Assembly: GCF_000943555.1 (NCBI RefSeq) | Contig: NZ_JTDV01000010.1 | Location: 124,001-188,000, forward strand | DNA: 64,000 nt | DNA from: Neotamlana nanhaiensis | GTDB taxonomy: Bacteria; Bacteroidota; Bacteroidia; Flavobacteriales; Flavobacteriaceae | Direction: 5' to 3' | In this document: piece by piece, positions 1 to 64,000 of the stretch | Position numbering within the stretch: the first letter of the stretch is position 1 | How the letters are laid out: each line of letters begins with the position of its first letter | The notes under the pieces: generated by a model | The model's database searches: none | Seen by the model: only the letters and a program-made list of their open reading frames with translations | Told to the model about the DNA's origin: nothing | Translations under genes and position numbers: made by a program

Positions 1-450
1 ATTCTTTACCGCTACCGATGTACCGTTAGGTGTAACCACAACCTCTTGGGCTACCACTTTACTTCCTTCAATTTGAACCGTGTTCCCTACATCATCAGTT
101 TCTTGCTTCGTTTTAAGTTCTACATGAGCAATGGCCGCAATACTTGCCAAAGCTTCACCACGGAAACCTTTTGTATGTAGCTGAAATAAATCGTCGGCAG
201 AACGAATTTTAGATGTGGCGTGACGCTCAAAACTCAATCGAGCATCGGTAGTACTCATGCCTTTACCATCGTCAATAACCTGAACTAAGGTTTTGCCGGC
301 ATCTTTAATAATTAATTTTATCGTATTTGCTCCAGCATCAATGGCATTTTCAAGAAGTTCTTTAACTACCGAAGCGGGACGTTGTACAACTTCTCCTGCG
401 GCTATTTGGTTTGCTACATGATCGGGTAAAAGTTGTATAATGTCTGCCAT
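1..450 (-). CDS. mutL: DNA mismatch repair protein MutL, N-terminal part (cut by window edge)
   Basis: This is the first 150 codons of MutL, the ATPase that couples MutS mismatch recognition to strand removal. The reading frame starts at an ATG (complement of 448-450) and runs off the left edge. The GHKL ATPase motifs are visible: [11 protein letters not shown] with the catalytic Glu and Mg-binding Asn, DDGKGM, the RHATSKI stretch, and [11 protein letters not shown]. It is the last gene of a minus-strand series that includes two small membrane proteins, with a gap of only 6 bases from the preceding one, so it is probably co-transcribed with them. The C-terminal dimerisation/endonuclease region lies outside the window. 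Confidence 0.95.
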
Positions 451-456
451 AAATTA

Positions 457-738
457 TTATGAAAAAAATATAGATAAATCGAAATCGATTATAAATAAAA
501 ATATTAAAACTAAAATTCCCACAATTATTAAAATACGACGATTCGCTTCTTTATCTGGATTTTTATAATCTTCTAAAGCCTCGTTAAATCGTGTTTTTAT
601 GCTTTTGTTGGTTTCAACGGTTTTTCTAAAATCGTCGAATTTATGTTTAATTTCAAACGGATTACCTTCGCCTTTATCGTCGAAATAACGTGGTTGATAA
701 TTAAATTTTTTGTTTTTACGCGTTTTTAAAAGTCCCAT
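457..738 (-). CDS. Conserved small membrane protein (93 aa)
   Basis: A 93-residue protein with a basic, charged N-terminal two-thirds and one hydrophobic segment near the C-terminus (about residues 68-89), so a single-pass membrane protein with a cytoplasmic N-terminus is likely. Residues 7-18 contain the motif RKNKKFNYQPRY. The next gene upstream (755-985) has the same motif and layout, so the two look like diverged tandem paralogues. It starts at an ATG 16 bases after that gene's stop and ends 6 bases before mutL. I do not recognise a function. Similar proteins have sometimes been mislabelled riboflavin synthase beta subunit because ribH is next door; nothing in the sequence supports that. 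Confidence 0.8.
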   Translation of the reverse strand: MGLLKTRKNKKFNYQPRYFDDKGEGNPFEIKHKFDDFRKTVETNKSIKTRFNEALEDYKNPDKEANRRILIIVGILVLIFLFIIDFDLSIFFS

Positions 739-754
739 AGTGTTTAGCTTTAAG

Positions 755-985
755 TTACATGTATTTTTTTTCGAGTAAATACATACAAATCAATAATAAT
801 ACCAAAGCCAAAATTAATGTGCGAATTGGCATAATGCCCTTTGCTTTTTTTCTGTTCCCCACACTGCTTCGCCATTTTGAGACAAAGTCTTTTTTATCGG
901 CATCACTTTCGTTGGATTTTTCTTTATTTTCCTTTGAAAAACGAGGCTGGTAATTAAACGTTCTGGGCTTGCGTTGTTTAAACAA
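755..985 (-). CDS. Conserved small membrane protein, paralogue of the next gene (76 aa)
   Basis: A 76-residue protein with a lysine- and serine-rich N-terminal part and a C-terminal transmembrane segment (about residues 53-71). It shares the motif RKPRTFNYQPRF with the following gene. There is no ATG near the motif. The likely start is TTG at the complement of 983-985, or the adjacent ATT; an in-frame stop lies seven codons upstream. Aligning the motif with the paralogue supports a start within a residue or two of here. It lies 130 bases downstream of ribH on the same strand. The function is unknown. Confidence 0.7.
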   Translation of the reverse strand: MFKQRKPRTFNYQPRFSKENKEKSNESDADKKDFVSKWRSSVGNRKKAKGIMPIRTLILALVLLLICMYLLEKKYM

Positions 986-1115
986 AATTGTGGTATTTAA
1001 ACCTCAAAAATACTTAAAAATAGGCAGAATTAAGACGTAGAAATGCCAAAAATTGTTAACAACAAGGCTTGATGACCACAGACTCGAGGCCAAAATAAAT
1101 GCGAACTGCTTACTG

Positions 1116-1601
1116 TTAACTATTCAAACGCAATTGGGCCATTTTAATAGCAGCAATCGCTGCTTCAGTACCTTTATTACCATGTTTTCCGCCAGAACGA
1201 TCGATGGCTTGCTGCATAGTATTATCGGTAAGTACACAGAAAATTACGGGTGTATCGGTAGTAACATTTAAGTCTTTTATACCTTGAGTTACACCTTCGC
1301 AAACAAAATCGAAATGCTTAGTTTCACCTTGTATCACACTACCAATGGCGATTACAGCATCAACCTTTTGTTCAATCATTTTTTTACAACCGTAAATAAG
1401 CTCGAAACTTCCTGGAACATCCCAACGAATTATAGCATCTTTAGCAACACCATTATCAATTAAAGCATCAATAGCACCTTTACACAAGCCTTCGGTGATG
1501 GTTTCATTCCATTCTGAAACAACAATCCCAAACCGAAAGTTACTCGCGTTTGGGATTGTGTTTTTATCGTATTCTGATAAGTTTTTATTTTCTGTAGCCA
1601 T
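1116..1601 (-). CDS. ribH: 6,7-dimethyl-8-ribityllumazine synthase
   Basis: Lumazine synthase performs the penultimate step of riboflavin synthesis, condensing 5-amino-6-ribitylaminouracil with 3,4-dihydroxy-2-butanone 4-phosphate. At 161 residues it has the usual family length. Recognisable blocks are VSEWNETIT near the N-terminus (substrate-binding Trp and Asn), WDVPGSFEL, AIGSVIQGETKHFDFV with the proposed catalytic His, and the C-terminal GNKGTEAAIAA. It starts 1 base after the stop of the upstream TPR gene, so the two are translationally linked. No FMN riboswitch is visible upstream, which fits a gene inside an operon. Confidence 0.97.
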   Translation of the reverse strand: MATENKNLSEYDKNTIPNASNFRFGIVVSEWNETITEGLCKGAIDALIDNGVAKDAIIRWDVPGSFELIYGCKKMIEQKVDAVIAIGSVIQGETKHFDFVCEGVTQGIKDLNVTTDTPVIFCVLTDNTMQQAIDRSGGKHGNKGTEAAIAAIKMAQLRLNS

Positions 1602-1602
1602 A

Positions 1603-2379
1603 TTATTTGTTAGCTAACACTTGTGCTTTTCCTATTAACACTTCAACTTTAGAAGCTTCGGTAGAATTAGCATAGTCTTCTTGTATTTTTTCAAAATATC
1701 CTAAAGCCCTACTTGCTTTTCCTAATTCTAAAGCAATTACACCTGCCTTGTACAAATACATTGGTGTAGTATACTCATTGTTTCTCATATTAGCAGCTTC
1801 TTCGTAATAGCTTAATGCATCTTCTTGCTGATTTAATTGTGCAAATGCATCACCTATATTTCCTTTTGCTAATGGCGCTAACACTTCATCTTCACTTTTA
1901 AAATCACTTAAATACTCAATCGCATTTTTGTAATTTTTTAAGTTTAAATACGCTGTACCTGCATAGTAATTTGCTAAGTTAGCCGATGGTGTTCCGCTGT
2001 ATTCTTCAACAATATCTAACATACCAAATTTACCTTCGCCACCAGACAACGCTAAATTAAATAACGAATCTTTCGCCGTTCCTGTACTGTTTACAGCATC
2101 GTTAAAATATTTTTGAGCTTGAAACATATCGTTCATAGCATTGATTTGTTTTGGCTTCGCAATAAACTCTTTATAGCCCATCGAACCTAAAACTACTAAG
2201 GCAACAACACCAATAATAATGAATATATATTTCTGATTTTTCTCAACAAAAGCCTCTGTTTTCGACGCAGTTTCGTCTAAGGTATTAAATACTTCTGCAG
2301 TAGTAGAATCCTCTTCAATATCAATTTGCTTTTCTACTTTTGTTTGTGGTTTCCCACCTTTCTTTTTATAAGTCGCCAT
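1603..2379 (-). CDS. Membrane-anchored TPR protein, YfgM-like
   Basis: A 258-residue protein with a charged cytoplasmic N-terminus, one transmembrane helix at about residues 50-70 and an extracytoplasmic part made of tetratricopeptide repeats. The repeat pattern is clearest in the stretches around NYYAGTAYLNLKNYKNAIEY, KGNIGDAFAQLNQQEDALSY and KAGVIALELGKASRALGYF. This layout matches the YfgM/ancillary SecYEG-type TPR proteins that sit next to the translocon and periplasmic chaperones. It is the first gene of the minus-strand ribH operon and is divergent from recF. The precise partner is unknown. Confidence 0.82.
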   Translation of the reverse strand: MATYKKKGGKPQTKVEKQIDIEEDSTTAEVFNTLDETASKTEAFVEKNQKYIFIIIGVVALVVLGSMGYKEFIAKPKQINAMNDMFQAQKYFNDAVNSTGTAKDSLFNLALSGGEGKFGMLDIVEEYSGTPSANLANYYAGTAYLNLKNYKNAIEYLSDFKSEDEVLAPLAKGNIGDAFAQLNQQEDALSYYEEAANMRNNEYTTPMYLYKAGVIALELGKASRALGYFEKIQEDYANSTEASKVEVLIGKAQVLANK

Positions 2380-2518
2380 GCTATGCTGTCTAAATTATTG
2401 TGGCGCAAAAATAAAATTTTTCTTCATAACTAAAAGCCTATTTATTTGATATTTTTCAATAATTTGCGCTTCTTTATAGCTTGTAAGCCTTTAAATGCAA
2501 ATTTAGCTGCCCTTTTTT

Positions 2519-3598
2519 ATGATTTTAAAATCGTTATCCTTACTTAATTACAAGAATTTTGAAAGTAAATCGTTTGTTTTCAACAACAAAATTAATTGTA
2601 TTGTAGGTAACAATGGCATTGGAAAAACAAATGTGCTTGATGCAATTTATCATTTATCCTTTGGAAAAAGTTATTTTAACCCAATTGCAACACAAAACAT
2701 TAAACACGACGAAGATTTTTTTGTAATAAATGGCAATTACGATAAAGCTGAAGCTGAAGAAAAAATAACCATTAGCCTAAAACGCGGGCAAAAAAAAGTA
2801 ATAAAACGCAACGGTAAAGCTTACGATAAATTTAGTGAACACATTGGTTTCTTACCTTTGGTAATTGTGTCGCCCGCCGATAGAGATTTAATAATTGAAG
2901 GTAGCGATACCCGCCGAAAATTTATTGATAGTGTAATTTCACAAAGCGATAAAACCTATCTAAATCAATTAATTAGCTACAACAAAATCTTAGCACAGCG
3001 CAACGCACTACTAAAATACTTTGCCTTAAACCATACTTTTAATCAAGATACACTTGAGGTTTACAACAACCAACTTAATGAATTTGGCACCCAAGTTTTT
3101 AAAAAGCGAGATGCTTTTTTACAAGCATTTATTCCTATTTTTAAATCGCGTTACCAAGCCATTAGCAATGGTAATGAAACGGTAGATTTGGTGTACAGTA
3201 GTCATTTATTTAACAATGATTTAGACACGCTTTTAAAACAAGCTATTAATAAGGACAAAGCCTTACAGTACACCAGTGTTGGTATACATAAAGACGATTT
3301 ACAGTTTAATATTGAAACGCACCCAATTAAAAAATTCGGGAGTCAAGGACAACAAAAATCGTTTTTAATAGCGTTGAAATTGGCTCAATTCGATTTTATA
3401 AAAGCGCAAAGTGGCGTAAATCCCATTTTATTACTCGATGATATTTTTGATAAGTTGGATGAAAACCGAGTAGCACAAATTATAAAATTGGTTGACGATG
3501 AAAATTTCGGACAGTTATTTATAAGCGACACCCACGCCAACCGAACCGAAAATGCCGTAAAACAAGTACACCAAAGCTACGAGATTTTCAACTTATAA
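2519..3598 (+). CDS. recF: DNA replication and repair protein RecF
   Basis: RecF is an SMC/ABC-like ATPase that loads RecA at single-strand gaps together with RecO and RecR. At 359 residues it has the normal length. The Walker A motif GNNGIGKT lies at residues 30-37, the ABC signature-like GSQGQQKS in the C-terminal third, and Walker B with the D-loop appears as [14 protein letters not shown]. The start is the ATG at 2519, preceded by a T-rich stretch without a Shine-Dalgarno sequence, as is usual in this phylum. It is divergent from the TPR/ribH operon. The DUF721 gene downstream is a common neighbour of recF in Bacteroidota. Confidence 0.96.
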
Positions 3599-3733
3599 AA
3601 CCACACCAATTCTTCCCACACGCCTTTAAAACACCGGATTTATCAACCACAACTATTTAAACAACTCAACTCGTTTTTTAAATTATATGCTCACGTTTTA
3701 TCATAATTTCGATGTGCATAAAACATACAAATT

Positions 3734-4303
3734 ATGAAAACATATAGCAGAATACTTTTAGTACTTTTTACAATAATTTTCTGCGGATGTAATAAAGATG
3801 AAGAAACCTCTGAGATTGAAAAGACGACACCATAAGCCAATGTTAACGTAACACTTACGCTATCTAACAATCAAACCCTATCATTTACCATGCATGATGC
3901 GGACTTTATTTTTGCCTGCGGACTTGAAGGTGGTATTCAAGACGATGCTCATTGGTTTATTAGAGGCCCAAAAATAACCAACGGTTCAGAATCTATTGAA
4001 ATTAAATATCTAAATTTGATTATGCATGATATTGGTAATGTAAATACGCCGTACACCTACTCTGGCATTCCTGTTGATGGAGAAAGCTACAACACCGTAT
4101 TAAGAAATGATATTGAATATACTATAACCGCTGTTACGTACTCTATTTTAGAGTATAATGTAATCAATTCCAATTTCAGCTCATACTTTGCAACCGCATC
4201 GGGTTCATATTTTATAGAAATTGAATCGCCTAATGGCGACAAGGAATCTATACTTATCTCGTTTAGCCCAATGCTTCAAACGGATTACGGAGGCGGTTGT
4301 TAA
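3734..4303 (+). pseudogene. Lipoprotein gene interrupted by an in-frame stop codon
   Basis: An ATG at 3734 opens a lipoprotein signal peptide (hydrophobic core, then FCGC with the lipidated Cys at residue 19, then an acidic NKDEE linker). A TAA at 3833-3835 ends that frame after 33 codons. The same frame continues directly after the stop (ANVNVTLTLS...) and stays open to the TAA at 4301-4303, giving a 137-codon ORF if restarted at the ATG at 3890. The 3' part alone lacks any export signal although its composition is that of a secreted beta-rich domain, so one nonsense substitution in an originally about 189-codon lipoprotein gene is the simplest reading. Stop-codon readthrough or a sequencing error are alternatives. 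The domain family is not recognised. Confidence 0.7.
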
Positions 4304-4387
4304 AAACCCTTTTGAAGCACATCGTTTTTTTAACATAAAAAATGTATTGAAACAAAATATTAATCAACAATAACGTTTTAAAATAAT

Positions 4388-4395
4388 TACCTTTG
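4388..4395 (+). promoter_or_regulatory. -7 element (TACCTTTG) upstream of the DUF721 gene
   Basis: TACCTTTG at 4388-4395 matches the Bacteroidota -7 consensus TAnnTTTG exactly and lies 22 bases before the ATG at 4418. No good -33 TTG is seen at the usual distance, so the promoter is only moderately supported. Confidence 0.45.
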
Positions 4396-4417
4396 ATACT
4401 TATTTTGAAATAATAAC

Positions 4418-4714
4418 ATGCAAAAAAGAAACCATGACCATTTAAGTATTAGTGACGCGCTAAAACAATTTGTAGAAACCAATAAATTAGAAAAGGGTTT
4501 AGACAAGGTTAATGTGGCCAACGCTTGGGAAAAACTTATGGGTAACGGTATAACCAACTACACCAATTCGGTAACTTTAGAGCGTGAAACTCTTTATGTT
4601 AGCTTAAGTTCGAGCGTGCTTAGAGAAGAATTAAGCTATGGTAAACAAAAAATTATTAACATGCTTAATGAAGAGTTAGGTAAGGAAATTATTAAAAAAC
4701 TGATTTTAAGATAA
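4418..4714 (+). CDS. DUF721 (DciA-like) family protein
   Basis: A 98-residue protein of the DUF721 family. The family pattern is visible: an N-terminal helix (SISDALKQFVETNKLEKGLD), a conserved Trp in VANAWEKLMG, then a beta-rich KH-like section (LYVSLSSSVLREELSYGKQKII). Members of this family include DciA, the helicase loader/operator of many bacteria without DnaC. The proximity to recF fits a DNA replication or repair role, but no function can be proved from sequence alone. It starts at the ATG at 4418. Confidence 0.85.
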   Translation: MQKRNHDHLSISDALKQFVETNKLEKGLDKVNVANAWEKLMGNGITNYTNSVTLERETLYVSLSSSVLREELSYGKQKIINMLNEELGKEIIKKLILR

Positions 4715-4827
4715 TTACATTTTTTATTAATTTTAAATTAATACCTCAAAAAATAGTTTCAATGCTTTTTTTTAGTATCTTTCGGCTGTGTAACTTTTTG
4801 TTAAATCGATAGCTAATAATTATTATT

Positions 4828-4842
4828 TGGCACTGAGTTTGC
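4828..4842 (+). promoter_or_regulatory. Sigma-54-type promoter upstream of the cold-shock gene
   Basis: TGGCACTGAGTTTGC at 4828-4842 matches the sigma-54 consensus TGGCAC-N5-TTGC in every specified position, with exactly 10 bases between the GG and GC pairs. Transcription would begin near 4854, about 20 bases before the ATG at 4875. A weaker sigma-A-like arrangement (TTTG at 4797-4800, TATTATTTG at 4821-4829) overlaps it. A sigma-54 activator gene is present in the window at 57864-59132, so sigma-54 use in this organism is expected. Confidence 0.65.
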
Positions 4843-4874
4843 AAAACATAATAATTAATTTAATATTTTAAAAA

Positions 4875-5063
4875 ATGACAGGAACAGTTAAATTCTTCAA
4901 CGACTCAAAAGGCTTTGGTTTTATTGTTGAAGAAGGTTCAAAAAAAGAACATTTCGTTCACATTTCTGGTTTAATTGATGAAATTAACCAAGGAGACAAC
5001 GTAGAATTCGAACTACAAGAAGGTAGAAAAGGTTTAAACGCAGTAAACGTAAAAATTATTTAA
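4875..5063 (+). CDS. Cold-shock domain protein (CspA family)
   Basis: A 62-residue single-domain OB-fold protein that binds single-stranded RNA/DNA and acts as an RNA chaperone. Both ribonucleoprotein motifs are present: RNP1 as KGFGFI (residues 13-18) and RNP2 as HFVHI (about residues 26-30). It is slightly shorter than E. coli CspA (70 aa) but typical for Bacteroidota. It stands alone, with a strong palindromic terminator directly after it. The 5' leader is short if the sigma-54-type promoter is used. Confidence 0.95.
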   Translation: MTGTVKFFNDSKGFGFIVEEGSKKEHFVHISGLIDEINQGDNVEFELQEGRKGLNAVNVKII

Positions 5064-5102
5064 TTATATATATACAAAGTAATTGCTGACTTTTTTAAAA
5101 GT

Positions 5103-5130
5103 AAAAACCCGCTAATTAGCGGGTTTTTTA
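5103..5130. terminator. Bidirectional Rho-independent terminator between csp and ndk
   Basis: The sequence AAACCCGC-TAATTA-GCGGGTTT with flanking A and T runs forms a perfect palindrome with a GC-rich core between the convergent cold-shock gene (ends 5063) and ndk (ends 5155). The A-run on one side and T-run on the other allow termination in both directions. Confidence 0.9.
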
Positions 5131-5154
5131 ATTTCTATGTTTAAAAAATTTCGC

Positions 5155-5574
5155 TTAAAAAGTATCTCTTCCTGAAAAATGGAAAGCACCTTCAATCGCT
5201 GCATTTTCATCACTATCACTACCATGCACAGCGTTTTCACTAATTGAAGCAGCATATAATTTTCTTATCGTTCCTTCAGCAGCATCTTCAGGATTAGTAG
5301 CTCCAATTAAAGTTCTAAAGTCTTCAACCGCATTATCTTTTTCTAGAATTGCCGCAACAATTGGACCTCTAGTCATATATTCAACTAAATCTGCAAAAAA
5401 CGGACGCTCATTATGAATAGCGTAAAATTCTTCAGCATCAGCTTTAGTTAATTGTGTTAATTTCATTGCTACAATTTTAAATCCTGAAGCCGAAATTTTT
5501 TCTAATATTGCACCAATGTGTCCTTTTTCAACAGCATCAGGCTTAAGCATTGTAAATGTTCTATTTGTTGCCAT
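5155..5574 (-). CDS. ndk: Nucleoside diphosphate kinase
   Basis: Ndk transfers the gamma phosphate between nucleoside triphosphates and diphosphates through a phosphohistidine. At 139 residues it has the normal length. The N-terminus [13 protein letters not shown] matches the family start, and the active-site block is [12 protein letters not shown] with the catalytic His. The start ATG is at the complement of 5572-5574. It is monocistronic, divergent from the DHH phosphoesterase gene and convergent with csp. Confidence 0.97.
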
Positions 5575-5594
5575 GTAAGTTATTTATTTGCCTG

Positions 5595-5624
5595 CAAAAG
5601 TAATGTATTTAAAATTAAAAACAA
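5595..5624 (-). promoter_or_regulatory. Promoter of ndk (TTG-N19-TACTTTTG)
   Basis: Read on the minus strand, TACTTTTG (complement of 5595-5602) matches the TAnnTTTG -7 consensus, with a TTG (complement of 5622-5624) 19 bases upstream as the -33 element. It lies about 20 bases before the ndk start. Confidence 0.6.
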
Positions 5625-5660
5625 GCTATTCAATTTTAAAAAATTGTATCTTCGCCAACT

Positions 5661-6680
5661 ATGAATAATGCAGACTTAACACACATAAAACACTTATTTT
5701 CAACACGAAAGCGCATTGTAATTGTTGCGCATAAAAACCCCGATGGCGATGCTATTGGGTCTTCACTTGGTTTATTTCATTATTTTAAAAAAGGAAATCA
5801 CGAGGTACAAGTTATAATGCCCAACGATTATCCTGAATTTTTAAAATGGATTCCTGGAAACGAAACTATTCTAAAGTATGAAGAATCGCCCGTAAATTGC
5901 GACACTTTTATAAACAATGCCGATGTTATTTTCACCTTAGATTTTAATGCATTTCATCGTACGGGAACCATGGAAGAGTCGCTAACCAAAAGTAGCGCAT
6001 TAAAAATAATGATAGATCATCATCAATCGCCAGACGCTTATGCTACTTACACCTATAGTGATGTTACCATGAGTTCTACTTGCGAAATGGTTTATAATTA
6101 CATTAATATGTTGGGCGATGAAAATAGTATTGATGCCGATACGGCAACATGTTTGTATGTGGGAATAATGACAGATACAGGCTCATTCCGTTTTCCTTCA
6201 ACAACAAGTAAAACGCATCAAATTATCGCTAATTTAATCGAAAAAGGAGCCAACAATTCGCAAATTCATAATAATATTTACGACACTAATAGTTACGAAC
6301 GCCTGCAGCTTTTAGGTTGCGCCCTTAATAATTTAAAAGTAATACCCCAAAGCCGTACTGCATATATTACGCTGTCGCAAGACGAACTTAATCGTTATAA
6401 CTTTAAAAAAGGGTTTACCGAAGGTTTTGTAAACTATGGTTTATCGTTGCAAGGCATTGTTTTAGCTGCTATTTTTATTGAAGATAAACAAGAAGGTATT
6501 ATTAAAATTTCACTGCGATCAAAGGGTGATTTCTCTGTAAATTTAATGTCTCGCGAGCATTTTAATGGTGGCGGACACACCAATGCCGCTGGTGGCCGAA
6601 GCACTTTAAATTTAACCGAAACGGTTGAAAAATTTATTAGTATCTTACCAAATTATAACAATGCCCTTAATAATGAATAA
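5661..6680 (+). CDS. DHH/DHHA1 family phosphoesterase (NrnA-like oligoribonuclease)
   Basis: A 339-residue bifunctional-type phosphoesterase that probably degrades nanoRNA and/or pAp. Metal-binding motifs of the DHH domain are visible: AHKNPDGDAIGSSLG near residues 24-38, DFNAFHRTG, and the signature MIDHHQSP. The C-terminal DHHA1 domain ends with FNGGGHTNAAGG. In Bacteroidota, which lack E. coli Orn, NrnA-like enzymes take this role; that part is family knowledge. Its stop overlaps the start of gldI by 8 bases, so translation is coupled. Confidence 0.9.
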   Translation: MNNADLTHIKHLFSTRKRIVIVAHKNPDGDAIGSSLGLFHYFKKGNHEVQVIMPNDYPEFLKWIPGNETILKYEESPVNCDTFINNADVIFTLDFNAFHRTGTMEESLTKSSALKIMIDHHQSPDAYATYTYSDVTMSSTCEMVYNYINMLGDENSIDADTATCLYVGIMTDTGSFRFPSTTSKTHQIIANLIEKGANNSQIHNNIYDTNSYERLQLLGCALNNLKVIPQSRTAYITLSQDELNRYNFKKGFTEGFVNYGLSLQGIVLAAIFIEDKQEGIIKISLRSKGDFSVNLMSREHFNGGGHTNAAGGRSTLNLTETVEKFISILPNYNNALNNE

Positions 6681-7215
6681 ATTTTTAACCTTTTTACTAC
6701 TTATTTTAGTTTTTGGATGCAAATCGCCCGAAGCCAGACGACCCATTTCAGTGAAATCGGGATCGTTTATAAACGAATCTATCGAACGTAATAAAAAGCT
6801 AAACGCCAAAGAGCATGCTTTAATTGAAAAATTAATGCAAAATAAAGCCGAAAATTATATAGCTTCCGATAACGGTTTTTGGTACTATTACAATAATAAA
6901 ATTGAAGCAGACACCCTAATAACGCCTAAATTTGGAGATATTGTTAACTATAATTACAACGTAAAAACCTTAAACGGACACGAAATTTACTCCGCCGAAG
7001 ACATAAAAACTCAAAACTATGCCATGGATAAAGAAGAATTATTTTCTGGTATGCGTGAAGGGTTAAAACTTATGAAAGCAGGAGAAACCATAACCTTCAT
7101 TTTTCCATCGCAAAAGGCCTATGGTTATTATGGCGACGACAATAAAATTCATCACAACACCCCATTAATTTGTAAAGTAACTGTAAACTCAATTACCCAA
7201 AATCAAACCCCATAA
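6673..7215 (+). CDS. gldI: Gliding-associated lipoprotein GldI, FKBP-type peptidyl-prolyl isomerase
   Basis: GldI is a lipoprotein of the FKBP family needed for flavobacterial gliding motility, presumably for folding of periplasmic gliding or secretion proteins. I choose the ATG at 6673: it gives a short signal peptide ending in the lipobox LVFGC with Cys 13, and it overlaps the upstream stop in an ATGAATAA arrangement. Upstream in-frame ATGs at 6625 and 6661 add residues before a complete signal. The FKBP fold spans about residues 80-178, with GMREGLKLMKAGETITFIFPS, GYYGDD and NTPLICKVTVNSI. The protein is 180 residues. Only 4 bases separate it from the next isomerase gene. Confidence 0.88.
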   Translation: MNKFLTFLLLILVFGCKSPEARRPISVKSGSFINESIERNKKLNAKEHALIEKLMQNKAENYIASDNGFWYYYNNKIEADTLITPKFGDIVNYNYNVKTLNGHEIYSAEDIKTQNYAMDKEELFSGMREGLKLMKAGETITFIFPSQKAYGYYGDDNKIHHNTPLICKVTVNSITQNQTP

Positions 7216-7219
7216 AAAA

Positions 7220-8347
7220 ATGAATATCTACAACAAATCTATTTTCATTTTAAGCTGTGTTTTATTACTTAACCTAAGCTCTTGCAAAGCCCAATATCCT
7301 GATTTAGAAGATGGCATTTACGCCGAATTTATTACCACAAAAGGTATTATGGTAGCTAAATTAAACTTGGAAAAAACCCCAATTACCGTAGCCAACTTTG
7401 TGTCGCTAGCCGAAGGCACCAATACTATGGTAGATAGCATTTATAAAGACAAACCATTTTATAACGGCACTATTTTTCATCGTGTTATGGATAAATTTAT
7501 GATTCAAGGAGGCGATCCACAAGGTACAGGCATGGGTGATCCTGGATATAAATTTAAAGATGAATTTCATCCAGATTTAAAACACGATAAACCTGGTATT
7601 TTATCGATGGCAAACTCAGGACCAAACACCAATGGCAGTCAGTTTTTCATTACCGAAATTCCTAAACCACATCTCGATAACGTACATAGCGTATTTGGCG
7701 AATTGGTTATAGGTTTAAATATTCAAGACTCTATCTCCAATGTTGAAGTAGATGGTAGAAACCGCCCTAAAAAAGATGTTGTAATTACCGAACTAAATAT
7801 TATTAGAAAAGGCAAAGTAGCTAAGAAATTTAAAGCTAATGATGTTTTTATTAATCATTTTGCAGAAGAAGAACGCTTAGCTAAAGAAAAAGCCGAAAAA
7901 GAAGCTGCAATAATTAAAGCTTCGCAAAACAAATTTGAAGCTCAAAAAGTAAAAGCAACAACTTTAGAATCTGGCTTAAAATACTTTATTTCAGAAAACG
8001 GTACAGGCGAAAAACTAAAAGACGGCGATATTGTATCATGCCATTACGCGGTATATTTTGAAGATGCCAAACTACTCGAAACCAGCAAACTTGAAACGGC
8101 TGAAGCCCTTGACGCCGTTAACGAAAAACGAAAATTAGCAGACAAATACCAACCTGTTGAATTGGAATTGAGTGCCGATGCGCCGCTAATTTCGGGTTTA
8201 AAAGAAGGATTAAAACAACTAAGTTTAGGCGATAAAGCCACCTTTTTCATTCCCTATCATTTAGCCTATGGCGAATATGGCAATCGCGGTATTCCTGGAA
8301 AATCGAATTTAATTTTCGAGATAGAGACCATTGAACTTATTAATTAA
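7220..8347 (+). CDS. Cyclophilin-FKBP fusion peptidyl-prolyl isomerase, lipoprotein
   Basis: A 375-residue exported protein with two different prolyl isomerase folds. The lipobox LSSC places the lipidated Cys at residue 22. Residues about 30-195 are a cyclophilin domain (FHRVMDKFMIQGGDPQGTG, NTNGSQFFIT, VHSVFGE). A charged, probably helical linker (EEERLAKEKAEKEAAI) follows, and residues about 245-375 are an FKBP domain ending in GIPGKSNLIFEIETIEL. It forms an operon with gldI, suggesting joint work in periplasmic protein folding. Such fusions recur in Bacteroidota; the arrangement is seen directly, the role is inferred. Confidence 0.92.
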   Translation: MNIYNKSIFILSCVLLLNLSSCKAQYPDLEDGIYAEFITTKGIMVAKLNLEKTPITVANFVSLAEGTNTMVDSIYKDKPFYNGTIFHRVMDKFMIQGGDPQGTGMGDPGYKFKDEFHPDLKHDKPGILSMANSGPNTNGSQFFITEIPKPHLDNVHSVFGELVIGLNIQDSISNVEVDGRNRPKKDVVITELNIIRKGKVAKKFKANDVFINHFAEEERLAKEKAEKEAAIIKASQNKFEAQKVKATTLESGLKYFISENGTGEKLKDGDIVSCHYAVYFEDAKLLETSKLETAEALDAVNEKRKLADKYQPVELELSADAPLISGLKEGLKQLSLGDKATFFIPYHLAYGEYGNRGIPGKSNLIFEIETIELIN

Positions 8348-8401
8348 AATTTAACAAAAAACACTGTTTTTAGGGCTATATTTACCCATAAAATTACACC
8401 T

Positions 8402-9325
8402 ATGCATTTACTAAAACTCGATTGGAATCCCGTTACTGGCATTGATATTGTTGGAAATTTTAAAATCCATTTTTACAGCCTTATGTGGGTTGCCGCTTTT
8501 GTAGTTGGTTGGTACATTATGAAACGTATTTTTACTAAAGAAAAAATTGCTTTAGAAAATCTCGATCCGCTTTTTATTTATACCGTTTTAGCAACCATGC
8601 TTGGAGCGCGTTTAGGCCATGTGTTATTTTATCAATCGGAATTAATACAAGAAGACTTTTTTAGCATATTTCTGCCATTTAGTTTTAAAAATGGTGTTGA
8701 GTTCACGGGTTTTCAAGGTCTTGCTAGTCATGGTGCTGCCATTGGCATTATTATTGGCATGTATTTATACCGAAGAAAATACAAGTACAAATCGATACTT
8801 TGGATATTAGACCGCATTGTAATTGCTGTGGCTTCAGGAGCTGTTTTTATTAGAATTGGAAACTTTATAAATTCTGAAATTATTGGTAAACAATCGGGCG
8901 ACTTCCCTTTAGGCGTGCGTTTTATTCAAGATTATTACAACAAATATGAAGCGGTACAAATTACAGGCATTAAAAACGTACAAAAAGCTTATGATGCCAT
9001 TGCTAATAACGCTGAATTACTTAGCGCTGTACCATACAGACATCCAGCGCAATTATACGAATCGTTCTGCTATATTTTCGTGTTTTTAATTTTATTGTAT
9101 TTCTACGCAAAAACTAAAAAAAGTGAACAAACAGGCTTTTTATTTGGGCTATTTTTAATTCTATTATGGTCTATTCGTTTCTTTATTGAATTCTTTAAAG
9201 AACCCCAAGGCGAAGAATACATTAACTGGTTTGGTTTAAATACAGGACAATGGTTAAGTATTCCGTTTATTTTAATTGGACTTTATTTTATGTTTGTTTA
9301 CAAACCCAAAACTGTGGCAAAATAA
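8402..9325 (+). CDS. lgt: Prolipoprotein diacylglyceryl transferase
   Basis: Lgt transfers diacylglycerol from phosphatidylglycerol to the lipobox cysteine of prolipoproteins at the inner membrane. The 307-residue protein has about seven hydrophobic segments. Hallmarks are the FYSLMWVAAF region, GARLGHVLFYQ, the GLASHGAAIG stretch with the essential His, and RIGNFINSEIIGKQSG, the Lgt signature. A run around residues 180-205 is longer than in E. coli, as is common in this phylum. The stop overlaps the start of the following DUF192 lipoprotein gene by one base. The many lipoproteins in this window are its substrates. Confidence 0.96.
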   Translation: MHLLKLDWNPVTGIDIVGNFKIHFYSLMWVAAFVVGWYIMKRIFTKEKIALENLDPLFIYTVLATMLGARLGHVLFYQSELIQEDFFSIFLPFSFKNGVEFTGFQGLASHGAAIGIIIGMYLYRRKYKYKSILWILDRIVIAVASGAVFIRIGNFINSEIIGKQSGDFPLGVRFIQDYYNKYEAVQITGIKNVQKAYDAIANNAELLSAVPYRHPAQLYESFCYIFVFLILLYFYAKTKKSEQTGFLFGLFLILLWSIRFFIEFFKEPQGEEYINWFGLNTGQWLSIPFILIGLYFMFVYKPKTVAK

Positions 9326-9807
9326 TGACTATTAAATCCTACGTTTCGTATTTCTTGTTAAGTTTGGTAATTGTTTTCACGTCGTGTAAAGAAGACAAAA
9401 AAGTTATTAAACAAACCGAAATTAGCTTTACAAAAGAAGGCGAACTTACTATTTTTAAAAGTGACAGCACACAAGTTAAATTTGACATTGAAATAGCAGA
9501 AACCAAGTACGAAACCCAAACTGGTTTAATGTACAGAAATAGCATGAAAGCGAACCGTGGTATGCTTTTTATTTTTAATGATGTGCAACCGCGTTCGTTT
9601 TATATGAAAAATACAAAAATTGGATTGGATCTTATTTTTATTGATGACAATAATAAAATTGTTAGTTTTCAAAAAAACGCGAAACCTTATAATGAAGCTT
9701 CTTTACCATCAAACGTTCCTGCAAAATATGTTTTTGAAATTAATGCAGGCTTAGTTGATGAAAAACACATTCTGGTTGGCGATAGTATTGACTTTATAAA
9801 ACAATAG
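9325..9807 (+). CDS. DUF192 family lipoprotein
   Basis: The ATG at 9325 overlaps the lgt stop (TAATG) and begins a signal peptide ending at FTSC (Cys 21), so this start is preferred to an ATG 75 bases upstream inside lgt. The mature 140 residues are a DUF192 domain, with the family patterns TGLMYRNSM, GMLFIFND, RSFYMKNT and DLIFID. DUF192 proteins are small beta-barrel proteins of unknown function, common in bacteria and archaea. Its position after lgt fits its being a lipoprotein but says little about function. Confidence 0.88.
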   Translation: MTIKSYVSYFLLSLVIVFTSCKEDKKVIKQTEISFTKEGELTIFKSDSTQVKFDIEIAETKYETQTGLMYRNSMKANRGMLFIFNDVQPRSFYMKNTKIGLDLIFIDDNNKIVSFQKNAKPYNEASLPSNVPAKYVFEINAGLVDEKHILVGDSIDFIKQ

Positions 9808-9845
9808 TTATTTCTTTTTTGAAGTCCTAAATATCCTTAAAAACA

Positions 9846-9892
9846 AAAAAGCCCTAATTGAAAAAGAAGAATATCAATTAAAGCTTTTTTAA
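9846..9892 (+). terminator. Probable terminator after the DUF192 gene
   Basis: AAAAAGC..TAATTG at 9847-9861 pairs with CAATTA..GCTTTTT at about 9880-9892, leaving a small internal loop, followed by a T-run. It lies 40 bases after the last gene of the plus-strand operon. Confidence 0.5.
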
Positions 9893-9997
9893 AACTAACT
9901 AACTCAAAACGTGTCAAAACAATACTTTCATTTTGACAGCGCAAATATTGAATTATTATATTAATAAATTGTTACGATAATAAAAACTTACTATTAT

Positions 9998-10879
9998 TTA
10001 ATTGTTGTAACCAAAACGTCTCAATTGGTTTTGATTACTTCTCCAATTTTTATTCACCTTAACATATAAATCAAGGTGAATTTGCTTACCAAAAAAGGTT
10101 TCTAAATCTTTTCTAGCCTCAACGCCTACACGCTTTAAGGCACTACCTTTATGGCCAATTATAATACCTTTTTGTGTATCGCGTTCTACCATAATAACCG
10201 AGCGCACACGAATAATTTTTTCTTCTTCTAAAAACTCTTCAGTATCTACCTCAACGGCATAAGGAATTTCTTTTTTATAGTGCAGAAGAATTTTTTCGCG
10301 AATGGTTTCGTTTATAAAAAAACGCTCTGGTTTATCGGTAAGCTGGTCTTTAGGATAAAATGGTGGCGATTCAGGAAGTAACTCAATTATTCGGTTAAAA
10401 ACAGCCTCTACTTGAAAACCTTCTAAAGCAGATATAGGAATTATTTCGGCATTAGGTACTTGCTGCGACCACAGTTGCACTTGCTCTTCTAATTGTTCTT
10501 GATTTGAAACATCAATTTTATTTAAAAGTAATAAAACAGGTATTTTTGAATTTGTTATTTTATTAAAAAAGGCTTCATCTTTTAAAGCATTTTCACCAAT
10601 TTCAACCATATAAATAAGCACATCGGCATCTTCAAACGCCGATTTTACAAAATCCATCATCGATTCCTGTAACTCATAAGCGGGCTTAATGATACCTGGC
10701 GTATCACTAAAAACTACCTGAAAATCGTCACCATTTACAATACCCAAAATACGATGACGTGTTGTTTGCGCTTTTGAGGTTATAATAGAGAGTTTCTCGC
10801 CTACAAAAGCATTCATTAAGGTAGATTTACCTACGTTAGGATTTCCTATAATATTTACAAAACCAGCTTTATGCTTCAT
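9998..10879 (-). CDS. era: GTPase Era
   Basis: Era is a GTPase required for 30S ribosome maturation, binding the 3' end of 16S rRNA through a KH domain. I choose the ATG at the complement of 10877-10879, giving 293 residues with the G1 motif GNPNVGKS at residues 12-19, DTPG (G3), NKID (G4) and a C-terminal KH domain (GIIIGHKGSALKRVG). An upstream in-frame ATG at 10933 would add 18 unconserved residues and abuts the terminator hairpin of the preceding gene, so it is unlikely. Confidence 0.95.
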   Translation of the reverse strand: MKHKAGFVNIIGNPNVGKSTLMNAFVGEKLSIITSKAQTTRHRILGIVNGDDFQVVFSDTPGIIKPAYELQESMMDFVKSAFEDADVLIYMVEIGENALKDEAFFNKITNSKIPVLLLLNKIDVSNQEQLEEQVQLWSQQVPNAEIIPISALEGFQVEAVFNRIIELLPESPPFYPKDQLTDKPERFFINETIREKILLHYKKEIPYAVEVDTEEFLEEEKIIRVRSVIMVERDTQKGIIIGHKGSALKRVGVEARKDLETFFGKQIHLDLYVKVNKNWRSNQNQLRRFGYNN

Positions 10880-10933
10880 TTTAAAAAATTTATTTGCTGC
10901 AAAGGTACAACTTGGTATTTTATTTTGTTCCAT

Positions 10934-10967
10934 AAAAAAAGGTGCTAAACGTATTTAGCACCTTTTT
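10934..10967 (-). terminator. Rho-independent terminator after the FKBP gene
   Basis: GGTGCTAAA-CGTA-TTTAGCACC (10941-10962), flanked by A and T runs, forms a perfect 9-bp stem. On the minus strand it follows the FKBP gene (stop at 10986) and precedes era. Confidence 0.88.
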
Positions 10968-10985
10968 ACGAAGTTTATTATTTAA

Positions 10986-11690
10986 TTACTCTAATATTTC
11001 TAGTAATTCTACATCGAAAATTAAAGTTGCATTTGGCTCAATTTTTCCACCTGGTCTTGGGTTTGCACCGTATGCAATATCGCTAGGCACAAAAAACTTA
11101 TACTTTGCGCCTTCTTTCATTAACTGTAAACCTTCAGTCCAACCTTTTATTACTTGTGTTACTCCAAATTCGGCTGGTGTACCTTTATCTACAGAGCTAT
11201 CGAAAACTGTACCATCAATTAAAGTTCCATGATAGTGAACTTTTACTCTATCGGTAGTGGTTGGTGTTGCGCCTGTTCCTTCTTTTAAAACAATATATTG
11301 TAAACCACTTTCGGTTGTTACAACACCATCTTTTGCTTTATTTTCAGCTAAAAACTTCTCGCCTTCTTCTTTATTTTGCTTCGCTTTTTCTTGTCTTTTA
11401 GCTAACTCTTCTTGTTGTTTTTTCTGAAAATAGGTTCTTATTAATTGTTGTGCTTGAGTGGCATCTATTTGCATATCTGTAGAATCGGTAACATTCATAA
11501 AGCCTTGAATAAAAAGCTCTGTATCGAACTCATCGAAGCTATTTTTTACGTTTTTAGCCACATCCATACCAATGGCATAACTTACAGAGTCTATTTCTGT
11601 TGTTAAGGGTTTATTTGTAACACCTTGTTTGTTACATGATACAAGTAGCACTGCTACAATTGCTAAACTTAAAAATCTCATTAGTTTCAT
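10986..11690 (-). CDS. FKBP-type peptidyl-prolyl isomerase, lipoprotein (FkpA/Mip-like)
   Basis: A 234-residue exported isomerase. The signal peptide ends at LLVSC (lipidated Cys 19). Residues about 30-115 form the helical FKBP_N dimerisation region (SVSYAIGMDVAKN, then a Q/K-rich helix), and residues about 130-234 the FKBP catalytic domain (GTVFDSSVDKGTPAEFGVTQVIKGW, YGANPRPGG, IFDVELLEI). This is the architecture of E. coli FkpA and Legionella Mip, general periplasmic folding helpers. The start could be the first ATG or the ATG three codons later. It is a single-gene unit bounded by terminators. Confidence 0.92.
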   Translation of the reverse strand: MKLMRFLSLAIVAVLLVSCNKQGVTNKPLTTEIDSVSYAIGMDVAKNVKNSFDEFDTELFIQGFMNVTDSTDMQIDATQAQQLIRTYFQKKQQEELAKRQEKAKQNKEEGEKFLAENKAKDGVVTTESGLQYIVLKEGTGATPTTTDRVKVHYHGTLIDGTVFDSSVDKGTPAEFGVTQVIKGWTEGLQLMKEGAKYKFFVPSDIAYGANPRPGGKIEPNATLIFDVELLEILE

Positions 11691-11754
11691 TTTATTTTTT
11701 ATTGATTGCCAAAAATAGGAAAAATAATATTGAAGACTAAACTATTTAGAAATA

Positions 11755-11782
11755 AAAAAGGAATGCTCTCGCATTCCTTTTC
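11755..11782 (-). terminator. Rho-independent terminator after the response regulator-GT2 gene
   Basis: AAAAGGAATGC-TCTC-GCATTCCTTTT forms a perfect stem with an A/T-run boundary about 20 bases past the stop of the minus-strand gene that ends at 11802. Confidence 0.88.
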
Positions 11783-11801
11783 CAAACAATCAATCAACTT
11801 A

Positions 11802-12989
11802 CTAGTTGCTATTAACAACCATGCTCTTTATTGGTGTGCTATTAACCTTTCTCTTTTTTCTATAAACCCATGCAATTTGACCTAACTGCATAACTATTTT
11901 AACCGAATCTTTCATTGATAATTTTGAACCATCGGCATGAATCCATCGTTTTAATGGTTGCTCGCATAGCAATGTTCTTGCTTGTTTTAAACCAAAATGA
12001 TGACTTATGCGTTTAAATATTTCAACATCAAATATCCATTGGGTAACAAATTTTTCTCCAAATGCAATGTTTATAACATCTTTTCTAAAAATTTTAGCAC
12101 CACACTGAGTATCTTTAAAATCCATTTTCAAGATTTTACGGATAATATAATTAATGGTTAAACTTATAATTTTTCTTGCCGATTCTTTGGTTATGTTAGC
12201 GCCCATTCTAGAAATTCTAGAACCGCTTACTATTTTAAAGTTTGAAGCTTCAATGGTTTTTACTAAATCGTCGAAATCTTCTAAATCGGTCGATAAATCG
12301 GCATCTAAAAAACCAATAAAATCTAAATCGTTTTTGGCCGCCATATGCAGCATACCTAAACGTACCGCTTCTGCCTTTCCTCCATTTTTCTCACAATTAT
12401 ATACCGTGATAAAATCTTCTCTTCCTTTTTGTAAATTCTTTAAAACATCGAGTGTATTATCTTTACTTCCATCGTTAACAAAGCATAAATGATAACCAGA
12501 ATACTTATCGATATAACTTAAAAACTCATCACTTAATAAGCGTTCTTCTTCGTTGTAACATGGAATAACCACGCCAACACATCGCTGTTGAATTACAACT
12601 TCGTCATTTAAGGTGCATTTTGTTTCATCGGGCACACCAATTAAACGTTTTACTCGAGCGCAAACCTCGTTTAAACTTAGCGGCTTTTTCATGTAATCGT
12701 CTATTCCTAAATCGAATCCCTTAGTAATCACATCGTCTTGTGTGTTTCCAGAAAGCACCATAATAGAAGTTTTAGGTTTATCAGATTTTCGAATATGCTC
12801 TACCACTTCTAATCCTGAAATCTCAGGCATGTTAATATCTACAATTACTAAATCTGGATTAAATGTTTTAAAAACCTCTAAGCCTTTTTTAGAGTTTGTT
12901 TCAATGGCTACTTCGTAACCAAGCTCGGTTAATCTTTTTTGTAATGGCAGTAAAACTAACTGCTGATCGTCGATTGCTAAAACTTTCAT
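11802..12989 (-). CDS. Response regulator receiver domain fused to a GT2 glycosyltransferase
   Basis: A 395-residue cytoplasmic protein with two complete domains. Residues 1-118 are a CheY-like receiver: acidic pair DD at 7-8, phospho-acceptor D51 in VIVDINMP, conserved Lys 102 before Pro. Residues about 137-365 are a family 2 glycosyltransferase of the polyprenyl-phosphate sugar transferase type: VIPCYNEEERL, VNDGSKDNT and the metal-binding FLDADLSTD (D229, D231). There is no DNA-binding domain, so phosphorylation probably controls the transferase directly. The likely reaction is sugar nucleotide plus undecaprenyl phosphate giving a lipid-linked sugar donor; this is inferred from family resemblance. 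It is transcribed divergently from a large GT-C-like membrane protein that could use that donor. The promoter carries the repeated box of the locus. Confidence 0.9.
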   Translation of the reverse strand: MKVLAIDDQQLVLLPLQKRLTELGYEVAIETNSKKGLEVFKTFNPDLVIVDINMPEISGLEVVEHIRKSDKPKTSIMVLSGNTQDDVITKGFDLGIDDYMKKPLSLNEVCARVKRLIGVPDETKCTLNDEVVIQQRCVGVVIPCYNEEERLLSDEFLSYIDKYSGYHLCFVNDGSKDNTLDVLKNLQKGREDFITVYNCEKNGGKAEAVRLGMLHMAAKNDLDFIGFLDADLSTDLEDFDDLVKTIEASNFKIVSGSRISRMGANITKESARKIISLTINYIIRKILKMDFKDTQCGAKIFRKDVINIAFGEKFVTQWIFDVEIFKRISHHFGLKQARTLLCEQPLKRWIHADGSKLSMKDSVKIVMQLGQIAWVYRKKRKVNSTPIKSMVVNSN

Positions 12990-13020
12990 AACTAAGTTGA
13001 TTTGTTACTGATTTGGATTA

Positions 13021-13111
13021 CAAATGTATTACGATAACTCACTGAAAAAGCTTATTTTAGTTTAAGGGAATATATTGTGTAGACGAATGGTATTTTAGTA
13101 TAGACGAGTGA
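13021..13111 (-). promoter_or_regulatory. Box A: promoter and repeated regulator site upstream of the REC-GT2 gene
   Basis: On the plus strand TAGACGAATGG lies at 13080-13090 and a second copy TAGACGAGTGA at 13101-13111, exactly 21 bp apart (two helical turns). On the minus strand the exact -7 element TACATTTG is the complement of 13021-13028, so the first box begins 59 bp upstream of it. The site lies between divergent genes. For the plus-strand gene at 13166 a -7-like TATCTTTA is at 13136-13143, so the same boxes may also serve that direction. Tandem repeats one or two turns apart are the usual binding pattern of LytTR regulators. Confidence 0.72.
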
Positions 13112-13165
13112 AAAAATTTAGTACAAACCAATTTATATCTTTACTTTTATTAACAAAACAACAAG

Positions 13166-16100
13166 TTGAAACCCGAAAAATCTAACAAATATTTAATAGC
13201 AGCGCTTCTTTTAGGGTTGGCATTTCATGGGAGTTCTATTTTTTTTACTTTAGAAACCACTTACGATGCTTTGATACATTTGTTTTTTGCCGATCATTAT
13301 GCGAATAGCTGGTTTGAACCATGGAATTACGAATGGTACACTGGTTTTACCGTACAAAGCTACCCGCCATTGGTGCATCAATCTATTGGTTTACTGTCGT
13401 ATGTTGGCGGTGTAAAATTTGGAATGTTTGCAGTAGCGCTAATTGCAATTATTTTATTTATAACGGGTTCTTACCGCTTTTCTTTACTCATTTCTGGCAA
13501 CCGAACTGTTGCTGGTTACGCCTCGGTTTTAGCTGTATTTTCGTCGTCGTTTGTAGAAACCTTACATATTTTTGGTCAGTTACCTAGTATTGTTGGTGTA
13601 TCGGTTTTAATGCATGCCTTACCCGAAATATATTTATGGATTAAAACGGGAAAAAAATGGTATTTAGCCACCTGTTTATCGCTTATTGCTGTTACTGTAA
13701 CCTCGCATCACGTTACCCCTATTTTTGGTATGGTATTTTTTATATTCCCATTAATAGGAATGGTAATTATGGATGTTTCTCGAGAGCAGGTTAACACCAC
13801 TAAAGAAGTAACTTTCAAGATTTTTTTAAACAGCTTTTTTAAACTTTTTAAACGTATTGTTATTTTTGGAGGTTGCTCGCTGGTTTTAATAGTAGGTTGT
13901 ATACTACCTTATTGGATAAACTCGAAAGCCAACCCAATAACTCAAGTTCCTATTCCACACGGTTCGCGCGATAATTTTTTAGAAATAACCTCGTCCGGAC
14001 TCGTATTTTTCCTAATTCCTTGGGGCGTTTTATTAGTGCTTTTACCTTATATTTTTTACAGATATTATAGCAAGCGTTATATTTTTTTTGGTTTATCTAT
14101 TACCATTCTAACTATTTTAGGTACGGGCGGAACGACGCCAATTCCAATTAAAGTTTTAGGCGAAACGGCATTTAACATATTAACCTTAGATAGATTTACA
14201 CTTTGGGCTTCTATAATGTCCATTCCTCTTATGGGTGAATTTGCATATCGATTTGTTGAAGGCGATATGAAAGCATTAATTCAAAATAAGTTTGGTGCAA
14301 TATATCATCGTATAATTGGCGGAATTTTAGCTGGTTTATTTGTGTTTATGGTCGTTTTTACTATGAGTTTAAATTATTTTAGACCATCGCAACCGCAAAA
14401 AATTAAAATGCTACCTATTGTTAATTTCTTAAATCAAGACGACCATGACAAGTGGCGATTTTTAACCCTAGGATTTGGCGATCAAATGGCGTGGCTAAGT
14501 GCACAAACAAACGCTATGACTGTTGATGGAAATTACCATTCGGCACGTCGTTTACCCGAATTAACCACGCGCCCCATAGAACGTTTAGAAAACTCTAAAT
14601 TTAAAGGTGTAGCTGGCATTGGCTCGTTACAACAATTTTTAACCACTCCCGAAAAATATAATTTAAAATACATTTTCTCGAACGATAAATTCTACGATCC
14701 TATTCTATTTTTTTGTGGTTGGCAACGTCTGCGACAATTAGAAAATGGTATTATGGTTTGGGAACGACTAAATATTCCTCCAGTTTCATCTATTTTACCC
14801 AAAGAAGATGTCGCTAAATGGCTAAAAATTCACTGGGGCATTATGCCGTTTTTAACTGTTTTAATTGCTTTTATTTTAAATATACAAATGCTATGGGTTA
14901 ACATGCTAAAAACCCGTGTAAAGCCTCCTAAGGCGTTTTTAAAATTTAGTATTACTTACAATAAATTTAATAGAAATGTTTTAAGAATTACACATGTGTG
15001 GTCCCTTTTTCTGGCGATAGTTGTGTGTTACGGCATTTATTTATTTTATTTAAAAAACGATTCACAACGAAGTCCTGAAAATGCAATTATAGCATATTAT
15101 GATGCATTAGATTTTAAAGAATTTGAAAAAGCCCACAGCTTAATAGACCCTAAAAGCAACATACCCATTGCGCAATATATGTTAGAAATTTCGGTTACAG
15201 ACGGCTTATTAAGCAGTTATGCTAAAATGGATGCCATAAAAGCCGAAGTAATAATGCATAACGATAGTACAGCCACAGCTACGGTATTTACAAACTGGAT
15301 TACCCCTTTGGAAAAAATTGCTAAAACCGACTATAAATCGCTTACTAAAATAAAAGGAAAATGGTATTTATTACCCGATGATCTTGATAACGATTTACCT
15401 CCAGACCAACTTTACTCAAACAACGTTACTAAATATTACAACCAAGGTCGCCGCCGTATTACCACCGAACAAACACACCACGAGGATATTTTAAAACAAC
15501 CCGTTTTAGAGGTAATTTCTGCAAAACTTGTAAAATACAATGGTAGTTATGCTATAATTGGCGAAGTACAAAATATTGACAATGTACCAGCCGATATAAT
15601 TTTAAAAGGTACACTTTACAACAATAACAATAAACAACTAGCAACCTATAATGCAAAATACCATGTAAAGCATAAACTTATGCCTAAGGAAACTAGTAGT
15701 TTCAGGATTAATTTTGAAGGCATCGCATGGTCTAAAACACAAGATTCTATTCCAGATACTTTTAACCCCGATGAATTTACTCCCGTAGCATTCGAGGAAC
15801 AACCCACCAAATTCAATTTACAAGCAGCTGGAAACGTAGCCGGATCTGATTTATACAAAAGTGTTGTACTAAGCGACCTAAGTATTAACCAAAACAGTAT
15901 AAGCGGCAATTTATTTAATAGTGGCATTCAAGAAATTACTATTCCTCAATTACTTATAACGTATTACGATGAAAATAAATCGATGCTTTGGGTGGACCAC
16001 TTATTTATAAAAGAAGGTGTTAGGCAAGAGCGCAAACAAGATTTTAATTATCCTATTTTAAATGAAGGTGCTGTAGAAATAATTAATTCTAGCATGAAAA

Positions 16101-16258
16101 ACATTTTTGTTAATGGTTTACCTAATGAAGATATTTCGAATAAAATTGTTCCTAATCGTATTTTAAATCATGTAAATAGCGAGCTTCAACCTATAAATCA
16201 CCCTGATTTTAGTTTTATAAAAATTGAAATCAACACCTATATTGCTAGTCCATTTTAA
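13166..16258 (+). CDS. Large polytopic membrane protein, PTPS-related/GT-C-like, with extracytoplasmic C-terminal region
   Basis: A 1030-residue protein. The first about 390 residues hold many hydrophobic segments with a loop after the first one containing YDALIH and a later YPPL motif, the pattern of 6-pyruvoyl-tetrahydropterin synthase-related membrane proteins and of GT-C lipid-sugar-dependent glycosyltransferases (acidic residue in the first loop). Further hydrophobic segments lie near 555-575 and 630-650. Residues about 660-1030 look extracytoplasmic, starting with an NTF2-like helix-sheet unit (ENAIIAYYDALDFKEFEKAHSLI) and continuing with beta-sandwich-like parts. The start is TTG at 13166; no ATG is near. 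It overlaps nothing and abuts the next gene (stop TAA, then ATG). It probably builds or modifies a surface glycan; substrate unknown. Confidence 0.72.
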   Translation: MKPEKSNKYLIAALLLGLAFHGSSIFFTLETTYDALIHLFFADHYANSWFEPWNYEWYTGFTVQSYPPLVHQSIGLLSYVGGVKFGMFAVALIAIILFITGSYRFSLLISGNRTVAGYASVLAVFSSSFVETLHIFGQLPSIVGVSVLMHALPEIYLWIKTGKKWYLATCLSLIAVTVTSHHVTPIFGMVFFIFPLIGMVIMDVSREQVNTTKEVTFKIFLNSFFKLFKRIVIFGGCSLVLIVGCILPYWINSKANPITQVPIPHGSRDNFLEITSSGLVFFLIPWGVLLVLLPYIFYRYYSKRYIFFGLSITILTILGTGGTTPIPIKVLGETAFNILTLDRFTLWASIMSIPLMGEFAYRFVEGDMKALIQNKFGAIYHRIIGGILAGLFVFMVVFTMSLNYFRPSQPQKIKMLPIVNFLNQDDHDKWRFLTLGFGDQMAWLSAQTNAMTVDGNYHSARRLPELTTRPIERLENSKFKGVAGIGSLQQFLTTPEKYNLKYIFSNDKFYDPILFFCGWQRLRQLENGIMVWERLNIPPVSSILPKEDVAKWLKIHWGIMPFLTVLIAFILNIQMLWVNMLKTRVKPPKAFLKFSITYNKFNRNVLRITHVWSLFLAIVVCYGIYLFYLKNDSQRSPENAIIAYYDALDFKEFEKAHSLIDPKSNIPIAQYMLEISVTDGLLSSYAKMDAIKAEVIMHNDSTATATVFTNWITPLEKIAKTDYKSLTKIKGKWYLLPDDLDNDLPPDQLYSNNVTKYYNQGRRRITTEQTHHEDILKQPVLEVISAKLVKYNGSYAIIGEVQNIDNVPADIILKGTLYNNNNKQLATYNAKYHVKHKLMPKETSSFRINFEGIAWSKTQDSIPDTFNPDEFTPVAFEEQPTKFNLQAAGNVAGSDLYKSVVLSDLSINQNSISGNLFNSGIQEITIPQLLITYYDENKSMLWVDHLFIKEGVRQERKQDFNYPILNEGAVEIINSSMKNIFVNGLPNEDISNKIVPNRILNHVNSELQPINHPDFSFIKIEINTYIASPF

Positions 16259-17464
16259 ATGAAATTAAAATTAATATACATATTACTTTTAAGCTTGGTT
16301 TCAGTTATTTTTTCTGAAGCTCAGCAAAATTCATCTATAAAATTATTAACTAACACCGCATCAATACCTGTTGGCGAACCTATCGTTTTAAAATTTTCAA
16401 GCAGTACTAATTTAAAACCCCTTTTATATTGCTCAAATAGTTATGGTAGCACCGTTTTAGCATCAAAGCTAAATAACAACATTTTAGAATTTACTATCCC
16501 AACAAACATGACCAATAAAATTGGAGCTATAAACTGGAAAATACTTGGTACACCCGAAAATATTTCAGGCCATTTAACCATTGTTCCAAAACCCCAAGTA
16601 GCATCAATGGAAACCTACATTGGGCCGCCAAGTATTGAAGCCGGCGGTACAGATTATAGTATGCTTGTTGTAATTCCTACCGATAGTTTAGACAACCCTG
16701 TACCAACCAATACTTTAGTAAACGTAAAACATCAATTTATAAATATTGAAGAAACTAATGCCGTTTATACCAAAAACCTAATAGCTTACCGTAATATTTA
16801 CGCACATAAAAAAGATGGACGCATTTTGGTGTCTTCTGAAAGTTTAGGAACAAATTCAAAAGAATTCACGGTAAATGCTATGCCTGCAATTCCATCAAAT
16901 TTTACCATTATGGTAAATCGGCCACATAATTACGCCGATGGAAACCAAATAACCACGTGCACGACTTCTGTAATAAAAGATGCACATAACAATGTGGTAA
17001 GTGATGGTACTTTTGTTAACTTTTTTATTACGAATAATAAAGGTTACGTTTTAAAGTCATCGGGGTTAACCATTAACGGCATTGCTACTGCTAAAATTAT
17101 TCATCCAGATTATGGCGACACTTGGCGCATAAAAGCCTATGTTGAAGGTATGGCCGAAAGCAACTCTATTTTGGTAAGCTACCAACAAGTTATTCAAGAT
17201 TTTGAAGTTGCTTTTAAAAATAAAAACCGCAATCTAACCATTGGACCTTTACAAAGTTTTATGAAACAGATGATACCCGATGGCATGCAGGTAAAACTTC
17301 AAATTCATCAAAACAACAAACGCATTGAAACCTTTATAAAAACTTCTTTTAATGGCTATGTAACCTTTAATTTAAAACCCGAAATTTTTAAAAACGGCAC
17401 ATATGATATAACCGTTGAAACTGCTGGAATTACAAAAGAATTTAAAACCTTAACGTTATGGTAA
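16259..17464 (+). CDS. Secreted protein with bacterial Ig-like (Big_1-type) domain
   Basis: A 401-residue exported protein with a signal peptide (about residues 1-21, cleavage before QQNSS). The rest is beta-rich. Residues about 225-310 fit the Big_1/invasin Ig-like pattern: YADGNQITTC, SVIKDAHNNVVSDGTFVNF, then GIATAKI. It begins directly at the stop of the preceding membrane protein and overlaps the following glycosidase gene by 7 bases, so the three are one transcript. A periplasmic or surface structural role in the glycan system is inferred from context only. Confidence 0.72.
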   Translation: MKLKLIYILLLSLVSVIFSEAQQNSSIKLLTNTASIPVGEPIVLKFSSSTNLKPLLYCSNSYGSTVLASKLNNNILEFTIPTNMTNKIGAINWKILGTPENISGHLTIVPKPQVASMETYIGPPSIEAGGTDYSMLVVIPTDSLDNPVPTNTLVNVKHQFINIEETNAVYTKNLIAYRNIYAHKKDGRILVSSESLGTNSKEFTVNAMPAIPSNFTIMVNRPHNYADGNQITTCTTSVIKDAHNNVVSDGTFVNFFITNNKGYVLKSSGLTINGIATAKIIHPDYGDTWRIKAYVEGMAESNSILVSYQQVIQDFEVAFKNKNRNLTIGPLQSFMKQMIPDGMQVKLQIHQNNKRIETFIKTSFNGYVTFNLKPEIFKNGTYDITVETAGITKEFKTLTLW

Positions 17465-18975
17465 GTTTAAACAAAACTATTATGCGAACCATACTTATTG
17501 CATCGTATATTATGCTTATAGCCCTTTTAACTTATGGTTTAAGTGCTATTTTTAGCTATTTAAATACAGGAGCCGACCGCAGTAAAATGCTCCATACAGA
17601 AATTGCAAAGGTGGAGCAGTATTTACCAAAAATTATTTGGCAACCATTACGTAACGAAGGTCGCCCCATGGATAATGAAAACTTAAATACCTTACAAAAC
17701 GATTACCTCGATGCATGGTACGTTAAGCAAATTGCTTACAAAACCAATAAAATAGCTGGCATTAAAGATTACTATACCGAAAGTGCACGCGAAAATTTGT
17801 ATCGCTTTATTGAGCTTAACAAAAAAAACAACATTTCGATTGAAGCAACAACGCTTAACCATAATCCTAATTTAGATTTTTTTAGTGAAGATGGCCAACT
17901 TGCCGTAATTACCGATAAGGATGTAACTGAATACAAACGCATATTTAAAAACGATAGTCTTTTACACGAAACCAATGAAACTTCGACTTACAAAATTGTA
18001 TTTTTACTTGAAGATGGCTTTTGGCGTATAAGGCATATGGTAAAAGAACAAACACAAGAAACAAAACAAACCTCTGCAACTATAAGCACCAATAGTTTAA
18101 ACATTAAAGGTATAAATTACTATCCGCAAGCCACACCATGGGATATGTTTGGCGACCAGTTTTCGACCGACACTTTAGCGCAAGACTTTAAAATTATTAA
18201 AGATGCTGGATTAAATTCTATTAGAATTTTTGTGCAATACGACGATTTTGGTGCGGCAAAAGTAAATCCTTTAAAACTTAAAAAACTATTACAAACACTG
18301 GATATTGCAAAAGAGCATAACTTAAAAGTGGTTTTAACCTTGTTTGATTTTTATGGCGATTATTCGATGATGAATTGGACACTTAACCAACGCCATGCCG
18401 AACAAATAATTAGCGCAGTAAAAAACCATGACGCTATATTGGCTTACGATATAAAAAACGAACCAAATTTAGATTTTGAATCTAGAGGTAAACAAAATGT
18501 AATAGCTTGGTTAGAAAAAATGATTGATTTAGTAAAAACAATGGATAAAAAACACCCGGTTACCATAGGATGGTCCAACACCCAAAGTGCCACAATTTTA
18601 TTGAGTAAAGTTGATTTTGTTTCGTTTCATTATTACGAAGATTTAAAGCAATTAAACGAGGCGATAACATCCTTAAAAAAGCAAATAAAAAACAAAGCTA
18701 TTGTTATGCAGGAATTTGGATTATCGTCGTATAACGGGTTTTGGAAACCCTTTGGAAGCACCGAAGAAGACCAAGCAAATTATCATAAAATGGCACAAAA
18801 CATAATTGCTAAAAATGAGTTACAATTTATGTCTTGGACCTTATACGACTTTGCTAAAATACCAAAGGAAGTCGTTGGTCGACTTCCATGGCGAAAACGA
18901 GTTCAAGGGCATTTTGGCTTTATTAACCAAAACCGAGAGACTAAACCCGCCTTTCAATATATTTCTAAAGAATAA
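17458..18975 (+). CDS. Membrane-anchored GH5-like (clan A) glycoside hydrolase
   Basis: A 505-residue protein with an N-terminal transmembrane anchor (about residues 9-31), a middle region of about 150 residues without a clear family, and a TIM-barrel glycosidase from about residue 217. The two clan A catalytic glutamates are visible: the acid/base E335 in DIKNEPN and the nucleophile E419 in MQEFGLSS, with HYY between them. The domain resembles GH5 cellulase/mannanase-type enzymes. Polysaccharide secretion loci often carry such a hydrolase to trim or release polymer, and that is the likely role here. Its end overlaps the convergent GT4 gene by 11 bases. Confidence 0.85.
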   Translation: MVSLNKTIMRTILIASYIMLIALLTYGLSAIFSYLNTGADRSKMLHTEIAKVEQYLPKIIWQPLRNEGRPMDNENLNTLQNDYLDAWYVKQIAYKTNKIAGIKDYYTESARENLYRFIELNKKNNISIEATTLNHNPNLDFFSEDGQLAVITDKDVTEYKRIFKNDSLLHETNETSTYKIVFLLEDGFWRIRHMVKEQTQETKQTSATISTNSLNIKGINYYPQATPWDMFGDQFSTDTLAQDFKIIKDAGLNSIRIFVQYDDFGAAKVNPLKLKKLLQTLDIAKEHNLKVVLTLFDFYGDYSMMNWTLNQRHAEQIISAVKNHDAILAYDIKNEPNLDFESRGKQNVIAWLEKMIDLVKTMDKKHPVTIGWSNTQSATILLSKVDFVSFHYYEDLKQLNEAITSLKKQIKNKAIVMQEFGLSSYNGFWKPFGSTEEDQANYHKMAQNIIAKNELQFMSWTLYDFAKIPKEVVGRLPWRKRVQGHFGFINQNRETKPAFQYISKE

Positions 18976-20182
18976 CTTCGTTTGTAGCTAATTCTTCTCT
19001 ATTATTTCGCTTTGATAGTATACTTTTAAAAGTAGCCACATACATTTGAGCTATTTTAGACATGGGGTATGCCGTAGCTGCTTTATAATTGGCTTTTCCA
19101 AGCTTAACTCGGTATTCCTCATTGGTTACAATGGCTTCAATAGCATTAGCTAAACTAGTTACCGAGGTTGGCTCGAAAAACTCACCGCGATAACCTTCAT
19201 CTTTTATTAAAAGTGCTAAATCTCCTAAATCGGGCATTACAACCGCTTTCCCATAACTACCCGCTTGATGTAAAACTCCAGAACTTCCAGTAGTTGAAGT
19301 ATATGGAAATACCACCACAGCACTATCGTTAAACAAACCAGGAACCTCATGCTCTTCTACATAACCTGTAAATCGTAGTTGCTTAACATGACAATATTGT
19401 TGTTTTACCCCCTCTAAATATCCTGGAACATTTGGGTTATCGGTTCCTGCAATTACAATTTCAAGATTCAATCCTGTTTTAGTTCGCACTTGCTCTACGG
19501 CTTCAATCATCTGCTCTACCTTTTTATAAGTACCAAACTTACCAAAAGTCATAATTTGCATTGGCGCTTTTGGTATGTTATAATTTGGCTCTTCAGCTAT
19601 CTCAAACGTACCATGAGGTATTAATTTCACGTTTTTAGCGTGATATTTATCCTGTAAAATATCAACATACTTTTGCATAGTTAGTGCAACGGTATCGGCT
19701 TGAAGTATTAAACGTGTTAAACTAGAACCAATAAAACCATATATTTTTTGCATAAGCTTACTATTTGTAAAACCTGCACTGCCTAAATCTACCTCTTCTA
19801 AAATATTATGAAGCAAAACTATACTAGGAATACGCTTTAATTTACAAACAAGTGGCAACATTAAACCTAAAGCGGCAGCTACTTTTTTATCGCCAAATTT
19901 CATAAACTGTAAATTAAACAATACCGCATCGGGTTTCGTATTGTTAATAGCCTTAGTTACACTAAAAATATTTTTATAACTATTAAAACTCCAACATTCT
20001 TTAACAGTAATTTTACAACCTGCTTCGGTAAAGTTAAGATCCTTATTGCCTTCTGTTTTATCGGTTAGTAATATAAGTTCTGTAATATCTTCCTGTTGCC
20101 TAAATTGTTTTACAAGATGGTATGCATACTCATTTAAAGTAACCTTACTTGGCGGATAAGCTGTAACTAGTGCTAATTTCAT
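18965..20182 (-). CDS. GT4 family glycosyltransferase
   Basis: A 405-residue GT-B fold enzyme. The N-terminal Rossmann part starts MKLALVTAYPPS. The C-terminal nucleotide-sugar half shows GKFGTYKKVEQMIEAVE, VIAGTD, the FTGYVEEHEVPGLF pattern and the donor-binding segment TTGSSGVLHQAGSYGKAVVMPD, where the usual EX7E motif is only partly kept. It most likely adds a sugar to a cytoplasmic lipid-linked or polymer acceptor. It is a single-gene unit with its own copy of the locus box upstream, and lies close to a flippase gene. Composition matches its neighbours. Confidence 0.88.
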   Translation of the reverse strand: MKLALVTAYPPSKVTLNEYAYHLVKQFRQQEDITELILLTDKTEGNKDLNFTEAGCKITVKECWSFNSYKNIFSVTKAINNTKPDAVLFNLQFMKFGDKKVAAALGLMLPLVCKLKRIPSIVLLHNILEEVDLGSAGFTNSKLMQKIYGFIGSSLTRLILQADTVALTMQKYVDILQDKYHAKNVKLIPHGTFEIAEEPNYNIPKAPMQIMTFGKFGTYKKVEQMIEAVEQVRTKTGLNLEIVIAGTDNPNVPGYLEGVKQQYCHVKQLRFTGYVEEHEVPGLFNDSAVVVFPYTSTTGSSGVLHQAGSYGKAVVMPDLGDLALLIKDEGYRGEFFEPTSVTSLANAIEAIVTNEEYRVKLGKANYKAATAYPMSKIAQMYVATFKSILSKRNNREELATNEVIL

Positions 20183-20208
20183 GATATAGATTTTTTAGGA
20201 TTATGGTA

Positions 20209-20299
20209 CAAATTTGAGGATTTACCTTACTTTAATAAGTAATTTTAGATAGAACGCTATTTTAGTGTAGACGAATGGTAATTTGCTTTAGACTAGACT
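20209..20299 (-). promoter_or_regulatory. Box B: promoter and repeated regulator site upstream of the GT4 gene
   Basis: TAGACGAATGG is at 20268-20278 on the plus strand, 59 bp upstream of the minus-strand -7-like CAAATTTG (20209-20216; one mismatch to TAnnTTTG). A partial copy TAGACTAGACT lies exactly 21 bp further at 20289-20299, and a weaker TAGATAGAACG 22 bp before it at 20246-20256. The gene starts at 20182. Confidence 0.7.
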
Positions 20300-21536
20300 A
20301 TTTTTTATGATTTAACTTAAAAAACGCCATTTGAATAATAAGTAAAAGTAACATAGCTATTATTTGCATATGTACAACCTGAGATAAGCTATCGTGAAAA
20401 AACACAACTAATCCCATTTGCAAAACCCCAAAAACACCCGATATTATAACGGGCAAGTATTTATCGAGCGATAAATAATAATATGCAAAAATATTTGAAA
20501 TAGCGAACATCGAGGTGGCTAAAGCGTATTTCCATAATAAGGGTGCCATAGCTAAATAACTTTTACCAAATAACAGGGTAATAGCCGTTTTTGGAAATAA
20601 GGCGCATACTAATGTAATTAAAATGGCAATTCCTGCTATATAGGCCACATACTTAAATAAAACTGGAGCTGTTTCTTTTCCTTCTTTTTTTAATTGAATT
20701 ACTGTTGGTAATAATAACATTACAAACATCCAAGCTATAAAATAAACGATACGTCCTATTAAAGCTAACGATGCATACAAGCCTGCATCGTACGATTCAA
20801 AATAATGCTTTACCAATAAAATATCGCTATTATTTATTATAATTTGGGTTAACTCATAAAAAGCTGTAATTACAAAAAAACTTCTAATTGCTTTTGTATT
20901 AGTTTGGCTTAACGATAAATGCTTTACCGATACTATTTTAGGCATCTTAAATGGTACTAAGCCAAACATAAACGACACTAAAATACCAATGGCTATTACT
21001 ATTGAAGACTGCAAATTTAACATATAAATTAACCCTAAAGTAATAACCAAACGGCTTAACATTTCGCCTTGGTAGGTAATTGACAGCGACTTAAACGCTT
21101 TTTTCCCTTGGTAAACACCGCGATTTACGCTCATTATAAAATACAGCGGCACACCAAAGCCAAAAACCATAAACATACTGGCAGACGATGTATTGAAAAC
21201 CACTTGCAATTGGTTAGCAAATAAAACAATTAGCAATCCTAAAACAACACCTACCAAAAGGGCATTCTTATAAATTTTACTAATAAAACTGTTAAACGTA
21301 TCGTTCTCAAACAACACCGAAAATTTTGCTGTAACCAATTGAAATGTCATGGCTGCAAAACTTAAAACCAGCAAAAAAGTAATTAAAACGGCTGCATCTG
21401 CAAATTGCGCAGGTCCTAAAATACGACCCAGAATTAAATTGTATAAATAATTACCTCCATTAACAATTAGTACGCTAAGCATAAACAATTGTTCTGGAGT
21501 AATTTTCCTTGTTTTTAAAGTGGCTAAAAGTTGCAT
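20298..21536 (-). CDS. Polysaccharide flippase-like membrane protein (MATE/MOP superfamily)
   Basis: A 412-residue protein with about 12 hydrophobic segments, resembling Wzx/PelG-type exporters of the MOP superfamily (the pattern NYLYNLILGRILGPAQFADAA near the N-terminus is typical). I choose the ATG at the complement of 21534-21536; the longer frame would need a TTG start at 21557 and adds only seven residues. It follows the STAS gene on the same strand by a few tens of bases. It probably moves a lipid-linked glycan or a growing polymer across the inner membrane. It is shorter than PelG, and no PelD/PelE partners are seen. Confidence 0.82.
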   Translation of the reverse strand: MQLLATLKTRKITPEQLFMLSVLIVNGGNYLYNLILGRILGPAQFADAAVLITFLLVLSFAAMTFQLVTAKFSVLFENDTFNSFISKIYKNALLVGVVLGLLIVLFANQLQVVFNTSSASMFMVFGFGVPLYFIMSVNRGVYQGKKAFKSLSITYQGEMLSRLVITLGLIYMLNLQSSIVIAIGILVSFMFGLVPFKMPKIVSVKHLSLSQTNTKAIRSFFVITAFYELTQIIINNSDILLVKHYFESYDAGLYASLALIGRIVYFIAWMFVMLLLPTVIQLKKEGKETAPVLFKYVAYIAGIAILITLVCALFPKTAITLLFGKSYLAMAPLLWKYALATSMFAISNIFAYYYLSLDKYLPVIISGVFGVLQMGLVVFFHDSLSQVVHMQIIAMLLLLIIQMAFFKLNHKK

Positions 21537-21576
21537 GATAGATTTGGAGTTTATCAATGTTGGGGCTATTAATAAT

Positions 21577-21849
21577 TTATAGGTTACTTATGTTTTGATT
21601 ATAAAATTCGCTAATTTGCTTACCTTCAACCGATAAGACTTTTTTCTTCTCAAAAGCAAATAAGTTAAGTTCTATAAAGGCTTTTATTCCTGCCAGACTT
21701 ATAGACTTTACCTTATCAACGTTCAAAATAATTTCACTATAACGATTAAAAAGTGCTATAATCTCGTTTTTAAATTGCGAAACGTTAGAGGCGTCTATTT
21801 CGCCTTCTATCACAAAAATCTTATTTTTAGATATAATTTCCATAGTCAT
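21577..21849 (-). CDS. STAS domain protein (anti-sigma antagonist-like)
   Basis: A small single-domain protein of about 90 residues. The STAS pattern is visible: IFVIEGEIDASNVSQFKNEI, then NVDKVKSISLAGIKAFIEL, where the Ser region corresponds to the phosphorylation loop of SpoIIAA-type proteins. The open frame reaches a TTG at 21891, but that lies inside the predicted -7 element; ATGs at the complements of 21861, 21849 and 21843 are better starts and I use 21849. It is the first gene of a two-gene unit with the flippase. No anti-sigma kinase or RsbU-type phosphatase is in the window, so its partner is unknown. Confidence 0.75.
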   Translation of the reverse strand: MTMEIISKNKIFVIEGEIDASNVSQFKNEIIALFNRYSEIILNVDKVKSISLAGIKAFIELNLFAFEKKKVLSVEGKQISEFYNQNISNL

Positions 21850-21888
21850 TTTGCGTAACATTAATTTATTATTCGTTTGATATTGATG

Positions 21889-21958
21889 CAAATATCATTT
21901 AAATATCAACCGACGGCTTTTAAATTTCGGTGAGTTGCAATTTGCTGTAGGTGAATGA
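21889..21958 (-). promoter_or_regulatory. Box C: promoter and degenerate regulator site upstream of STAS-flippase
   Basis: A diverged box TAGGTGAATGA at 21948-21958 (8 of 11 match) has a direct-repeat partner TCGGTGAGTTG 21 bp away at 21927-21937. Its start is 59 bp upstream of the minus-strand -7-like GATATTTG (complement of 21889-21896), the same distance as in boxes A, B and D. It lies between the STAS gene and the divergent TPR/beta-barrel gene at 22004. Confidence 0.62.
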
Positions 21959-22003
21959 AGTGCATTTTGGTATTAACTTGCAGTATCACTAATATTTAAA
22001 ATT

Positions 22004-24064
22004 ATGATTGTAAAAAGGCCACTTATCTATCTTTTAATTTTTCTTTTAAACTACACCTACGCCCAAAATATGAAAGAAGGCTTTAATTATTTAGAAACAG
22101 GTAATTACCAAGATGCAGAGATCTATTTTAAAAACATTTTAAGTGACTATCCTACCAACAAAACAGCCCGATTATGTTATGGGCGTGCTATTGGATTAAA
22201 TGGTAAAGCAAACGATGCAGAAATACTATTTAAAGCTTTATTAGAAGATTTTCCAAACGATTTTGAAGTAAAATTAAATTATGGCGAATCGCTTTTGTGG
22301 AACAAAAAATTCACACCAGCAAAGGCATATTTTAAGCAATTAATAACCGAAGACCCAAAAAGTTTCGCTGCGTTACTTAGTTATGCCAATACGCTATCTA
22401 ATTTAAAAGAATACCCCGAAGCTTTAACGTACGTAAATAAGGCTTTAAACGTTTCTCCTGGAAATATAAATGCATTAACCTCAAAAAAATATATGTATTT
22501 GGGCTACGCTTACCAAAAACAACAAGCACAACAATACCAAGAGGCCGAAGCCCTTTTACAAGAAAACCACAGACTTTTTAAAAATGATAAAGACACGCTA
22601 ATAAATTTGGCTAATTTGTATTTAATTGCAAACCAACTAGAAGATGCAGAAAACACATATAACACTTTAGCTCAAAAGGCAGAAAATATGTTGACTGCTT
22701 TAAATGGATTAGCACTAGTTGCTCACCTAAATAATAAAGAAAAAAAGGCATTACAATTAAGCGAACAAGCCTTTTTAAGTTTAGGTGCAAATACTGATGC
22801 CAACATGATAAAACCAACCACCGAACGCTACATTCAAGCTTTAATTTGGAATAAAAAATTTAAAACAGCGAGCCAACTTATTTCTAACTTAATAAAAAGT
22901 TCCCCAAACGAAAACTGGATACTTGCGCTACGAGCAACACTAAATATTTATAAAAGTGACTTTAAAAAAAGTGTTACCGATTACAATCAAATTTTACTTA
23001 ACGATAGCTCCTCTTTTGATGGCAACTTAGGAAAAGCGAACGCTTTAAAAGCCTTAGGATTTTACAAAAACGCTTATACCTCGGCAGAAAACACCTTGAA
23101 ATTTTACCATAAACAAAAAGATGCCACCAATTTTATAAACGATTTAAACACCAACTTTACGCCATTTGGGGAAACAAAAGCGTCATACTCTTTCGATAAT
23201 GGCGACAATAAAGCTTTTAATGTACAAACAGGTATTGAGTTTCCTACCTCAACAAAATTTAAATGGCTAGTAAACTATGCTCACCGCAATACCAGTAATA
23301 AAATAACCAATAATGAGGCAACATCAAACACCCTTTTTGCTGGTTTTGCCTATCAAATTTTAAACAATATAACATTACATGCAAATGGAGGCATAACAGC
23401 TGCAACTGCCAACGGAAACAACTTTACACAATTTGTTACAGATGTGTCGTTGCACCTAAAACCATTTAAACTACAAGTGCTAGACGTTGGTTACAAACGC
23501 GAAATACAAAGTTTTAATGCCGAATTAATTAATAGGGAAATTGTAATGAACAACCTTTACGCCAATTACAATTTAAGCACCAATTTTAACCTAGGCTGGT
23601 TTACCCAATACTTTTATACATGGCAAAATGACAATAACAACAGAAACCTTTTGTTTACCTCGTTATACTATAATATTTTAAGTAAACCTGCATTAAAAGC
23701 AGGATTAAATTACCAATATATTACATTTAAAAACCAAGTACCCACCATTTATTTTAGTCCAGAAAAATTTAATGCCGGCGAAATATTTGTAAACCTAATT
23801 AAAAACGAAATTATAACGAAACCCAACGAATGGTTTTACGAACTTACTGCTGCTACAGGCTTACAATTTATAAATAACGATAAAAGCCAAAGTACCTATC
23901 GTATACAAGGTAAACTAGGTTATAAGTTTTCCAACCGTTGTTTAAGCAATATTTATGGTACCCGCAGTAATATTGCATCGGCTACTGCTGCTGGTTTTAC
24001 GTACACCGAAATTGGTGTTAGATTTAAATGGCTCTTGTTTAATAGTCCCGTTTTTAGGAAATAA
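22004..24064 (+). CDS. TPR protein with C-terminal YaiO-like outer-membrane beta-barrel
   Basis: A 686-residue exported protein with a signal peptide ending near TYAQ (residue 20). Residues about 22-380 are tetratricopeptide repeats (for example YLETGNYQDAEIYFKNIL, RLCYGRAIGLNGKANDAEIL, ALLSYANTLSNLKEYPEAL). Residues about 390-686 alternate polar and hydrophobic positions like a beta-barrel and resemble the YaiO family. The TPR-plus-barrel layout matches outer-membrane exporters of secreted polysaccharides (PgaA, BcsC, PelB, AlgK/AlgE). With the neighbouring glycosyltransferases and glycosidase it is the probable outer-membrane exit for the polymer. It ends 4 bases before the convergent next gene. 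Confidence 0.8.
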   Translation: MIVKRPLIYLLIFLLNYTYAQNMKEGFNYLETGNYQDAEIYFKNILSDYPTNKTARLCYGRAIGLNGKANDAEILFKALLEDFPNDFEVKLNYGESLLWNKKFTPAKAYFKQLITEDPKSFAALLSYANTLSNLKEYPEALTYVNKALNVSPGNINALTSKKYMYLGYAYQKQQAQQYQEAEALLQENHRLFKNDKDTLINLANLYLIANQLEDAENTYNTLAQKAENMLTALNGLALVAHLNNKEKKALQLSEQAFLSLGANTDANMIKPTTERYIQALIWNKKFKTASQLISNLIKSSPNENWILALRATLNIYKSDFKKSVTDYNQILLNDSSSFDGNLGKANALKALGFYKNAYTSAENTLKFYHKQKDATNFINDLNTNFTPFGETKASYSFDNGDNKAFNVQTGIEFPTSTKFKWLVNYAHRNTSNKITNNEATSNTLFAGFAYQILNNITLHANGGITAATANGNNFTQFVTDVSLHLKPFKLQVLDVGYKREIQSFNAELINREIVMNNLYANYNLSTNFNLGWFTQYFYTWQNDNNNRNLLFTSLYYNILSKPALKAGLNYQYITFKNQVPTIYFSPEKFNAGEIFVNLIKNEIITKPNEWFYELTAATGLQFINNDKSQSTYRIQGKLGYKFSNRCLSNIYGTRSNIASATAAGFTYTEIGVRFKWLLFNSPVFRK

Positions 24065-24068
24065 AACG

Positions 24069-24575
24069 TTACTCCACTCTATTTAAGGTCATTTCAAAAA
24101 ACTGTATCCAAGTGCCATCACGATTGTATTCTCCTGTTTCTTGCCACTGTTCGTTTTCATTAATCCAAATTATATAACGCATATTTTTATTCGGATACCA
24201 GAATAGTTTTTCATTAATTAACTCCGCCTGAAACTCAGCATTTTGCCCACTTGGTAAATACGACCGAAACGAATAAGCTTCGGTTTCTTTATTATAAGAT
24301 AAGATAGCAAGTGCGTTATGTATAATACGGCCTTTCACCTTCCCTAAGCCTTCAATTAAAATTGCAGTAGAATCAAGCTTAAATTGAATATTTTCTATTT
24401 GGTTAAACTCAGATTTATTAGGACCTCGCATCATCCACCCATTTCCTTTCCAATTACCAACCATAAAACCTAATGCTTTAATTTTAGATTGGCTTATTAA
24501 ATCGGTTTGCGATGACTGAGCTAGACTAGAATTCATTAAAATTAAAACAAGAAAAAAAGTTAAAGCAGCTTTCAT
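24069..24575 (-). CDS. Secreted DUF1579-like protein
   Basis: A 168-residue protein with a signal peptide ending near LAQSS (residue 20). The pattern LGFMVGNWKGNGWM, LIEGLGKVKGR and YSFRSYLPSG resembles the DUF1579/lipocalin-like beta-barrel family, small proteins that may bind hydrophobic ligands. No box of the type seen at neighbouring promoters lies upstream. It converges on the TPR/beta-barrel gene and follows the LruC-type gene on the minus strand after a terminator. Function unknown. Confidence 0.7.
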   Translation of the reverse strand: MKAALTFFLVLILMNSSLAQSSQTDLISQSKIKALGFMVGNWKGNGWMMRGPNKSEFNQIENIQFKLDSTAILIEGLGKVKGRIIHNALAILSYNKETEAYSFRSYLPSGQNAEFQAELINEKLFWYPNKNMRYIIWINENEQWQETGEYNRDGTWIQFFEMTLNRVE

Positions 24576-24632
24576 ATATGACTGATATTTAAAAGTTTAC
24601 AGTTGACTCAAATTTAAGGTTTTAAAATAAAA

Positions 24633-24666
24633 AAAAGGGCAAAAACATAATGTTTTCACCCTTTTA
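24633..24666 (-). terminator. Terminator after the DUF4114/LruC-type gene
   Basis: AAAAGGG-CAAAAACAT-A-ATGTTTT-CACCCTTTT forms a stem of about 14 pairs with one bulge and flanking A/T runs, 20 bases past the minus-strand stop at 24687. Confidence 0.75.
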
Positions 24667-24686
24667 AGTAAATAATCACTAAAAAA

Positions 24687-27113
24687 TCACTCCTTCATGA
24701 ACGTACCAGAGTAAACTCTTTTATTGCTATCAATCAATTTAAATTTATATAAACCTCTCGATAAATTCGGGGCGCTATATGTGATTGCTTTACCGTGTGT
24801 TAAAATATGTTGTGTATCTACAGTTCTACCTAGCATATCGTAAACTTTTATATCAACAAATTGAGCATTGCTTTTAAGCTGTACTGTTGTTTTTGTGGTA
24901 AACGGATTTGGGTAAGTATTTAAACCTTCAGCTTCTTCAACTTGAGTATTAGACAAACTTGCCTCGCTTGAAAATGCTAACTCGCTTATTGACAACGTAA
25001 ATGGTTGCAGTGTTGAATAATTCCCTAAAACCGAAAACACTATGGTTTTTATATTAGTTATATCTGCTGAGTTACCATTTGCATCCTTAAAATCTGAAAA
25101 ATTAATGACGTGCATAGTTTCGGTACTATTAGCTGGTAATGTGTAACGCAATCTATTATTCCAATCGGTTAATTCTTCAGGCATTAATACAATTTCTACT
25201 GGTTGCGAATTAAAAATTTCGAATTGAACACTTGTAAACTCTGAAACATTTAAGGTTTGATCGCCTGGTAAAATATGTCGGAATAAATTAACATTATCTC
25301 TAACACTTCCAGAAACCATTGGTTGTCTGTTAACCTCATAAACATTATCGCTATAATTTGAAGCTTCATTATCTACTAAAAAAGTATTTATATTGGCGGC
25401 TTCATCTAGATAATCTAACCCCCAAGGACCATCAGCTAAATACAAGGCATCTTTTTGGGCAGATGTATTCGTAGCTAACGAGAAGCCTATATCAAAAAGA
25501 ACACCTGTATCAACACTTATTACTTCGTTATAAGCACCACTTAATGCTATATTTTGTTGGATATTAGAATGATTAGACACTTCTGTTTCGGCTACGTTTC
25601 CGTTAAATATAAGGCTGGTAGTTGCGGTTTTATTAATAATATTTAAATGAATTTTTCCGTTTGAATAGTAGCCAGATTTAACAAAAACCGACGGTATTTT
25701 ATCTTCAACTAAAGTACTTGTTAAGGCCTTTTCGCTTGTAAACGTATCAATAATATGATTTGCTATTGCAAACACCTGCGAGAACGAACTACCCCATATT
25801 TGAAAATTATTATAATCGCCTTCTGGGTATTGATCAATATTCCAAAAACTAAATAACTTATTGCTTTCTGCCTCTAACTTTACCGAAAAACTTAAGGTGT
25901 ATTCTGTTTCTCCTGTTGCTCGTTTAATTTCTGAATTAATAACGTTATGGCCTCGTACTGTTACGGTTCTAATATCTTCTAAACTCGAACTATTTAATCG
26001 GTCGCAAATTGCTTTAGAGTGGTCGTAAACACCCCCAACTGTTTTAGTAGCTAAAACCGCAGAAACCCTATTTGAATCTTGATATAAATCTACCGAAAAA
26101 ACTTCTTGAGCATTAGTAATACCTAACAAATCATCGGGACTAGAAACATATGCCGTTTCATTGCCATACATTCCTGTTTCTGGCAAATATTTTTCTAAAG
26201 AGTTTGTTCCAGAATTTTTGCCAGATTTCCCTTTAGCATAAGTTTTTTGTAAGATTTTTTTATCGGCAACCTTTCCCATAATTTTACGCTTAAAGTTACG
26301 CTTTGCAATTTTACTCGCTAGGTTACCATTACTTTCTAAACCGCCTAAATTAGCCGAAGTTATTGTGGTAGACTCTGGGACAACTTCTGGTAAATTTGTT
26401 GTTTTTATAGCGTCGTAAGGGTTTGCAGTTACATAAAAAATAGCATCATTAAAATCGTTATCGCATGAACTATAATCGCGACGAATATCTTCAAAACCTA
26501 AAATAACACGGTCGTTTTCAGGATCGGCTAATAATACATTATGGTGTCTTAAATGCTCGTCGGCTTCAGGGTTAAATTCTGTATTTGAATACAACTGCCA
26601 ATGTCCCCAAGTAACCAAAGACCCGTTCCACGCATTAGCTAAAAGTACCCAACCAATTACAGTATCTGGTTGAAATGTACCTATTTTAACCTTATTACCA
26701 GGTTGTAGTCCGCCACCGCTTCCAACGGCAGAAACATTAGGAAAAATTATGGTTATATCTTGGTCGGTTGGCATTACCGGATTGGGATCGTTAATATTGT
26801 AAGTATAAAACCCTAAAACATTGCGGTAGCCGGCACCTTCATCAACAAAAGTAACCCAAACATCGGCAGGTTTTTCAATTACAATATCGGTATCGTAACC
26901 CGAAGAAATATAATGTGGATTGTAGTCTGGAACCGGATAGCCTTCTGGAAGCGAATTACTTACCATTTGCATGGTAGCATCGTCAATGACATCCGAAGTC
27001 GGTTCTAAATACAGTGGCGTTCCATCATAAGTGTAGTCTCCTAAATAGTTAAAGTTTTGAGCAAAACTAAATACCGAGACAATTAAAATTAAAAGTTGTA
27101 GTATTTTTTTCAT
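24687..27113 (-). CDS. LruC/DUF4114-type surface protein with type IX secretion sorting tail
   Basis: An 808-residue exported protein with a signal peptide ending at SFAQ (residue 19). Residues about 170-235 contain the DUF4114 signature GFEDIRRDYSSCDNDFNDAIF, followed by the LruC-type region. The last about 80 residues are a type A sorting domain of the type IX secretion system: LNTYPNPF, VYDMLGRTV, LSRGLYKFKL and a basic end. It should therefore be exported by the GldKLMN machinery encoded at 44766-49472 and attached to the cell surface. Its promoter has an exact -7 (TAAGTTTG), a poor -33 and the locus box, which suggests activation by the local regulator. A matrix or adhesin role is inferred. 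Confidence 0.85.
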   Translation of the reverse strand: MKKILQLLILIVSVFSFAQNFNYLGDYTYDGTPLYLEPTSDVIDDATMQMVSNSLPEGYPVPDYNPHYISSGYDTDIVIEKPADVWVTFVDEGAGYRNVLGFYTYNINDPNPVMPTDQDITIIFPNVSAVGSGGGLQPGNKVKIGTFQPDTVIGWVLLANAWNGSLVTWGHWQLYSNTEFNPEADEHLRHHNVLLADPENDRVILGFEDIRRDYSSCDNDFNDAIFYVTANPYDAIKTTNLPEVVPESTTITSANLGGLESNGNLASKIAKRNFKRKIMGKVADKKILQKTYAKGKSGKNSGTNSLEKYLPETGMYGNETAYVSSPDDLLGITNAQEVFSVDLYQDSNRVSAVLATKTVGGVYDHSKAICDRLNSSSLEDIRTVTVRGHNVINSEIKRATGETEYTLSFSVKLEAESNKLFSFWNIDQYPEGDYNNFQIWGSSFSQVFAIANHIIDTFTSEKALTSTLVEDKIPSVFVKSGYYSNGKIHLNIINKTATTSLIFNGNVAETEVSNHSNIQQNIALSGAYNEVISVDTGVLFDIGFSLATNTSAQKDALYLADGPWGLDYLDEAANINTFLVDNEASNYSDNVYEVNRQPMVSGSVRDNVNLFRHILPGDQTLNVSEFTSVQFEIFNSQPVEIVLMPEELTDWNNRLRYTLPANSTETMHVINFSDFKDANGNSADITNIKTIVFSVLGNYSTLQPFTLSISELAFSSEASLSNTQVEEAEGLNTYPNPFTTKTTVQLKSNAQFVDIKVYDMLGRTVDTQHILTHGKAITYSAPNLSRGLYKFKLIDSNKRVYSGTFMKE

Positions 27114-27133
27114 GATATATAGATTTGTTGAAA

Positions 27134-27203
27134 CAAACTTATATCAATACATACAGTATTTTTTTAATTTTCGACTGACAAAACATTAAGTGTAGACGAA
27201 TGG
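27134..27203 (-). promoter_or_regulatory. Box D: promoter and repeated regulator site upstream of the surface protein gene
   Basis: TAGACGAATGG is at 27193-27203; its start is 59 bp upstream of the exact minus-strand -7 element TAAGTTTG (complement of 27134-27141). A weak partner TCGACTGACAA lies 22 bp closer to the gene at 27171-27181. No -33 TTG is present at the normal distance, as expected for an activator-dependent promoter. Confidence 0.72.
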
Positions 27204-27223
27204 TAAAAACAACGGGATGAGCG

Positions 27224-27940
27224 TTATAGCAAATTTAAACGTTTCATTAACTCAGGGCGGTTAGATCGGCTTACAGGTATTACATCCTTTTTAATTAAAA
27301 CACTATTATCCTCTATATCAACAATTTTTTTAATGTTAATAATAAAAGACCTATGCACTTTTAAAAACACATCGTTTGGTAGTTTTTCTTCAATTTTTTT
27401 TAAAGTTGAATGTACCGTGTAGTTTTTATCTTCGGTTTTTAGCTGAATATAATCGCCTCTAGCTTCAACCATATAAATACTTGGAATATCAATTTTTATT
27501 AAACGTCTATCTATATTTATATACAAATCATTATCCGATGATGCTTCTACCTCTTCGGTTGAAGTAACGGTTTGGGTTGAAGTAGGACTTGAAAGTGATT
27601 GAGCCTTTTGAATACCTTTTAAAAAGCGTTCTTGAGAAATGGGTTTTACCAAATAATCAACAATACAATTGTACTCAAACGCTTGAATTGCAAATTTAGG
27701 ATCGGAGGTTGTTAAGATTATTTTAGGAGGTTTTTTTATGGTATCAATAAAATCGAACCCCGTAAAATCTGGCATATGTATATCTAAAAATATTAAATCG
27801 ACTTGATTTTGATTTAAATATTTTATTGCCTGAATTGCATTAGGAAACTCTTCTAAAACGTTTAGAGACGAGACGGTTGAACATAATTGACCAATGATTG
27901 CGCGAGCAGTAGCTTCATCATCAATAATAATACAATTCAT
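27224..27940 (-). CDS. LytTR-type response regulator
   Basis: A 238-residue LytR/AlgR-type transcription factor. The receiver domain (residues 1-118) has acidic residues DDE at 7-9, the phospho-acceptor D53 in FLDIHMP and Lys 99 before Pro. After a Ser/Thr-rich linker, residues about 135-238 form the LytTR DNA-binding domain (IYMVEARGDYIQLKTEDKNYTVHSTLKKIEEKL, FLKVHRSFIINIKKI). It is the last gene of the seven-gene NO-sensor/phosphorelay operon, 9 bases after the Hpt gene. It is the best candidate for the protein that binds boxes A-E, including one in front of its own operon. Confidence 0.94.
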   Translation of the reverse strand: MNCIIIDDEATARAIIGQLCSTVSSLNVLEEFPNAIQAIKYLNQNQVDLIFLDIHMPDFTGFDFIDTIKKPPKIILTTSDPKFAIQAFEYNCIVDYLVKPISQERFLKGIQKAQSLSSPTSTQTVTSTEEVEASSDNDLYINIDRRLIKIDIPSIYMVEARGDYIQLKTEDKNYTVHSTLKKIEEKLPNDVFLKVHRSFIINIKKIVDIEDNSVLIKKDVIPVSRSNRPELMKRLNLL

Positions 27941-27949
27941 AAAGGTTAG

Positions 27950-28267
27950 TTATAGTTGATCTAAATACTTTGTTATATTTTGTAAAATAGCTTCAAACTC
28001 GTTTTTAAGCTCGGTTTTGCCTTCAATTAAGTTTTCTTCGTAAGCCACAGCTACAGTATAACTTTTTTCTAGCCCTAAAATACTAATTTTATGCTTAAGT
28101 TTGTGTACATTTTCGGCGGTTTCTTTATGTTTTTTCGCGGCCAAGTTGTTATAATACACTTTCTTTTCTTCTGGAAACTCTATTTTAATGATATCAATTA
28201 GCTTTTGTTCGAAGACTTTATCACCTCCAGACATGTTTTCTATATACGACAAATTTGGTTGTTCCAT
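27950..28267 (-). CDS. Histidine phosphotransfer (Hpt) domain protein
   Basis: A 105-residue helical single-domain protein with the Hpt pattern: VHKLKHKISILGLEKSY, in which H55 is the expected phosphorylated His (family pattern AHxLKG..LG). A free Hpt beside two kinases without receiver domains and three separate receiver proteins points to a branched phosphorelay. It starts 4 bases after the upstream kinase and ends 9 bases before the LytTR regulator. The Gly after the Lys in the family pattern is His here, a small deviation. Confidence 0.8.
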   Translation of the reverse strand: MEQPNLSYIENMSGGDKVFEQKLIDIIKIEFPEEKKVYYNNLAAKKHKETAENVHKLKHKISILGLEKSYTVAVAYEENLIEGKTELKNEFEAILQNITKYLDQL

Positions 28268-28271
28268 AGTG

Positions 28272-29321
28272 TTATTTTTTTATGGTAAAATAAAATGTTG
28301 TACCCTTTCCTACCTCAGATTTTAACCAAATCTCTCCGCCATACATGGTTACAATTTTTTTGGCAATAGATAGTCCCATACCTATAGTACCAACTTTAAT
28401 TTCGAGTTTTTGAAAGGTTTTAAATATTTTATCGAAATACTTCTCTTCGATACCTTTACCATTATCTTTTACAAAAAATTCCCAATGGCTTTCATGTTCT
28501 GTATATCCTATTTCAACTTTACCTTGTTTTTTATCATTAAAGTTAATGGCGTTGGTAATTAGGTTTCTAAAAACTTGCTGTAATCTATATTTCTCGCCCT
28601 TAATTAAAGGCAATTGTTGCAATTTAACAACCGATATATTATCTGGTATTTCAAGTCTACCTAAAACTTCGTTTACAGCATAATCTACATCTACATTATA
28701 AATACCTTCTTGAGCTCTACCAATGGTTGAATATTCTAAAATACCATTAATTAAAAGCTCCATTTTTTCAACATGATTTCTAATTTGATAAATAGTTTGT
28801 TTATCGCTTTCGTTAAACACATCTTTATTATCATCATACAGCCATAAAGTTAAGGTATCGATACTTCGCAATGGCGATTTTAAATCGTGCGATATCATGT
28901 GGGCATAATCGCTTAATTCTTGGTTTTGATACGATAATTCTTCGAGCAATTTTTCGCTTTTCTGATTAATTTCAACAATTTTTTGCGCTTGGTCTTCAAT
29001 AAAATTAGCGAGGTTTTCAACATCAAAACTGCCAACATCTTTATTTTTTTGGGTTGAAGATTGGTCTATATTTAATGTTTCAACAATGTTTTTTAGCTTA
29101 TTTATTACCTTTTTTTGTGCCTCGGCCTCTTCCTGAAGTTTTTGATTTGCAGTAAACAATTCTTCCGAACTTATTTTCATAGCGCGTTGTACCATAACAA
29201 ATTGCTCGTCGAAATTATTGTATGAATTATTAACGGCTTCCATAAAAGCCTTAACTTCCTTATTTTCTAAAAGGTCGTCGTTTAAATATTTACGTATTTG
29301 TCTTTTTAATAACGAATTCAT
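28272..29321 (-). CDS. Histidine kinase (cytoplasmic, coiled-coil N-terminus)
   Basis: A 349-residue soluble kinase. Residues 1-95 are helical and include the motif RAMKISSEELFTANQKL, also common in kinases linked to FIST, H-NOX or phytochrome sensors. HisKA has the phospho-acceptor H145 in MISHDLKSPLRS. HATPase_c shows the N box NLITNAINFND, DNGKGIEE and GMGLSIAKKI. There is no sensor domain, so input must come from a partner; the FIST protein gene overlaps its start by one base (TAATG), which is the arrangement expected for a NosP-type sensor and its kinase. Confidence 0.92.
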   Translation of the reverse strand: MNSLLKRQIRKYLNDDLLENKEVKAFMEAVNNSYNNFDEQFVMVQRAMKISSEELFTANQKLQEEAEAQKKVINKLKNIVETLNIDQSSTQKNKDVGSFDVENLANFIEDQAQKIVEINQKSEKLLEELSYQNQELSDYAHMISHDLKSPLRSIDTLTLWLYDDNKDVFNESDKQTIYQIRNHVEKMELLINGILEYSTIGRAQEGIYNVDVDYAVNEVLGRLEIPDNISVVKLQQLPLIKGEKYRLQQVFRNLITNAINFNDKKQGKVEIGYTEHESHWEFFVKDNGKGIEEKYFDKIFKTFQKLEIKVGTIGMGLSIAKKIVTMYGGEIWLKSEVGKGTTFYFTIKK

Positions 29322-30454
29322 TATTCACTTAATAATGTTACAGTCATGGTTTGATTGTGTAACTGACAATTATTTTCGCCGTTGAAGGGCGCTATTTCAC
29401 CATAGGAATAAAACCCAGAAACCACTGTGTTTTCACCAACTACTGATATTACTTCTTCAACTTCTTCTTCTACACGTTGATCTAAAACCAGTTTTCTACC
29501 AATACAACTTACTAAAAAAGCTATTTCGGGGTCTTTTTTTCGGTTTAAAATGGCTTGTCTTGCGGCTTGTTCGGATGCATTTGCAATATTATCTACATTC
29601 GTCATCATAAGTTGTACCTTAGAATTTTCGGGAATATCGCCTGCAAAAATCATAGAATGGTCGTCTTCGTTTATGTTAAGAATTGTTCTTACAATAGAGT
29701 GGTCTTCATTTTCAATTTTCACATTCATAGGATACAGTAAAGCTGCTCCTGGTAAGTCTTTCGATTTTTCTCCTAAATATTTTTTATACAAATCTAAAGC
29801 TGGTAAATTATCGAGTTCGTAAAGCACATTACCTTTCGATTTTGTTACAATACGCTCTGGCCCAAAGGGTGTCCATCCGCCATAAATTGAAAATGAGACT
29901 TCTAAACTATCGCCATAAAACCCAACAGCTACAATTTCGCCTTCCTTAGGGTTTTCGTTATATGATGCTAACGTTTTTTCGAACCTTGCAGCATCGCCAC
30001 ATAAGCCACCCGTAATTAAAACATTGTTGTTTACGGCAGCGTTCATCCCTTTTGTTAATTGGCTACCGTTAACAAAACTACCTTCGCTTACTATAAAAAC
30101 AAATTTTAAATTTTCTTTATTAAACTGATTTATGATATCGTTACCTGTTTTATAACTATCTTCTGTTAATGCCGATACATTACTAGTTTTTATTTCGAAT
30201 GTACTTTTTTCAAACTCCATTGCGGTAATGGTAATTGAATCATCATCAACCGATTGTGATGTTATATCGCCACTGGTAGATGCAAAAATTATATGTGCAT
30301 TTGGAAATAATGCACTTACTTCGCTATAAATATTATCTTGTTCTAATAAAAAACGATTACCAAAAACCAAAACTAACGGATTGTTTAAGCTCTGGTTTTC
30401 ACTTAAATATTCCCAGTCGCTATTTTTTTGTTTTTTTAGTTGAACTATTTTCAT
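29321..30454 (-). CDS. FIST domain sensor protein (NosP-like)
   Basis: A 377-residue cytoplasmic protein made of FIST_N and FIST_C domains. Landmarks are ITGGLCGDAARFEKT, VAVGFYGDSLEV, the SCIGRKLVLDQR segment and the C-terminal GFYSYGEIAPFNG and LHNQTMTV. FIST proteins sense small ligands; a subgroup called NosP binds heme and nitric oxide and controls co-encoded histidine kinases. Here the gene is coupled to a kinase and lies one gene away from an H-NOX protein, supporting the NosP reading, but the heme ligand cannot be assigned from the sequence. The gap to the upstream kinase gene is 4 bases. Confidence 0.88.
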   Translation of the reverse strand: MKIVQLKKQKNSDWEYLSENQSLNNPLVLVFGNRFLLEQDNIYSEVSALFPNAHIIFASTSGDITSQSVDDDSITITAMEFEKSTFEIKTSNVSALTEDSYKTGNDIINQFNKENLKFVFIVSEGSFVNGSQLTKGMNAAVNNNVLITGGLCGDAARFEKTLASYNENPKEGEIVAVGFYGDSLEVSFSIYGGWTPFGPERIVTKSKGNVLYELDNLPALDLYKKYLGEKSKDLPGAALLYPMNVKIENEDHSIVRTILNINEDDHSMIFAGDIPENSKVQLMMTNVDNIANASEQAARQAILNRKKDPEIAFLVSCIGRKLVLDQRVEEEVEEVISVVGENTVVSGFYSYGEIAPFNGENNCQLHNQTMTVTLLSE

Positions 30455-30458
30455 GGGT

Positions 30459-32441
30459 TTAAGTTTTTTTTAATGTAAAATAAAAGGTTGTTCCTTTAGT
30501 AGGTTCGCTCTCTAACCAAATTTCGCCTTCATGCATTTCTACTATTTTCTTAACAATAGAAAGCCCTATACCTGTTGAATCTTTTCGTTTATTTAAGGAG
30601 AGAAAAATTTTAAATATTTTATCGTGAAATTTTTTATCGATGCCTATACCGTTATCTTTAACCGAAAACTGATAGAAATCGCCTTTTGCTTGCACATCAA
30701 TCTCTACCAAACCAGCTTCTTTGTCTATAAATTTAATAGCGTTACTCATTAAGTTTTGAAACAGCTGTTGCAGTTTAACTCTGTTACCATTAAGGCTTGG
30801 TAGCGTATTTAACACGGTAACGTTTACATGACTAGGCTTGTGTAAAATTCCTATTAAATCGGTAACTAATGTATGTACATTTACCTCCTCTTTTTCACTA
30901 TCTTCTGAACCTATACTGGAATACTCTAAAACATCGGTTATTAATTGTTCCATTTTTTCGAGTGTGGTTTCAATATGCGCAATGTTTTGTAAGCTAACAG
31001 CATCTAATTTGTCTTTATTATCTTCTTTTAACCAGCTTACTAAGGCATTAATACTGCGTAATGGCGATTTTAAATCGTGCGAAACCACATGAGCGTATTC
31101 GTAAAGTTCGTCGTTACTTTTTTCTAACTTTTTTAATAGATTCTCTTTTTGTAGTTGTAGGCTTTTAATATCGGTTATATCGAAATTTATTCCAATAGAC
31201 CCCACAACTTCGCCTTTTAAATTATAATTTGGCGCTCCACTTACTAACCAATGCCGTAATTCTCCTGCTTTATTTTTTATACGAACTTCGTAAGAATCTG
31301 TTTTTCCTTTTTTACGATTTCTGTTTTGCTCATTTACAATTTCCTTATCTTCATCAGAGGGTAAAAAATCTTTACCTACTTTACCAATTATTTCATCTTC
31401 GGCATAGCCCGTCATGTCGTAAAAGCTTTTATTAGCCATTACAATTCTGTCGTTTACATCAACTTCCAATAAGCCCAAATTCATGTTAGAAATTATACTT
31501 GAATACTTAAACTTTTCAGCTTCTAAGCTTTTTCTATATTGGCGTCTAATGGTAAAATCTTTATACTTCCATAAATGGCCTTTGTAAACACCATCTCTAA
31601 AAATAGGTATATAATCGCGCTCAAAAATACGGTCGTCAATTGTTTCTAAATCTTCATTTAAAACAGGCTTTTTAGAATTAAATGCCGCGGTTATATCGGT
31701 AATAAATTTTTGGGAATCTTTAAAGCTGTGCTTTATTTCTTCTATTACTGGCAGACAATCTTTACCCACTAATTCGTTGGGTTGTTTCTTAACATTAAAA
31801 AACTCACAAAATTTATTATTAACAAGAATTATTTTTCGGTTTTCGTCTTCTAACAATACGCCTTCTTCTAGGTTTTGAATTAACGCTGCTAAACGCTCTT
31901 CAGACTCTATTAATTTTTCTTTTTCGTTTTTTGATTGGGTAATATCTCGAACAATACCGTGTGAAGCAATGGGCACTCCATTATCATAAATAACACTGGC
32001 ATTAATTTGAACTATAATTTTTCGATGATCTTTTGTGGTAATATTAACAACTAAATCGCTTACCGAACCACCTTCTCGATAAACGACATTAAAGGCATTA
32101 AAAACGTCTATATATTGATCTGGACGCACTAAATCCATTAAGTTACAGCTATCCTTTACACTTTTTAAGCCCAAAAGGGTTACTGCTGCGGCATTCATTT
32201 TTATGATATTGCCTTCTACATCGGCCACTACATAGGCATCTACAATATGCTCGAAAACACCTTGTAGTTGCGAATCGGTTTTTGCAAAAGTAGATTCTAA
32301 ACTAGTATAAGCCTCGGCTAATTTTTGATTAGACTCATACAACTCTGCCGATTTTTGTTCTAAAATAGCTTCAGCTTGCTTTCTAGCGGCTTTTTCGCGA
32401 TTTAGAGCACGTTGAAGTATGTCAATTTTATCTTGACTCAT
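30459..32441 (-). CDS. Multi-PAS histidine kinase, H-NOX-associated
   Basis: A 660-residue soluble kinase. Residues 1-60 form a coiled coil (REKAARKQAEAILEQKSAEL) of the kind found in H-NOX- and FIST-linked kinases. Three PAS domains follow (about 62-175, 180-300 and 310-435), then HisKA with phospho-acceptor H455 in VVSHDLKSPLRS and HATPase_c (NLMSNAIKFID, DNGIGIDKKF, GIGLSIVKKI). There is no receiver domain. It starts directly at the H-NOX stop codon with no spacer, so the NO sensor is its probable input. The HisKA core is close to that of the second kinase in the operon, suggesting duplication. Confidence 0.93.
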   Translation of the reverse strand: MSQDKIDILQRALNREKAARKQAEAILEQKSAELYESNQKLAEAYTSLESTFAKTDSQLQGVFEHIVDAYVVADVEGNIIKMNAAAVTLLGLKSVKDSCNLMDLVRPDQYIDVFNAFNVVYREGGSVSDLVVNITTKDHRKIIVQINASVIYDNGVPIASHGIVRDITQSKNEKEKLIESEERLAALIQNLEEGVLLEDENRKIILVNNKFCEFFNVKKQPNELVGKDCLPVIEEIKHSFKDSQKFITDITAAFNSKKPVLNEDLETIDDRIFERDYIPIFRDGVYKGHLWKYKDFTIRRQYRKSLEAEKFKYSSIISNMNLGLLEVDVNDRIVMANKSFYDMTGYAEDEIIGKVGKDFLPSDEDKEIVNEQNRNRKKGKTDSYEVRIKNKAGELRHWLVSGAPNYNLKGEVVGSIGINFDITDIKSLQLQKENLLKKLEKSNDELYEYAHVVSHDLKSPLRSINALVSWLKEDNKDKLDAVSLQNIAHIETTLEKMEQLITDVLEYSSIGSEDSEKEEVNVHTLVTDLIGILHKPSHVNVTVLNTLPSLNGNRVKLQQLFQNLMSNAIKFIDKEAGLVEIDVQAKGDFYQFSVKDNGIGIDKKFHDKIFKIFLSLNKRKDSTGIGLSIVKKIVEMHEGEIWLESEPTKGTTFYFTLKKT

Positions 32442-32981
32442 TTAATTTTTCTTTATAATGAATTTTACTTCGGTAGCTACATCATTTAGCTTTTCAAACT
32501 CTATCGTCGCTGTTTCATTAAAATGCTCGAAAGTTTTATTCATTAACCCTAAACCAAAAGCATGCATTGCTCTACTAGATTTATAAATTAAAACTAATAG
32601 GTTTGGTGTTTTTTCTAAGACTTGAAATGTTGGCAATTCGGCATCGGGATATATTTTTTTTACCTCCACATGAATGTGATTTTCTATTGAAGCCAGCATT
32701 TCAATAGGATCGGAATACATTTGCAATATCCCCGAGTAGCTTCGCTTAATTACACTAAAAAAATGTTCGGCGTAAACTTGCAGTAAATCATCGGTAGAAA
32801 TATTAGTATTTTCACTTAAATTATTTAGTAATTGTAACATTTCTGAAAACTCGTAGGTTCCTACAGAGGTATAAACTCCTTCAGATTTTAGATTAGAATT
32901 GGATATTATACTATCAACCATTTCTAAGCCAAATTTATCTTCGACTAAATCAAGAAACTCTGTAAAAACAATGCCTTTCAT
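32442..32981 (-). CDS. H-NOX heme NO-binding protein
   Basis: A 179-residue single-domain H-NOX (HNOB) protein. It begins MKGIVFTEFLDLVE, the standard N-terminus. H104 in IHVEVKKIYPDAELPTF aligns with the proximal heme ligand of Shewanella H-NOX, and the heme-propionate motif YxSxR is present as YKSSR (residues 133-137). Such proteins bind NO and inhibit or release a partner kinase; that is family knowledge. Its start overlaps the response regulator stop by one base and its stop abuts the PAS kinase start. NO (or possibly oxygen) sensing is expected; no distal-pocket tyrosine assignment is attempted. Confidence 0.93.
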   Translation of the reverse strand: MKGIVFTEFLDLVEDKFGLEMVDSIISNSNLKSEGVYTSVGTYEFSEMLQLLNNLSENTNISTDDLLQVYAEHFFSVIKRSYSGILQMYSDPIEMLASIENHIHVEVKKIYPDAELPTFQVLEKTPNLLVLIYKSSRAMHAFGLGLMNKTFEHFNETATIEFEKLNDVATEVKFIIKKN

Positions 32982-33394
32982 TATATTTGTTTTAGTTCGT
33001 TAATGCTCCAGTACCCTAAAACTCTTTCAATTTTAGAAACATACTCTTCATATTTTAAAGGTTTTATTACATAACCTGCAATACCTATTTTATAGCACTC
33101 TAACAGATCGCGTTGGTTACTCGATGTTGTTAAAATTATGGTTGGAATGTACCTTAAAACATCGTCGTTTTTTAAAATAGTTAAAAACTCAATACCATTT
33201 AATTTTGGCATGTTTAAATCTAATAAAATTATGTCGGGTAATTCACCTTTATTTTGTAAAATATTTAAGGCTTCTTCTCCATTGTTGGCCTCTATAATAT
33301 TATGTTTAAGTTGAAGTGATGAAATGGCTCTATTTAGTTTCATAACTTCAATAACATCATCTTCAATTACTAAAACGTTTAAAACTTTGGACAT
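32981..33394 (-). CDS. Single-domain response regulator (Rcp1/CheY type)
   Basis: A 137-residue stand-alone receiver. Acidic EDD lies at residues 11-13, the phospho-acceptor D59 in LLDLNMPKLNG and Lys 111 before Pro. The length and the ILLDLNMP style match Rcp1-type regulators paired with cytoplasmic kinases. I choose the ATG at 33394; the longer frame from 33451 adds 19 residues and runs over the predicted -7 element. First gene of the operon, so it may act as a phosphate sink or an intermediate in a relay to the Hpt protein. Confidence 0.9.
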   Translation of the reverse strand: MSKVLNVLVIEDDVIEVMKLNRAISSLQLKHNIIEANNGEEALNILQNKGELPDIILLDLNMPKLNGIEFLTILKNDDVLRYIPTIILTTSSNQRDLLECYKIGIAGYVIKPLKYEEYVSKIERVLGYWSINELKQI

Positions 33395-33420
33395 GATACG
33401 CTTTTTTGTGATTTTGAGTA

Positions 33421-33510
33421 TAAAATTATAATTATGCCTCGAAAATTGCATTATAGTTCGTTAACATAAAAATAAGTGTAGACGAATGGTAATTTGAAAC
33501 AGATAAACGG
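33421..33510 (-). promoter_or_regulatory. Box E: promoter and repeated regulator site of the NO-sensor operon
   Basis: TAGACGAATGG at 33479-33489 has a partial direct repeat CAGATAAACGG exactly 21 bp further at 33500-33510. The minus-strand -7-like TAATTTTA is the complement of 33421-33428, 58 bp from the box, 27 bases before the ATG at 33394. This predicts autoregulation by the LytTR protein at the operon's end. Confidence 0.7.
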
Positions 33511-33606
33511 TTTTTAAAAGCATCATGCCAATACGTTAAACAGGCCGAAAAGCACTGTATTTACTTACGTTTTAAGCAAATTTTATCTTTAAATTTTTAT
33601 TGAATT

Positions 33607-33649
33607 ATATAAAACTTAAAAGTAAGCGTAATATAATTATAAGTTTTAT
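33607..33649. repeat. Inverted repeat downstream of the RNA methyltransferase gene
   Basis: ATAAAACTTA (from 33608) pairs with TAAGTTTTAT (to 33649) across a loop of about 22 bases. It lies between the methyltransferase stop and the box E region. It may act as a weak terminator; there is no clear T-run. Confidence 0.35.
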
Positions 33650-33670
33650 TAATCCAATTGGAAAAAGCAT

Positions 33671-34129
33671 CTAACTCCTAGGCTTACTAAGTTGCCTATC
33701 GTACATAATTATACTACCTGCAACGGCTACATTTAGGCTTAATTCTGATTTGAACTTTACTAAAAAATGAGATTTCTCGATAGCTTCATTGGTCAATCCG
33801 TGGTCTTCGGCCCCAAGTAAATATACACAACGCCTTGGGTGATGAAATGGTTCTAAATCCTTGGCCTTATCATCGAGTTCTACTCCAACAATTCGAGCGC
33901 CTTTAGGTAGATTATTAAAAAACTCTTGAAACGTTTCATAATGAAAATATGGCATAGATTTTACCGCATTATGGGTATCACAAGCTTGTTTTGCATACCT
34001 ATTACCAATTGTAAAAATGAAACTCGCCCCCATGTTTTGTGCCGACCTCCATAACACACCTAAGTTCTCTGGTGTTTTGCCGTTTAAAATACCAATTCCA
34101 AAATACTCGTTTATAAAGTTGTTGTTCAT
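33671..34129 (-). CDS. TrmH/SpoU-family RNA 2'-O-methyltransferase
   Basis: A 152-residue SPOUT methyltransferase consisting of the catalytic domain only. The three family motifs are visible: PENLGVLWRSAQNMGASF (motif 1), YLLGAEDHGL (motif 2) and ELSLNVAVAGSIIMYDR (motif 3), which build the knotted S-adenosylmethionine site. The size and lack of an extra RNA-binding domain resemble TrmL. The RNA target (tRNA wobble ribose or rRNA) cannot be decided. It lies just downstream of an initiator tRNA gene with a terminator between. Confidence 0.87.
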   Translation of the reverse strand: MNNNFINEYFGIGILNGKTPENLGVLWRSAQNMGASFIFTIGNRYAKQACDTHNAVKSMPYFHYETFQEFFNNLPKGARIVGVELDDKAKDLEPFHHPRRCVYLLGAEDHGLTNEAIEKSHFLVKFKSELSLNVAVAGSIIMYDRQLSKPRS

Positions 34130-34158
34130 GGTTGTAAAAGTAATCTATAATTAAAAAT

Positions 34159-34188
34159 AAAAAAAGCTCCACATTTCTGTGAAGCTTT
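34159..34188 (-). terminator. Terminator after tRNA-Met
   Basis: AGCTcCACA-TTTC-TGTGaAGCT forms a stem with one mismatch, followed on the minus strand by a T-run. It lies directly 3' of the tRNA gene. Confidence 0.8.
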
Positions 34189-34195
34189 CTCTTAG

Positions 34196-34268
<73 letters not shown>

Positions 34269-34396
34269 ATATAGGAGTGCAAATATACAACCAATTTTAT
34301 ATTTTACAAGACAATTTATAAAAAATATTAAACCTTAATTTTAACAGACTAAAAACAAGACACTTAAACAAAAAAAAAAAAAAAACGAAGACCATA

Positions 34397-34435
34397 AAAA
34401 AACCATCGAAAAACAAATGGTTTTTCGATGGTTTT
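34397..34435 (-). terminator. Terminator after the LRR gene
   Basis: AAACCATCGAAAAAC-AAATG-GTTTTTCGATGGTTT forms a stem of about 15 pairs with A/T runs on both sides, 22 bases past the minus-strand stop at 34458. A run of 16 A lies just beyond it at 34370-34385. Confidence 0.85.
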
Positions 34436-34457
34436 AAGCTATTACTAATGTTTATAA

Positions 34458-35282
34458 TTATTCTTTTTCAATATCCATAATGGCTGTAGAGTTTTGCATT
34501 TCTAAAGCACCTAATACTGGAGGATTTTTTCCAGAAATACTTACATACTCTTCATTTAAATTATTATCGCTAACCATTACCGTATTTAAGTTTTTAAGGT
34601 TCATAAACTCAATTGGTAAATCGCCTGTAAACTGGTTGGTTGATAATAACAACTCTTCTAAATTTTGTAGTTGTGCAATCTCGGTTGGAATTTCACCATA
34701 CATTTGGTTATCCATTAAACTTAACTTTTCTAATTTAGTTAAAGCAGAAATTTCTCTTGGTATTTCACCTGAAATAAAATTACTTCCTAACAATAGCTCT
34801 TTTAAATTATCAAGATCCATTAAAGAAACTGGAATTTCTCCGGTTAACTGATTGCTATATAACTTTAATGATTCTAAGTTTTTTAAGCTTCCTAATTCTG
34901 AGGGAATATCGCCTTCAAACCTATTCATGAATAACTCTAAAGCTGTTAAATCTTTTAAATTTTGTAGCGATGTTGGGATATTTCCTGAAATCTTATTAAA
35001 ACCAAAATTAATTTTTCTAAGATTAACTAAGCTTCCAATAGCATGAGGCAATTCACCTTCTAAATTATTAAACTGTAAATTTAACTCTACAACTTTATTG
35101 TTTTCAACCGTAACACCATACCAATCGTTTACCGAGGCGTTTAAATCCCAAGTTACATTCCACGCCGTGCCATTTGTAGCATTATAAAGCGCAATTAAAG
35201 CATCTTTCTCTGAAGTTGAAATATTTGCAAACGAATAAAACGTAGAAAAAATAAAGGCTAAGGTTAAGTGTAAAGTTTTCAT
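34458..35282 (-). CDS. Secreted leucine-rich repeat protein (plant-type LRR)
   Basis: A 274-residue exported protein with a signal peptide ending near SFANIS (about residue 19). An N-terminal cap (EKDALIALYNATNG, W-rich) is followed by seven or so 23-24-residue repeats of the plant-specific type LxxLxLxxNxxxGxIPxxLxxL (for example NLESLKLYSNQLTGEIP). The plant-like cap and GxIP pattern are also found in other marine Bacteroidota. No sorting tail of the type IX system is seen at the C-terminus, so it may remain periplasmic or be released. It is a single-gene unit. Function unknown; LRRs bind proteins. Confidence 0.85.
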   Translation of the reverse strand: MKTLHLTLAFIFSTFYSFANISTSEKDALIALYNATNGTAWNVTWDLNASVNDWYGVTVENNKVVELNLQFNNLEGELPHAIGSLVNLRKINFGFNKISGNIPTSLQNLKDLTALELFMNRFEGDIPSELGSLKNLESLKLYSNQLTGEIPVSLMDLDNLKELLLGSNFISGEIPREISALTKLEKLSLMDNQMYGEIPTEIAQLQNLEELLLSTNQFTGDLPIEFMNLKNLNTVMVSDNNLNEEYVSISGKNPPVLGALEMQNSTAIMDIEKE

Positions 35283-35437
35283 AGTTGTTAGATTTGGATT
35301 AACACACCACGAAGATAAAGGAGAAATCGATTACAGGTTATTTTATTCGACCAACTACGACAAATTTTAACATTTAACAGTAGTTAAAATGCGTTTTTAA
35401 TCGATTAAGTGTAATTTCGAACAGATTTTGTCTTCAA

Positions 35438-36763
35438 TTAAAAGGATATATTCAAAATTTCGCCACTTATTTTAAGTAGCTCTAATTCAGCAATTTTAGC
35501 AGCATATTTCGCTTGATTTCGAGTTAATTCGGCATTAAGTAGATTTATTTGTGCTTGCCTAAATTCTATAGAGTTTAACTGACCGAGTTTAAATTTCTCC
35601 TCGGTTCTATCGAAATTATTTTGCGAAGTTTTAATATTGGCTTCTTGTAATTTGAAGATATTAAGTTTGTTTTGGTAATCGTCCCAAGCATTGTTAAAAT
35701 CGCGCTCTAAGGTTACTAAATATTCTTCTTTTTGAATGTTCTGGGTTTCTAAATTGAGTTTTGCATTTTTAACTCTAGTAATGGTAGTACCACCGTCGAA
35801 TAAATTCCATGTTAAACTCACACCGCCTGAAACACCCGTACTTGTATTTTGCAAAGCAAAGGCTAATGGACTGTTATTACTGGTTTCATTCCAACCATAA
35901 CTACCGGTTAAACCAATAATTGGCAAATATGCAGATTTTTCCAATTTTACAATTAAACTGTTTATTTCAATATTTTTATTGATTTGCATCAAACTCGCAT
36001 TGTACTGTTTTGCTCTATCAAACAAAGTCGCTTTATCAATAAGTTCATTAAAATCAATTGTTGTATCAACATTAAAATCATCTGTTAAACTATTACCTAA
36101 CACTAAGTTTAAATCGCGCTTAAAGTTTTGTAGCTGTTGTTTTGAATTCATTAAGTTGATGCTGTCGTTATTAACATCAACTTCAGCATTTAAAACACCT
36201 AACTTAGTATCTTGACCATAATCGAATTGGTATTGCGCACGCACCAAACGCTCCTTTGAAATCTCTAAAGTTTGCAAAATCGCTTGTGTATTTTCATTAA
36301 GCTCGGCAACACTATAGTACACAGTAAACAATTGTAAAACAGTATTTTCGATGGTTTCTCGGGCTTGCAACTCGGTTAATTGTTGTGTTTCTTTTAGCTG
36401 TTTATAATTATACTCGCGACCTAAACCATCAAATAAGGTATAATTTAAATTTATTGAAGCGTTATAGTTTCTAGTTTCTGCACCATTAGCTACGCGCGTT
36501 TCTCCATTCGCTAATTGCCCTTCAGAGTTTTGTTTATTAATTGATGCTCCAGCATTTCCGGTAACTGTTGGTAAGTAGCCCGAATTTAAAATACTGGTAT
36601 TATTTTTTGCGACTTCAACTGTGTTATTTGCTATTTTAATACCGTAATTATGCTCTAAAGCTAAACTTACCGCCTGATCTGGCGAAAGGACTTCCTGTGC
36701 TACAAGACTTTGCAACCCTAATCCTACGCTAATTAGAAATAGTTTAATCTTCATGGATTTCAT
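35438..36763 (-). CDS. TolC-family outer-membrane efflux protein
   Basis: A 441-residue outer-membrane channel of the TolC family with a signal peptide ending near LVAQ (residue 22). The long helical stretches rich in Gln/Asn/Leu and the two repeated halves are typical, including LEHNYGIKIANNTVEVAKNN and the end LNAELTRNQAKYAAKIAELELLKISG. It is the last gene of a tripartite RND pump operon and its start overlaps the end of the pump gene by 20 bases. An alternative start is the ATG three codons later. Confidence 0.93.
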   Translation of the reverse strand: MKSMKIKLFLISVGLGLQSLVAQEVLSPDQAVSLALEHNYGIKIANNTVEVAKNNTSILNSGYLPTVTGNAGASINKQNSEGQLANGETRVANGAETRNYNASINLNYTLFDGLGREYNYKQLKETQQLTELQARETIENTVLQLFTVYYSVAELNENTQAILQTLEISKERLVRAQYQFDYGQDTKLGVLNAEVDVNNDSINLMNSKQQLQNFKRDLNLVLGNSLTDDFNVDTTIDFNELIDKATLFDRAKQYNASLMQINKNIEINSLIVKLEKSAYLPIIGLTGSYGWNETSNNSPLAFALQNTSTGVSGGVSLTWNLFDGGTTITRVKNAKLNLETQNIQKEEYLVTLERDFNNAWDDYQNKLNIFKLQEANIKTSQNNFDRTEEKFKLGQLNSIEFRQAQINLLNAELTRNQAKYAAKIAELELLKISGEILNISF

Positions 36764-39700
36764 TTTGTTCTTTAATCGCGCGTTCTACTTCTTCTCTTGT
36801 TACGTCGTTACCTGTTGCTAGCCATTTACTACCCTGTTTTATGCTATTACTAAACGATAAAAATAATGGCAATACTAATAAGGTTAATACCGTTGCATAG
36901 GCAATACCAAACGAAATTGAAATAGCCATGGGTTTTAAAAATTGTGCTTGCCTACTTTTTTCTAATAATAACGGTGCTAAACCAGCAATTGTAGTTAACG
37001 AGGTTAAGAAAATGGCTCGGAAACGCGATTTTCCTGCTTCCGATAGTGCTTCCTCAAAACGCATACCTTCCTTTAAATTGCTATTAAACTTACCTATTAA
37101 CACCAACCCATCGTTTACCATAATACCTATTAAAGCTATTATCCCTAACAGAGATAAAATATTTACAGGAAAACCTAAAATGTAGTGCCCCCAAGATACT
37201 GCGGTTAAACTAAACGGAATTAACAATAACAGAAGTAATGGCTGCGAATAACTTCTAAATGTAAACGCAATAGTAATGTATATGAGAAGTAAAATGATTG
37301 GACCTGCAACACGTAATGAACCGACCAATTTTCCAGCCTCACGATTTTGACCTTCGAACGATGCGTTAATGGTTGGATATTTTGATTGTAACTTCGGAAT
37401 GAAATTAGATCGGATATCATCTAAAATATCGGTTGCACTGGTACTCGGGTTTTTTAAATCGGCATAAACCTGAATTTCACGCATCCCTTCCAAGTGATTA
37501 ATAGCCACTTCCCCACGTTCAATGCTATAGTTGGCAATATCTTTTAAAGTAACACGCTCGCCGGTTGGTGTTACAATGCGCATTTCATCTAAATCGTTAA
37601 TAGAACTTCGGTTATTTCTATCATAACGCACCCAAACTCTAATTTCATCTTGTCCACGCTGAAAACGTTGTGCTTGATTTCCAAAAAATCCTGAACGGAC
37701 TTGCGCCATAACCGTTCGTAAATCTAATCCTAACAAATAGGCACTTTCCTTAAGTTCTAACCGAATTTCTTTAATGCCCGCAGGATCGTTATCACCTATA
37801 TCTTTAAGTAACGGATTGGTTTTTAAATAATTTTTGAGTTCATTTTTGGCGGCCTTTAATTCACCAATTGTATTACTTAATAACGACACTGAAACCGGAT
37901 TACCTCCAAAATTTCCACCAGAACCATAAATTAAACGTTCGGTGCCAATTACTGGCCCAACTAATTCTTCCAACCTATTGGTTACTAAAAACGATTGAAT
38001 TTCATCGGGGCGTTCTTCACCTGGCAATAAATTAATACGTAATGTCGCACTAGAACTACTACTGAAGGTTACTATGGTATTTTCAAAAAGTTGTTTATCA
38101 GTATCTTTTAAATATTTTTCGGTAAGCTCCTTATTAACGATAAACGATTTTTCTTCAATCATAGAAATGATAGAATCTGTAATTTTTTCGTTAGTTCCTG
38201 TCGGCATCACCAGTTCTACACTTACCGCATCACTAGCTATACGAGGAAACAAGGTTACGCCAATAACACTTCCGCCAAGGGCGCCAATGGTTAAAATTAA
38301 CAGTGCTAAAAATATACCAAGAGATAATAATTTAAAATTAAGCACAAAATCTAAAGCTGGGGCATACAATTTATCTCTTAGGTAAGTCATTATTTTATCG
38401 CCCACCTTATTAATATTACTCATAACAGAGAAAAACTGCTTTATTTTAGACGGATTTTCATCAACCACAGTTTTCCTTAAGGCTTTTGAATGTGCTAAAT
38501 GCGCAGGTAAAATTATTAAAGCTTCTACTAACGACACAACTAAAGTGAGTATAACCACAACGGATACCTCGCTAAAAAACTCACCAATTCTACTATCTAA
38601 AAAGAAGAATAGCGAAAAGGCTAAAAGCGTTGTTATAATTGCTGAAACTACAGGCGGAATAACTTCCAAAGTACCATCAATAGCTGCTTGAACTGGTTTT
38701 TTACCTTTTTCGTAATGCTGATAGATGTTTTCGGCAATTACAATACCATCATCTACCAAAATTCCTATTACAATTATCATCCCGAACAGCGATAACACGT
38801 TTATTGTAACATCGAACTGAGAAGCAAAAATAAACATCCCTAAAAACGAAATTGGCAACCCAAAAGCCACCCAAAGTGCTAATCGGGTATTTAAAAACAA
38901 TGATAAAAAAATAAGCACCAAAAGTACACCTTGCCCCGCATTAGTAAGTAACAACAAGGTTCGCTGTTTTAACGGAATGGAACGATCGCTTACTACATTA
39001 ATTTTAACATTATCGTATTTTTGATTGTAACCTTCAATGTACTCGTTTACCTTTCCTGCCGACGAAATTAAATCTTCATTATTAGTACTTGTTATGGAAA
39101 CATTTACTGCTAAATCTTGGTTGAAATAAGTCGCATTTGGTGTTTCTGAAAATCTATCGCGAATTACAGCAACATCTTTTAATCGCACAACTTTACCATC
39201 GTTTGATGCTTTTACAATAATATTTGAAAATTCTCTACCGTAATATTGTTTGTTATTGGCTCTAATGAGGTACTCTTCGGCTTCGGTTTTTACATTTCCA
39301 CCGGTTACTAAAATATTGGCATTATTTACAGCTTGCGCTACTTCGGTAAACGTAATATTGTAAGCTAATAATTGCGTTTCGTTAACGGCGATTTCAATTT
39401 CTTCTTCTGGAAAACCAGAGATTTCAATTTGCGAAATACCATCAATAGCACGTAAATCGGTTTCAACTTGTCTTGCCAATTGTTTTAATGTGGCTAACGG
39501 AATGTTTTTTCCGCTTAAAGCGAAAGAAATCGTTTCTCTAACCGCTTCTTGTTTCGATACCACAAGTGGTTCCATACCTGTTGGAAAGGAAGGCACGCGA
39601 TCTACTGCATTTTTAACCTCAAGTAACATGAAGTCTAAACTTTCGCCTTTTTCAATTTCAACTGTAATTGTTCCACTATTTTCTTTGGAAACCGAAGTTA

Positions 39701-39941
39701 CACGATCGACACCTTTTAAACCTTTTAAATTATCTTCAATTTGAAGCACAATACCTTCCTCAATCTCAAGTGGCGCTGCACCAGGATAAGTAATTGCAAT
39801 ATTGATTATTCTAGATTCTGAAAGTGGAAAAAACGACGATTTTAATGATAGCGCTCCAATGATTCCGAAGACAAAAAACGCTAGAATAAACACATTTACC
39901 GCAACATGATATCGTATAAAATATTCAATTATTTTTCTCAT
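36744..39941 (-). CDS. RND-family inner-membrane efflux transporter
   Basis: A 1065-residue resistance-nodulation-division pump of the AcrB superfamily. There is one transmembrane helix at the start, a large periplasmic domain, a hydrophobic block from about residue 335 containing IIVIGILVDDGIVIAENIYQHYEKG (the proton-relay acidic pair in TM4), a second periplasmic domain, and a second hydrophobic block with ALIGIMVNDGLVL. The double GxxVDD/VND pattern favours a drug or organic-compound type over heavy metals, but the substrate cannot be told. It sits between its adaptor and its TolC partner in one operon. Confidence 0.95.
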   Translation of the reverse strand: MRKIIEYFIRYHVAVNVFILAFFVFGIIGALSLKSSFFPLSESRIINIAITYPGAAPLEIEEGIVLQIEDNLKGLKGVDRVTSVSKENSGTITVEIEKGESLDFMLLEVKNAVDRVPSFPTGMEPLVVSKQEAVRETISFALSGKNIPLATLKQLARQVETDLRAIDGISQIEISGFPEEEIEIAVNETQLLAYNITFTEVAQAVNNANILVTGGNVKTEAEEYLIRANNKQYYGREFSNIIVKASNDGKVVRLKDVAVIRDRFSETPNATYFNQDLAVNVSITSTNNEDLISSAGKVNEYIEGYNQKYDNVKINVVSDRSIPLKQRTLLLLTNAGQGVLLVLIFLSLFLNTRLALWVAFGLPISFLGMFIFASQFDVTINVLSLFGMIIVIGILVDDGIVIAENIYQHYEKGKKPVQAAIDGTLEVIPPVVSAIITTLLAFSLFFFLDSRIGEFFSEVSVVVILTLVVSLVEALIILPAHLAHSKALRKTVVDENPSKIKQFFSVMSNINKVGDKIMTYLRDKLYAPALDFVLNFKLLSLGIFLALLILTIGALGGSVIGVTLFPRIASDAVSVELVMPTGTNEKITDSIISMIEEKSFIVNKELTEKYLKDTDKQLFENTIVTFSSSSSATLRINLLPGEERPDEIQSFLVTNRLEELVGPVIGTERLIYGSGGNFGGNPVSVSLLSNTIGELKAAKNELKNYLKTNPLLKDIGDNDPAGIKEIRLELKESAYLLGLDLRTVMAQVRSGFFGNQAQRFQRGQDEIRVWVRYDRNNRSSINDLDEMRIVTPTGERVTLKDIANYSIERGEVAINHLEGMREIQVYADLKNPSTSATDILDDIRSNFIPKLQSKYPTINASFEGQNREAGKLVGSLRVAGPIILLLIYITIAFTFRSYSQPLLLLLLIPFSLTAVSWGHYILGFPVNILSLLGIIALIGIMVNDGLVLIGKFNSNLKEGMRFEEALSEAGKSRFRAIFLTSLTTIAGLAPLLLEKSRQAQFLKPMAISISFGIAYATVLTLLVLPLFLSFSNSIKQGSKWLATGNDVTREEVERAIKEQNEIHED

Positions 39942-39955
39942 TATTGGGAAGGTGT

Positions 39956-41068
39956 TTAACTATTATCGGCAGCCTTAACCTGCATACCTACATAGGCACC
40001 TGGAACTGGCTTTTTAAGTATAATAGTGCCGTTTGGTACATTTTTTAAAACCACTTTTGCATCGGAGAAATACACCGGCTTTACATCAACAACATCTAAA
40101 ATATCGTCTTTTACAATAAAAATTTGATTACTTTCTAAGAGTAAATTTCTATCAATTTCAATGGCATTTGGTTCTTCCTTAGCATCCAAATTGGCTTCCA
40201 AATACATGCCTTCTTTAAGGCTATCGTCTTTTACTTCAATATATGCGGTAATGGTTTGCGTGGTTGCATCAATGCTTCCGTTAACACGGGATACCTTTCC
40301 TTTAAAAGTTTCGGTATGGTCTAAATTGTTTAACTGTACTGCTTCTCCAACTTCGAGCAAGGTGGCGTAGGTTTTACTAATGGCAACTTCCATTTCGTAA
40401 ACCGACGGATTAATAAACTCGCCTAGTTTTTGTCCGCTTCTAATTAACGACCCTTCGGTTACCAAAGCTTCGGTTAAAATTCCTGAAAACGGCGCGGTTA
40501 TATTGTATTTTGAAAGGCGTTGCTCTAAATTTTTAACGTTGTAGTAACTCGATACAATGCCACGACCAGTAATGAAATAGTTTTCCTTATCGGAAGACAT
40601 CTCGGGAAGTTTGGGTGTTGTTTTACTTAAATCGAAACCGCTTAAATAAGTTTGCCATTTGCTAAACACATCAGGGAAATCTAAACGTAAATCGGGCATT
40701 ATAGCTGCAATACTATTGTATAAATTACTTTTTGCAGCTTGCACGCTGGCGTAGTATTCTGAAGCATCAATACGAATTAAAGCTTCGCCTCTATTGTATT
40801 TTTGCCCGGGCTTAAACAGTTTATTCCCCGATTTGAAAATACCTTGAACTTCGGAATATAGTTCAACGCGTTGCTTTGCCATTAAATTACCATTTGCAGG
40901 CACCACAATTTTTACTGTGGTATTCTTAACGGTATCGGTTAGAACAGTTTTTACAACCTTTTCCTGTACAGGTTTGGGCTTGTTTTTACTATCAATAATT
41001 TTTTTTGCTCCATAGATTGAAGCAGCAATTAATAAAATACCTAATCCGGCAAGTATTAACTTTCGCAT
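39956..41068 (-). CDS. Membrane fusion (adaptor) protein of the RND pump
   Basis: A 370-residue HlyD/AcrA-type periplasmic adaptor with an N-terminal hydrophobic anchor (residues 4-22). Lipoyl-like halves flank a coiled region: VELYSEVQGIFKSGNKLFKPGQKYNRGEALIRID and later ITAPFSGILTEALVTEGSLIRSGQKLGEF. It is the first gene of the operon adaptor-pump-TolC and lies 14 bases before the pump start. Confidence 0.93.
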   Translation of the reverse strand: MRKLILAGLGILLIAASIYGAKKIIDSKNKPKPVQEKVVKTVLTDTVKNTTVKIVVPANGNLMAKQRVELYSEVQGIFKSGNKLFKPGQKYNRGEALIRIDASEYYASVQAAKSNLYNSIAAIMPDLRLDFPDVFSKWQTYLSGFDLSKTTPKLPEMSSDKENYFITGRGIVSSYYNVKNLEQRLSKYNITAPFSGILTEALVTEGSLIRSGQKLGEFINPSVYEMEVAISKTYATLLEVGEAVQLNNLDHTETFKGKVSRVNGSIDATTQTITAYIEVKDDSLKEGMYLEANLDAKEEPNAIEIDRNLLLESNQIFIVKDDILDVVDVKPVYFSDAKVVLKNVPNGTIILKKPVPGAYVGMQVKAADNS

Positions 41069-41145
41069 GAGTTGATTGTTTGAGCGTGTGTGGCTACAAA
41101 GCTACCGTAATCGCCAAACTATAACTCTTAAAAAAAACTTAAAAC

Positions 41146-43056
41146 TTAGCTTTCTAAATCTTCTATCTCAAATTGAATAGCTTCCCATTTTTCCATATTA
41201 GACTGTAAACTGGTTTTTAATTTTTGGTAGTCGTCAAAAAAATTAGGGTTCGATGTAACTTCATCGTAGTTAATTTCAAGCTCTAAATCGATCGCCTTAA
41301 TTTTACGTTCTAAATCGCTAATTTCTGCTTCAACATTACTTAATTTGTTGTTTAACGATTTTAGCTTTTTCTGCTCTTCGTAGCTTCGGCTTTTCTTTTC
41401 TTTAGGTGTATCTTTTACAACTGTACGCTTTTCAACCTCTCGTAAGTTTTCAACATTACGCTGTTCTAAATAAAAATCGATATCGCCTAAATATTCTTTT
41501 AGTTTATGATCTTTAAACTCATAAACTTTATTGGTTAAACCTTGAAGAAAATCACGGTCGTGCGATACTAAAATTAAAGTACCTTCAAAACGTTTTAAAG
41601 CTTCTTTTAATACGTTTTTAGATTTTATATCGAGATGGTTTGTAGGCTCATCCATGATAAGCACATTAAAAGGTTGCAACATTAATTTTGCTAATGCTAA
41701 ACGGTTACGTTCGCCACCAGATAGTACTCGCACGTATTTTTCAACCTCTTCACCTCTAAATAAAAACGAACCTAAAATATCGCGTACTTTACTACGATTA
41801 GTTTCGTTGGCGGCATCAATCATAATATCTAAAACGGTTTTATTACCATCTAAATATTCGGCTTGGTTTTGGGCGAAATACCCAATTTGCACATTATGAC
41901 CTAATTTTAAATGGCCGTTATGCTTTAACTCGCCAACCATTATTTTTGCTAAAGTTGATTTTCCTTGCCCGTTTTGCCCAACAAAAGCCGTTTTACTATC
42001 GCGTTCTATTAACAAATCAACTTCGCTTAAAACCTTTTTATCACCATAGTTTTTCGAAACTGCTTCGGCTTCTACAACCACTTTTCCAGGTGTTATTGAA
42101 ACTGGAAAGTTGAGCGTCATTACGCTGTTGTCGTCTTCATCAACCTCAATACGTTCAATTTTATCGAGCTTTTTTATTAACGATTGCGCCATGGTTGCTT
42201 TTGATGCTTTTGCACGGAACTTCTCGATTAATTTTTCGGTTTGCTCAATTTGCTTTTGCTGATTTTTTTGCGATGCCAACTGCTGCTCGCGAAGCTCTTT
42301 ACGCAGCACCAAATATTGCGAATACGGTTTTGGGTAATCGTAAATTTTACCCAACGAAATTTCGATGCTTCGGTTAGTTACATTATCTAAAAACATTTTA
42401 TCGTGCGATACAATAACTACGGCACCGCTATAATTTCTTAAAAATCCTTCTAACCAAATAATCGATTCAATATCTAAGTGGTTTGTAGGCTCATCGAGAA
42501 GTAAAATATCGTTGTTTTGTAGTAGTAATTTTGCCAACTCAATGCGCATACGCCATCCACCGGAAAAAGTATCGGTAAGTTTATTAAAATCTTCACGCTG
42601 AAACCCTAACCCTTGTAATATTTTTTCGGTATCGCCTTGATAATTATAACCTCCAGCAATTTCGTATTGGTGTTGTAATTCGTTAATATCAATCATTAAC
42701 TGGTTATAACCCTCACTTTCGTAATCGGTACGTTCGGCCAATTGCGTGTTAACCTCATCCATTTTCGCTTCGAGGTCTTTTATTTCGGTAAACGCTTCGT
42801 ACGATTCCTCAAGCACCGTTCTGCCTAAAATAAAATCGATATCTTGTTTTAAAAACCCAATTTGAAGGTCTTTATCGGCTGCAATTTGCCCAGTATCGGG
42901 CTCTAACTCTTTCGATAAAATTTTAAGCATGGTAGATTTACCTGCACCATTCTTCCCAATAAGCCCAATGCGGTCGCCATTTCCAAGTTTAAATGTTATG
43001 TCTTCAAAAAGGTATTCGCCTTGAAAAGAAATTGATAAATTATGAATGTTCATCAT
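41146..43056 (-). CDS. ABC-F family ATPase (Uup/YheS-like)
   Basis: A 636-residue soluble protein with two ABC ATPase domains and no membrane segment. Walker A GKNGAGKS and GQNGQGKS, signatures FSGGWRMR and LSGGERNR, and Walker B/DEPTNHLD in both halves are clear. The inter-domain linker is the charged helical arm of ABC-F proteins (around residues 250-300), and a C-terminal coiled coil (from about 560) resembles Uup. ABC-F proteins act on the ribosome or on branched DNA. Two adjacent ATGs (43056, 43053) are possible starts. It is divergent from the DUF983 gene. Confidence 0.93.
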   Translation of the reverse strand: MMNIHNLSISFQGEYLFEDITFKLGNGDRIGLIGKNGAGKSTMLKILSKELEPDTGQIAADKDLQIGFLKQDIDFILGRTVLEESYEAFTEIKDLEAKMDEVNTQLAERTDYESEGYNQLMIDINELQHQYEIAGGYNYQGDTEKILQGLGFQREDFNKLTDTFSGGWRMRIELAKLLLQNNDILLLDEPTNHLDIESIIWLEGFLRNYSGAVVIVSHDKMFLDNVTNRSIEISLGKIYDYPKPYSQYLVLRKELREQQLASQKNQQKQIEQTEKLIEKFRAKASKATMAQSLIKKLDKIERIEVDEDDNSVMTLNFPVSITPGKVVVEAEAVSKNYGDKKVLSEVDLLIERDSKTAFVGQNGQGKSTLAKIMVGELKHNGHLKLGHNVQIGYFAQNQAEYLDGNKTVLDIMIDAANETNRSKVRDILGSFLFRGEEVEKYVRVLSGGERNRLALAKLMLQPFNVLIMDEPTNHLDIKSKNVLKEALKRFEGTLILVSHDRDFLQGLTNKVYEFKDHKLKEYLGDIDFYLEQRNVENLREVEKRTVVKDTPKEKKSRSYEEQKKLKSLNNKLSNVEAEISDLERKIKAIDLELEINYDEVTSNPNFFDDYQKLKTSLQSNMEKWEAIQFEIEDLES

Positions 43057-43098
43057 AGAAATGTAACTTTTATTACAGTGGGTTTACTATTAAAAAAG

Positions 43099-43106
43099 TA
43101 ACTTTG
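43099..43106 (+). promoter_or_regulatory. -7 element (TAACTTTG) upstream of the DUF983 gene
   Basis: TAACTTTG at 43099-43106 matches the TAnnTTTG consensus exactly and lies 37 bases before the ATG at 43144. The -33 region is weak. Confidence 0.45.
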
Positions 43107-43143
43107 CGCTACTAATTTTTGATAGCAAAAATACATAAATATT

Positions 43144-43527
43144 ATGTTTAACAAAGGCTCTAAACTATATAGCATTTTTACAGGAAGTTGTCCTAAATGC
43201 CACCACGAATCGATGTATAAAAATAAGAACCCTTATAATTTAGGTGAAGCGTTACAGATGCACGACCATTGCTCGAATTGCAAAACCAAATATAAAATTG
43301 AACCCTCATTTTTTTACGGTTCGATGTATGTAAGTTATGGGGTTGGTATTGCCTTTGCTGTTGCAGCTTTTATTATTTCCTTTTTTGTGTTTAAAGCTAG
43401 TTTAATGGGCGTTTTTATTGCTATTGTTGCAACTTTAATTGTTTTTATGCCTATTATTTTAAGGCTCTCGCGAAATATTTGGATAAACATTTTTATGCAT
43501 TACGATAAAAATTTGGCTAAAAAATAA
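43144..43527 (+). CDS. DUF983 family membrane protein with zinc-ribbon-like N-terminus
   Basis: A 127-residue protein. Two CxxC pairs (CPKC near residue 15 and CSNC near residue 42) form a probable zinc ribbon. Two closely spaced transmembrane helices follow (about residues 60-82 and 86-108), then a short C-terminal tail. This is the DUF983 layout, common in Bacteroidota and alphaproteobacteria and without an established function. It is divergent from the ABC-F gene and convergent with the FAD oxidoreductase; a conserved-looking intergenic element lies after it. Confidence 0.82.
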   Translation: MFNKGSKLYSIFTGSCPKCHHESMYKNKNPYNLGEALQMHDHCSNCKTKYKIEPSFFYGSMYVSYGVGIAFAVAAFIISFFVFKASLMGVFIAIVATLIVFMPIILRLSRNIWINIFMHYDKNLAKK

Positions 43528-43537
43528 TTTGGAGATT

Positions 43538-43620
43538 ACCCCAACAAATTGGGGTCGGGCTATCCACTATATCTTTTTCTCATACTTCAAAAAAGGATGC
43601 CGTTACTATCCCTAATCCGC
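43538..43620. repeat. Dispersed flavobacterial intergenic repeat element (candidate)
   Basis: The element starts with a perfect hairpin ACCCCAACAAATTGGGGT (43538-43555), continues GTCGGGCTATCCACTATATC, then TTTTT...AAAAA flanking a variable loop, then GGATGCCG and CTATCCCTAA. I recall near-identical elements, with a variable central loop, between genes in many Flavobacteriaceae. Its end overlaps the stop codon and last codons of the convergent oxidoreductase gene. Only one copy is seen in this window. Confidence 0.55.
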
Positions 43621-44664
43621 TTCAGTAAACCTAGCAATATTTATTTCGGTATTTAAAGCTTCTTGGTTTTCAATAAAATTATAAAGTTGTTTAGCGGCAT
43701 AAGGCCCAATCATAACGCCACGTGTACCTAAACCATTTAAAACATGAAGGTTTTTATGCTTATGGTGTGTACCAACCAACGGGCGTCTATCGATAACTGT
43801 TGGTCGCATTCCCGCTACTTGATTAACCACTTTGTACTCGCAATTAATTAGTTTCTTTAACTTTTCGGTTAATTCTAACTTTGCTTTTTCTGTGGTGCTA
43901 TACGAGGTATCTTTCCACTCGTAAGTGGCGCCAACCGTATACAAATGATCTCCTAACGGAATTAAAAACACGCCAGATTTTAATACAAAATCGATATTAA
44001 TTTTAGGAGCATAAATGGTAACTAGTTCGCCTTTTGTACCAACTAGTGGTAAATAATTAAAAAACGGATTGCTTTTTAAGCCATACCCTTCTGCAAACAC
44101 AATATGATTTGCAGTAATTTGCTTATAATTAATTTTGCTGTCTATAAATTGAATAGCTTCATAATTAAATGCTTCTTCAAAAAACAAATCTTCTTTAAAC
44201 AAATCTTCTTTATAAGCATCAATCAAGGTTTTAACATCTACTTTTCCCGAATGCAACACTTCGCCAAAGCCAAAAGGCGCTTTTATGGTTTCATTTGTAT
44301 TTTTTACCAATTTAGTTGATAAAAACGGAGCTAGCAAAGGCTTGTCGGAAGCTGTAAACCAATCGTTTTGCTCTTCGGTTGATGCAAATTTGCGATAAAC
44401 AGGCAATTTGTAATCTAACTTTATTTGTAATCGCTTTTCAATTTTGGCGTACATTGGCAATGCTAAATCCAGTTGTTCCTTGCTTTTCCAAACCGAGGTA
44501 AACCGTCGTAATACTACGGGATTATACAATCCGCCAGCCACCACCGACGATTTTTGCGAAGCATCATCAAAAACAACAAAAGTTTTATTATTGGCTTTAA
44601 GTTGTTCGCAAAAACTAACACCTGCAATGCCTGACCCGACAATTATATAATCTACCTGTTTCAC
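43612..44664 (-). CDS. FAD-dependent oxidoreductase (DAO family, glycine oxidase-like)
   Basis: A 350-residue flavoenzyme of the D-amino acid oxidase superfamily. The FAD-binding GxGxxG motif is at residues 9-14 (VGSGIAG), the second half shows VGTKGELVTIYAP and VGATYEWKDTSY, and the FAD site closes with VAGMRPTVIDRRPLVG and LHVLNGLGTRGVMIGPYAA. It resembles ThiO/MnmC-type oxidases, which oxidise secondary amines. No thi or mnm genes are near, so the substrate is open. Its last codons lie within the intergenic repeat element. Confidence 0.85.
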   Translation of the reverse strand: MKQVDYIIVGSGIAGVSFCEQLKANNKTFVVFDDASQKSSVVAGGLYNPVVLRRFTSVWKSKEQLDLALPMYAKIEKRLQIKLDYKLPVYRKFASTEEQNDWFTASDKPLLAPFLSTKLVKNTNETIKAPFGFGEVLHSGKVDVKTLIDAYKEDLFKEDLFFEEAFNYEAIQFIDSKINYKQITANHIVFAEGYGLKSNPFFNYLPLVGTKGELVTIYAPKINIDFVLKSGVFLIPLGDHLYTVGATYEWKDTSYSTTEKAKLELTEKLKKLINCEYKVVNQVAGMRPTVIDRRPLVGTHHKHKNLHVLNGLGTRGVMIGPYAAKQLYNFIENQEALNTEINIARFTEAD

Positions 44665-44715
44665 CTTGCGAATATATGCAGAAAATGTTTCTTATTTTAT
44701 GTGACTATTTAAAAT

Positions 44716-44745
44716 AAAAACGCCCACTAAAAAGCGGGCGTTTGT
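44716..44745 (-). terminator. Terminator after gldN
   Basis: AAACGCCC-actaaaaagc-GGGCGTTT (44718-44743) forms an 8-bp GC-rich stem between gldN (stop at 44766) and the oxidoreductase gene, and would stop minus-strand transcription after the gld operon. Confidence 0.85.
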
Positions 44746-44765
44746 TTTATAAAGCTAATTTAAAA

Positions 44766-45701
44766 TTAGTATGTCCACATATCTAATTCAAAATCTCTTA
44801 TTTTATCTTTAATTCTTTCAGACTCTAGCAATTGCATTAAAGCATCTTCTGCAACATACTCGTTAATTGCACGATCTCCTTGGACATTTTGTTCTCTATA
44901 AATATATCCGTGGAAACGTCTTGCATTTAAAATATGATCGAAAGAAAATGGCATCGAACTATTTTCGTTATTAAATGCTTTAGCTCTGTGTAATACATCT
45001 CTAGCCGAAGGATAAAATACCCAAAACAAAGGAATTGGCTTTTTGTTTATTTCATCATCCGAGTTTTTAAATCGAGCTTCTGGTGCCGCAGGTGCGATAG
45101 CTAATATTCTGTATTTCATTTCTGCTTGACGCTTATCGAAATACCAGAATCCTTTAATCATATACTCCTGAATATCGGCAGCTGTAATAGTTTCAACTAT
45201 TTTATACATCTCAGGTAAAATAGAAGGATCTTGTTCGTAATCCTCCATTGAATATCCCATATCATTTAAATAATTGGTACCTTCTTCAGTAACCGATGAG
45301 AAGTTTAAAACATCATCAATCTGACTCATAGAACGCTCTTCTTTAAAGTAAGAATCAGCATAAACAGTAGCTATGTCACCGTTTTGTATCGCCTCAATTA
45401 ATACTGTAAATAAAGACTTTCTATCGGCGGTCATATTATTCTCATCAATAGGATATAACAGCGGAAAATTTGCTCTTTGATTTAAATCGACTCTTTCCCA
45501 TACCATTTTTCCAAATAATATGTCACGATCTCCAACATAACCATATTCTAAAGGCTTGTCGTTATCTAAAGAAATTTGTTCTTCTGTTTTAAGACCAATT
45601 TCGTCTGGCGATTTAGCATTAAGTAAGTTAAACTGTGCAAAAGTAGAAGACACAGTTATTACTGTTATTAGTATGCTAAAATTTATCTTCTTTAAATTCA
45701 T
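44766..45701 (-). CDS. gldN: Type IX secretion/gliding protein GldN
   Basis: GldN is a periplasmic partner of the GldK lipoprotein ring of the type IX secretion system. The 311-residue protein has a signal peptide ending near TFAQF (about residue 22) and the family sequence features EYGYVGDRDILFGKMVWERVDLNQ, GFWYFDKRQAEMKYRILAIAP and the C-terminal RIKDKIRDFELDMW. It follows gldM by 45 bases and closes the gldK-L-M-N operon, ahead of a strong terminator. Confidence 0.96.
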   Translation of the reverse strand: MNLKKINFSILITVITVSSTFAQFNLLNAKSPDEIGLKTEEQISLDNDKPLEYGYVGDRDILFGKMVWERVDLNQRANFPLLYPIDENNMTADRKSLFTVLIEAIQNGDIATVYADSYFKEERSMSQIDDVLNFSSVTEEGTNYLNDMGYSMEDYEQDPSILPEMYKIVETITAADIQEYMIKGFWYFDKRQAEMKYRILAIAPAAPEARFKNSDDEINKKPIPLFWVFYPSARDVLHRAKAFNNENSSMPFSFDHILNARRFHGYIYREQNVQGDRAINEYVAEDALMQLLESERIKDKIRDFELDMWTY

Positions 45702-45746
45702 ATTATTTTTAAATTTTATTACTGAAAAAATGGTATTAAATATAAA

Positions 45747-47321
45747 TTAATTGGTTAATTCAACTGCAACTGATGATACCGGAGGTAAAATATAAGTTGA
45801 GTTACCTTTAATTCTTGCTTTAATATCAAGGATTTGAACTACATCACCACGCTTTGCCTTTTTAAGAGCAGATTTTGCAGCATCATTAAATTTTTGACCT
45901 GTTACAGTAACCGTTGGCTGTCCTGGTACTTTTACACTAAAAGACTTTACTTCTATTGGCAAATCGAAATCGAAATCTTCTAATAAAGCACCAACAACTC
46001 CTATTTCCACGTTACGTCTTGGTAATTTTAAACTACCTGTATTACCTGGCTTACCAATTAAAGTTCCTGTTGGCTTAGGAATGTTTTTAATTCTAAACGT
46101 AGCATTATCACTTACTTTAGAGCCATCAGGTAAAACACCGCTTACGTTTATAGTTACTTCACGACCTTTTACTTTGGTAACATCCATTATGTATTTACCA
46201 TTTCCTGCTGATGATAAACCTGGTGCATTCACAGATACTTTATTTGACGGTACTCCAGCAAAAGATATAGTCATTGGGTTTTTAACACCACGGTAAACTA
46301 CATTCATTTTATCTGCAGAAATAGTTGCTGCGTTTGGCTTAGCTACAGTAGCGAATGATGAATTGACAGGAACTTCAATTTCCTCTCCACCTTCGCCAAA
46401 AATAAGTTTCCCTTCAATTTTGTGTTCTCCAACACTACCTGTACCTATTTTTAATTTTACTTTACCATCTTCTATATCATATTGATTTTTGCTTAATGCT
46501 CTGCCGTCTAAAGTTAATTCAACTCTGTTTGGTTTTGTAGATGCATCTTTACGACCTAATACAATTTGCCCGTCGAACTGCTCACCGTTAAAGTAAGCTG
46601 ATTTAGACGTTTCCATTAAAGTAGTATAGTTTGTCATAGACACCTCACTTGCTAATGTACCTTGTAACATACCAGATAACACTTCGCTTTCTGTAGTTTT
46701 AATATCGGCCTGTAACTGCGTCATTTTAGTTAATGATGCTACAAGTGGAAAACCTTTATAGTGATAGTCTAACCAATCGATTTTAATATTATCTCTGTTA
46801 GTAACTTGATCTGTGTTAAATTTCTTTTCCACATCTTTAATAACAGATTCCATACCTGGTTGGGTTTTTAAAACCTCAACAACTCCTTCTCTAAAGCCAT
46901 TAATGTGATTTAAAAATGCTGTACCTTCTTCGGTAAGTTTATCGCCTTTAAATAAATGTTGATCTAAATAATCACCTTTATCCATTACTTCGTAATCGGT
47001 TGGATTATCAACAGTAGCTACCATCTTGCTTTTTAAATCTGCAAGAAAACCATCAAATTCGTGTGCAAGCTTATCAATTTGATCTGCTTTAGCCTTTAAA
47101 GGTAAATATTTATCTGGTTGTTCTGAAGCCTTTTGCTCTAAACTAGCAACAAAGTTTGCATTTCTGGCTTCGGTTGCTTCGTTAGACTCTACTAGCTTTT
47201 CGTTCATTAATCCGAAAGCTGAAAGTACTTCTTTTGACATATTTAATGCTAACATTGCAATGAAGATTAAATACATCAAGTTAATCATTTTCTGTCTTGG
47301 GGTTAAATTTCCTCCTGCCAT
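45747..47321 (-). CDS. gldM: Type IX secretion/gliding motor protein GldM
   Basis: GldM forms, with GldL, the proton-driven rotary motor of type IX secretion and gliding. It has 524 residues with one N-terminal transmembrane helix (about residues 13-33, starting after TPRQKMINLMYLIF) and a long periplasmic part of helical and beta-sandwich domains (GNGKYIMDVTKVKG, PAGVPSN-type loops). The N-terminal TPRQKMIN motif and the length are characteristic. It lies 62 bases after gldL. Confidence 0.97.
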   Translation of the reverse strand: MAGGNLTPRQKMINLMYLIFIAMLALNMSKEVLSAFGLMNEKLVESNEATEARNANFVASLEQKASEQPDKYLPLKAKADQIDKLAHEFDGFLADLKSKMVATVDNPTDYEVMDKGDYLDQHLFKGDKLTEEGTAFLNHINGFREGVVEVLKTQPGMESVIKDVEKKFNTDQVTNRDNIKIDWLDYHYKGFPLVASLTKMTQLQADIKTTESEVLSGMLQGTLASEVSMTNYTTLMETSKSAYFNGEQFDGQIVLGRKDASTKPNRVELTLDGRALSKNQYDIEDGKVKLKIGTGSVGEHKIEGKLIFGEGGEEIEVPVNSSFATVAKPNAATISADKMNVVYRGVKNPMTISFAGVPSNKVSVNAPGLSSAGNGKYIMDVTKVKGREVTINVSGVLPDGSKVSDNATFRIKNIPKPTGTLIGKPGNTGSLKLPRRNVEIGVVGALLEDFDFDLPIEVKSFSVKVPGQPTVTVTGQKFNDAAKSALKKAKRGDVVQILDIKARIKGNSTYILPPVSSVAVELTN

Positions 47322-47383
47322 TTTAAATTAGGTTTTTTGGTTAATTAATTGAGTGATTTGGGATTAAAAATTAACGTTCCTAA

Positions 47384-48019
47384 TTAACTTTTGTTCATAG
47401 CAGAAAGCATACCACCATATACACCATTTAATGATGATAAGTTTGATGCTAAAGATTGCATTTGCTCTTTTACTTTAGCAGCGTTTTCAACAGACTCCTC
47501 GTTAATAGCAGCTTGTTTGTTAATGCTTTCTAATTGTACTTTGTAAAGGCTATTTAAAGATTCCATTTGCGCAGCGGCTAACGATAATTCTTCACCATAT
47601 TTTTTAGTAGCTGCAACAGAATCAACAGTAGATCCCATGTTTCTAGCTGCTCCTTCAAAGTTTTTAATACTGTCTCCAAGGCTAGCGATTAATTCACCAT
47701 CAATTTTAGCCTCTTTTAATAAATCGTCAAGTTTTTTAGATAAAACACCTTCAGCATCAGCGCTTTCTCTTTCAGTTTTTTCGCCACCAGCTAATTCTGG
47801 GTAAACTAAAGACCAATCTAACTCATCATCTACAGGTTCGAATGCCGATAGGGCGAAAATAATTGCCTCCGATACCAGACCAATTGTTAACAGTACGTTA
47901 CCTGTTAAAGGACCAAACTCAATGTGAGTAATTTTGAATAATGCTCCTAGGATTACAACTGCTGCTCCTAATCCGTAAGCCATATTCATGAACTTTTTGC
48001 TTGCTTTTGACTTTGCCAT
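47384..48019 (-). CDS. gldL: Type IX secretion/gliding motor protein GldL
   Basis: A 211-residue inner-membrane protein with two transmembrane helices near the N-terminus (about residues 12-32 and 38-60); the sequence ITHIEFGPLTGNVLLTIGLVSEAIIFALSAFEP includes the acidic residue in the second helix used for proton coupling in the GldLM motor. The rest is a long cytoplasmic coiled coil. It lies 94 bases after gldK. Confidence 0.97.
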   Translation of the reverse strand: MAKSKASKKFMNMAYGLGAAVVILGALFKITHIEFGPLTGNVLLTIGLVSEAIIFALSAFEPVDDELDWSLVYPELAGGEKTERESADAEGVLSKKLDDLLKEAKIDGELIASLGDSIKNFEGAARNMGSTVDSVAATKKYGEELSLAAAQMESLNSLYKVQLESINKQAAINEESVENAAKVKEQMQSLASNLSSLNGVYGGMLSAMNKS

Positions 48020-48039
48020 AATTTTCGATTTTTAATGTA

Positions 48040-48066
48040 AGTAGGTTAATACTTAGTAGGTTAATA
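48040..48066. repeat. Short direct repeat in the gldK-gldL spacer
   Basis: AGTAGGTTAATA occurs at 48040-48051 and again at 48055-48066, a 15-bp period, in the 94-base spacer between gldK and gldL. Its role is unknown; it may be a simple tandem duplication. Confidence 0.5.
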
Positions 48067-48113
48067 GTTATTATAAAATAGTATTGATTAAAAAATTTTT
48101 GATTGTTAAACCG

Positions 48114-49472
48114 TTACTGTGTTACGTTTGTCCCCATATAATCTTGAACGGTTCTAAAGCCAATGTAGCTTCTTGCTGAGTCTTGATATTCGTAGTCGCG
48201 TGAGCTAACTTGTAAAAAGTACGCTACATCTTTCCACGAACCACCTCTAACAATTTTACGTCTGTTATTTTTATCGTTAACACTTGGGTTAATTGTAGAC
48301 GTGTATTGGTATGCTGAGGCATCGTAGGATGCGTTTATCCATTCTGATACATTACCTGCCATATTATATAAATTATAATCGTTAGGCTCGTAAGATTTTG
48401 CTTCGACTGTATATAATGCTTGATCTGCGGCATAATCTCCTCTTACAGGTTTGAAGTTTGCCATAAAACAACCTCTATCGCTTTTTGTATAAGGACCACC
48501 CCAAGGGTAGGTTGCAGCTTGCAGTCCACCACGTGCAGCATATTCCCACTCTGCTTCCGATGGTAATCTAAATGAATTTACAAAAGCAGCTCCTTTTCTT
48601 GATTTTTGGTATGCGTTCTTGTTAATAGTACGCCACTCACAAAAGGCTTTTGCTTGCATCCAAGTTACACCAACTACTGGATATTCACCATAGGCATCGT
48701 GCCAGAAATAATCGTTGTGCATTGGTTCGTTATACGAGTATGCAAAATCTCTAATCCAAACTGTAGTATCTGGATAAATTTCAATTTCTTCTTTTTTAAT
48801 GGCTTCTTTACGCTTAATGCCACGTTTTCTAGCAGCTTCTTGAATATCCATATAACTGTATTGAAACTTAAACTTTTTAACATCCCAAGTACGTTGCCCG
48901 TTGTATGATTCTTCTAAAGGCAAATACATCGTATCCATGATCTCTGCATAATATTCGTCTGGATAGTCTGAAGTATCGAAAATTAAATCGACATCACGGT
49001 TTATTTTTCTACCTTCAAAACCAGTTGGCCCTAAACCGGTATAGTTTTCGAACATATATTTTTCGTAAACCGACATGTTTGCGGTATCTGCATCTTTAAA
49101 TGCAAACTCACCAATACCACCATCTTCTGGCAATTTACCAACCTCGTCGGCAAGTACAGCTAGTTTATATCTAAGAATTGAATCTCTTACCCAGTTAACA
49201 AATTGGCGGTATTCGCTATTTGTTATTTCTGTTGCGTCCATATAAAAGGCTCTAACAGTTACTGTTTTTGAAGGGGCATCATGAACACCAGCAAGATCGT
49301 CGTCTGCTTTACCCATAATAAATGCGCCTCCAGGAATAAGTTCCATGCCATATGGCTTTTCTGGATGCCATTTTTTTCCTTTAACACCTACTAGCTCGCC
49401 TCTATCGTTAGAGCCACAACTTGCTAGCATTGCTATTACTGCAGTTAATAAAATAAACTTCTTCATATCCAT
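48114..49472 (-). CDS. gldK: Type IX secretion/gliding lipoprotein GldK
   Basis: GldK is an outer-membrane lipoprotein that forms a periplasmic ring with GldN. It has 452 residues, a lipobox ending ASC (Cys 19), and a formylglycine-generating-enzyme/SUMF1-like fold: GGAFIMGKADDD, FYMDATEITNSEYRQF, the Trp-rich VTWMQAKAFCEWR, RLPSEAEWEYAARGG and IVRGGSWKDVAYFLQV. Catalytic activity is not expected in this family. It is the first gene of the operon; either of two ATGs two codons apart may be used. Confidence 0.96.
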   Translation of the reverse strand: MDMKKFILLTAVIAMLASCGSNDRGELVGVKGKKWHPEKPYGMELIPGGAFIMGKADDDLAGVHDAPSKTVTVRAFYMDATEITNSEYRQFVNWVRDSILRYKLAVLADEVGKLPEDGGIGEFAFKDADTANMSVYEKYMFENYTGLGPTGFEGRKINRDVDLIFDTSDYPDEYYAEIMDTMYLPLEESYNGQRTWDVKKFKFQYSYMDIQEAARKRGIKRKEAIKKEEIEIYPDTTVWIRDFAYSYNEPMHNDYFWHDAYGEYPVVGVTWMQAKAFCEWRTINKNAYQKSRKGAAFVNSFRLPSEAEWEYAARGGLQAATYPWGGPYTKSDRGCFMANFKPVRGDYAADQALYTVEAKSYEPNDYNLYNMAGNVSEWINASYDASAYQYTSTINPSVNDKNNRRKIVRGGSWKDVAYFLQVSSRDYEYQDSARSYIGFRTVQDYMGTNVTQ

Positions 49473-49515
49473 AGAAAACTCGAGGTTAATTATTTTAGCT
49501 TCTTATTTGAGAGCG

Positions 49516-49546
49516 TAAACATATTTATATATTTTTTAAAAAACAA
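49516..49546 (-). promoter_or_regulatory. Promoter of the gldK-L-M-N operon
   Basis: On the minus strand TATGTTTA (complement of 49516-49523) is one base off the -7 consensus, with TTG (complement of 49544-49546) 20 bases upstream. Transcription would start near 49509, about 37 bases before the gldK ATG. Confidence 0.5.
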
Positions 49547-49559
49547 CTTTTTATCTAAA

Positions 49560-49603
49560 AAATTTACATTTCATCGTATAAAATTTACATTTTACCGATG
49601 AAA
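49560..49603. promoter_or_regulatory. Candidate operator upstream of gldK: 21-bp-spaced direct repeats inside an inverted repeat
   Basis: AAATTTACATTT occurs at 49560-49571 and 49581-49592, exactly 21 bp apart. The interval is framed by the inverted pair TTTCATCG (49569-49576) and CGATGAAA (49596-49603). The repeats would be about 50-83 bp upstream of the predicted gldK start of transcription, a usual place for an activator. Confidence 0.45.
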
Positions 49604-49627
49604 AGAGCGTTTGAGCTAATTTATACC

Positions 49628-50794
49628 TTACACACTATTCTTTTGTATTGCCTTATACCAACGGTCTGGTACTTTGTTATTACAGGCATCGACGTAATCT
49701 TGATGCATGCATGGTAATAACGTGTGTCTTTTTAATTTATTATTAACATTCGACAAAAAAGGAATTTCAATCCACCATCGTCCTGTTTTATTACTCTTAT
49801 AAAACACCAACTCCTCTGATTCTGTTAAAGTTATAAATTTTTGAAAATTATTTTCATTTGAAAAATCATCGTCGTTTACACGATAATTTACCCCTTCAAC
49901 AAAGTACCAAATCATTTGTGCTATTAGCATTGCAGTTACTTCGTCGTTTTTTGAAGATTTATATTCGTAAATACCAAAAGAACTTACCTTATTACTTATA
50001 CCTGCGTAACGCGTTATGGCACATATTTCTTTTCCATCGAAACCGTTTGGTGAATATTTTTGTTTTAAACTGACGTCTGAACTTTTAATAGAAGACATAT
50101 CGACCGAAACAATATTTGCATCGCGCATTACTGGTTCGGCTAGTGTTATATTATTTGAAATTTCACCTAAGCGGTAATATTCGAAATACAAGCTCTCCAT
50201 TAAATCTATTTCTTCCTGCGGATTAAAATAAGTTTGGTAGCCTACTGTGGCGTAATTAAATAAATTATAAGGTTTGTCTAAAATTATTTTCCCAACAAAA
50301 CTGTTATTTTTTATGGGTTTACTGGAATCGCCTAAATTAAACTTCCCATCTACATTCACAATATTAACCATTGGCACCAAATTATCGTAAGCTCGATAGT
50401 TGGCATAGGTTAAATCTTGCGAACCTCCTAAAATTACAGGAATAATATCCGCTTTTATTAAGCTAATTATAGATTCTTTTAAAGCGAAGTAAGTATCGTT
50501 TACAGTTTCTCCTTTGTGAATATCTCCCAAATCGGCGATTGAAACATGCCAACCACCAGGAAATAAGCCATAAAATGCTTTACGAATTTCGTTTAACTGA
50601 AAAGTTTCTCCAATATAGTTAACATCATTACGATTTTCTAAAACACCTATTATGGCAATTTTTACACCTTGTAAATCTGGTATACCATTTTGCTCGGAGT
50701 GAATTTTTATTTTTTTGCCTAAAGCTTGCAGCGAAAGTAACTCGTTATGAGCTAACACAGTATCTGGCACTGGTGATAAAAAACTAAAATCCAT
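49628..50794 (-). CDS. Arginase/formimidoylglutamase-fold protein with lost metal ligands
   Basis: A 388-residue protein of the arginase-deacetylase/ureohydrolase fold. The order of the three metal motifs is kept, but most ligands are altered. The GGDH motif reads GGSQDLTY (His to Gln), the DAHxD motif reads VDGKFNLGD (His to Lys, second Asp to Asn), and SxDxDxxDP reads SVDMSSIKSSD (second Asp to Ser). The two-manganese centre is therefore unlikely and the protein is probably not a hydrolase. It lies between topA and gldK on the same strand, a position it also has in other gliding flavobacteria as far as I recall. A structural or regulatory role is possible. Confidence 0.8.
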   Translation of the reverse strand: MDFSFLSPVPDTVLAHNELLSLQALGKKIKIHSEQNGIPDLQGVKIAIIGVLENRNDVNYIGETFQLNEIRKAFYGLFPGGWHVSIADLGDIHKGETVNDTYFALKESIISLIKADIIPVILGGSQDLTYANYRAYDNLVPMVNIVNVDGKFNLGDSSKPIKNNSFVGKIILDKPYNLFNYATVGYQTYFNPQEEIDLMESLYFEYYRLGEISNNITLAEPVMRDANIVSVDMSSIKSSDVSLKQKYSPNGFDGKEICAITRYAGISNKVSSFGIYEYKSSKNDEVTAMLIAQMIWYFVEGVNYRVNDDDFSNENNFQKFITLTESEELVFYKSNKTGRWWIEIPFLSNVNNKLKRHTLLPCMHQDYVDACNNKVPDRWYKAIQKNSV

Positions 50795-50928
50795 TAAAAA
50801 TAAGAGTGGTTATTTTACATATTGATTAACACAAATATTAAAAGAATAAATGGATTTTCTTATAGCTTTTTGAAAAAATCACAAGAATACTACACAACAA
50901 AACACAAATAGCTTAGCAAACAGTTTAT

Positions 50929-53412
50929 TTACTTCTTTTTTGTTGCTTTTTTTCTTGTTTTCTTTTTTGGCGCATTGGCTTCTATAAGGGCTTTTGCTTC
51001 TTCTAAAGTCATGTCGCTAACATCAACTGTTTTGGCTAATTCTACCTTAACTTTACCTTGAATTACATTATGCCTACCCCAACGCGCTTTTTCAACTCGA
51101 ATAGCACCATCTTCCCAAGAATGAATAAGTTTGTCTTTTTCCTTTTGAATCTTATCTTCAATAAGTGCAACAATATCATCATCGGATAAGTTATCCCAAT
51201 CGTATTTCTTATTTACATTGATAAACATATTGTTCCATTTAATGTATGGTCCAAAACGTCCTTTACCTTTTTGTACTGGCAAATCTTGATAATGGTAAAT
51301 TGGCGCATCTGCTTTTTGTTTTTCTTTAATTAAAACAATAGCATCATCGAGCTCCACACTTAACGGATCGGTTCCTTTTGGCAACGACACGTAGGCCTTT
51401 CCAAATTTAACATATGGCCCAAAACGCCCATTATTAACCTCAACCGTTTCGCCTTCGTATTCACCTAAAGTTTTTGGAAGCTGGAATAAATCCATAGCCT
51501 CTTCGTAAGTAATCGTATTTAACTGTTGGTCTGGACTTAAACTTGCGAATTGCGGCTTTTCTTCATCGTCCACTGTTCCAATTTGAACCATTGGCCCAAA
51601 CTTACCTAAACGCACACTTACTTGTTTTCCGGTTTTAGGATCGGTACCTAAAATACGTTCTCCAGATTCTCTATCGGCATTTTCTTTAACATCTTCAACC
51701 ACTGGATGAAAATTCTTGTAGAAGGTTTTCATCATTTTTTGCCAATCTTCTTTACCTTCAGCAATATCATCAAAATCTTCTTCTACTTTTGCCGTAAAGT
51801 TATAATCGAGAATGGCATCGAAATGATTTACAAGAAAATCGGTTACAATCATACCAATATCAGTAGGCACTAATTTTCCTTTATCCGACCCTACTTTTTC
51901 TGTAAGCGTTACATCTTTTATTTTACCTTCTTGAAGCGTTAATTGCGAATAGTTACGCTCTACCCCATCAACTGTTCCTTTTTCAATATAATTTCTATTT
52001 TGAATGGTAGAAATAGTTGGTGCGTAGGTAGACGGACGTCCAATTCCTAACTCTTCCAACTTCTTAACCAAAGAAGCTTCAGTATAACGTGCTGGCGGAC
52101 GCGTATAACGTTCGGTTGCTGTTATGTAGCTATTTAACAAGGTTTCGTTAACCTTCATAGCTGGCAACATGCCATCTTGTTCTACATCTTCATCATCGGT
52201 ACCTTCTAAATATACTTTTAAAAATCCATCAAAAGTAATGACCTCTCCGTTTGCCGTAAAGGTTTCATTATGCGTATTGGCTTCAATTTTAACGTTGGTT
52301 CGCTCTAAATTAGCTTCGCTCATTTGCGACGCAATGGCGCGTTTCCATATTAAATCGTATAATCTTGCCTGATCCCTATCTATATTTACGCTATGTGTTG
52401 CAAAGTTTGTAGGACGAATAGCTTCGTGAGCTTCTTGTGCGCCTTTGGCTTTACCAACATAGTTTCTAGGGTTGCTGTATTCATCTCCATAAGCCTTTTT
52501 AATTTCGGCTTCGGCACCTTTTCGTGCTTCGTCCGACAGGTTTACACTATCGGTTCTCATGTAAGTAATTAATCCCGCTTCGTACAGGCGTTGTGCCATC
52601 GTCATGGTTTTACTTACCGAAAAATATAATTTACGAGACGCTTCCTGCTGTAAAGTTGATGTTGTAAACGGAGCTGCTGGCGATTTTTTAGCAGGCTTTT
52701 TAGTTAAATCGGCTACTTTAAAGTTGGCCGTTGCATTTTTTTCAAGAAATGCTTGCGCTTCTGCTTTAGTTGAAAAATTCTTAGGAAGTTTTGCCTTAAA
52801 GGTTTGCCCATCTTCATTTGAAAATTCGGCATCAATTCTATAAGAAGCTACAGGCTCGAAACCAGCAATTTCACGTTCTTTTTCAACAATTAAACGTACC
52901 GAAACCGACTGTACACGACCAGCAGATAAACCACCTTTTACTTTACGCCAGAGTACAGGAGAAAGCTCGTACCCCACAATTCTATCTAAAACACGACGCG
53001 CTTGTTGCGCATCAACCAAATCGTAATCTATACCTCTTGGGTTTTCAATAGCTTTTAATATGGCAGATTTAGTAATTTCATGAAACACAATGCGCTTGGT
53101 TCTTTCCTTATCTAGCTTTAATGTTTCGGCTAAATGCCACGCAATAGCTTCTCCCTCGCGATCCTCATCACTTGCTAACCAAACCATTTCGGCTTTTTTA
53201 GCAAGGTCTTTAAGTTTTTTAACAACCGCTTTTTTATCTTTTGATACTTCGTATTTGGGATTAAAATCACCATCAACATCTACCCCTAACTCTTTACTTG
53301 GTAAATCGGCAATGTGCCCAAAACTAGATTCTACTTTAAAATCTTTACCAAGGAATTTTTCAATGGTTTTTGCTTTTGCTGGTGACTCAACTATCACTAA
53401 ATTCTTCGCCAT
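50929..53412 (-). CDS. topA: DNA topoisomerase I
   Basis: A type IA topoisomerase that relaxes negative supercoils. I choose the ATG at 53412, giving 827 residues beginning MAKNLVIVESPAKAKT; the longer frame depends on a TTG at 53433. The Toprim domain (EKFLG, then LASDEDREGEAIAWHL) is followed by the catalytic block GLITYMRTDSVNLS with the active-site Tyr. The C-terminus lacks zinc-finger cysteines and carries GRFGPYVKFG-type repeats instead, ending in a Lys-rich tail, as usual in Bacteroidota. Confidence 0.96.
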   Translation of the reverse strand: MAKNLVIVESPAKAKTIEKFLGKDFKVESSFGHIADLPSKELGVDVDGDFNPKYEVSKDKKAVVKKLKDLAKKAEMVWLASDEDREGEAIAWHLAETLKLDKERTKRIVFHEITKSAILKAIENPRGIDYDLVDAQQARRVLDRIVGYELSPVLWRKVKGGLSAGRVQSVSVRLIVEKEREIAGFEPVASYRIDAEFSNEDGQTFKAKLPKNFSTKAEAQAFLEKNATANFKVADLTKKPAKKSPAAPFTTSTLQQEASRKLYFSVSKTMTMAQRLYEAGLITYMRTDSVNLSDEARKGAEAEIKKAYGDEYSNPRNYVGKAKGAQEAHEAIRPTNFATHSVNIDRDQARLYDLIWKRAIASQMSEANLERTNVKIEANTHNETFTANGEVITFDGFLKVYLEGTDDEDVEQDGMLPAMKVNETLLNSYITATERYTRPPARYTEASLVKKLEELGIGRPSTYAPTISTIQNRNYIEKGTVDGVERNYSQLTLQEGKIKDVTLTEKVGSDKGKLVPTDIGMIVTDFLVNHFDAILDYNFTAKVEEDFDDIAEGKEDWQKMMKTFYKNFHPVVEDVKENADRESGERILGTDPKTGKQVSVRLGKFGPMVQIGTVDDEEKPQFASLSPDQQLNTITYEEAMDLFQLPKTLGEYEGETVEVNNGRFGPYVKFGKAYVSLPKGTDPLSVELDDAIVLIKEKQKADAPIYHYQDLPVQKGKGRFGPYIKWNNMFINVNKKYDWDNLSDDDIVALIEDKIQKEKDKLIHSWEDGAIRVEKARWGRHNVIQGKVKVELAKTVDVSDMTLEEAKALIEANAPKKKTRKKATKKK

Positions 53413-53494
53413 ACTTCCTGTTTTATGGTACAAATTTATACTAAAAAAAATTTAACATCCTAATTTTATAAGCATTCATTAGCCATTTTAAACT

Positions 53495-53529
53495 AAAAAA
53501 GCCTGTATTTAACAACTTAAACACAGGCT
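53495..53529 (-). terminator. Terminator after the membrane protein gene
   Basis: AGCCTGT (53500-53506) pairs with ACAGGCT (53523-53529), extended by partly matched TTTAA/TTAAA; on the minus strand it ends in a T-run. It lies about 20 bases past the stop at 53551. Confidence 0.8.
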
Positions 53530-53550
53530 GTTAATTTTTTTATAAATTAT

Positions 53551-54333
53551 TTATTCTGAAATTGTTCCTATTTCATCAATAGCGCTTTTTTCATTAAACC
53601 CAACCACTTCCTTATAAATTAAATACACGGGGTGAAACAAAAAAGATTGCACAAAAATCCCTCCAAAACCACAGGTTACTAGAGTAGCCAAGGTAATACC
53701 AATGTAAGTCACAATAAGCAAACCTAATGTGATACCCCATTTTTTGTTTCCTATTTTAAATGAAAGTGACAAAATTTGTCCAACCGATAACTCTTCGTTA
53801 AAGGCAAAAATTGCAAAAATAAAGGCCAATGGCACTGCAAAATAAAATAACGGCAAATAACACATTAATGCCGAAGGTATCGCAATAAGTATAGCAATAA
53901 GCATTAACACAAAAATTTTACCCAAATACTTTCCTTTTACGAAATAGAAAAAATCTTGAGTTACTACCGATTCGTTGTAATCTATCTTTTTCATTATTCT
54001 ATAAAAGGCAGCATTTAATGCCGTAGTAACTACTCCTAAAATAACAACTCCAACAATAACAACAGCAATATACAATACCGACATACTATTAAAAAAATTA
54101 TCCATCGCTTCTGGATCGGCATAACCGTTTCGTTGCTGTTCAATAATCATATTAATAAAAGGCATATAGAAAATAAGAATTAAAGGCAACATTACAACCA
54201 ATGTAAACAGCTGCAGCAACAACCCTTGTACCCAAGTTTTTTTAAATAGCTCTATTGATTTATTAAAAATATCGCCAAAATCTAGCATTCTAGCTTGTTC
54301 TATGCGTTTTGCAACATCATTTTCGGTATTCAT
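53551..54333 (-). CDS. Polytopic membrane protein of unknown function
   Basis: A 260-residue protein with about 35 soluble N-terminal residues followed by five or six hydrophobic segments (about 38-60, 90-115, 140-160, 165-185, 200-225). The start RIEQARMLDFGDIFNKSIELFKKTW resembles the amphipathic start of YciC/DUF975-like and related integral-membrane proteins of Bacteroidota. No catalytic motif is seen. It stands alone between terminators. Confidence 0.7.
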   Translation of the reverse strand: MNTENDVAKRIEQARMLDFGDIFNKSIELFKKTWVQGLLLQLFTLVVMLPLILIFYMPFINMIIEQQRNGYADPEAMDNFFNSMSVLYIAVVIVGVVILGVVTTALNAAFYRIMKKIDYNESVVTQDFFYFVKGKYLGKIFVLMLIAILIAIPSALMCYLPLFYFAVPLAFIFAIFAFNEELSVGQILSLSFKIGNKKWGITLGLLIVTYIGITLATLVTCGFGGIFVQSFLFHPVYLIYKEVVGFNEKSAIDEIGTISE

Positions 54334-54396
54334 AAATTAATTTGATAGTTTTATTTTCTCTAAAAGTAGTCGTTTTTTTATAATTATTACAAACAA

Positions 54397-54422
54397 AAAG
54401 CACTACCATATGGCAGCGCTTT
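54397..54422 (-). terminator. Terminator after the LVIVD-repeat gene
   Basis: On the minus strand GCGCTGCC-ATAT-GGTAGTGC, with two G-T pairs, forms an 8-bp stem followed by T5. It lies about 24 bases past the stop at 54444. Confidence 0.7.
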
Positions 54423-54443
54423 AATATTTAAGGTTTTAAAATC

Positions 54444-55667
54444 TTAATTTAATTTATAAGTACTAATTGGTTTTATATCGTTTTCGAGGTATTCGTATTG
54501 ATATAAAGTGTTTCCTCCAATCATTAATAACGAATTTTGTAGAGGAATAACATCTTTAGATTGAATATCATCATAATCCTTTATCATGCTCAAATCCAAA
54601 GGATTTTCTTTATTAAACAATTTTAAACCCGCAGTGCCATCGCAAACAAAAAGGGTATTCCCTTTAATTCCTAAACCGTAAGGATTCTCTAAAGTGTAGC
54701 GCAACGCCAAGGTTGGGTTAGCTTTATCACTTACATCGATAACTTCTAGTACACTTTCTAATTGTCCGCAGAAATTACCGCCACGCAAGGTTAAATAAGC
54801 ATAATCGCCATCGACAACCACTGGGTCGCAACCTTCCCAATGAATAAACTCTGAAACATATTCTGGAGATGCTGGATTGTTTAAACTATAAATAAACATA
54901 CCGTTGGTACTTCCTAAATACAAATAATCGTCGGCCTCGAACATGGTTTCAATATTCCAGCCCGCATAATGTGTATTTTCTAAAACAGGATTAGATAAAT
55001 TAGAAATATTAAAAATCGTCATTTCGTAAGAACCTACGGTATATAAATAGTTGTTTTTAATTTGAAAACGCGCTAACGAACCACCTGTTCCTGTTGTAGA
55101 CTCAATTGCAGCCGCATCAAAAGCAAAATCAACCATCATATCATCCCGTTTTTTTCTTCGTTCCGCAGTAACGGTCCACCCCACAATAATATCGTCTTCG
55201 TAATTAAATTTACTATAATCGGCTTCATCGGCTTCAATAGGCATTTGGTAATCGTACACGCTAAACACGTCTTCCAATCTTTCAACAAGCTTCACTTCAG
55301 TATTTATATCCGAAATATCGAAAATCAATAAATCGGTTGCACTATCGGCATATAAAAAATCATCTTTTACCGAAATATCTTCATTTCCTGGAATTTTAAT
55401 AAACTTTACAATTGCTGGTGTTTCTGGATTTGCATTATCGATAACATGAATCCCTTCAACATCTCCAATAAAAATTAAATCTTTATAGGCGTAAATTTTA
55501 CCGACTTCCTGTATCGTTTGTGGTGCCGCTATTTCAACGGAATTTCTAAAATCGGCTTTGGTCATTAAAAGCGGCGTTGCTACTTGTATTATTTCGTAAT
55601 CGTCGTTATTATCGCAAGAAAATGCAAGACAAACAGCAAGACATAAACAAAGAAGTTTTGTTTTCAT
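54444..55667 (-). CDS. LVIVD-repeat beta-propeller lipoprotein
   Basis: I choose the ATG at the complement of 55665-55667, giving 407 residues and a lipoprotein signal ending AFSC (Cys 18); the longer frame from 55706 adds 13 residues. The mature protein has repeated units of the LVIVD type (IYAYKDLIFIGDVEGIHVIDNANPETP, DDFLYADSATDLLIFDISD, NNYLYTVGSYEMTIFNISNLSNP), which fold as a beta-propeller of about seven blades. Such proteins are exported to the outer membrane surface or periplasm in Bacteroidota. It follows a small lipoprotein-like gene and may be co-transcribed with it. Confidence 0.87.
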   Translation of the reverse strand: MKTKLLCLCLAVCLAFSCDNNDDYEIIQVATPLLMTKADFRNSVEIAAPQTIQEVGKIYAYKDLIFIGDVEGIHVIDNANPETPAIVKFIKIPGNEDISVKDDFLYADSATDLLIFDISDINTEVKLVERLEDVFSVYDYQMPIEADEADYSKFNYEDDIIVGWTVTAERRKKRDDMMVDFAFDAAAIESTTGTGGSLARFQIKNNYLYTVGSYEMTIFNISNLSNPVLENTHYAGWNIETMFEADDYLYLGSTNGMFIYSLNNPASPEYVSEFIHWEGCDPVVVDGDYAYLTLRGGNFCGQLESVLEVIDVSDKANPTLALRYTLENPYGLGIKGNTLFVCDGTAGLKLFNKENPLDLSMIKDYDDIQSKDVIPLQNSLLMIGGNTLYQYEYLENDIKPISTYKLN

Positions 55668-55742
55668 AGTTATAGATGGTTTTATTTTAAAGATACGAAA
55701 AAGCAAAAAGGTTGCGTATTTAAACTACTTATTTTTAAACAT

Positions 55743-56201
55743 TTAGTATTTATACGATAACGCATCATCTAAACCATCAATATGCAAAATAACTTCACCG
55801 CCATTATCACTTATTTGCAATGGTTTTAAATTGAAACTTACTTGCTTTGTAAAAACCGCAAGACAAGCTTCGTTATTTACAAACTGGATTTTTAAATAGC
55901 GTTGTTCTGGATACGATTCGGCTATGGCACCAGAATCTATTAAATTAAACACCCAAGTATCGCCGCTGCAACCTGAAGCTTGAAAGTTAATACTAAGGCA
56001 ATCTCCAATAATTTTAGCATTGACCACAGTAAAATAGTCGGTTTGTAAATTATTATAATTGTTAGCATCAATTACAACTGTTTTATCACAATTATCAGAA
56101 TCTTCAACAGTATCTACGCTCTCTTCGCAAGTCATATTGGTTAAACTCATTAAAATTACAACAACCCAAAGAGCAACTTTTATAAAATTTTTCATTTTCA
56201 T
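55743..56201 (-). CDS. Hypothetical exported protein with signal peptide (lipoprotein-like)
   Basis: A 152-residue protein if started at the ATG at 56201 (MKMKNFIKV); an ATG six bases later is equally possible. The hydrophobic signal ends at TCEESVDT, where the Cys could be lipidated although the preceding residues (NMTC) are a poor lipobox. The mature part is acidic and beta-rich, with four further cysteines that may form disulfides. It is 75 bases upstream of the LVIVD gene start on the same strand. Function not recognised. Confidence 0.7.
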   Translation of the reverse strand: MKMKNFIKVALWVVVILMSLTNMTCEESVDTVEDSDNCDKTVVIDANNYNNLQTDYFTVVNAKIIGDCLSINFQASGCSGDTWVFNLIDSGAIAESYPEQRYLKIQFVNNEACLAVFTKQVSFNLKPLQISDNGGEVILHIDGLDDALSYKY

Positions 56202-56339
56202 TTCACTTTTAGCAATAGCAAAAGTTAACACATTAACTATTAAGACCTTTACTTTTTATTAGATATAAGAAACACTAAAAGGTTGCGCATTTGCTTACAA
56301 TATTTTCCAAAAAACTTTAAAACAAATTTAAACTGCCAA

Positions 56340-56373
56340 TTTGTCACCAAACCATAAATAAATTATATCTTTG
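56340..56373 (+). promoter_or_regulatory. Promoter of the miaB operon
   Basis: TATCTTTG at 56366-56373 is an exact -7 element, with TTTG at 56340-56343 and a 22-base spacer. An inverted repeat TTGAAAT-GAAAT-ATTTCAA follows at 56382-56400, just before the ATG at 56407, and may form a small hairpin in the leader. Confidence 0.6.
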
Positions 56374-56406
56374 CATGCTTGTTGAAATGAAATATTTCAA
56401 ATAATT

Positions 56407-57855
56407 ATGGAAAAGACAATAGACGAAAGTAAACAGGGCGAATCGCTAATTCTAGAACAAAAAGAAGGCAACAAACGCAAGCTTTTTATAGAGAGTTACG
56501 GTTGCGCCATGAATTTTAGCGACAGTGAGATTGTGGCTTCAATTCTATCGGAGCAAGGTTTTAACACCACGCAAACCATCGAGGAAGCCGATTTGGTTTT
56601 AGTAAACACCTGCTCTATTCGTGATAAAGCCGAACAAACCGTTCGTAAACGTTTAGAAAAATATAACACGATAAAAAACAACCATAACCCAAAAATGAAA
56701 GTGGGTGTTTTAGGTTGTATGGCCGAACGATTAAAAAGCAAATTTCTTGAAGAAGAAAAAATTGTTGATTTAGTTGTTGGCCCCGATGCTTATAAAGATT
56801 TACCAAACCTTTTAGCCGAAGTTGATGAAGGCAGAGACGCTATCAACGTCATTTTATCAAAAGAAGAAACTTATGGCGATATTTCGCCAGTGCGTTTAAA
56901 TAGTAATGGTATAACCGCTTTTGTATCGATTACTCGTGGCTGCGACAACATGTGTACCTTTTGTGTTGTACCATTTACTCGTGGGCGCGAACGCAGCAGA
57001 GATCCGCAAAGTATTATTGAAGAAGTTAACGATTTATGGAGCAAAGGCTACAAAGAAGTTACTTTACTTGGCCAAAATGTAGATAGCTATTTATGGTATG
57101 GCGGCGGACTTAAAAAAGATTTCGATAAAGCCAGCGACATACAAAAAGCTACTGCGGTAGATTTTGCGAAACTGTTAGACATGTGTGCGGTGGCGCAACC
57201 TAAAATGCGTTTTCGTTTTTCAACCTCCAATCCGCAAGATTTTACTATCGATGTTATTGAAACCATGGCGAAGCATAAAAATATATGCAACTACATTCAC
57301 CTACCAGTGCAAAGTGGAAGCGACCGTATTTTAAAAGCCATGAACCGTTTACATACTCGTGAAGAATATTTCGAAATTATTGATAACATTCGTCGTTTAA
57401 TTCCAGATTGTGGTATTAGTCAAGATATGATTTCTGGTTTCCCAACCGAAACCGAAGAAGATCACCAAGATACCTTATCGCTTATGCGCTACGTAAAATA
57501 TAGCTACGGCTACATGTTTGCGTACTCAGAACGTCCAGGAACTTTAGCTGAAAGAAAATTAGAAGACGATATTCCTGAAGCCATTAAAAAGCGCCGATTA
57601 GCAGAAATTGTTCAGCTTCAACGCGATTTAAGTGAAGAAGTAATGAAAAGCAACGTAGGCAAAGTGGTTGAAGTATTAATTGAAAAATCATCTAAAAAAT
57701 CGGATGCTGAATGGTCTGGGCGAACCTCAGAAAATTTAGTTGCCGTTTTCCCTAAAGAAAACTATAAAGAAGGTGATTTTGTAAACGTAAAAATTAACAG
57801 CTGTACCAGTGCGACTTTAATTGGCGAAGCGGTTGGGTATTCTGAAAATAATTAA
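56407..57855 (+). CDS. miaB: tRNA-2-methylthio-N6-dimethylallyladenosine synthase
   Basis: MiaB is a radical SAM enzyme that adds the methylthio group to the modified adenosine 37 of tRNAs reading U-starting codons. It has 482 residues. The N-terminal cluster cysteines are in [15 protein letters not shown] and GVLGCMAE; the radical SAM cluster is CDNMCTFC; a TRAM domain closes the protein ([30 protein letters not shown]). A 24-residue lysine/glutamate-rich N-terminal extension precedes the domain. It begins a plus-strand operon with the sigma-54 activator (gap of 8 bases). Confidence 0.97.
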
Positions 57856-57863
57856 TTAGGTAA

Positions 57864-59132
57864 ATGGAATCTGTTCAAGCAATAAAACAACGTTTTGGTA
57901 TTATTGGCAATACGCCTGCACTAAATCGTGCCATTGAAAAAGCCATACAGGTTGCCCCTACCGATATTTCGGTGTTGGTTACGGGCGAAAGTGGTGTTGG
58001 TAAAGAAAGTATTCCTAAAATAATACATCAGTTATCGCATCGTAAACACAACAAATATATTGCCGTTAACTGTGGCGCGATTCCAGAAGGCACCATAGAT
58101 AGTGAACTTTTTGGTCACGAAAAAGGTGCTTTTACAGGCGCAACACAAACGCGTAGTGGTTATTTTGAAGAAGCCGATGGCGGTACAATTTTTTTAGATG
58201 AAGTTGGCGAATTACCGTTAACAACACAAGTACGTTTACTTCGTGTTTTAGAAAATGGTGAATTTTTAAAAGTAGGATCAAGTAAAGTACAAAAAACCAA
58301 TGTGCGCATTGTAGCTGCTACAAACGTAAATATGTTTGAAGCGATACAAAAAGAAAAATTTCGTGAAGATTTATTTTACCGTTTAAGTACTGTCGACATT
58401 AATTTGCCGCCTTTACGCGAGCGTCAAGAAGACATTCATTTATTGTTTAGAAAATTTGCTAGCGATTTTGCTTTAAAATACAAAATGCCAACAGTAAAAC
58501 TAAGCGACGGTGCAGTACAAATGCTTTTAAAATATCGCTGGAGCGGAAATATTCGTCAGTTACGAAACATTGCCGAACAACTTTCAGTTTTAGAACAAAA
58601 TCGTACCGTACAAGCTGAAACTTTACGAAATTATTTACCAACTACAGGAAGTAATTTACCAGCGGTAATAAAAACCACAAAATCGGAAAGCGATTTTAGT
58701 AGCGAACGAGAAATACTTTACAAAGTGCTTTTCGATATGAAAAGCGACCTCAACGACCTTAAAAAACTTACCATGGAACTTATGAAAAATGGTAACACTA
58801 AAGATGTTGAGAAAAACAATGAAAGCTTAATTCAAAAAATATACGGTAACGATACCAATGATGATATCGATTTTGAAGAGCACAACGACACCGATGCATT
58901 TTTAAGTATTCCAGAAACTACCGCAACGCCTATTGTAGAAGAATCTATTAACGATAAATATCATTTTGCTGAAGAAATTGAAGAGGAAGAAACCTTATCG
59001 TTACAAGACAAAGAACTGGAATTAATAAAAAAATCGCTAGAACGTCACAACGGGAAACGTAAATTGGCAGCAGCCGAACTTGGCATTAGCGAACGCACAT
59101 TATACAGAAAGATTAAACAATACGATTTATAA
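57864..59132 (+). CDS. Sigma-54-dependent transcriptional activator without sensor domain
   Basis: A 422-residue enhancer-binding protein that starts almost directly with the AAA+ domain. Walker A GESGVGKE is at 41-48, the sigma-54-contacting loop GAFTGA at 88-93, Walker B with GGTIFLDEVG near 106-115. An acidic linker (about residues 270-370) leads to a Fis-type helix-turn-helix (KRKLAAAELGISERTLYRKI) at the end. No receiver, GAF or PAS domain is present, so activity must be set by expression level or an interaction partner. The gene order miaB-activator-lptE is seen in other flavobacteria. Two sigma-54-type promoters in the window are possible targets. Confidence 0.93.
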   Translation: MESVQAIKQRFGIIGNTPALNRAIEKAIQVAPTDISVLVTGESGVGKESIPKIIHQLSHRKHNKYIAVNCGAIPEGTIDSELFGHEKGAFTGATQTRSGYFEEADGGTIFLDEVGELPLTTQVRLLRVLENGEFLKVGSSKVQKTNVRIVAATNVNMFEAIQKEKFREDLFYRLSTVDINLPPLRERQEDIHLLFRKFASDFALKYKMPTVKLSDGAVQMLLKYRWSGNIRQLRNIAEQLSVLEQNRTVQAETLRNYLPTTGSNLPAVIKTTKSESDFSSEREILYKVLFDMKSDLNDLKKLTMELMKNGNTKDVEKNNESLIQKIYGNDTNDDIDFEEHNDTDAFLSIPETTATPIVEESINDKYHFAEEIEEEETLSLQDKELELIKKSLERHNGKRKLAAAELGISERTLYRKIKQYDL

Positions 59133-59149
59133 TTTTGAGTTTAATTTAC

Positions 59150-59659
59150 ATGACACGCATTAAACATATCATTTTATTCAGCCTTTTAATGACAACATTA
59201 AATAGCTGCAAAATACAATACGGATTTACACAACCAAGCTCTATTGAAGCCGACACCTTTCAAGTAAACCGATTTGAAAATACCGCTTTACTTATAGAAC
59301 CAGGTCTTGACCGTGATTTTAAATTAGCGCTCGAAAATTTAATTCAAGACCAAACCAACTATACCTTAGTAAACAATAACGCCGATTTAATTTTTGAAGG
59401 TGAAATTACCGATTATCGTATCTCACCAACAACCTCAACCTCATCGAATACCGCAGCACAAAACCGACTAACCATAAGCGTTAGAGTTCGTTTTTTTAAT
59501 ACCAATAACGAAGAAGACGATGTTGAGCAAACCTTTTCGTTTTTCTACGATTATGCTGGAAGTGCACAACTAGTTGGTTCTCAAAAATCGACAGCTCACG
59601 AAGAAATTTTAGATCGTTTAACACAAGATATCATTAATGCTACCCTGGCTAAATGGTAA
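59150..59659 (+). CDS. lptE: LPS-assembly lipoprotein LptE-like
   Basis: A 169-residue lipoprotein if started at the ATG at 59150; a TTG at 59135 is an unlikely longer start. The lipobox is LNSC (Cys 19). The mature part follows the LptE pattern of Bacteroidota: IQYGFTQPSSIEADTFQVNRFEN, a central NNADLIFEGEITDYRIS and a C-terminal amphipathic helix. LptE plugs the LptD barrel in the outer membrane for LPS export. It follows the sigma-54 activator in the same operon. Confidence 0.85.
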   Translation: MTRIKHIILFSLLMTTLNSCKIQYGFTQPSSIEADTFQVNRFENTALLIEPGLDRDFKLALENLIQDQTNYTLVNNNADLIFEGEITDYRISPTTSTSSNTAAQNRLTISVRVRFFNTNNEEDDVEQTFSFFYDYAGSAQLVGSQKSTAHEEILDRLTQDIINATLAKW

Positions 59660-59705
59660 ACTTTTATTACAATTTTAAAATTTTTAAATAAATTTGGAAT
59701 ATCTA

Positions 59706-60671
59706 ATGAATAAAACCGATTTTACATCCATGCTTCAAAATCCGGAAACTTTAACTTCCGAACAATCTGATGCCGTAAAGTCAATTATTTCGGAGTTTCC
59801 TTATTTTCAACCTGCGCGGGCCGTTTATTTAAAAGCCTTAAAAGATCAAAACAGCTTTAAATACAATCAAGAACTAAAAACTACGGCGGCTTATACCACC
59901 GACAGAAGTATTCTGTTTGATTATATAACTTCGGAAGAATTTATTCAAAATGAAATTTCAGAATTCATCAAACAAAACACCACGCATTTAAATGATATTG
60001 ATGTTGAAGCTGAAGATATTTCGGTAAACCGAAGCACGTTAGTTGATGATAACTTACATAAACAAATAGAAGAAACCGATGGCGCTTTAGACCCTAATTT
60101 GTTTCAACCAAAAGAAATCAAAAAAGCTTCAGAAACACCTTCTGATAAAAAAAAAGCGATTGAATCAACTATATTAATTGATGATTCTAATGTAAAAAAA
60201 TCGCCTGAAGCTGTTTTAAATTTAGGGAAACCATTTCAATTTAATAAAACTGAAAAACATTCGTTTAACGAGTGGTTAAAAATATCACATTTTAAGCCTA
60301 TTGAACGCGAAGAAGTATCAGAGCAACCGATTCCTGTTGAAAGCTCTGAACCTGATGAAATCACCACAAACACCCCAGAAGACAGCCTAGAAAAACAAAA
60401 AAAGTTCGACTTAATAGATAAATTCATTCAACAAAATCCAAGAATAAGCCCTGTAAAAGATGCTGCTCCAAAAGGCAATTTAGCCAACGAGCAAATGATT
60501 CAACCCGAAGCATTAATGACCGAGACTTTAGCGCGAATTTATGTGGAACAAAAAAATTATAAAAAGGCCATTCAATCTTATAAAATTTTAAGTTTGAAAT
60601 ATCCAGAAAAAAGTGGTTTCTTTGCAGACCAAATTAAAGCAGTAGAACAATTAAGAGATCAAAATAAATAA
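59706..60671 (+). CDS. TPR-containing cytoplasmic protein of unknown function
   Basis: A 321-residue protein starting at the ATG at 59706 (a TTG 12 bases upstream is an alternative). The N-terminal part (residues 1-90) is helical with a pattern SEFPYFQPARAVYLKAL. The middle is acidic and low in complexity, and a tetratricopeptide repeat occurs near residues 265-310 (ETLARIYVEQKNYKKAIQSYKIL). There is no signal peptide. It lies between lptE and secG in an apparent operon. The function is unknown. Confidence 0.75.
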   Translation: MNKTDFTSMLQNPETLTSEQSDAVKSIISEFPYFQPARAVYLKALKDQNSFKYNQELKTTAAYTTDRSILFDYITSEEFIQNEISEFIKQNTTHLNDIDVEAEDISVNRSTLVDDNLHKQIEETDGALDPNLFQPKEIKKASETPSDKKKAIESTILIDDSNVKKSPEAVLNLGKPFQFNKTEKHSFNEWLKISHFKPIEREEVSEQPIPVESSEPDEITTNTPEDSLEKQKKFDLIDKFIQQNPRISPVKDAAPKGNLANEQMIQPEALMTETLARIYVEQKNYKKAIQSYKILSLKYPEKSGFFADQIKAVEQLRDQNK

Positions 60672-60677
60672 AACATA

Positions 60678-61028
60678 ATGAGTACGTTTACAATATTTTT
60701 AGCCTTAATAATAGTAGTAGCATTTTTACTTATAGTTGTAATTATGGTACAAAACCCTAAAGGTGGTGGCTTATCATCGTCGTTTGGTGGCGGTGGCACA
60801 CAGCAATTAGGAGGCGTTAAAAAAACAACCGACTTTTTAGACAAAAGTACTTGGACATTAGCAACCATACTTTTAGCATTAATTTTATTATCGAATGTTG
60901 CAGTAAACAGAAGTTCTGGCAGTTTAGAATCGAAAGCTTTAGAAGCCGACGAAACTATCGAGCAACCACTTCCTACTCCTGCAGCACCAGCAGCAACCAA
61001 CGACACAACAACAGGTTCTGAAGAATAA
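60678..61028 (+). CDS. secG: Preprotein translocase subunit SecG
   Basis: SecG assists SecYEG-mediated protein export. The 116-residue protein has two hydrophobic helices (about residues 3-24 and 55-75) separated by the family-typical NPKGGGLSSSFGGGG loop, and an acidic, proline/alanine-rich tail longer than in E. coli. It starts 6 bases after the TPR gene and is followed by a terminator. Confidence 0.93.
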   Translation: MSTFTIFLALIIVVAFLLIVVIMVQNPKGGGLSSSFGGGGTQQLGGVKKTTDFLDKSTWTLATILLALILLSNVAVNRSSGSLESKALEADETIEQPLPTPAAPAATNDTTTGSEE

Positions 61029-61050
61029 AATTTAAAAACTCACACTTAAA

Positions 61051-61080
61051 AATGCCAACTTTTCCAGTTGGCATTTTTTG
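61051..61080 (+). terminator. Terminator after secG
   Basis: AAATGCCAAC-TTTTCCA-GTTGGCATTT followed by T-runs gives a 10-bp perfect stem 22 bases after the secG stop. Confidence 0.9.
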
Positions 61081-61094
61081 TTTCTACCAGTTAC

Positions 61095-61145
61095 GACAGG
61101 CTTTCTGAAAGTTTGTCAGTTACCCCGCAATGGCACATTTTTAGC
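61095..61145 (+). promoter_or_regulatory. Sigma-54-like promoter and palindrome upstream of groES
   Basis: TGGCACATTTTTAGC at 61131-61145 fits TGGCAC-N5-TTGC with one mismatch and the exact 10-base spacing between GG and GC. Upstream at 61095-61117 lies a palindrome, GACAGGCTTTC-T-GAAAGTTTGTC, with 9 of 11 positions paired, which could be an activator or heat-shock regulator site. Transcription would start near 61157, 37 bases before the groES ATG. No TAnnTTTG-type promoter is evident in this gap. Confidence 0.55.
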
Positions 61146-61193
61146 TTAACCCTATACCGTAAACATTAATTTTAAAATTAAAAATATATCACA

Positions 61194-61469
61194 ATGGCAT
61201 TAAACATTAAACCATTAGCAGACCGTGTTCTTATTGAACCAGCTGCTGCTGAAACTAAAACAGCTTCAGGAATTATTATTCCAGATAACGCTAAAGAAAA
61301 ACCACAAAAAGGTACTGTTGTTGCTGCTGGACCTGGCACAAAAGACGAGCCTATTACCGTAAAAGTTGGCGACACTGTTTTATATGGCAAATATGCTGGA
61401 ACAGAGTTAAAACTTGAAGGTACCGACTACTTAATAATGCGCGAGAGCGATATACTTGCAATTGTTTAA
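61194..61469 (+). CDS. groES: Co-chaperonin GroES
   Basis: GroES is the 91-residue lid of the GroEL chaperonin. The start [27 protein letters not shown], the mobile loop and the end [16 protein letters not shown] match the family. It is first in the groES-groEL operon, 122 bases upstream of groEL. Confidence 0.97.
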
Positions 61470-61473
61470 TTGC

Positions 61474-63223
<1,750 letters not shown>

Positions 63224-63282
63224 GTCGAGAGCCTCGACGGGCAAATTATCTCACTCATTTTTGAGTAAAAACAATAACACTA

Positions 63283-63315
63283 AAAACGTCTCAATTTATT
63301 TTGAGACGTTTTTTA
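63283..63315 (+). terminator. Terminator after groEL
   Basis: AAAACGTCTCAA-TTTA-TTTTGAGACGTTTTTT forms a stem of about 11 pairs followed by a long T-run, 60 bases after the groEL stop. Confidence 0.92.
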
Positions 63316-63380
63316 TTTTTTTACTATGTTTTTATTTTTCAATTACTTAGATTTATTTCATAAAATAAAAACATCATCAT

Positions 63381-64000
63381 TTGGAGCCAATTACAATAAT
63401 TTCTTCTGCAATTTTAAGTCAATTACAAGCTTCTGCGGTTGTTGGTACAATCGTCTCAAGTTTTATTGGAAGTAGATCCGACGAACTTCTTTGCAAAGGC
63501 ACAAAACATCTTTTTAACAAAATAAAAAATAATGTTGACGAACCGGCAAACCATGACATCCAAAAAGCAGTAAGGAAAGCCTATTTGTGTGCTACTCATG
63601 TTGCTACTGATGAAGTAAAAAATGATACTGATTTAAAAGAAATAAAATCCTATTTAAAAAAAGAGCTTTCAAAACTTAAAAAACCAAACATTCGTTTTCC
63701 AAAAACCGAGTTGGACAGTAAGTTTGAACAACTACTAAATCCAAAAGGTAATTCAGTTGATGAGCAATTACCAACAATTAAGCTATCATTAAAAGAAATG
63801 CTTCTTGAAGAGTTGAAATTGATGAAATTGCGAGTTCCTCTGGAGCTTAAAAACAAAATCATGGATGGATGGAATGAAGGAAACAAACACTACGATTGGT
63901 ATGAATTAATGTGTGCTTTTGCTACTGAGGATTTTAAAAGCAACGAAAGAATTAGAGCAGTTATACAAACAGACTACTTATCAATTTTAACACAACAAAG
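63381..64000 (+). CDS. Unrecognised protein, N-terminal part (cut by window edge)
   Basis: An open frame begins at TTG 63381 and continues to the end of the window (206 codons seen). An in-frame stop lies at 63366-63368 and there is no ATG before codon 130, so TTG is the probable start. The N-terminus has a moderately hydrophobic stretch (AILSQLQASAVVGTIVSSFIG) followed by a basic, helical region (SRSDELLCKGTKHLFNKIKNN) and Lys-rich helices. No family is recognised. The layout, with a weakly hydrophobic N-terminus and helical part, can occur in large NTPase-type defence proteins, but nothing here proves that. It lies directly after the groEL terminator. Confidence 0.65.
   Translation, partial: MEPITIISSAILSQLQASAVVGTIVSSFIGSRSDELLCKGTKHLFNKIKNNVDEPANHDIQKAVRKAYLCATHVATDEVKNDTDLKEIKSYLKKELSKLKKPNIRFPKTELDSKFEQLLNPKGNSVDEQLPTIKLSLKEMLLEELKLMKLRVPLELKNKIMDGWNEGNKHYDWYELMCAFATEDFKSNERIRAVIQTDYLSILTQQ

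Follow-up and report, generated by a model that had tools for sequence, protein, structure and literature searches.

Five minus-strand genes or operons in a 64-kb stretch of the Neotamlana nanhaiensis genome (the window) are preceded by the same 11-bp box. What binds this box, and which signal does it relay? Our reading, to which we assign a probability of roughly 0.8, is that an autoregulated H-NOX phosphorelay acts on a LytTR response regulator, which would occupy tandem operators and switch on local polysaccharide genes. The argument is built from sequence comparison.

A box that is half of a repeat

The exact box, TAGACGAATGG, occurs in the window at 13080, 20268, 27193, and 33479, always on the plus strand, and a variant, TAGGTGAATGA, lies at 21948. 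Four exact copies compare with 0.01 expected, and four or more arose in 0 of 100 dinucleotide shuffles of the window; this confirms the positions listed in a preliminary description, whose further statement that the plus-strand boxes lie upstream of minus-strand genes is borne out at all five promoters. By itself, the degenerate box (up to three mismatches) is not enriched in the window (127 found versus 121 expected), so exact copies, pairs, and phase relative to the promoter −7 element were used instead. The missing enrichment is what chance repeats or a spreading repeat element would give, but that explanation is close to negligible, being already contradicted by family-wide conservation of spacing, phase, and orientation.

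The box is one half-site of a direct repeat. Its second copy mostly lies 21 bp away: at 13101 (9 of 11 bases), 21927, and 33500 (7 of 11 bases). A weak copy at 20246 is 22 bp from its box, matching the preliminary claim of second repeats 21 or 22 bp away, and the box at 27193 has a weak partner at 27214. Two direct repeats with about 10–12 bp between them characterize LytTR operators; that arrangement is found here with a 21-bp period, the partner at the second promoter being weak or absent. In the direction of transcription the half-site reads CCAYTCRYCKA, and it probably belongs to a tandem operator for the LytTR protein encoded at 27224–27940. Half-sites recurring every 21 bp, about two helical turns, would place LytTR copies on one face of the DNA.

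Promoter geometry

Distances run from the first base of the box to the final base of the −7 element. The P1 operator (13080–13111, plus strand; half-sites 13080–13090 and 13101–13111, 21 bp apart) stands 59 bp from TACATTTG (13021–13028, minus strand), upstream of a gene for a receiver-GT2 fusion (11802–12989, minus strand). The P2 operator (20246–20278, plus strand) combines a strong half-site (20268–20278) with the weak one (20246–20256), lies 59 bp from CAAATTTG (20209–20216, minus strand), and precedes a GT4 glycosyltransferase gene (18965–20182, minus strand). At P3 (21927–21958, plus strand; half-sites 21927–21937 and 21948–21958) the distance is again 59 bp, to GATATTTG (21889–21896, minus strand). 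Its targets are genes for a STAS protein (from 21577) and a polysaccharide flippase (20298–21557), which together span 20298–21891 on the minus strand. The TTG given as start codon of the STAS reading frame and the P3 −7 element overlap; the frame's true start is probably further in. P4 has one strong half-site (27193–27203, plus strand), with two weak partners, one at 27214 and another, seen by eye, at 27171; it lies 59 bp from TAAGTTTG (27134–27141, minus strand), upstream of a gene for a DUF4114 protein with a T9SS sorting domain (24687–27113, minus strand). Finally, the P5 operator (33479–33510, plus strand; half-sites 33479–33489 and 33500–33510) heads the sensor operon (33451–27224), 58 bp from the −7-like TAATTTTA (33421–33428, minus strand).

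The preliminary description gave four distances of 59 bp and one of 58 bp. A constant 58–59 bp stands, with two corrections: the 58-bp case is not the box at 21948 but that at 33479, where a −7-like element is present that does not end in TTTG. All five promoters match at least five of the six TAnnTTTG bases at 58–60 bp, against a shuffled rate of 0.03 per site in what was a post hoc test.

Measured upstream from the last −7 base, half-sites across the operators keep to set registers of roughly 38, 59, and 80 bp. With that base set as −5, following mapping in Flavobacterium psychrophilum, the central half-site would span roughly −64 to −74 and the proximal half-site roughly −43 to −53, within activator reach of RNA polymerase. 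The −7 element resembles the sigma-A consensus, and the aligned promoters contain no conserved −33 element, which fits activator dependence.

Two other readings bear on this geometry. The same operator might serve a LytTR protein that is chiefly a repressor, released by signalling: regulatory sign is unreadable from sequence, and the Shewanella H-NOX system uses a repressor, HnoC, with a feedback loop (PMC8738867). Yet half-sites upstream of both the −7 element and any −33 position, in strict helical phase, form the usual layout for activation, and a conserved −33 is not seen; repression strikes us as unlikely. The constant distance to −7 would also suit a contact site for the polymerase itself, either an upstream binding element or a promoter element of an alternative sigma factor. 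Against this, the −7 sequence is sigma-A-like and the box is a 21-bp direct repeat that tracks one LytTR gene, making such an element very improbable.

Conservation in relatives

Searching 14 relatives with the window consensus only revealed 16 half-site pairs at −21 and 9 at +21, where the mean was 1.0 per spacing; on the opposite strand, every spacing had fewer than four pairs. A scoring matrix was trained on sites from 15 genomes, so its own count of 44 to 2 at 21 bp is not independent evidence. The 21-bp pairing is better judged by the window-consensus count and by 76 loci outside the training set, although these are orthologous loci of the same family: 128 of 140 coding-strand pairs fell at ±21, and the other strand held three pairs in total. 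Distances to −7 in these 76 loci peaked at 79 (62 cases), 58 (43), 59 (29), and 80 (18), with a mean of 3.4 per distance.

Of 48 sites, 38 have a −7-like element at 58–60 bp, where shuffles gave 1.5 on average and 5 at most; the other 10 lack such a match. Together with the window shuffles, this conservation upholds the earlier judgment that such constant phasing and orientation are hard to put down to chance. Among 62 promoter-genome cases, a half-site is present in 52 and both elements in 43, counted by a script that favoured sites with a −7. A convincing P2 partner was found in 0 of the 7 genomes that carry the P2 half-site. In five of 78 named loci, three from Kordia, the stretch ahead of the operon has no half-site that passes the threshold; in Kordia algicida, the one inspected, a variant pair, 21 bp apart, can be seen by eye.

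Is the regulon larger than the locus? The exact box occurs in 10 places genome-wide, or six once the duplication on contig C2, which looks like an exact dimer, is removed: the four in the window and two inside long reading frames. A 14-mer allowing up to two mismatches matched 26 times (reversed control, 5), eight of these being the four window sites and their C2 duplicates. Near-exact copies outside the locus showed no partner half-site, three fall inside reading frames, and six single half-sites in five outside loci lack a −7-like element at 57–61 bp. Weaker sites were sought in a 400-kb sample of the genome outside the window, which yielded one weak pair and no composite of pair plus −7. 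A wider regulon was rejected at this stringency. The genome scan for a box with a phased −7, proposed in the preliminary description, thus found no composite outside the locus among near-exact copies or in the 400-kb sample; this, with the co-location of box and LytTR gene, favours the local regulon it had envisaged.

The LytTR regulator

Among the locus proteins scanned, the LytTR protein (27224–27940, minus strand; the proposed binder) alone has a recognised DNA-binding domain. It consists of a receiver followed by a LytTR domain, both above the Pfam cut-offs (78.7 versus 22.6 and 66.5 versus 30.2 bits), and all 14 aligned sequences retain D53. The box and the LytTR orthologue occur together across 148 other genomes of the family (p = 5e-12, a significance inflated by kinship, since sequences from related genomes do not count as separate events). 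Genomes with the LytTR gene hold 89 box matches, of which 71 lie within 30 kb of that gene, against an expectation of about 1.5, and 70 of those 71 have the predicted orientation. The 14-base pattern, composed after relatives had been inspected, is an imperfect marker: an exact match is absent from 16 of 60 LytTR genomes and present in 15 of 88 without LytTR. Nevertheless, co-occurrence and co-location support the early nomination of this regulator, which sequence comparison marks as the best candidate to bind the box.

LytTR genes are numerous in these genomes, with 28 matching places in this one, and a different paralogue might bind the box, alone or jointly with the local protein. This is quite improbable: the box co-occurs and co-locates with the local orthologue, which was the one tested, and does so even where H-NOX is missing. 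Nine sampled genomes keep LytTR and lack H-NOX, and five of them still have the exact 14-base box within 30 kb of LytTR; hence the box tracks LytTR, not H-NOX.

The sensor operon

The operon headed by the P5 box ends with the LytTR gene itself, so the resulting loop is probably positive autoregulation. Upstream of LytTR it encodes, in order and all on the minus strand: a stand-alone receiver domain (32981–33451), an H-NOX (HNOB) haem sensor (32442–32981), a PAS histidine kinase (30459–32441), a NosP-like FIST protein (29321–30454), a second histidine kinase (28272–29321), and a 105-residue Hpt-like phosphotransfer protein (27950–28267). The HNOB domain scores 137 bits over residues 2–161, with a solved relative (6bdd, E 1e-85); from its family, the protein would bind haem and NO. 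FIST domains match across residues 27–354 of the FIST protein, which had no PDB match at 0.001. Identity as NosP proper was rejected (NCBIfam NF041558, 74.2 bits versus a cut-off of 450), hence "NosP-like" only. The Hpt-like protein falls under the Pfam Hpt cut-off (17.8 versus 24.6 bits); its model is helical (pLDDT 95) and finds Hpt domains as its top PDB hits (TM 0.70–0.77, best E 0.05), and H55 and H59 are invariant in 13 sequences.

Of 51 genomes with both genes, 49 have H-NOX on the LytTR strand and no more than 8 kb upstream of LytTR. Among 80 named H-NOX loci, a receiver, an Hpt, and a LytTR gene are each present at 79; because the queries for the two kinases also match each other's proteins, the survey gives no kinase number per locus. 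Alongside the nine genomes with LytTR and no H-NOX, three have H-NOX and no LytTR, indicating that the H-NOX sensor is not obligatory. This gene content makes NO, or another haem ligand, the likeliest controller of LytTR phosphorylation, through a relay that would run from ligand to kinases and Hpt to LytTR.

Could NO instead act straight on LytTR cysteines, leaving H-NOX with another output? AgrA is S-nitrosylated, and other LytTR proteins have been suggested to act alike (PMC6769237); C20 is kept in all of 14 orthologues and C3 in nearly all. Both cysteines, however, sit within the receiver domain, and the operon layout favours a phosphorelay, so direct nitrosylation seems as improbable as a paralogous binder.

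Comparison with known systems

AgrA, VirR, and PlnC/PlnD recognize pairs of imperfect direct repeats, separated by about 12 bp, that precede promoters (PMC4064291). They join a receiver to a LytTR domain, as the local protein does, and its proposed operator is likewise a direct repeat. What differs is that the half-sites here occupy registers 38, 59, and 80 bp from a −7 element of the Bacteroidota TAnnTTTG type. The best NCBIfam model for the local protein is BtsR, but it falls under the NCBI cut-offs for both BtsR and LytR. AlgR of Pseudomonas aeruginosa, another LytTR-family protein that controls exopolysaccharide, binds CCGTTCGTC, one base from CCATTCGTC; its sites need not form spaced direct repeats, with some at distances of hundreds of bp (PMC4064291), whereas repeat and phase are fixed here. 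Classification of the box as an AlgR-type site was rejected, given the one-base difference and the unlike layout.

Shewanella HnoC and the Vibrio fischeri HahK-SypF-syp pathway likewise place H-NOX by kinases, with phosphotransfer, transcriptional output to exopolysaccharide, and feedback (PMC8738867). They differ in that here a LytTR protein acting at a local operator would be the transcriptional output, and that Hpt and receiver are separate genes of the operon. NosP, a FIST-family NO sensor, shares FIST domains encoded beside kinases and is set apart by the bit score given above. Neither such an operator nor an H-NOX–LytTR link turned up in a literature search lying mostly outside subscription journals.

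Outputs and outlook

The output would comprise a polysaccharide cluster of glycosyltransferase and flippase genes, the STAS protein, and a protein exported by T9SS. A broader view, to which we give even odds, is that marine Flavobacteriaceae share a self-amplifying gas circuit. H-NOX and the NosP-like protein would feed the Hpt relay to LytTR; a three-register ruler operator (38, 59, and 80 bp) would offer each promoter its own pair; and NO would be coupled to polysaccharide, including through the receiver-glycosyltransferase, which the relay could switch without transcription.

Operator, regulator, promoter phase, and sensor operon are legible together and can be traced through one bacterial family. 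H-NOX signalling in flavobacteria thereby becomes testable through five ready promoters, and the locus offers a natural case for relating LytTR spacing to promoter geometry. Within the same stretch, 13166–16258 encodes a 1030-residue membrane protein whose AlphaFold model has a pLDDT of 53.

A phased element at five promoters

The preliminary description had placed an 11-bp box, read here as a half-site, at five promoters (P1 to P5 below). Its positions and orientation hold: exact copies lie at 13080, 20268, 27193 and 33479 and a variant at 21948, all on the plus strand and upstream of minus-strand genes. Four exact copies far exceed chance (0.01 expected), and with three mismatches allowed the window shows no enrichment (127 versus 121 expected). 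The claimed phasing of a -7 element (TAnnTTTG type) also stands at all five promoters, the distance being 59 bp from the boxes at 13080, 20268, 21948 and 27193 and 58 bp from that at 33479. The shorter distance had been assigned to 21948, and the element at 33479, said to end in TTTG, reads TAATTTTA instead. A shuffled rate of 0.03 per site puts the chance of five in five near 3e-8, by a post hoc calculation.

Composites (a half-site pair plus a -7 in phase) number five in the window and none in 20 stretches sampled elsewhere in the genome (400 kb in total), where one weak half-site pair was found. This assembly has 10 exact copies of the box. The second half of contig C2, on which the window spans 124001-188000, appears to duplicate the first: the four box positions recur at +188,895, exactly half the contig, so only six places are distinct, four of them in the window. 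The two others, and a one-mismatch copy on contig C10, all lie inside ORFs.

C2 (377,790 bp) apparently comprises two identical 188,895-bp copies head to tail: the box positions recur, and the end stretches compared, one pair of 6.0 kb and one of 3.9 kb, are identical. This duplication appears to be an assembly dimer or a circular replicon, inflating genome size.

Conservation in relatives

Fourteen relatives carry an orthologue (53-84% identity) of the LytTR response regulator encoded at 27224-27940 (minus strand). Most of them, but not all, have box-like sites in front of the orthologous genes; none was found in relative G026. Searching the relatives with the window consensus alone yielded 16 half-site pairs at -21 and 9 at +21, versus a mean of 1.0 per spacing; on the other strand no spacing reaches 4 pairs. 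A trained matrix gave 44 versus 2 at 21 bp, a count that depends on its training sites. Of 48 sites, 38 have a -7-like element 58-60 bp away, where shuffles average 1.5 and never exceed 5; three further sites have it at 38 bp.

Aligned promoters share a common order: half-site, A-rich spacer, weaker proximal half-site, -7; no conserved -33 was seen in them. For P1, ten genomes have the gene, eight the half-site and six both elements; the corresponding numbers are 10, 7 and 5 for P2; 12, 12 and 11 for P3; 15, 11 and 10 for P4; and 15, 14 and 11 for P5. Sites for the alignment and these counts were chosen partly by their -7. Half-sites were placed relative to the start with the Flavobacterium psychrophilum sigma-A -7 as ruler, which spans -12 to -5 (PMC9723704).

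The LytTR regulator

Among the locus proteins scanned, only that encoded at 27224-27940 has a recognised DNA-binding domain. Orthologues (E 1e-55 or better) occur in 61 of 149 family genomes, and exact STGTMGAYGAATGG in 60 of 149, with 114 matches versus 7 when the pattern was reversed as a control, a count made by eye. Leaving out the genome under study, 44 genomes have both, 16 LytTR only, 15 the box only and 73 neither (p 5e-12). Of 89 box matches in LytTR genomes, 71 lie within 30 kb of LytTR, where a 3.6 Mb genome would give about 1.5 by chance; all but one of the 71 are on the strand opposite to it, and the remaining 18 matches are farther away or on other contigs. The 88 genomes without LytTR hold 17 matches. 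Co-occurrence and co-location favour LytTR as candidate regulator, as first suggested.

If LytTR sits on the half-sites, their 21-bp spacing, their place ahead of a sigma-A-type -7 and the lack of a conserved -33 fit an activator best; its own gene would belong to the regulon.

Two family genomes each carry a tandem pair of LytTR orthologues (G042 C2:381139-382687 and G149 C1:1376298-1378238).

The sensor operon

Upstream of LytTR come six genes that overlap or are separated by at most 9 bp: receiver, H-NOX, PAS kinase, FIST, kinase and Hpt-like. Knowledge of the H-NOX family makes NO the candidate signal for this operon. Among 148 genomes, 60 have LytTR, 54 H-NOX and 51 both; H-NOX lies within 8 kb upstream of LytTR on the same strand in 49 of the 51, and on a different contig in the remaining two. 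Nine genomes have LytTR without H-NOX, five of them with a box within 30 kb of LytTR. FIST is present in six of the 14 relatives, where the two kinase queries hit two different places; in the seven others with a kinase match, both fall on one gene. FIST and a second kinase therefore seem to come together.

The same operon was sought in 80 named loci, which were the best of 222 H-NOX matches and included four from training genomes. Receiver, Hpt and LytTR turn up in 79 of these 80 apiece, and FIST in 55; the nearest named genomes are Tamlana. Upstream DNA was long enough in 78 loci: a half-site occurs there in 73, a pair in 54 and, in 55, a -7-like element in one of the three registers. In the 76 loci outside training, 128 of 140 half-site pairs have the ±21 spacing; distances to the -7 are most frequent at 58/59 and at 79/80, a 21-bp step. 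Kordia algicida also carries the operon; it is the source of H-NOX structure 6bdd (PMC7356049).

In family genome G067, an H-NOX gene (C9:21093-21629) contains an in-frame TAG, with a box about 0.5 kb upstream (C9:22140), and no LytTR orthologue was found at the threshold used. This locus seems to be a degenerating copy of the H-NOX/LytTR system.

Polysaccharide genes

Apart from the one before the sensor operon, the boxes stand in front of genes for a receiver-GT2 fusion, a GT4 enzyme, a STAS/flippase pair and a T9SS-sorted DUF4114 protein. Receiver-GT2 (or GT2), GT4 and flippase genes are all present in the fetched region of nine of 14 relatives. The order of genes is different in G004; on the upstream side of its rearranged flippase-GT4-receiver-GT2 stretch sits a box whose -7 is 60 bp away. 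The fusion (11802-12989) joins a receiver domain to a GT2 glycosyltransferase; relatives G008 and G013 align over the transferase part only. The STAS ORF (21577-21891) is listed with a TTG start that overlaps the P3 -7 element; translation therefore probably begins some 30 bases further into the ORF.

The gene at 13166-16258 (listed start TTG) diverges from the P1 gene and possibly shares its operator; it encodes a 1030-aa membrane protein with no Pfam match above cut-off, kept in nine of 14 relatives. Within the polysaccharide cluster, 17458-18975 encodes a 505-aa protein with glycoside-hydrolase TIM-barrel matches.
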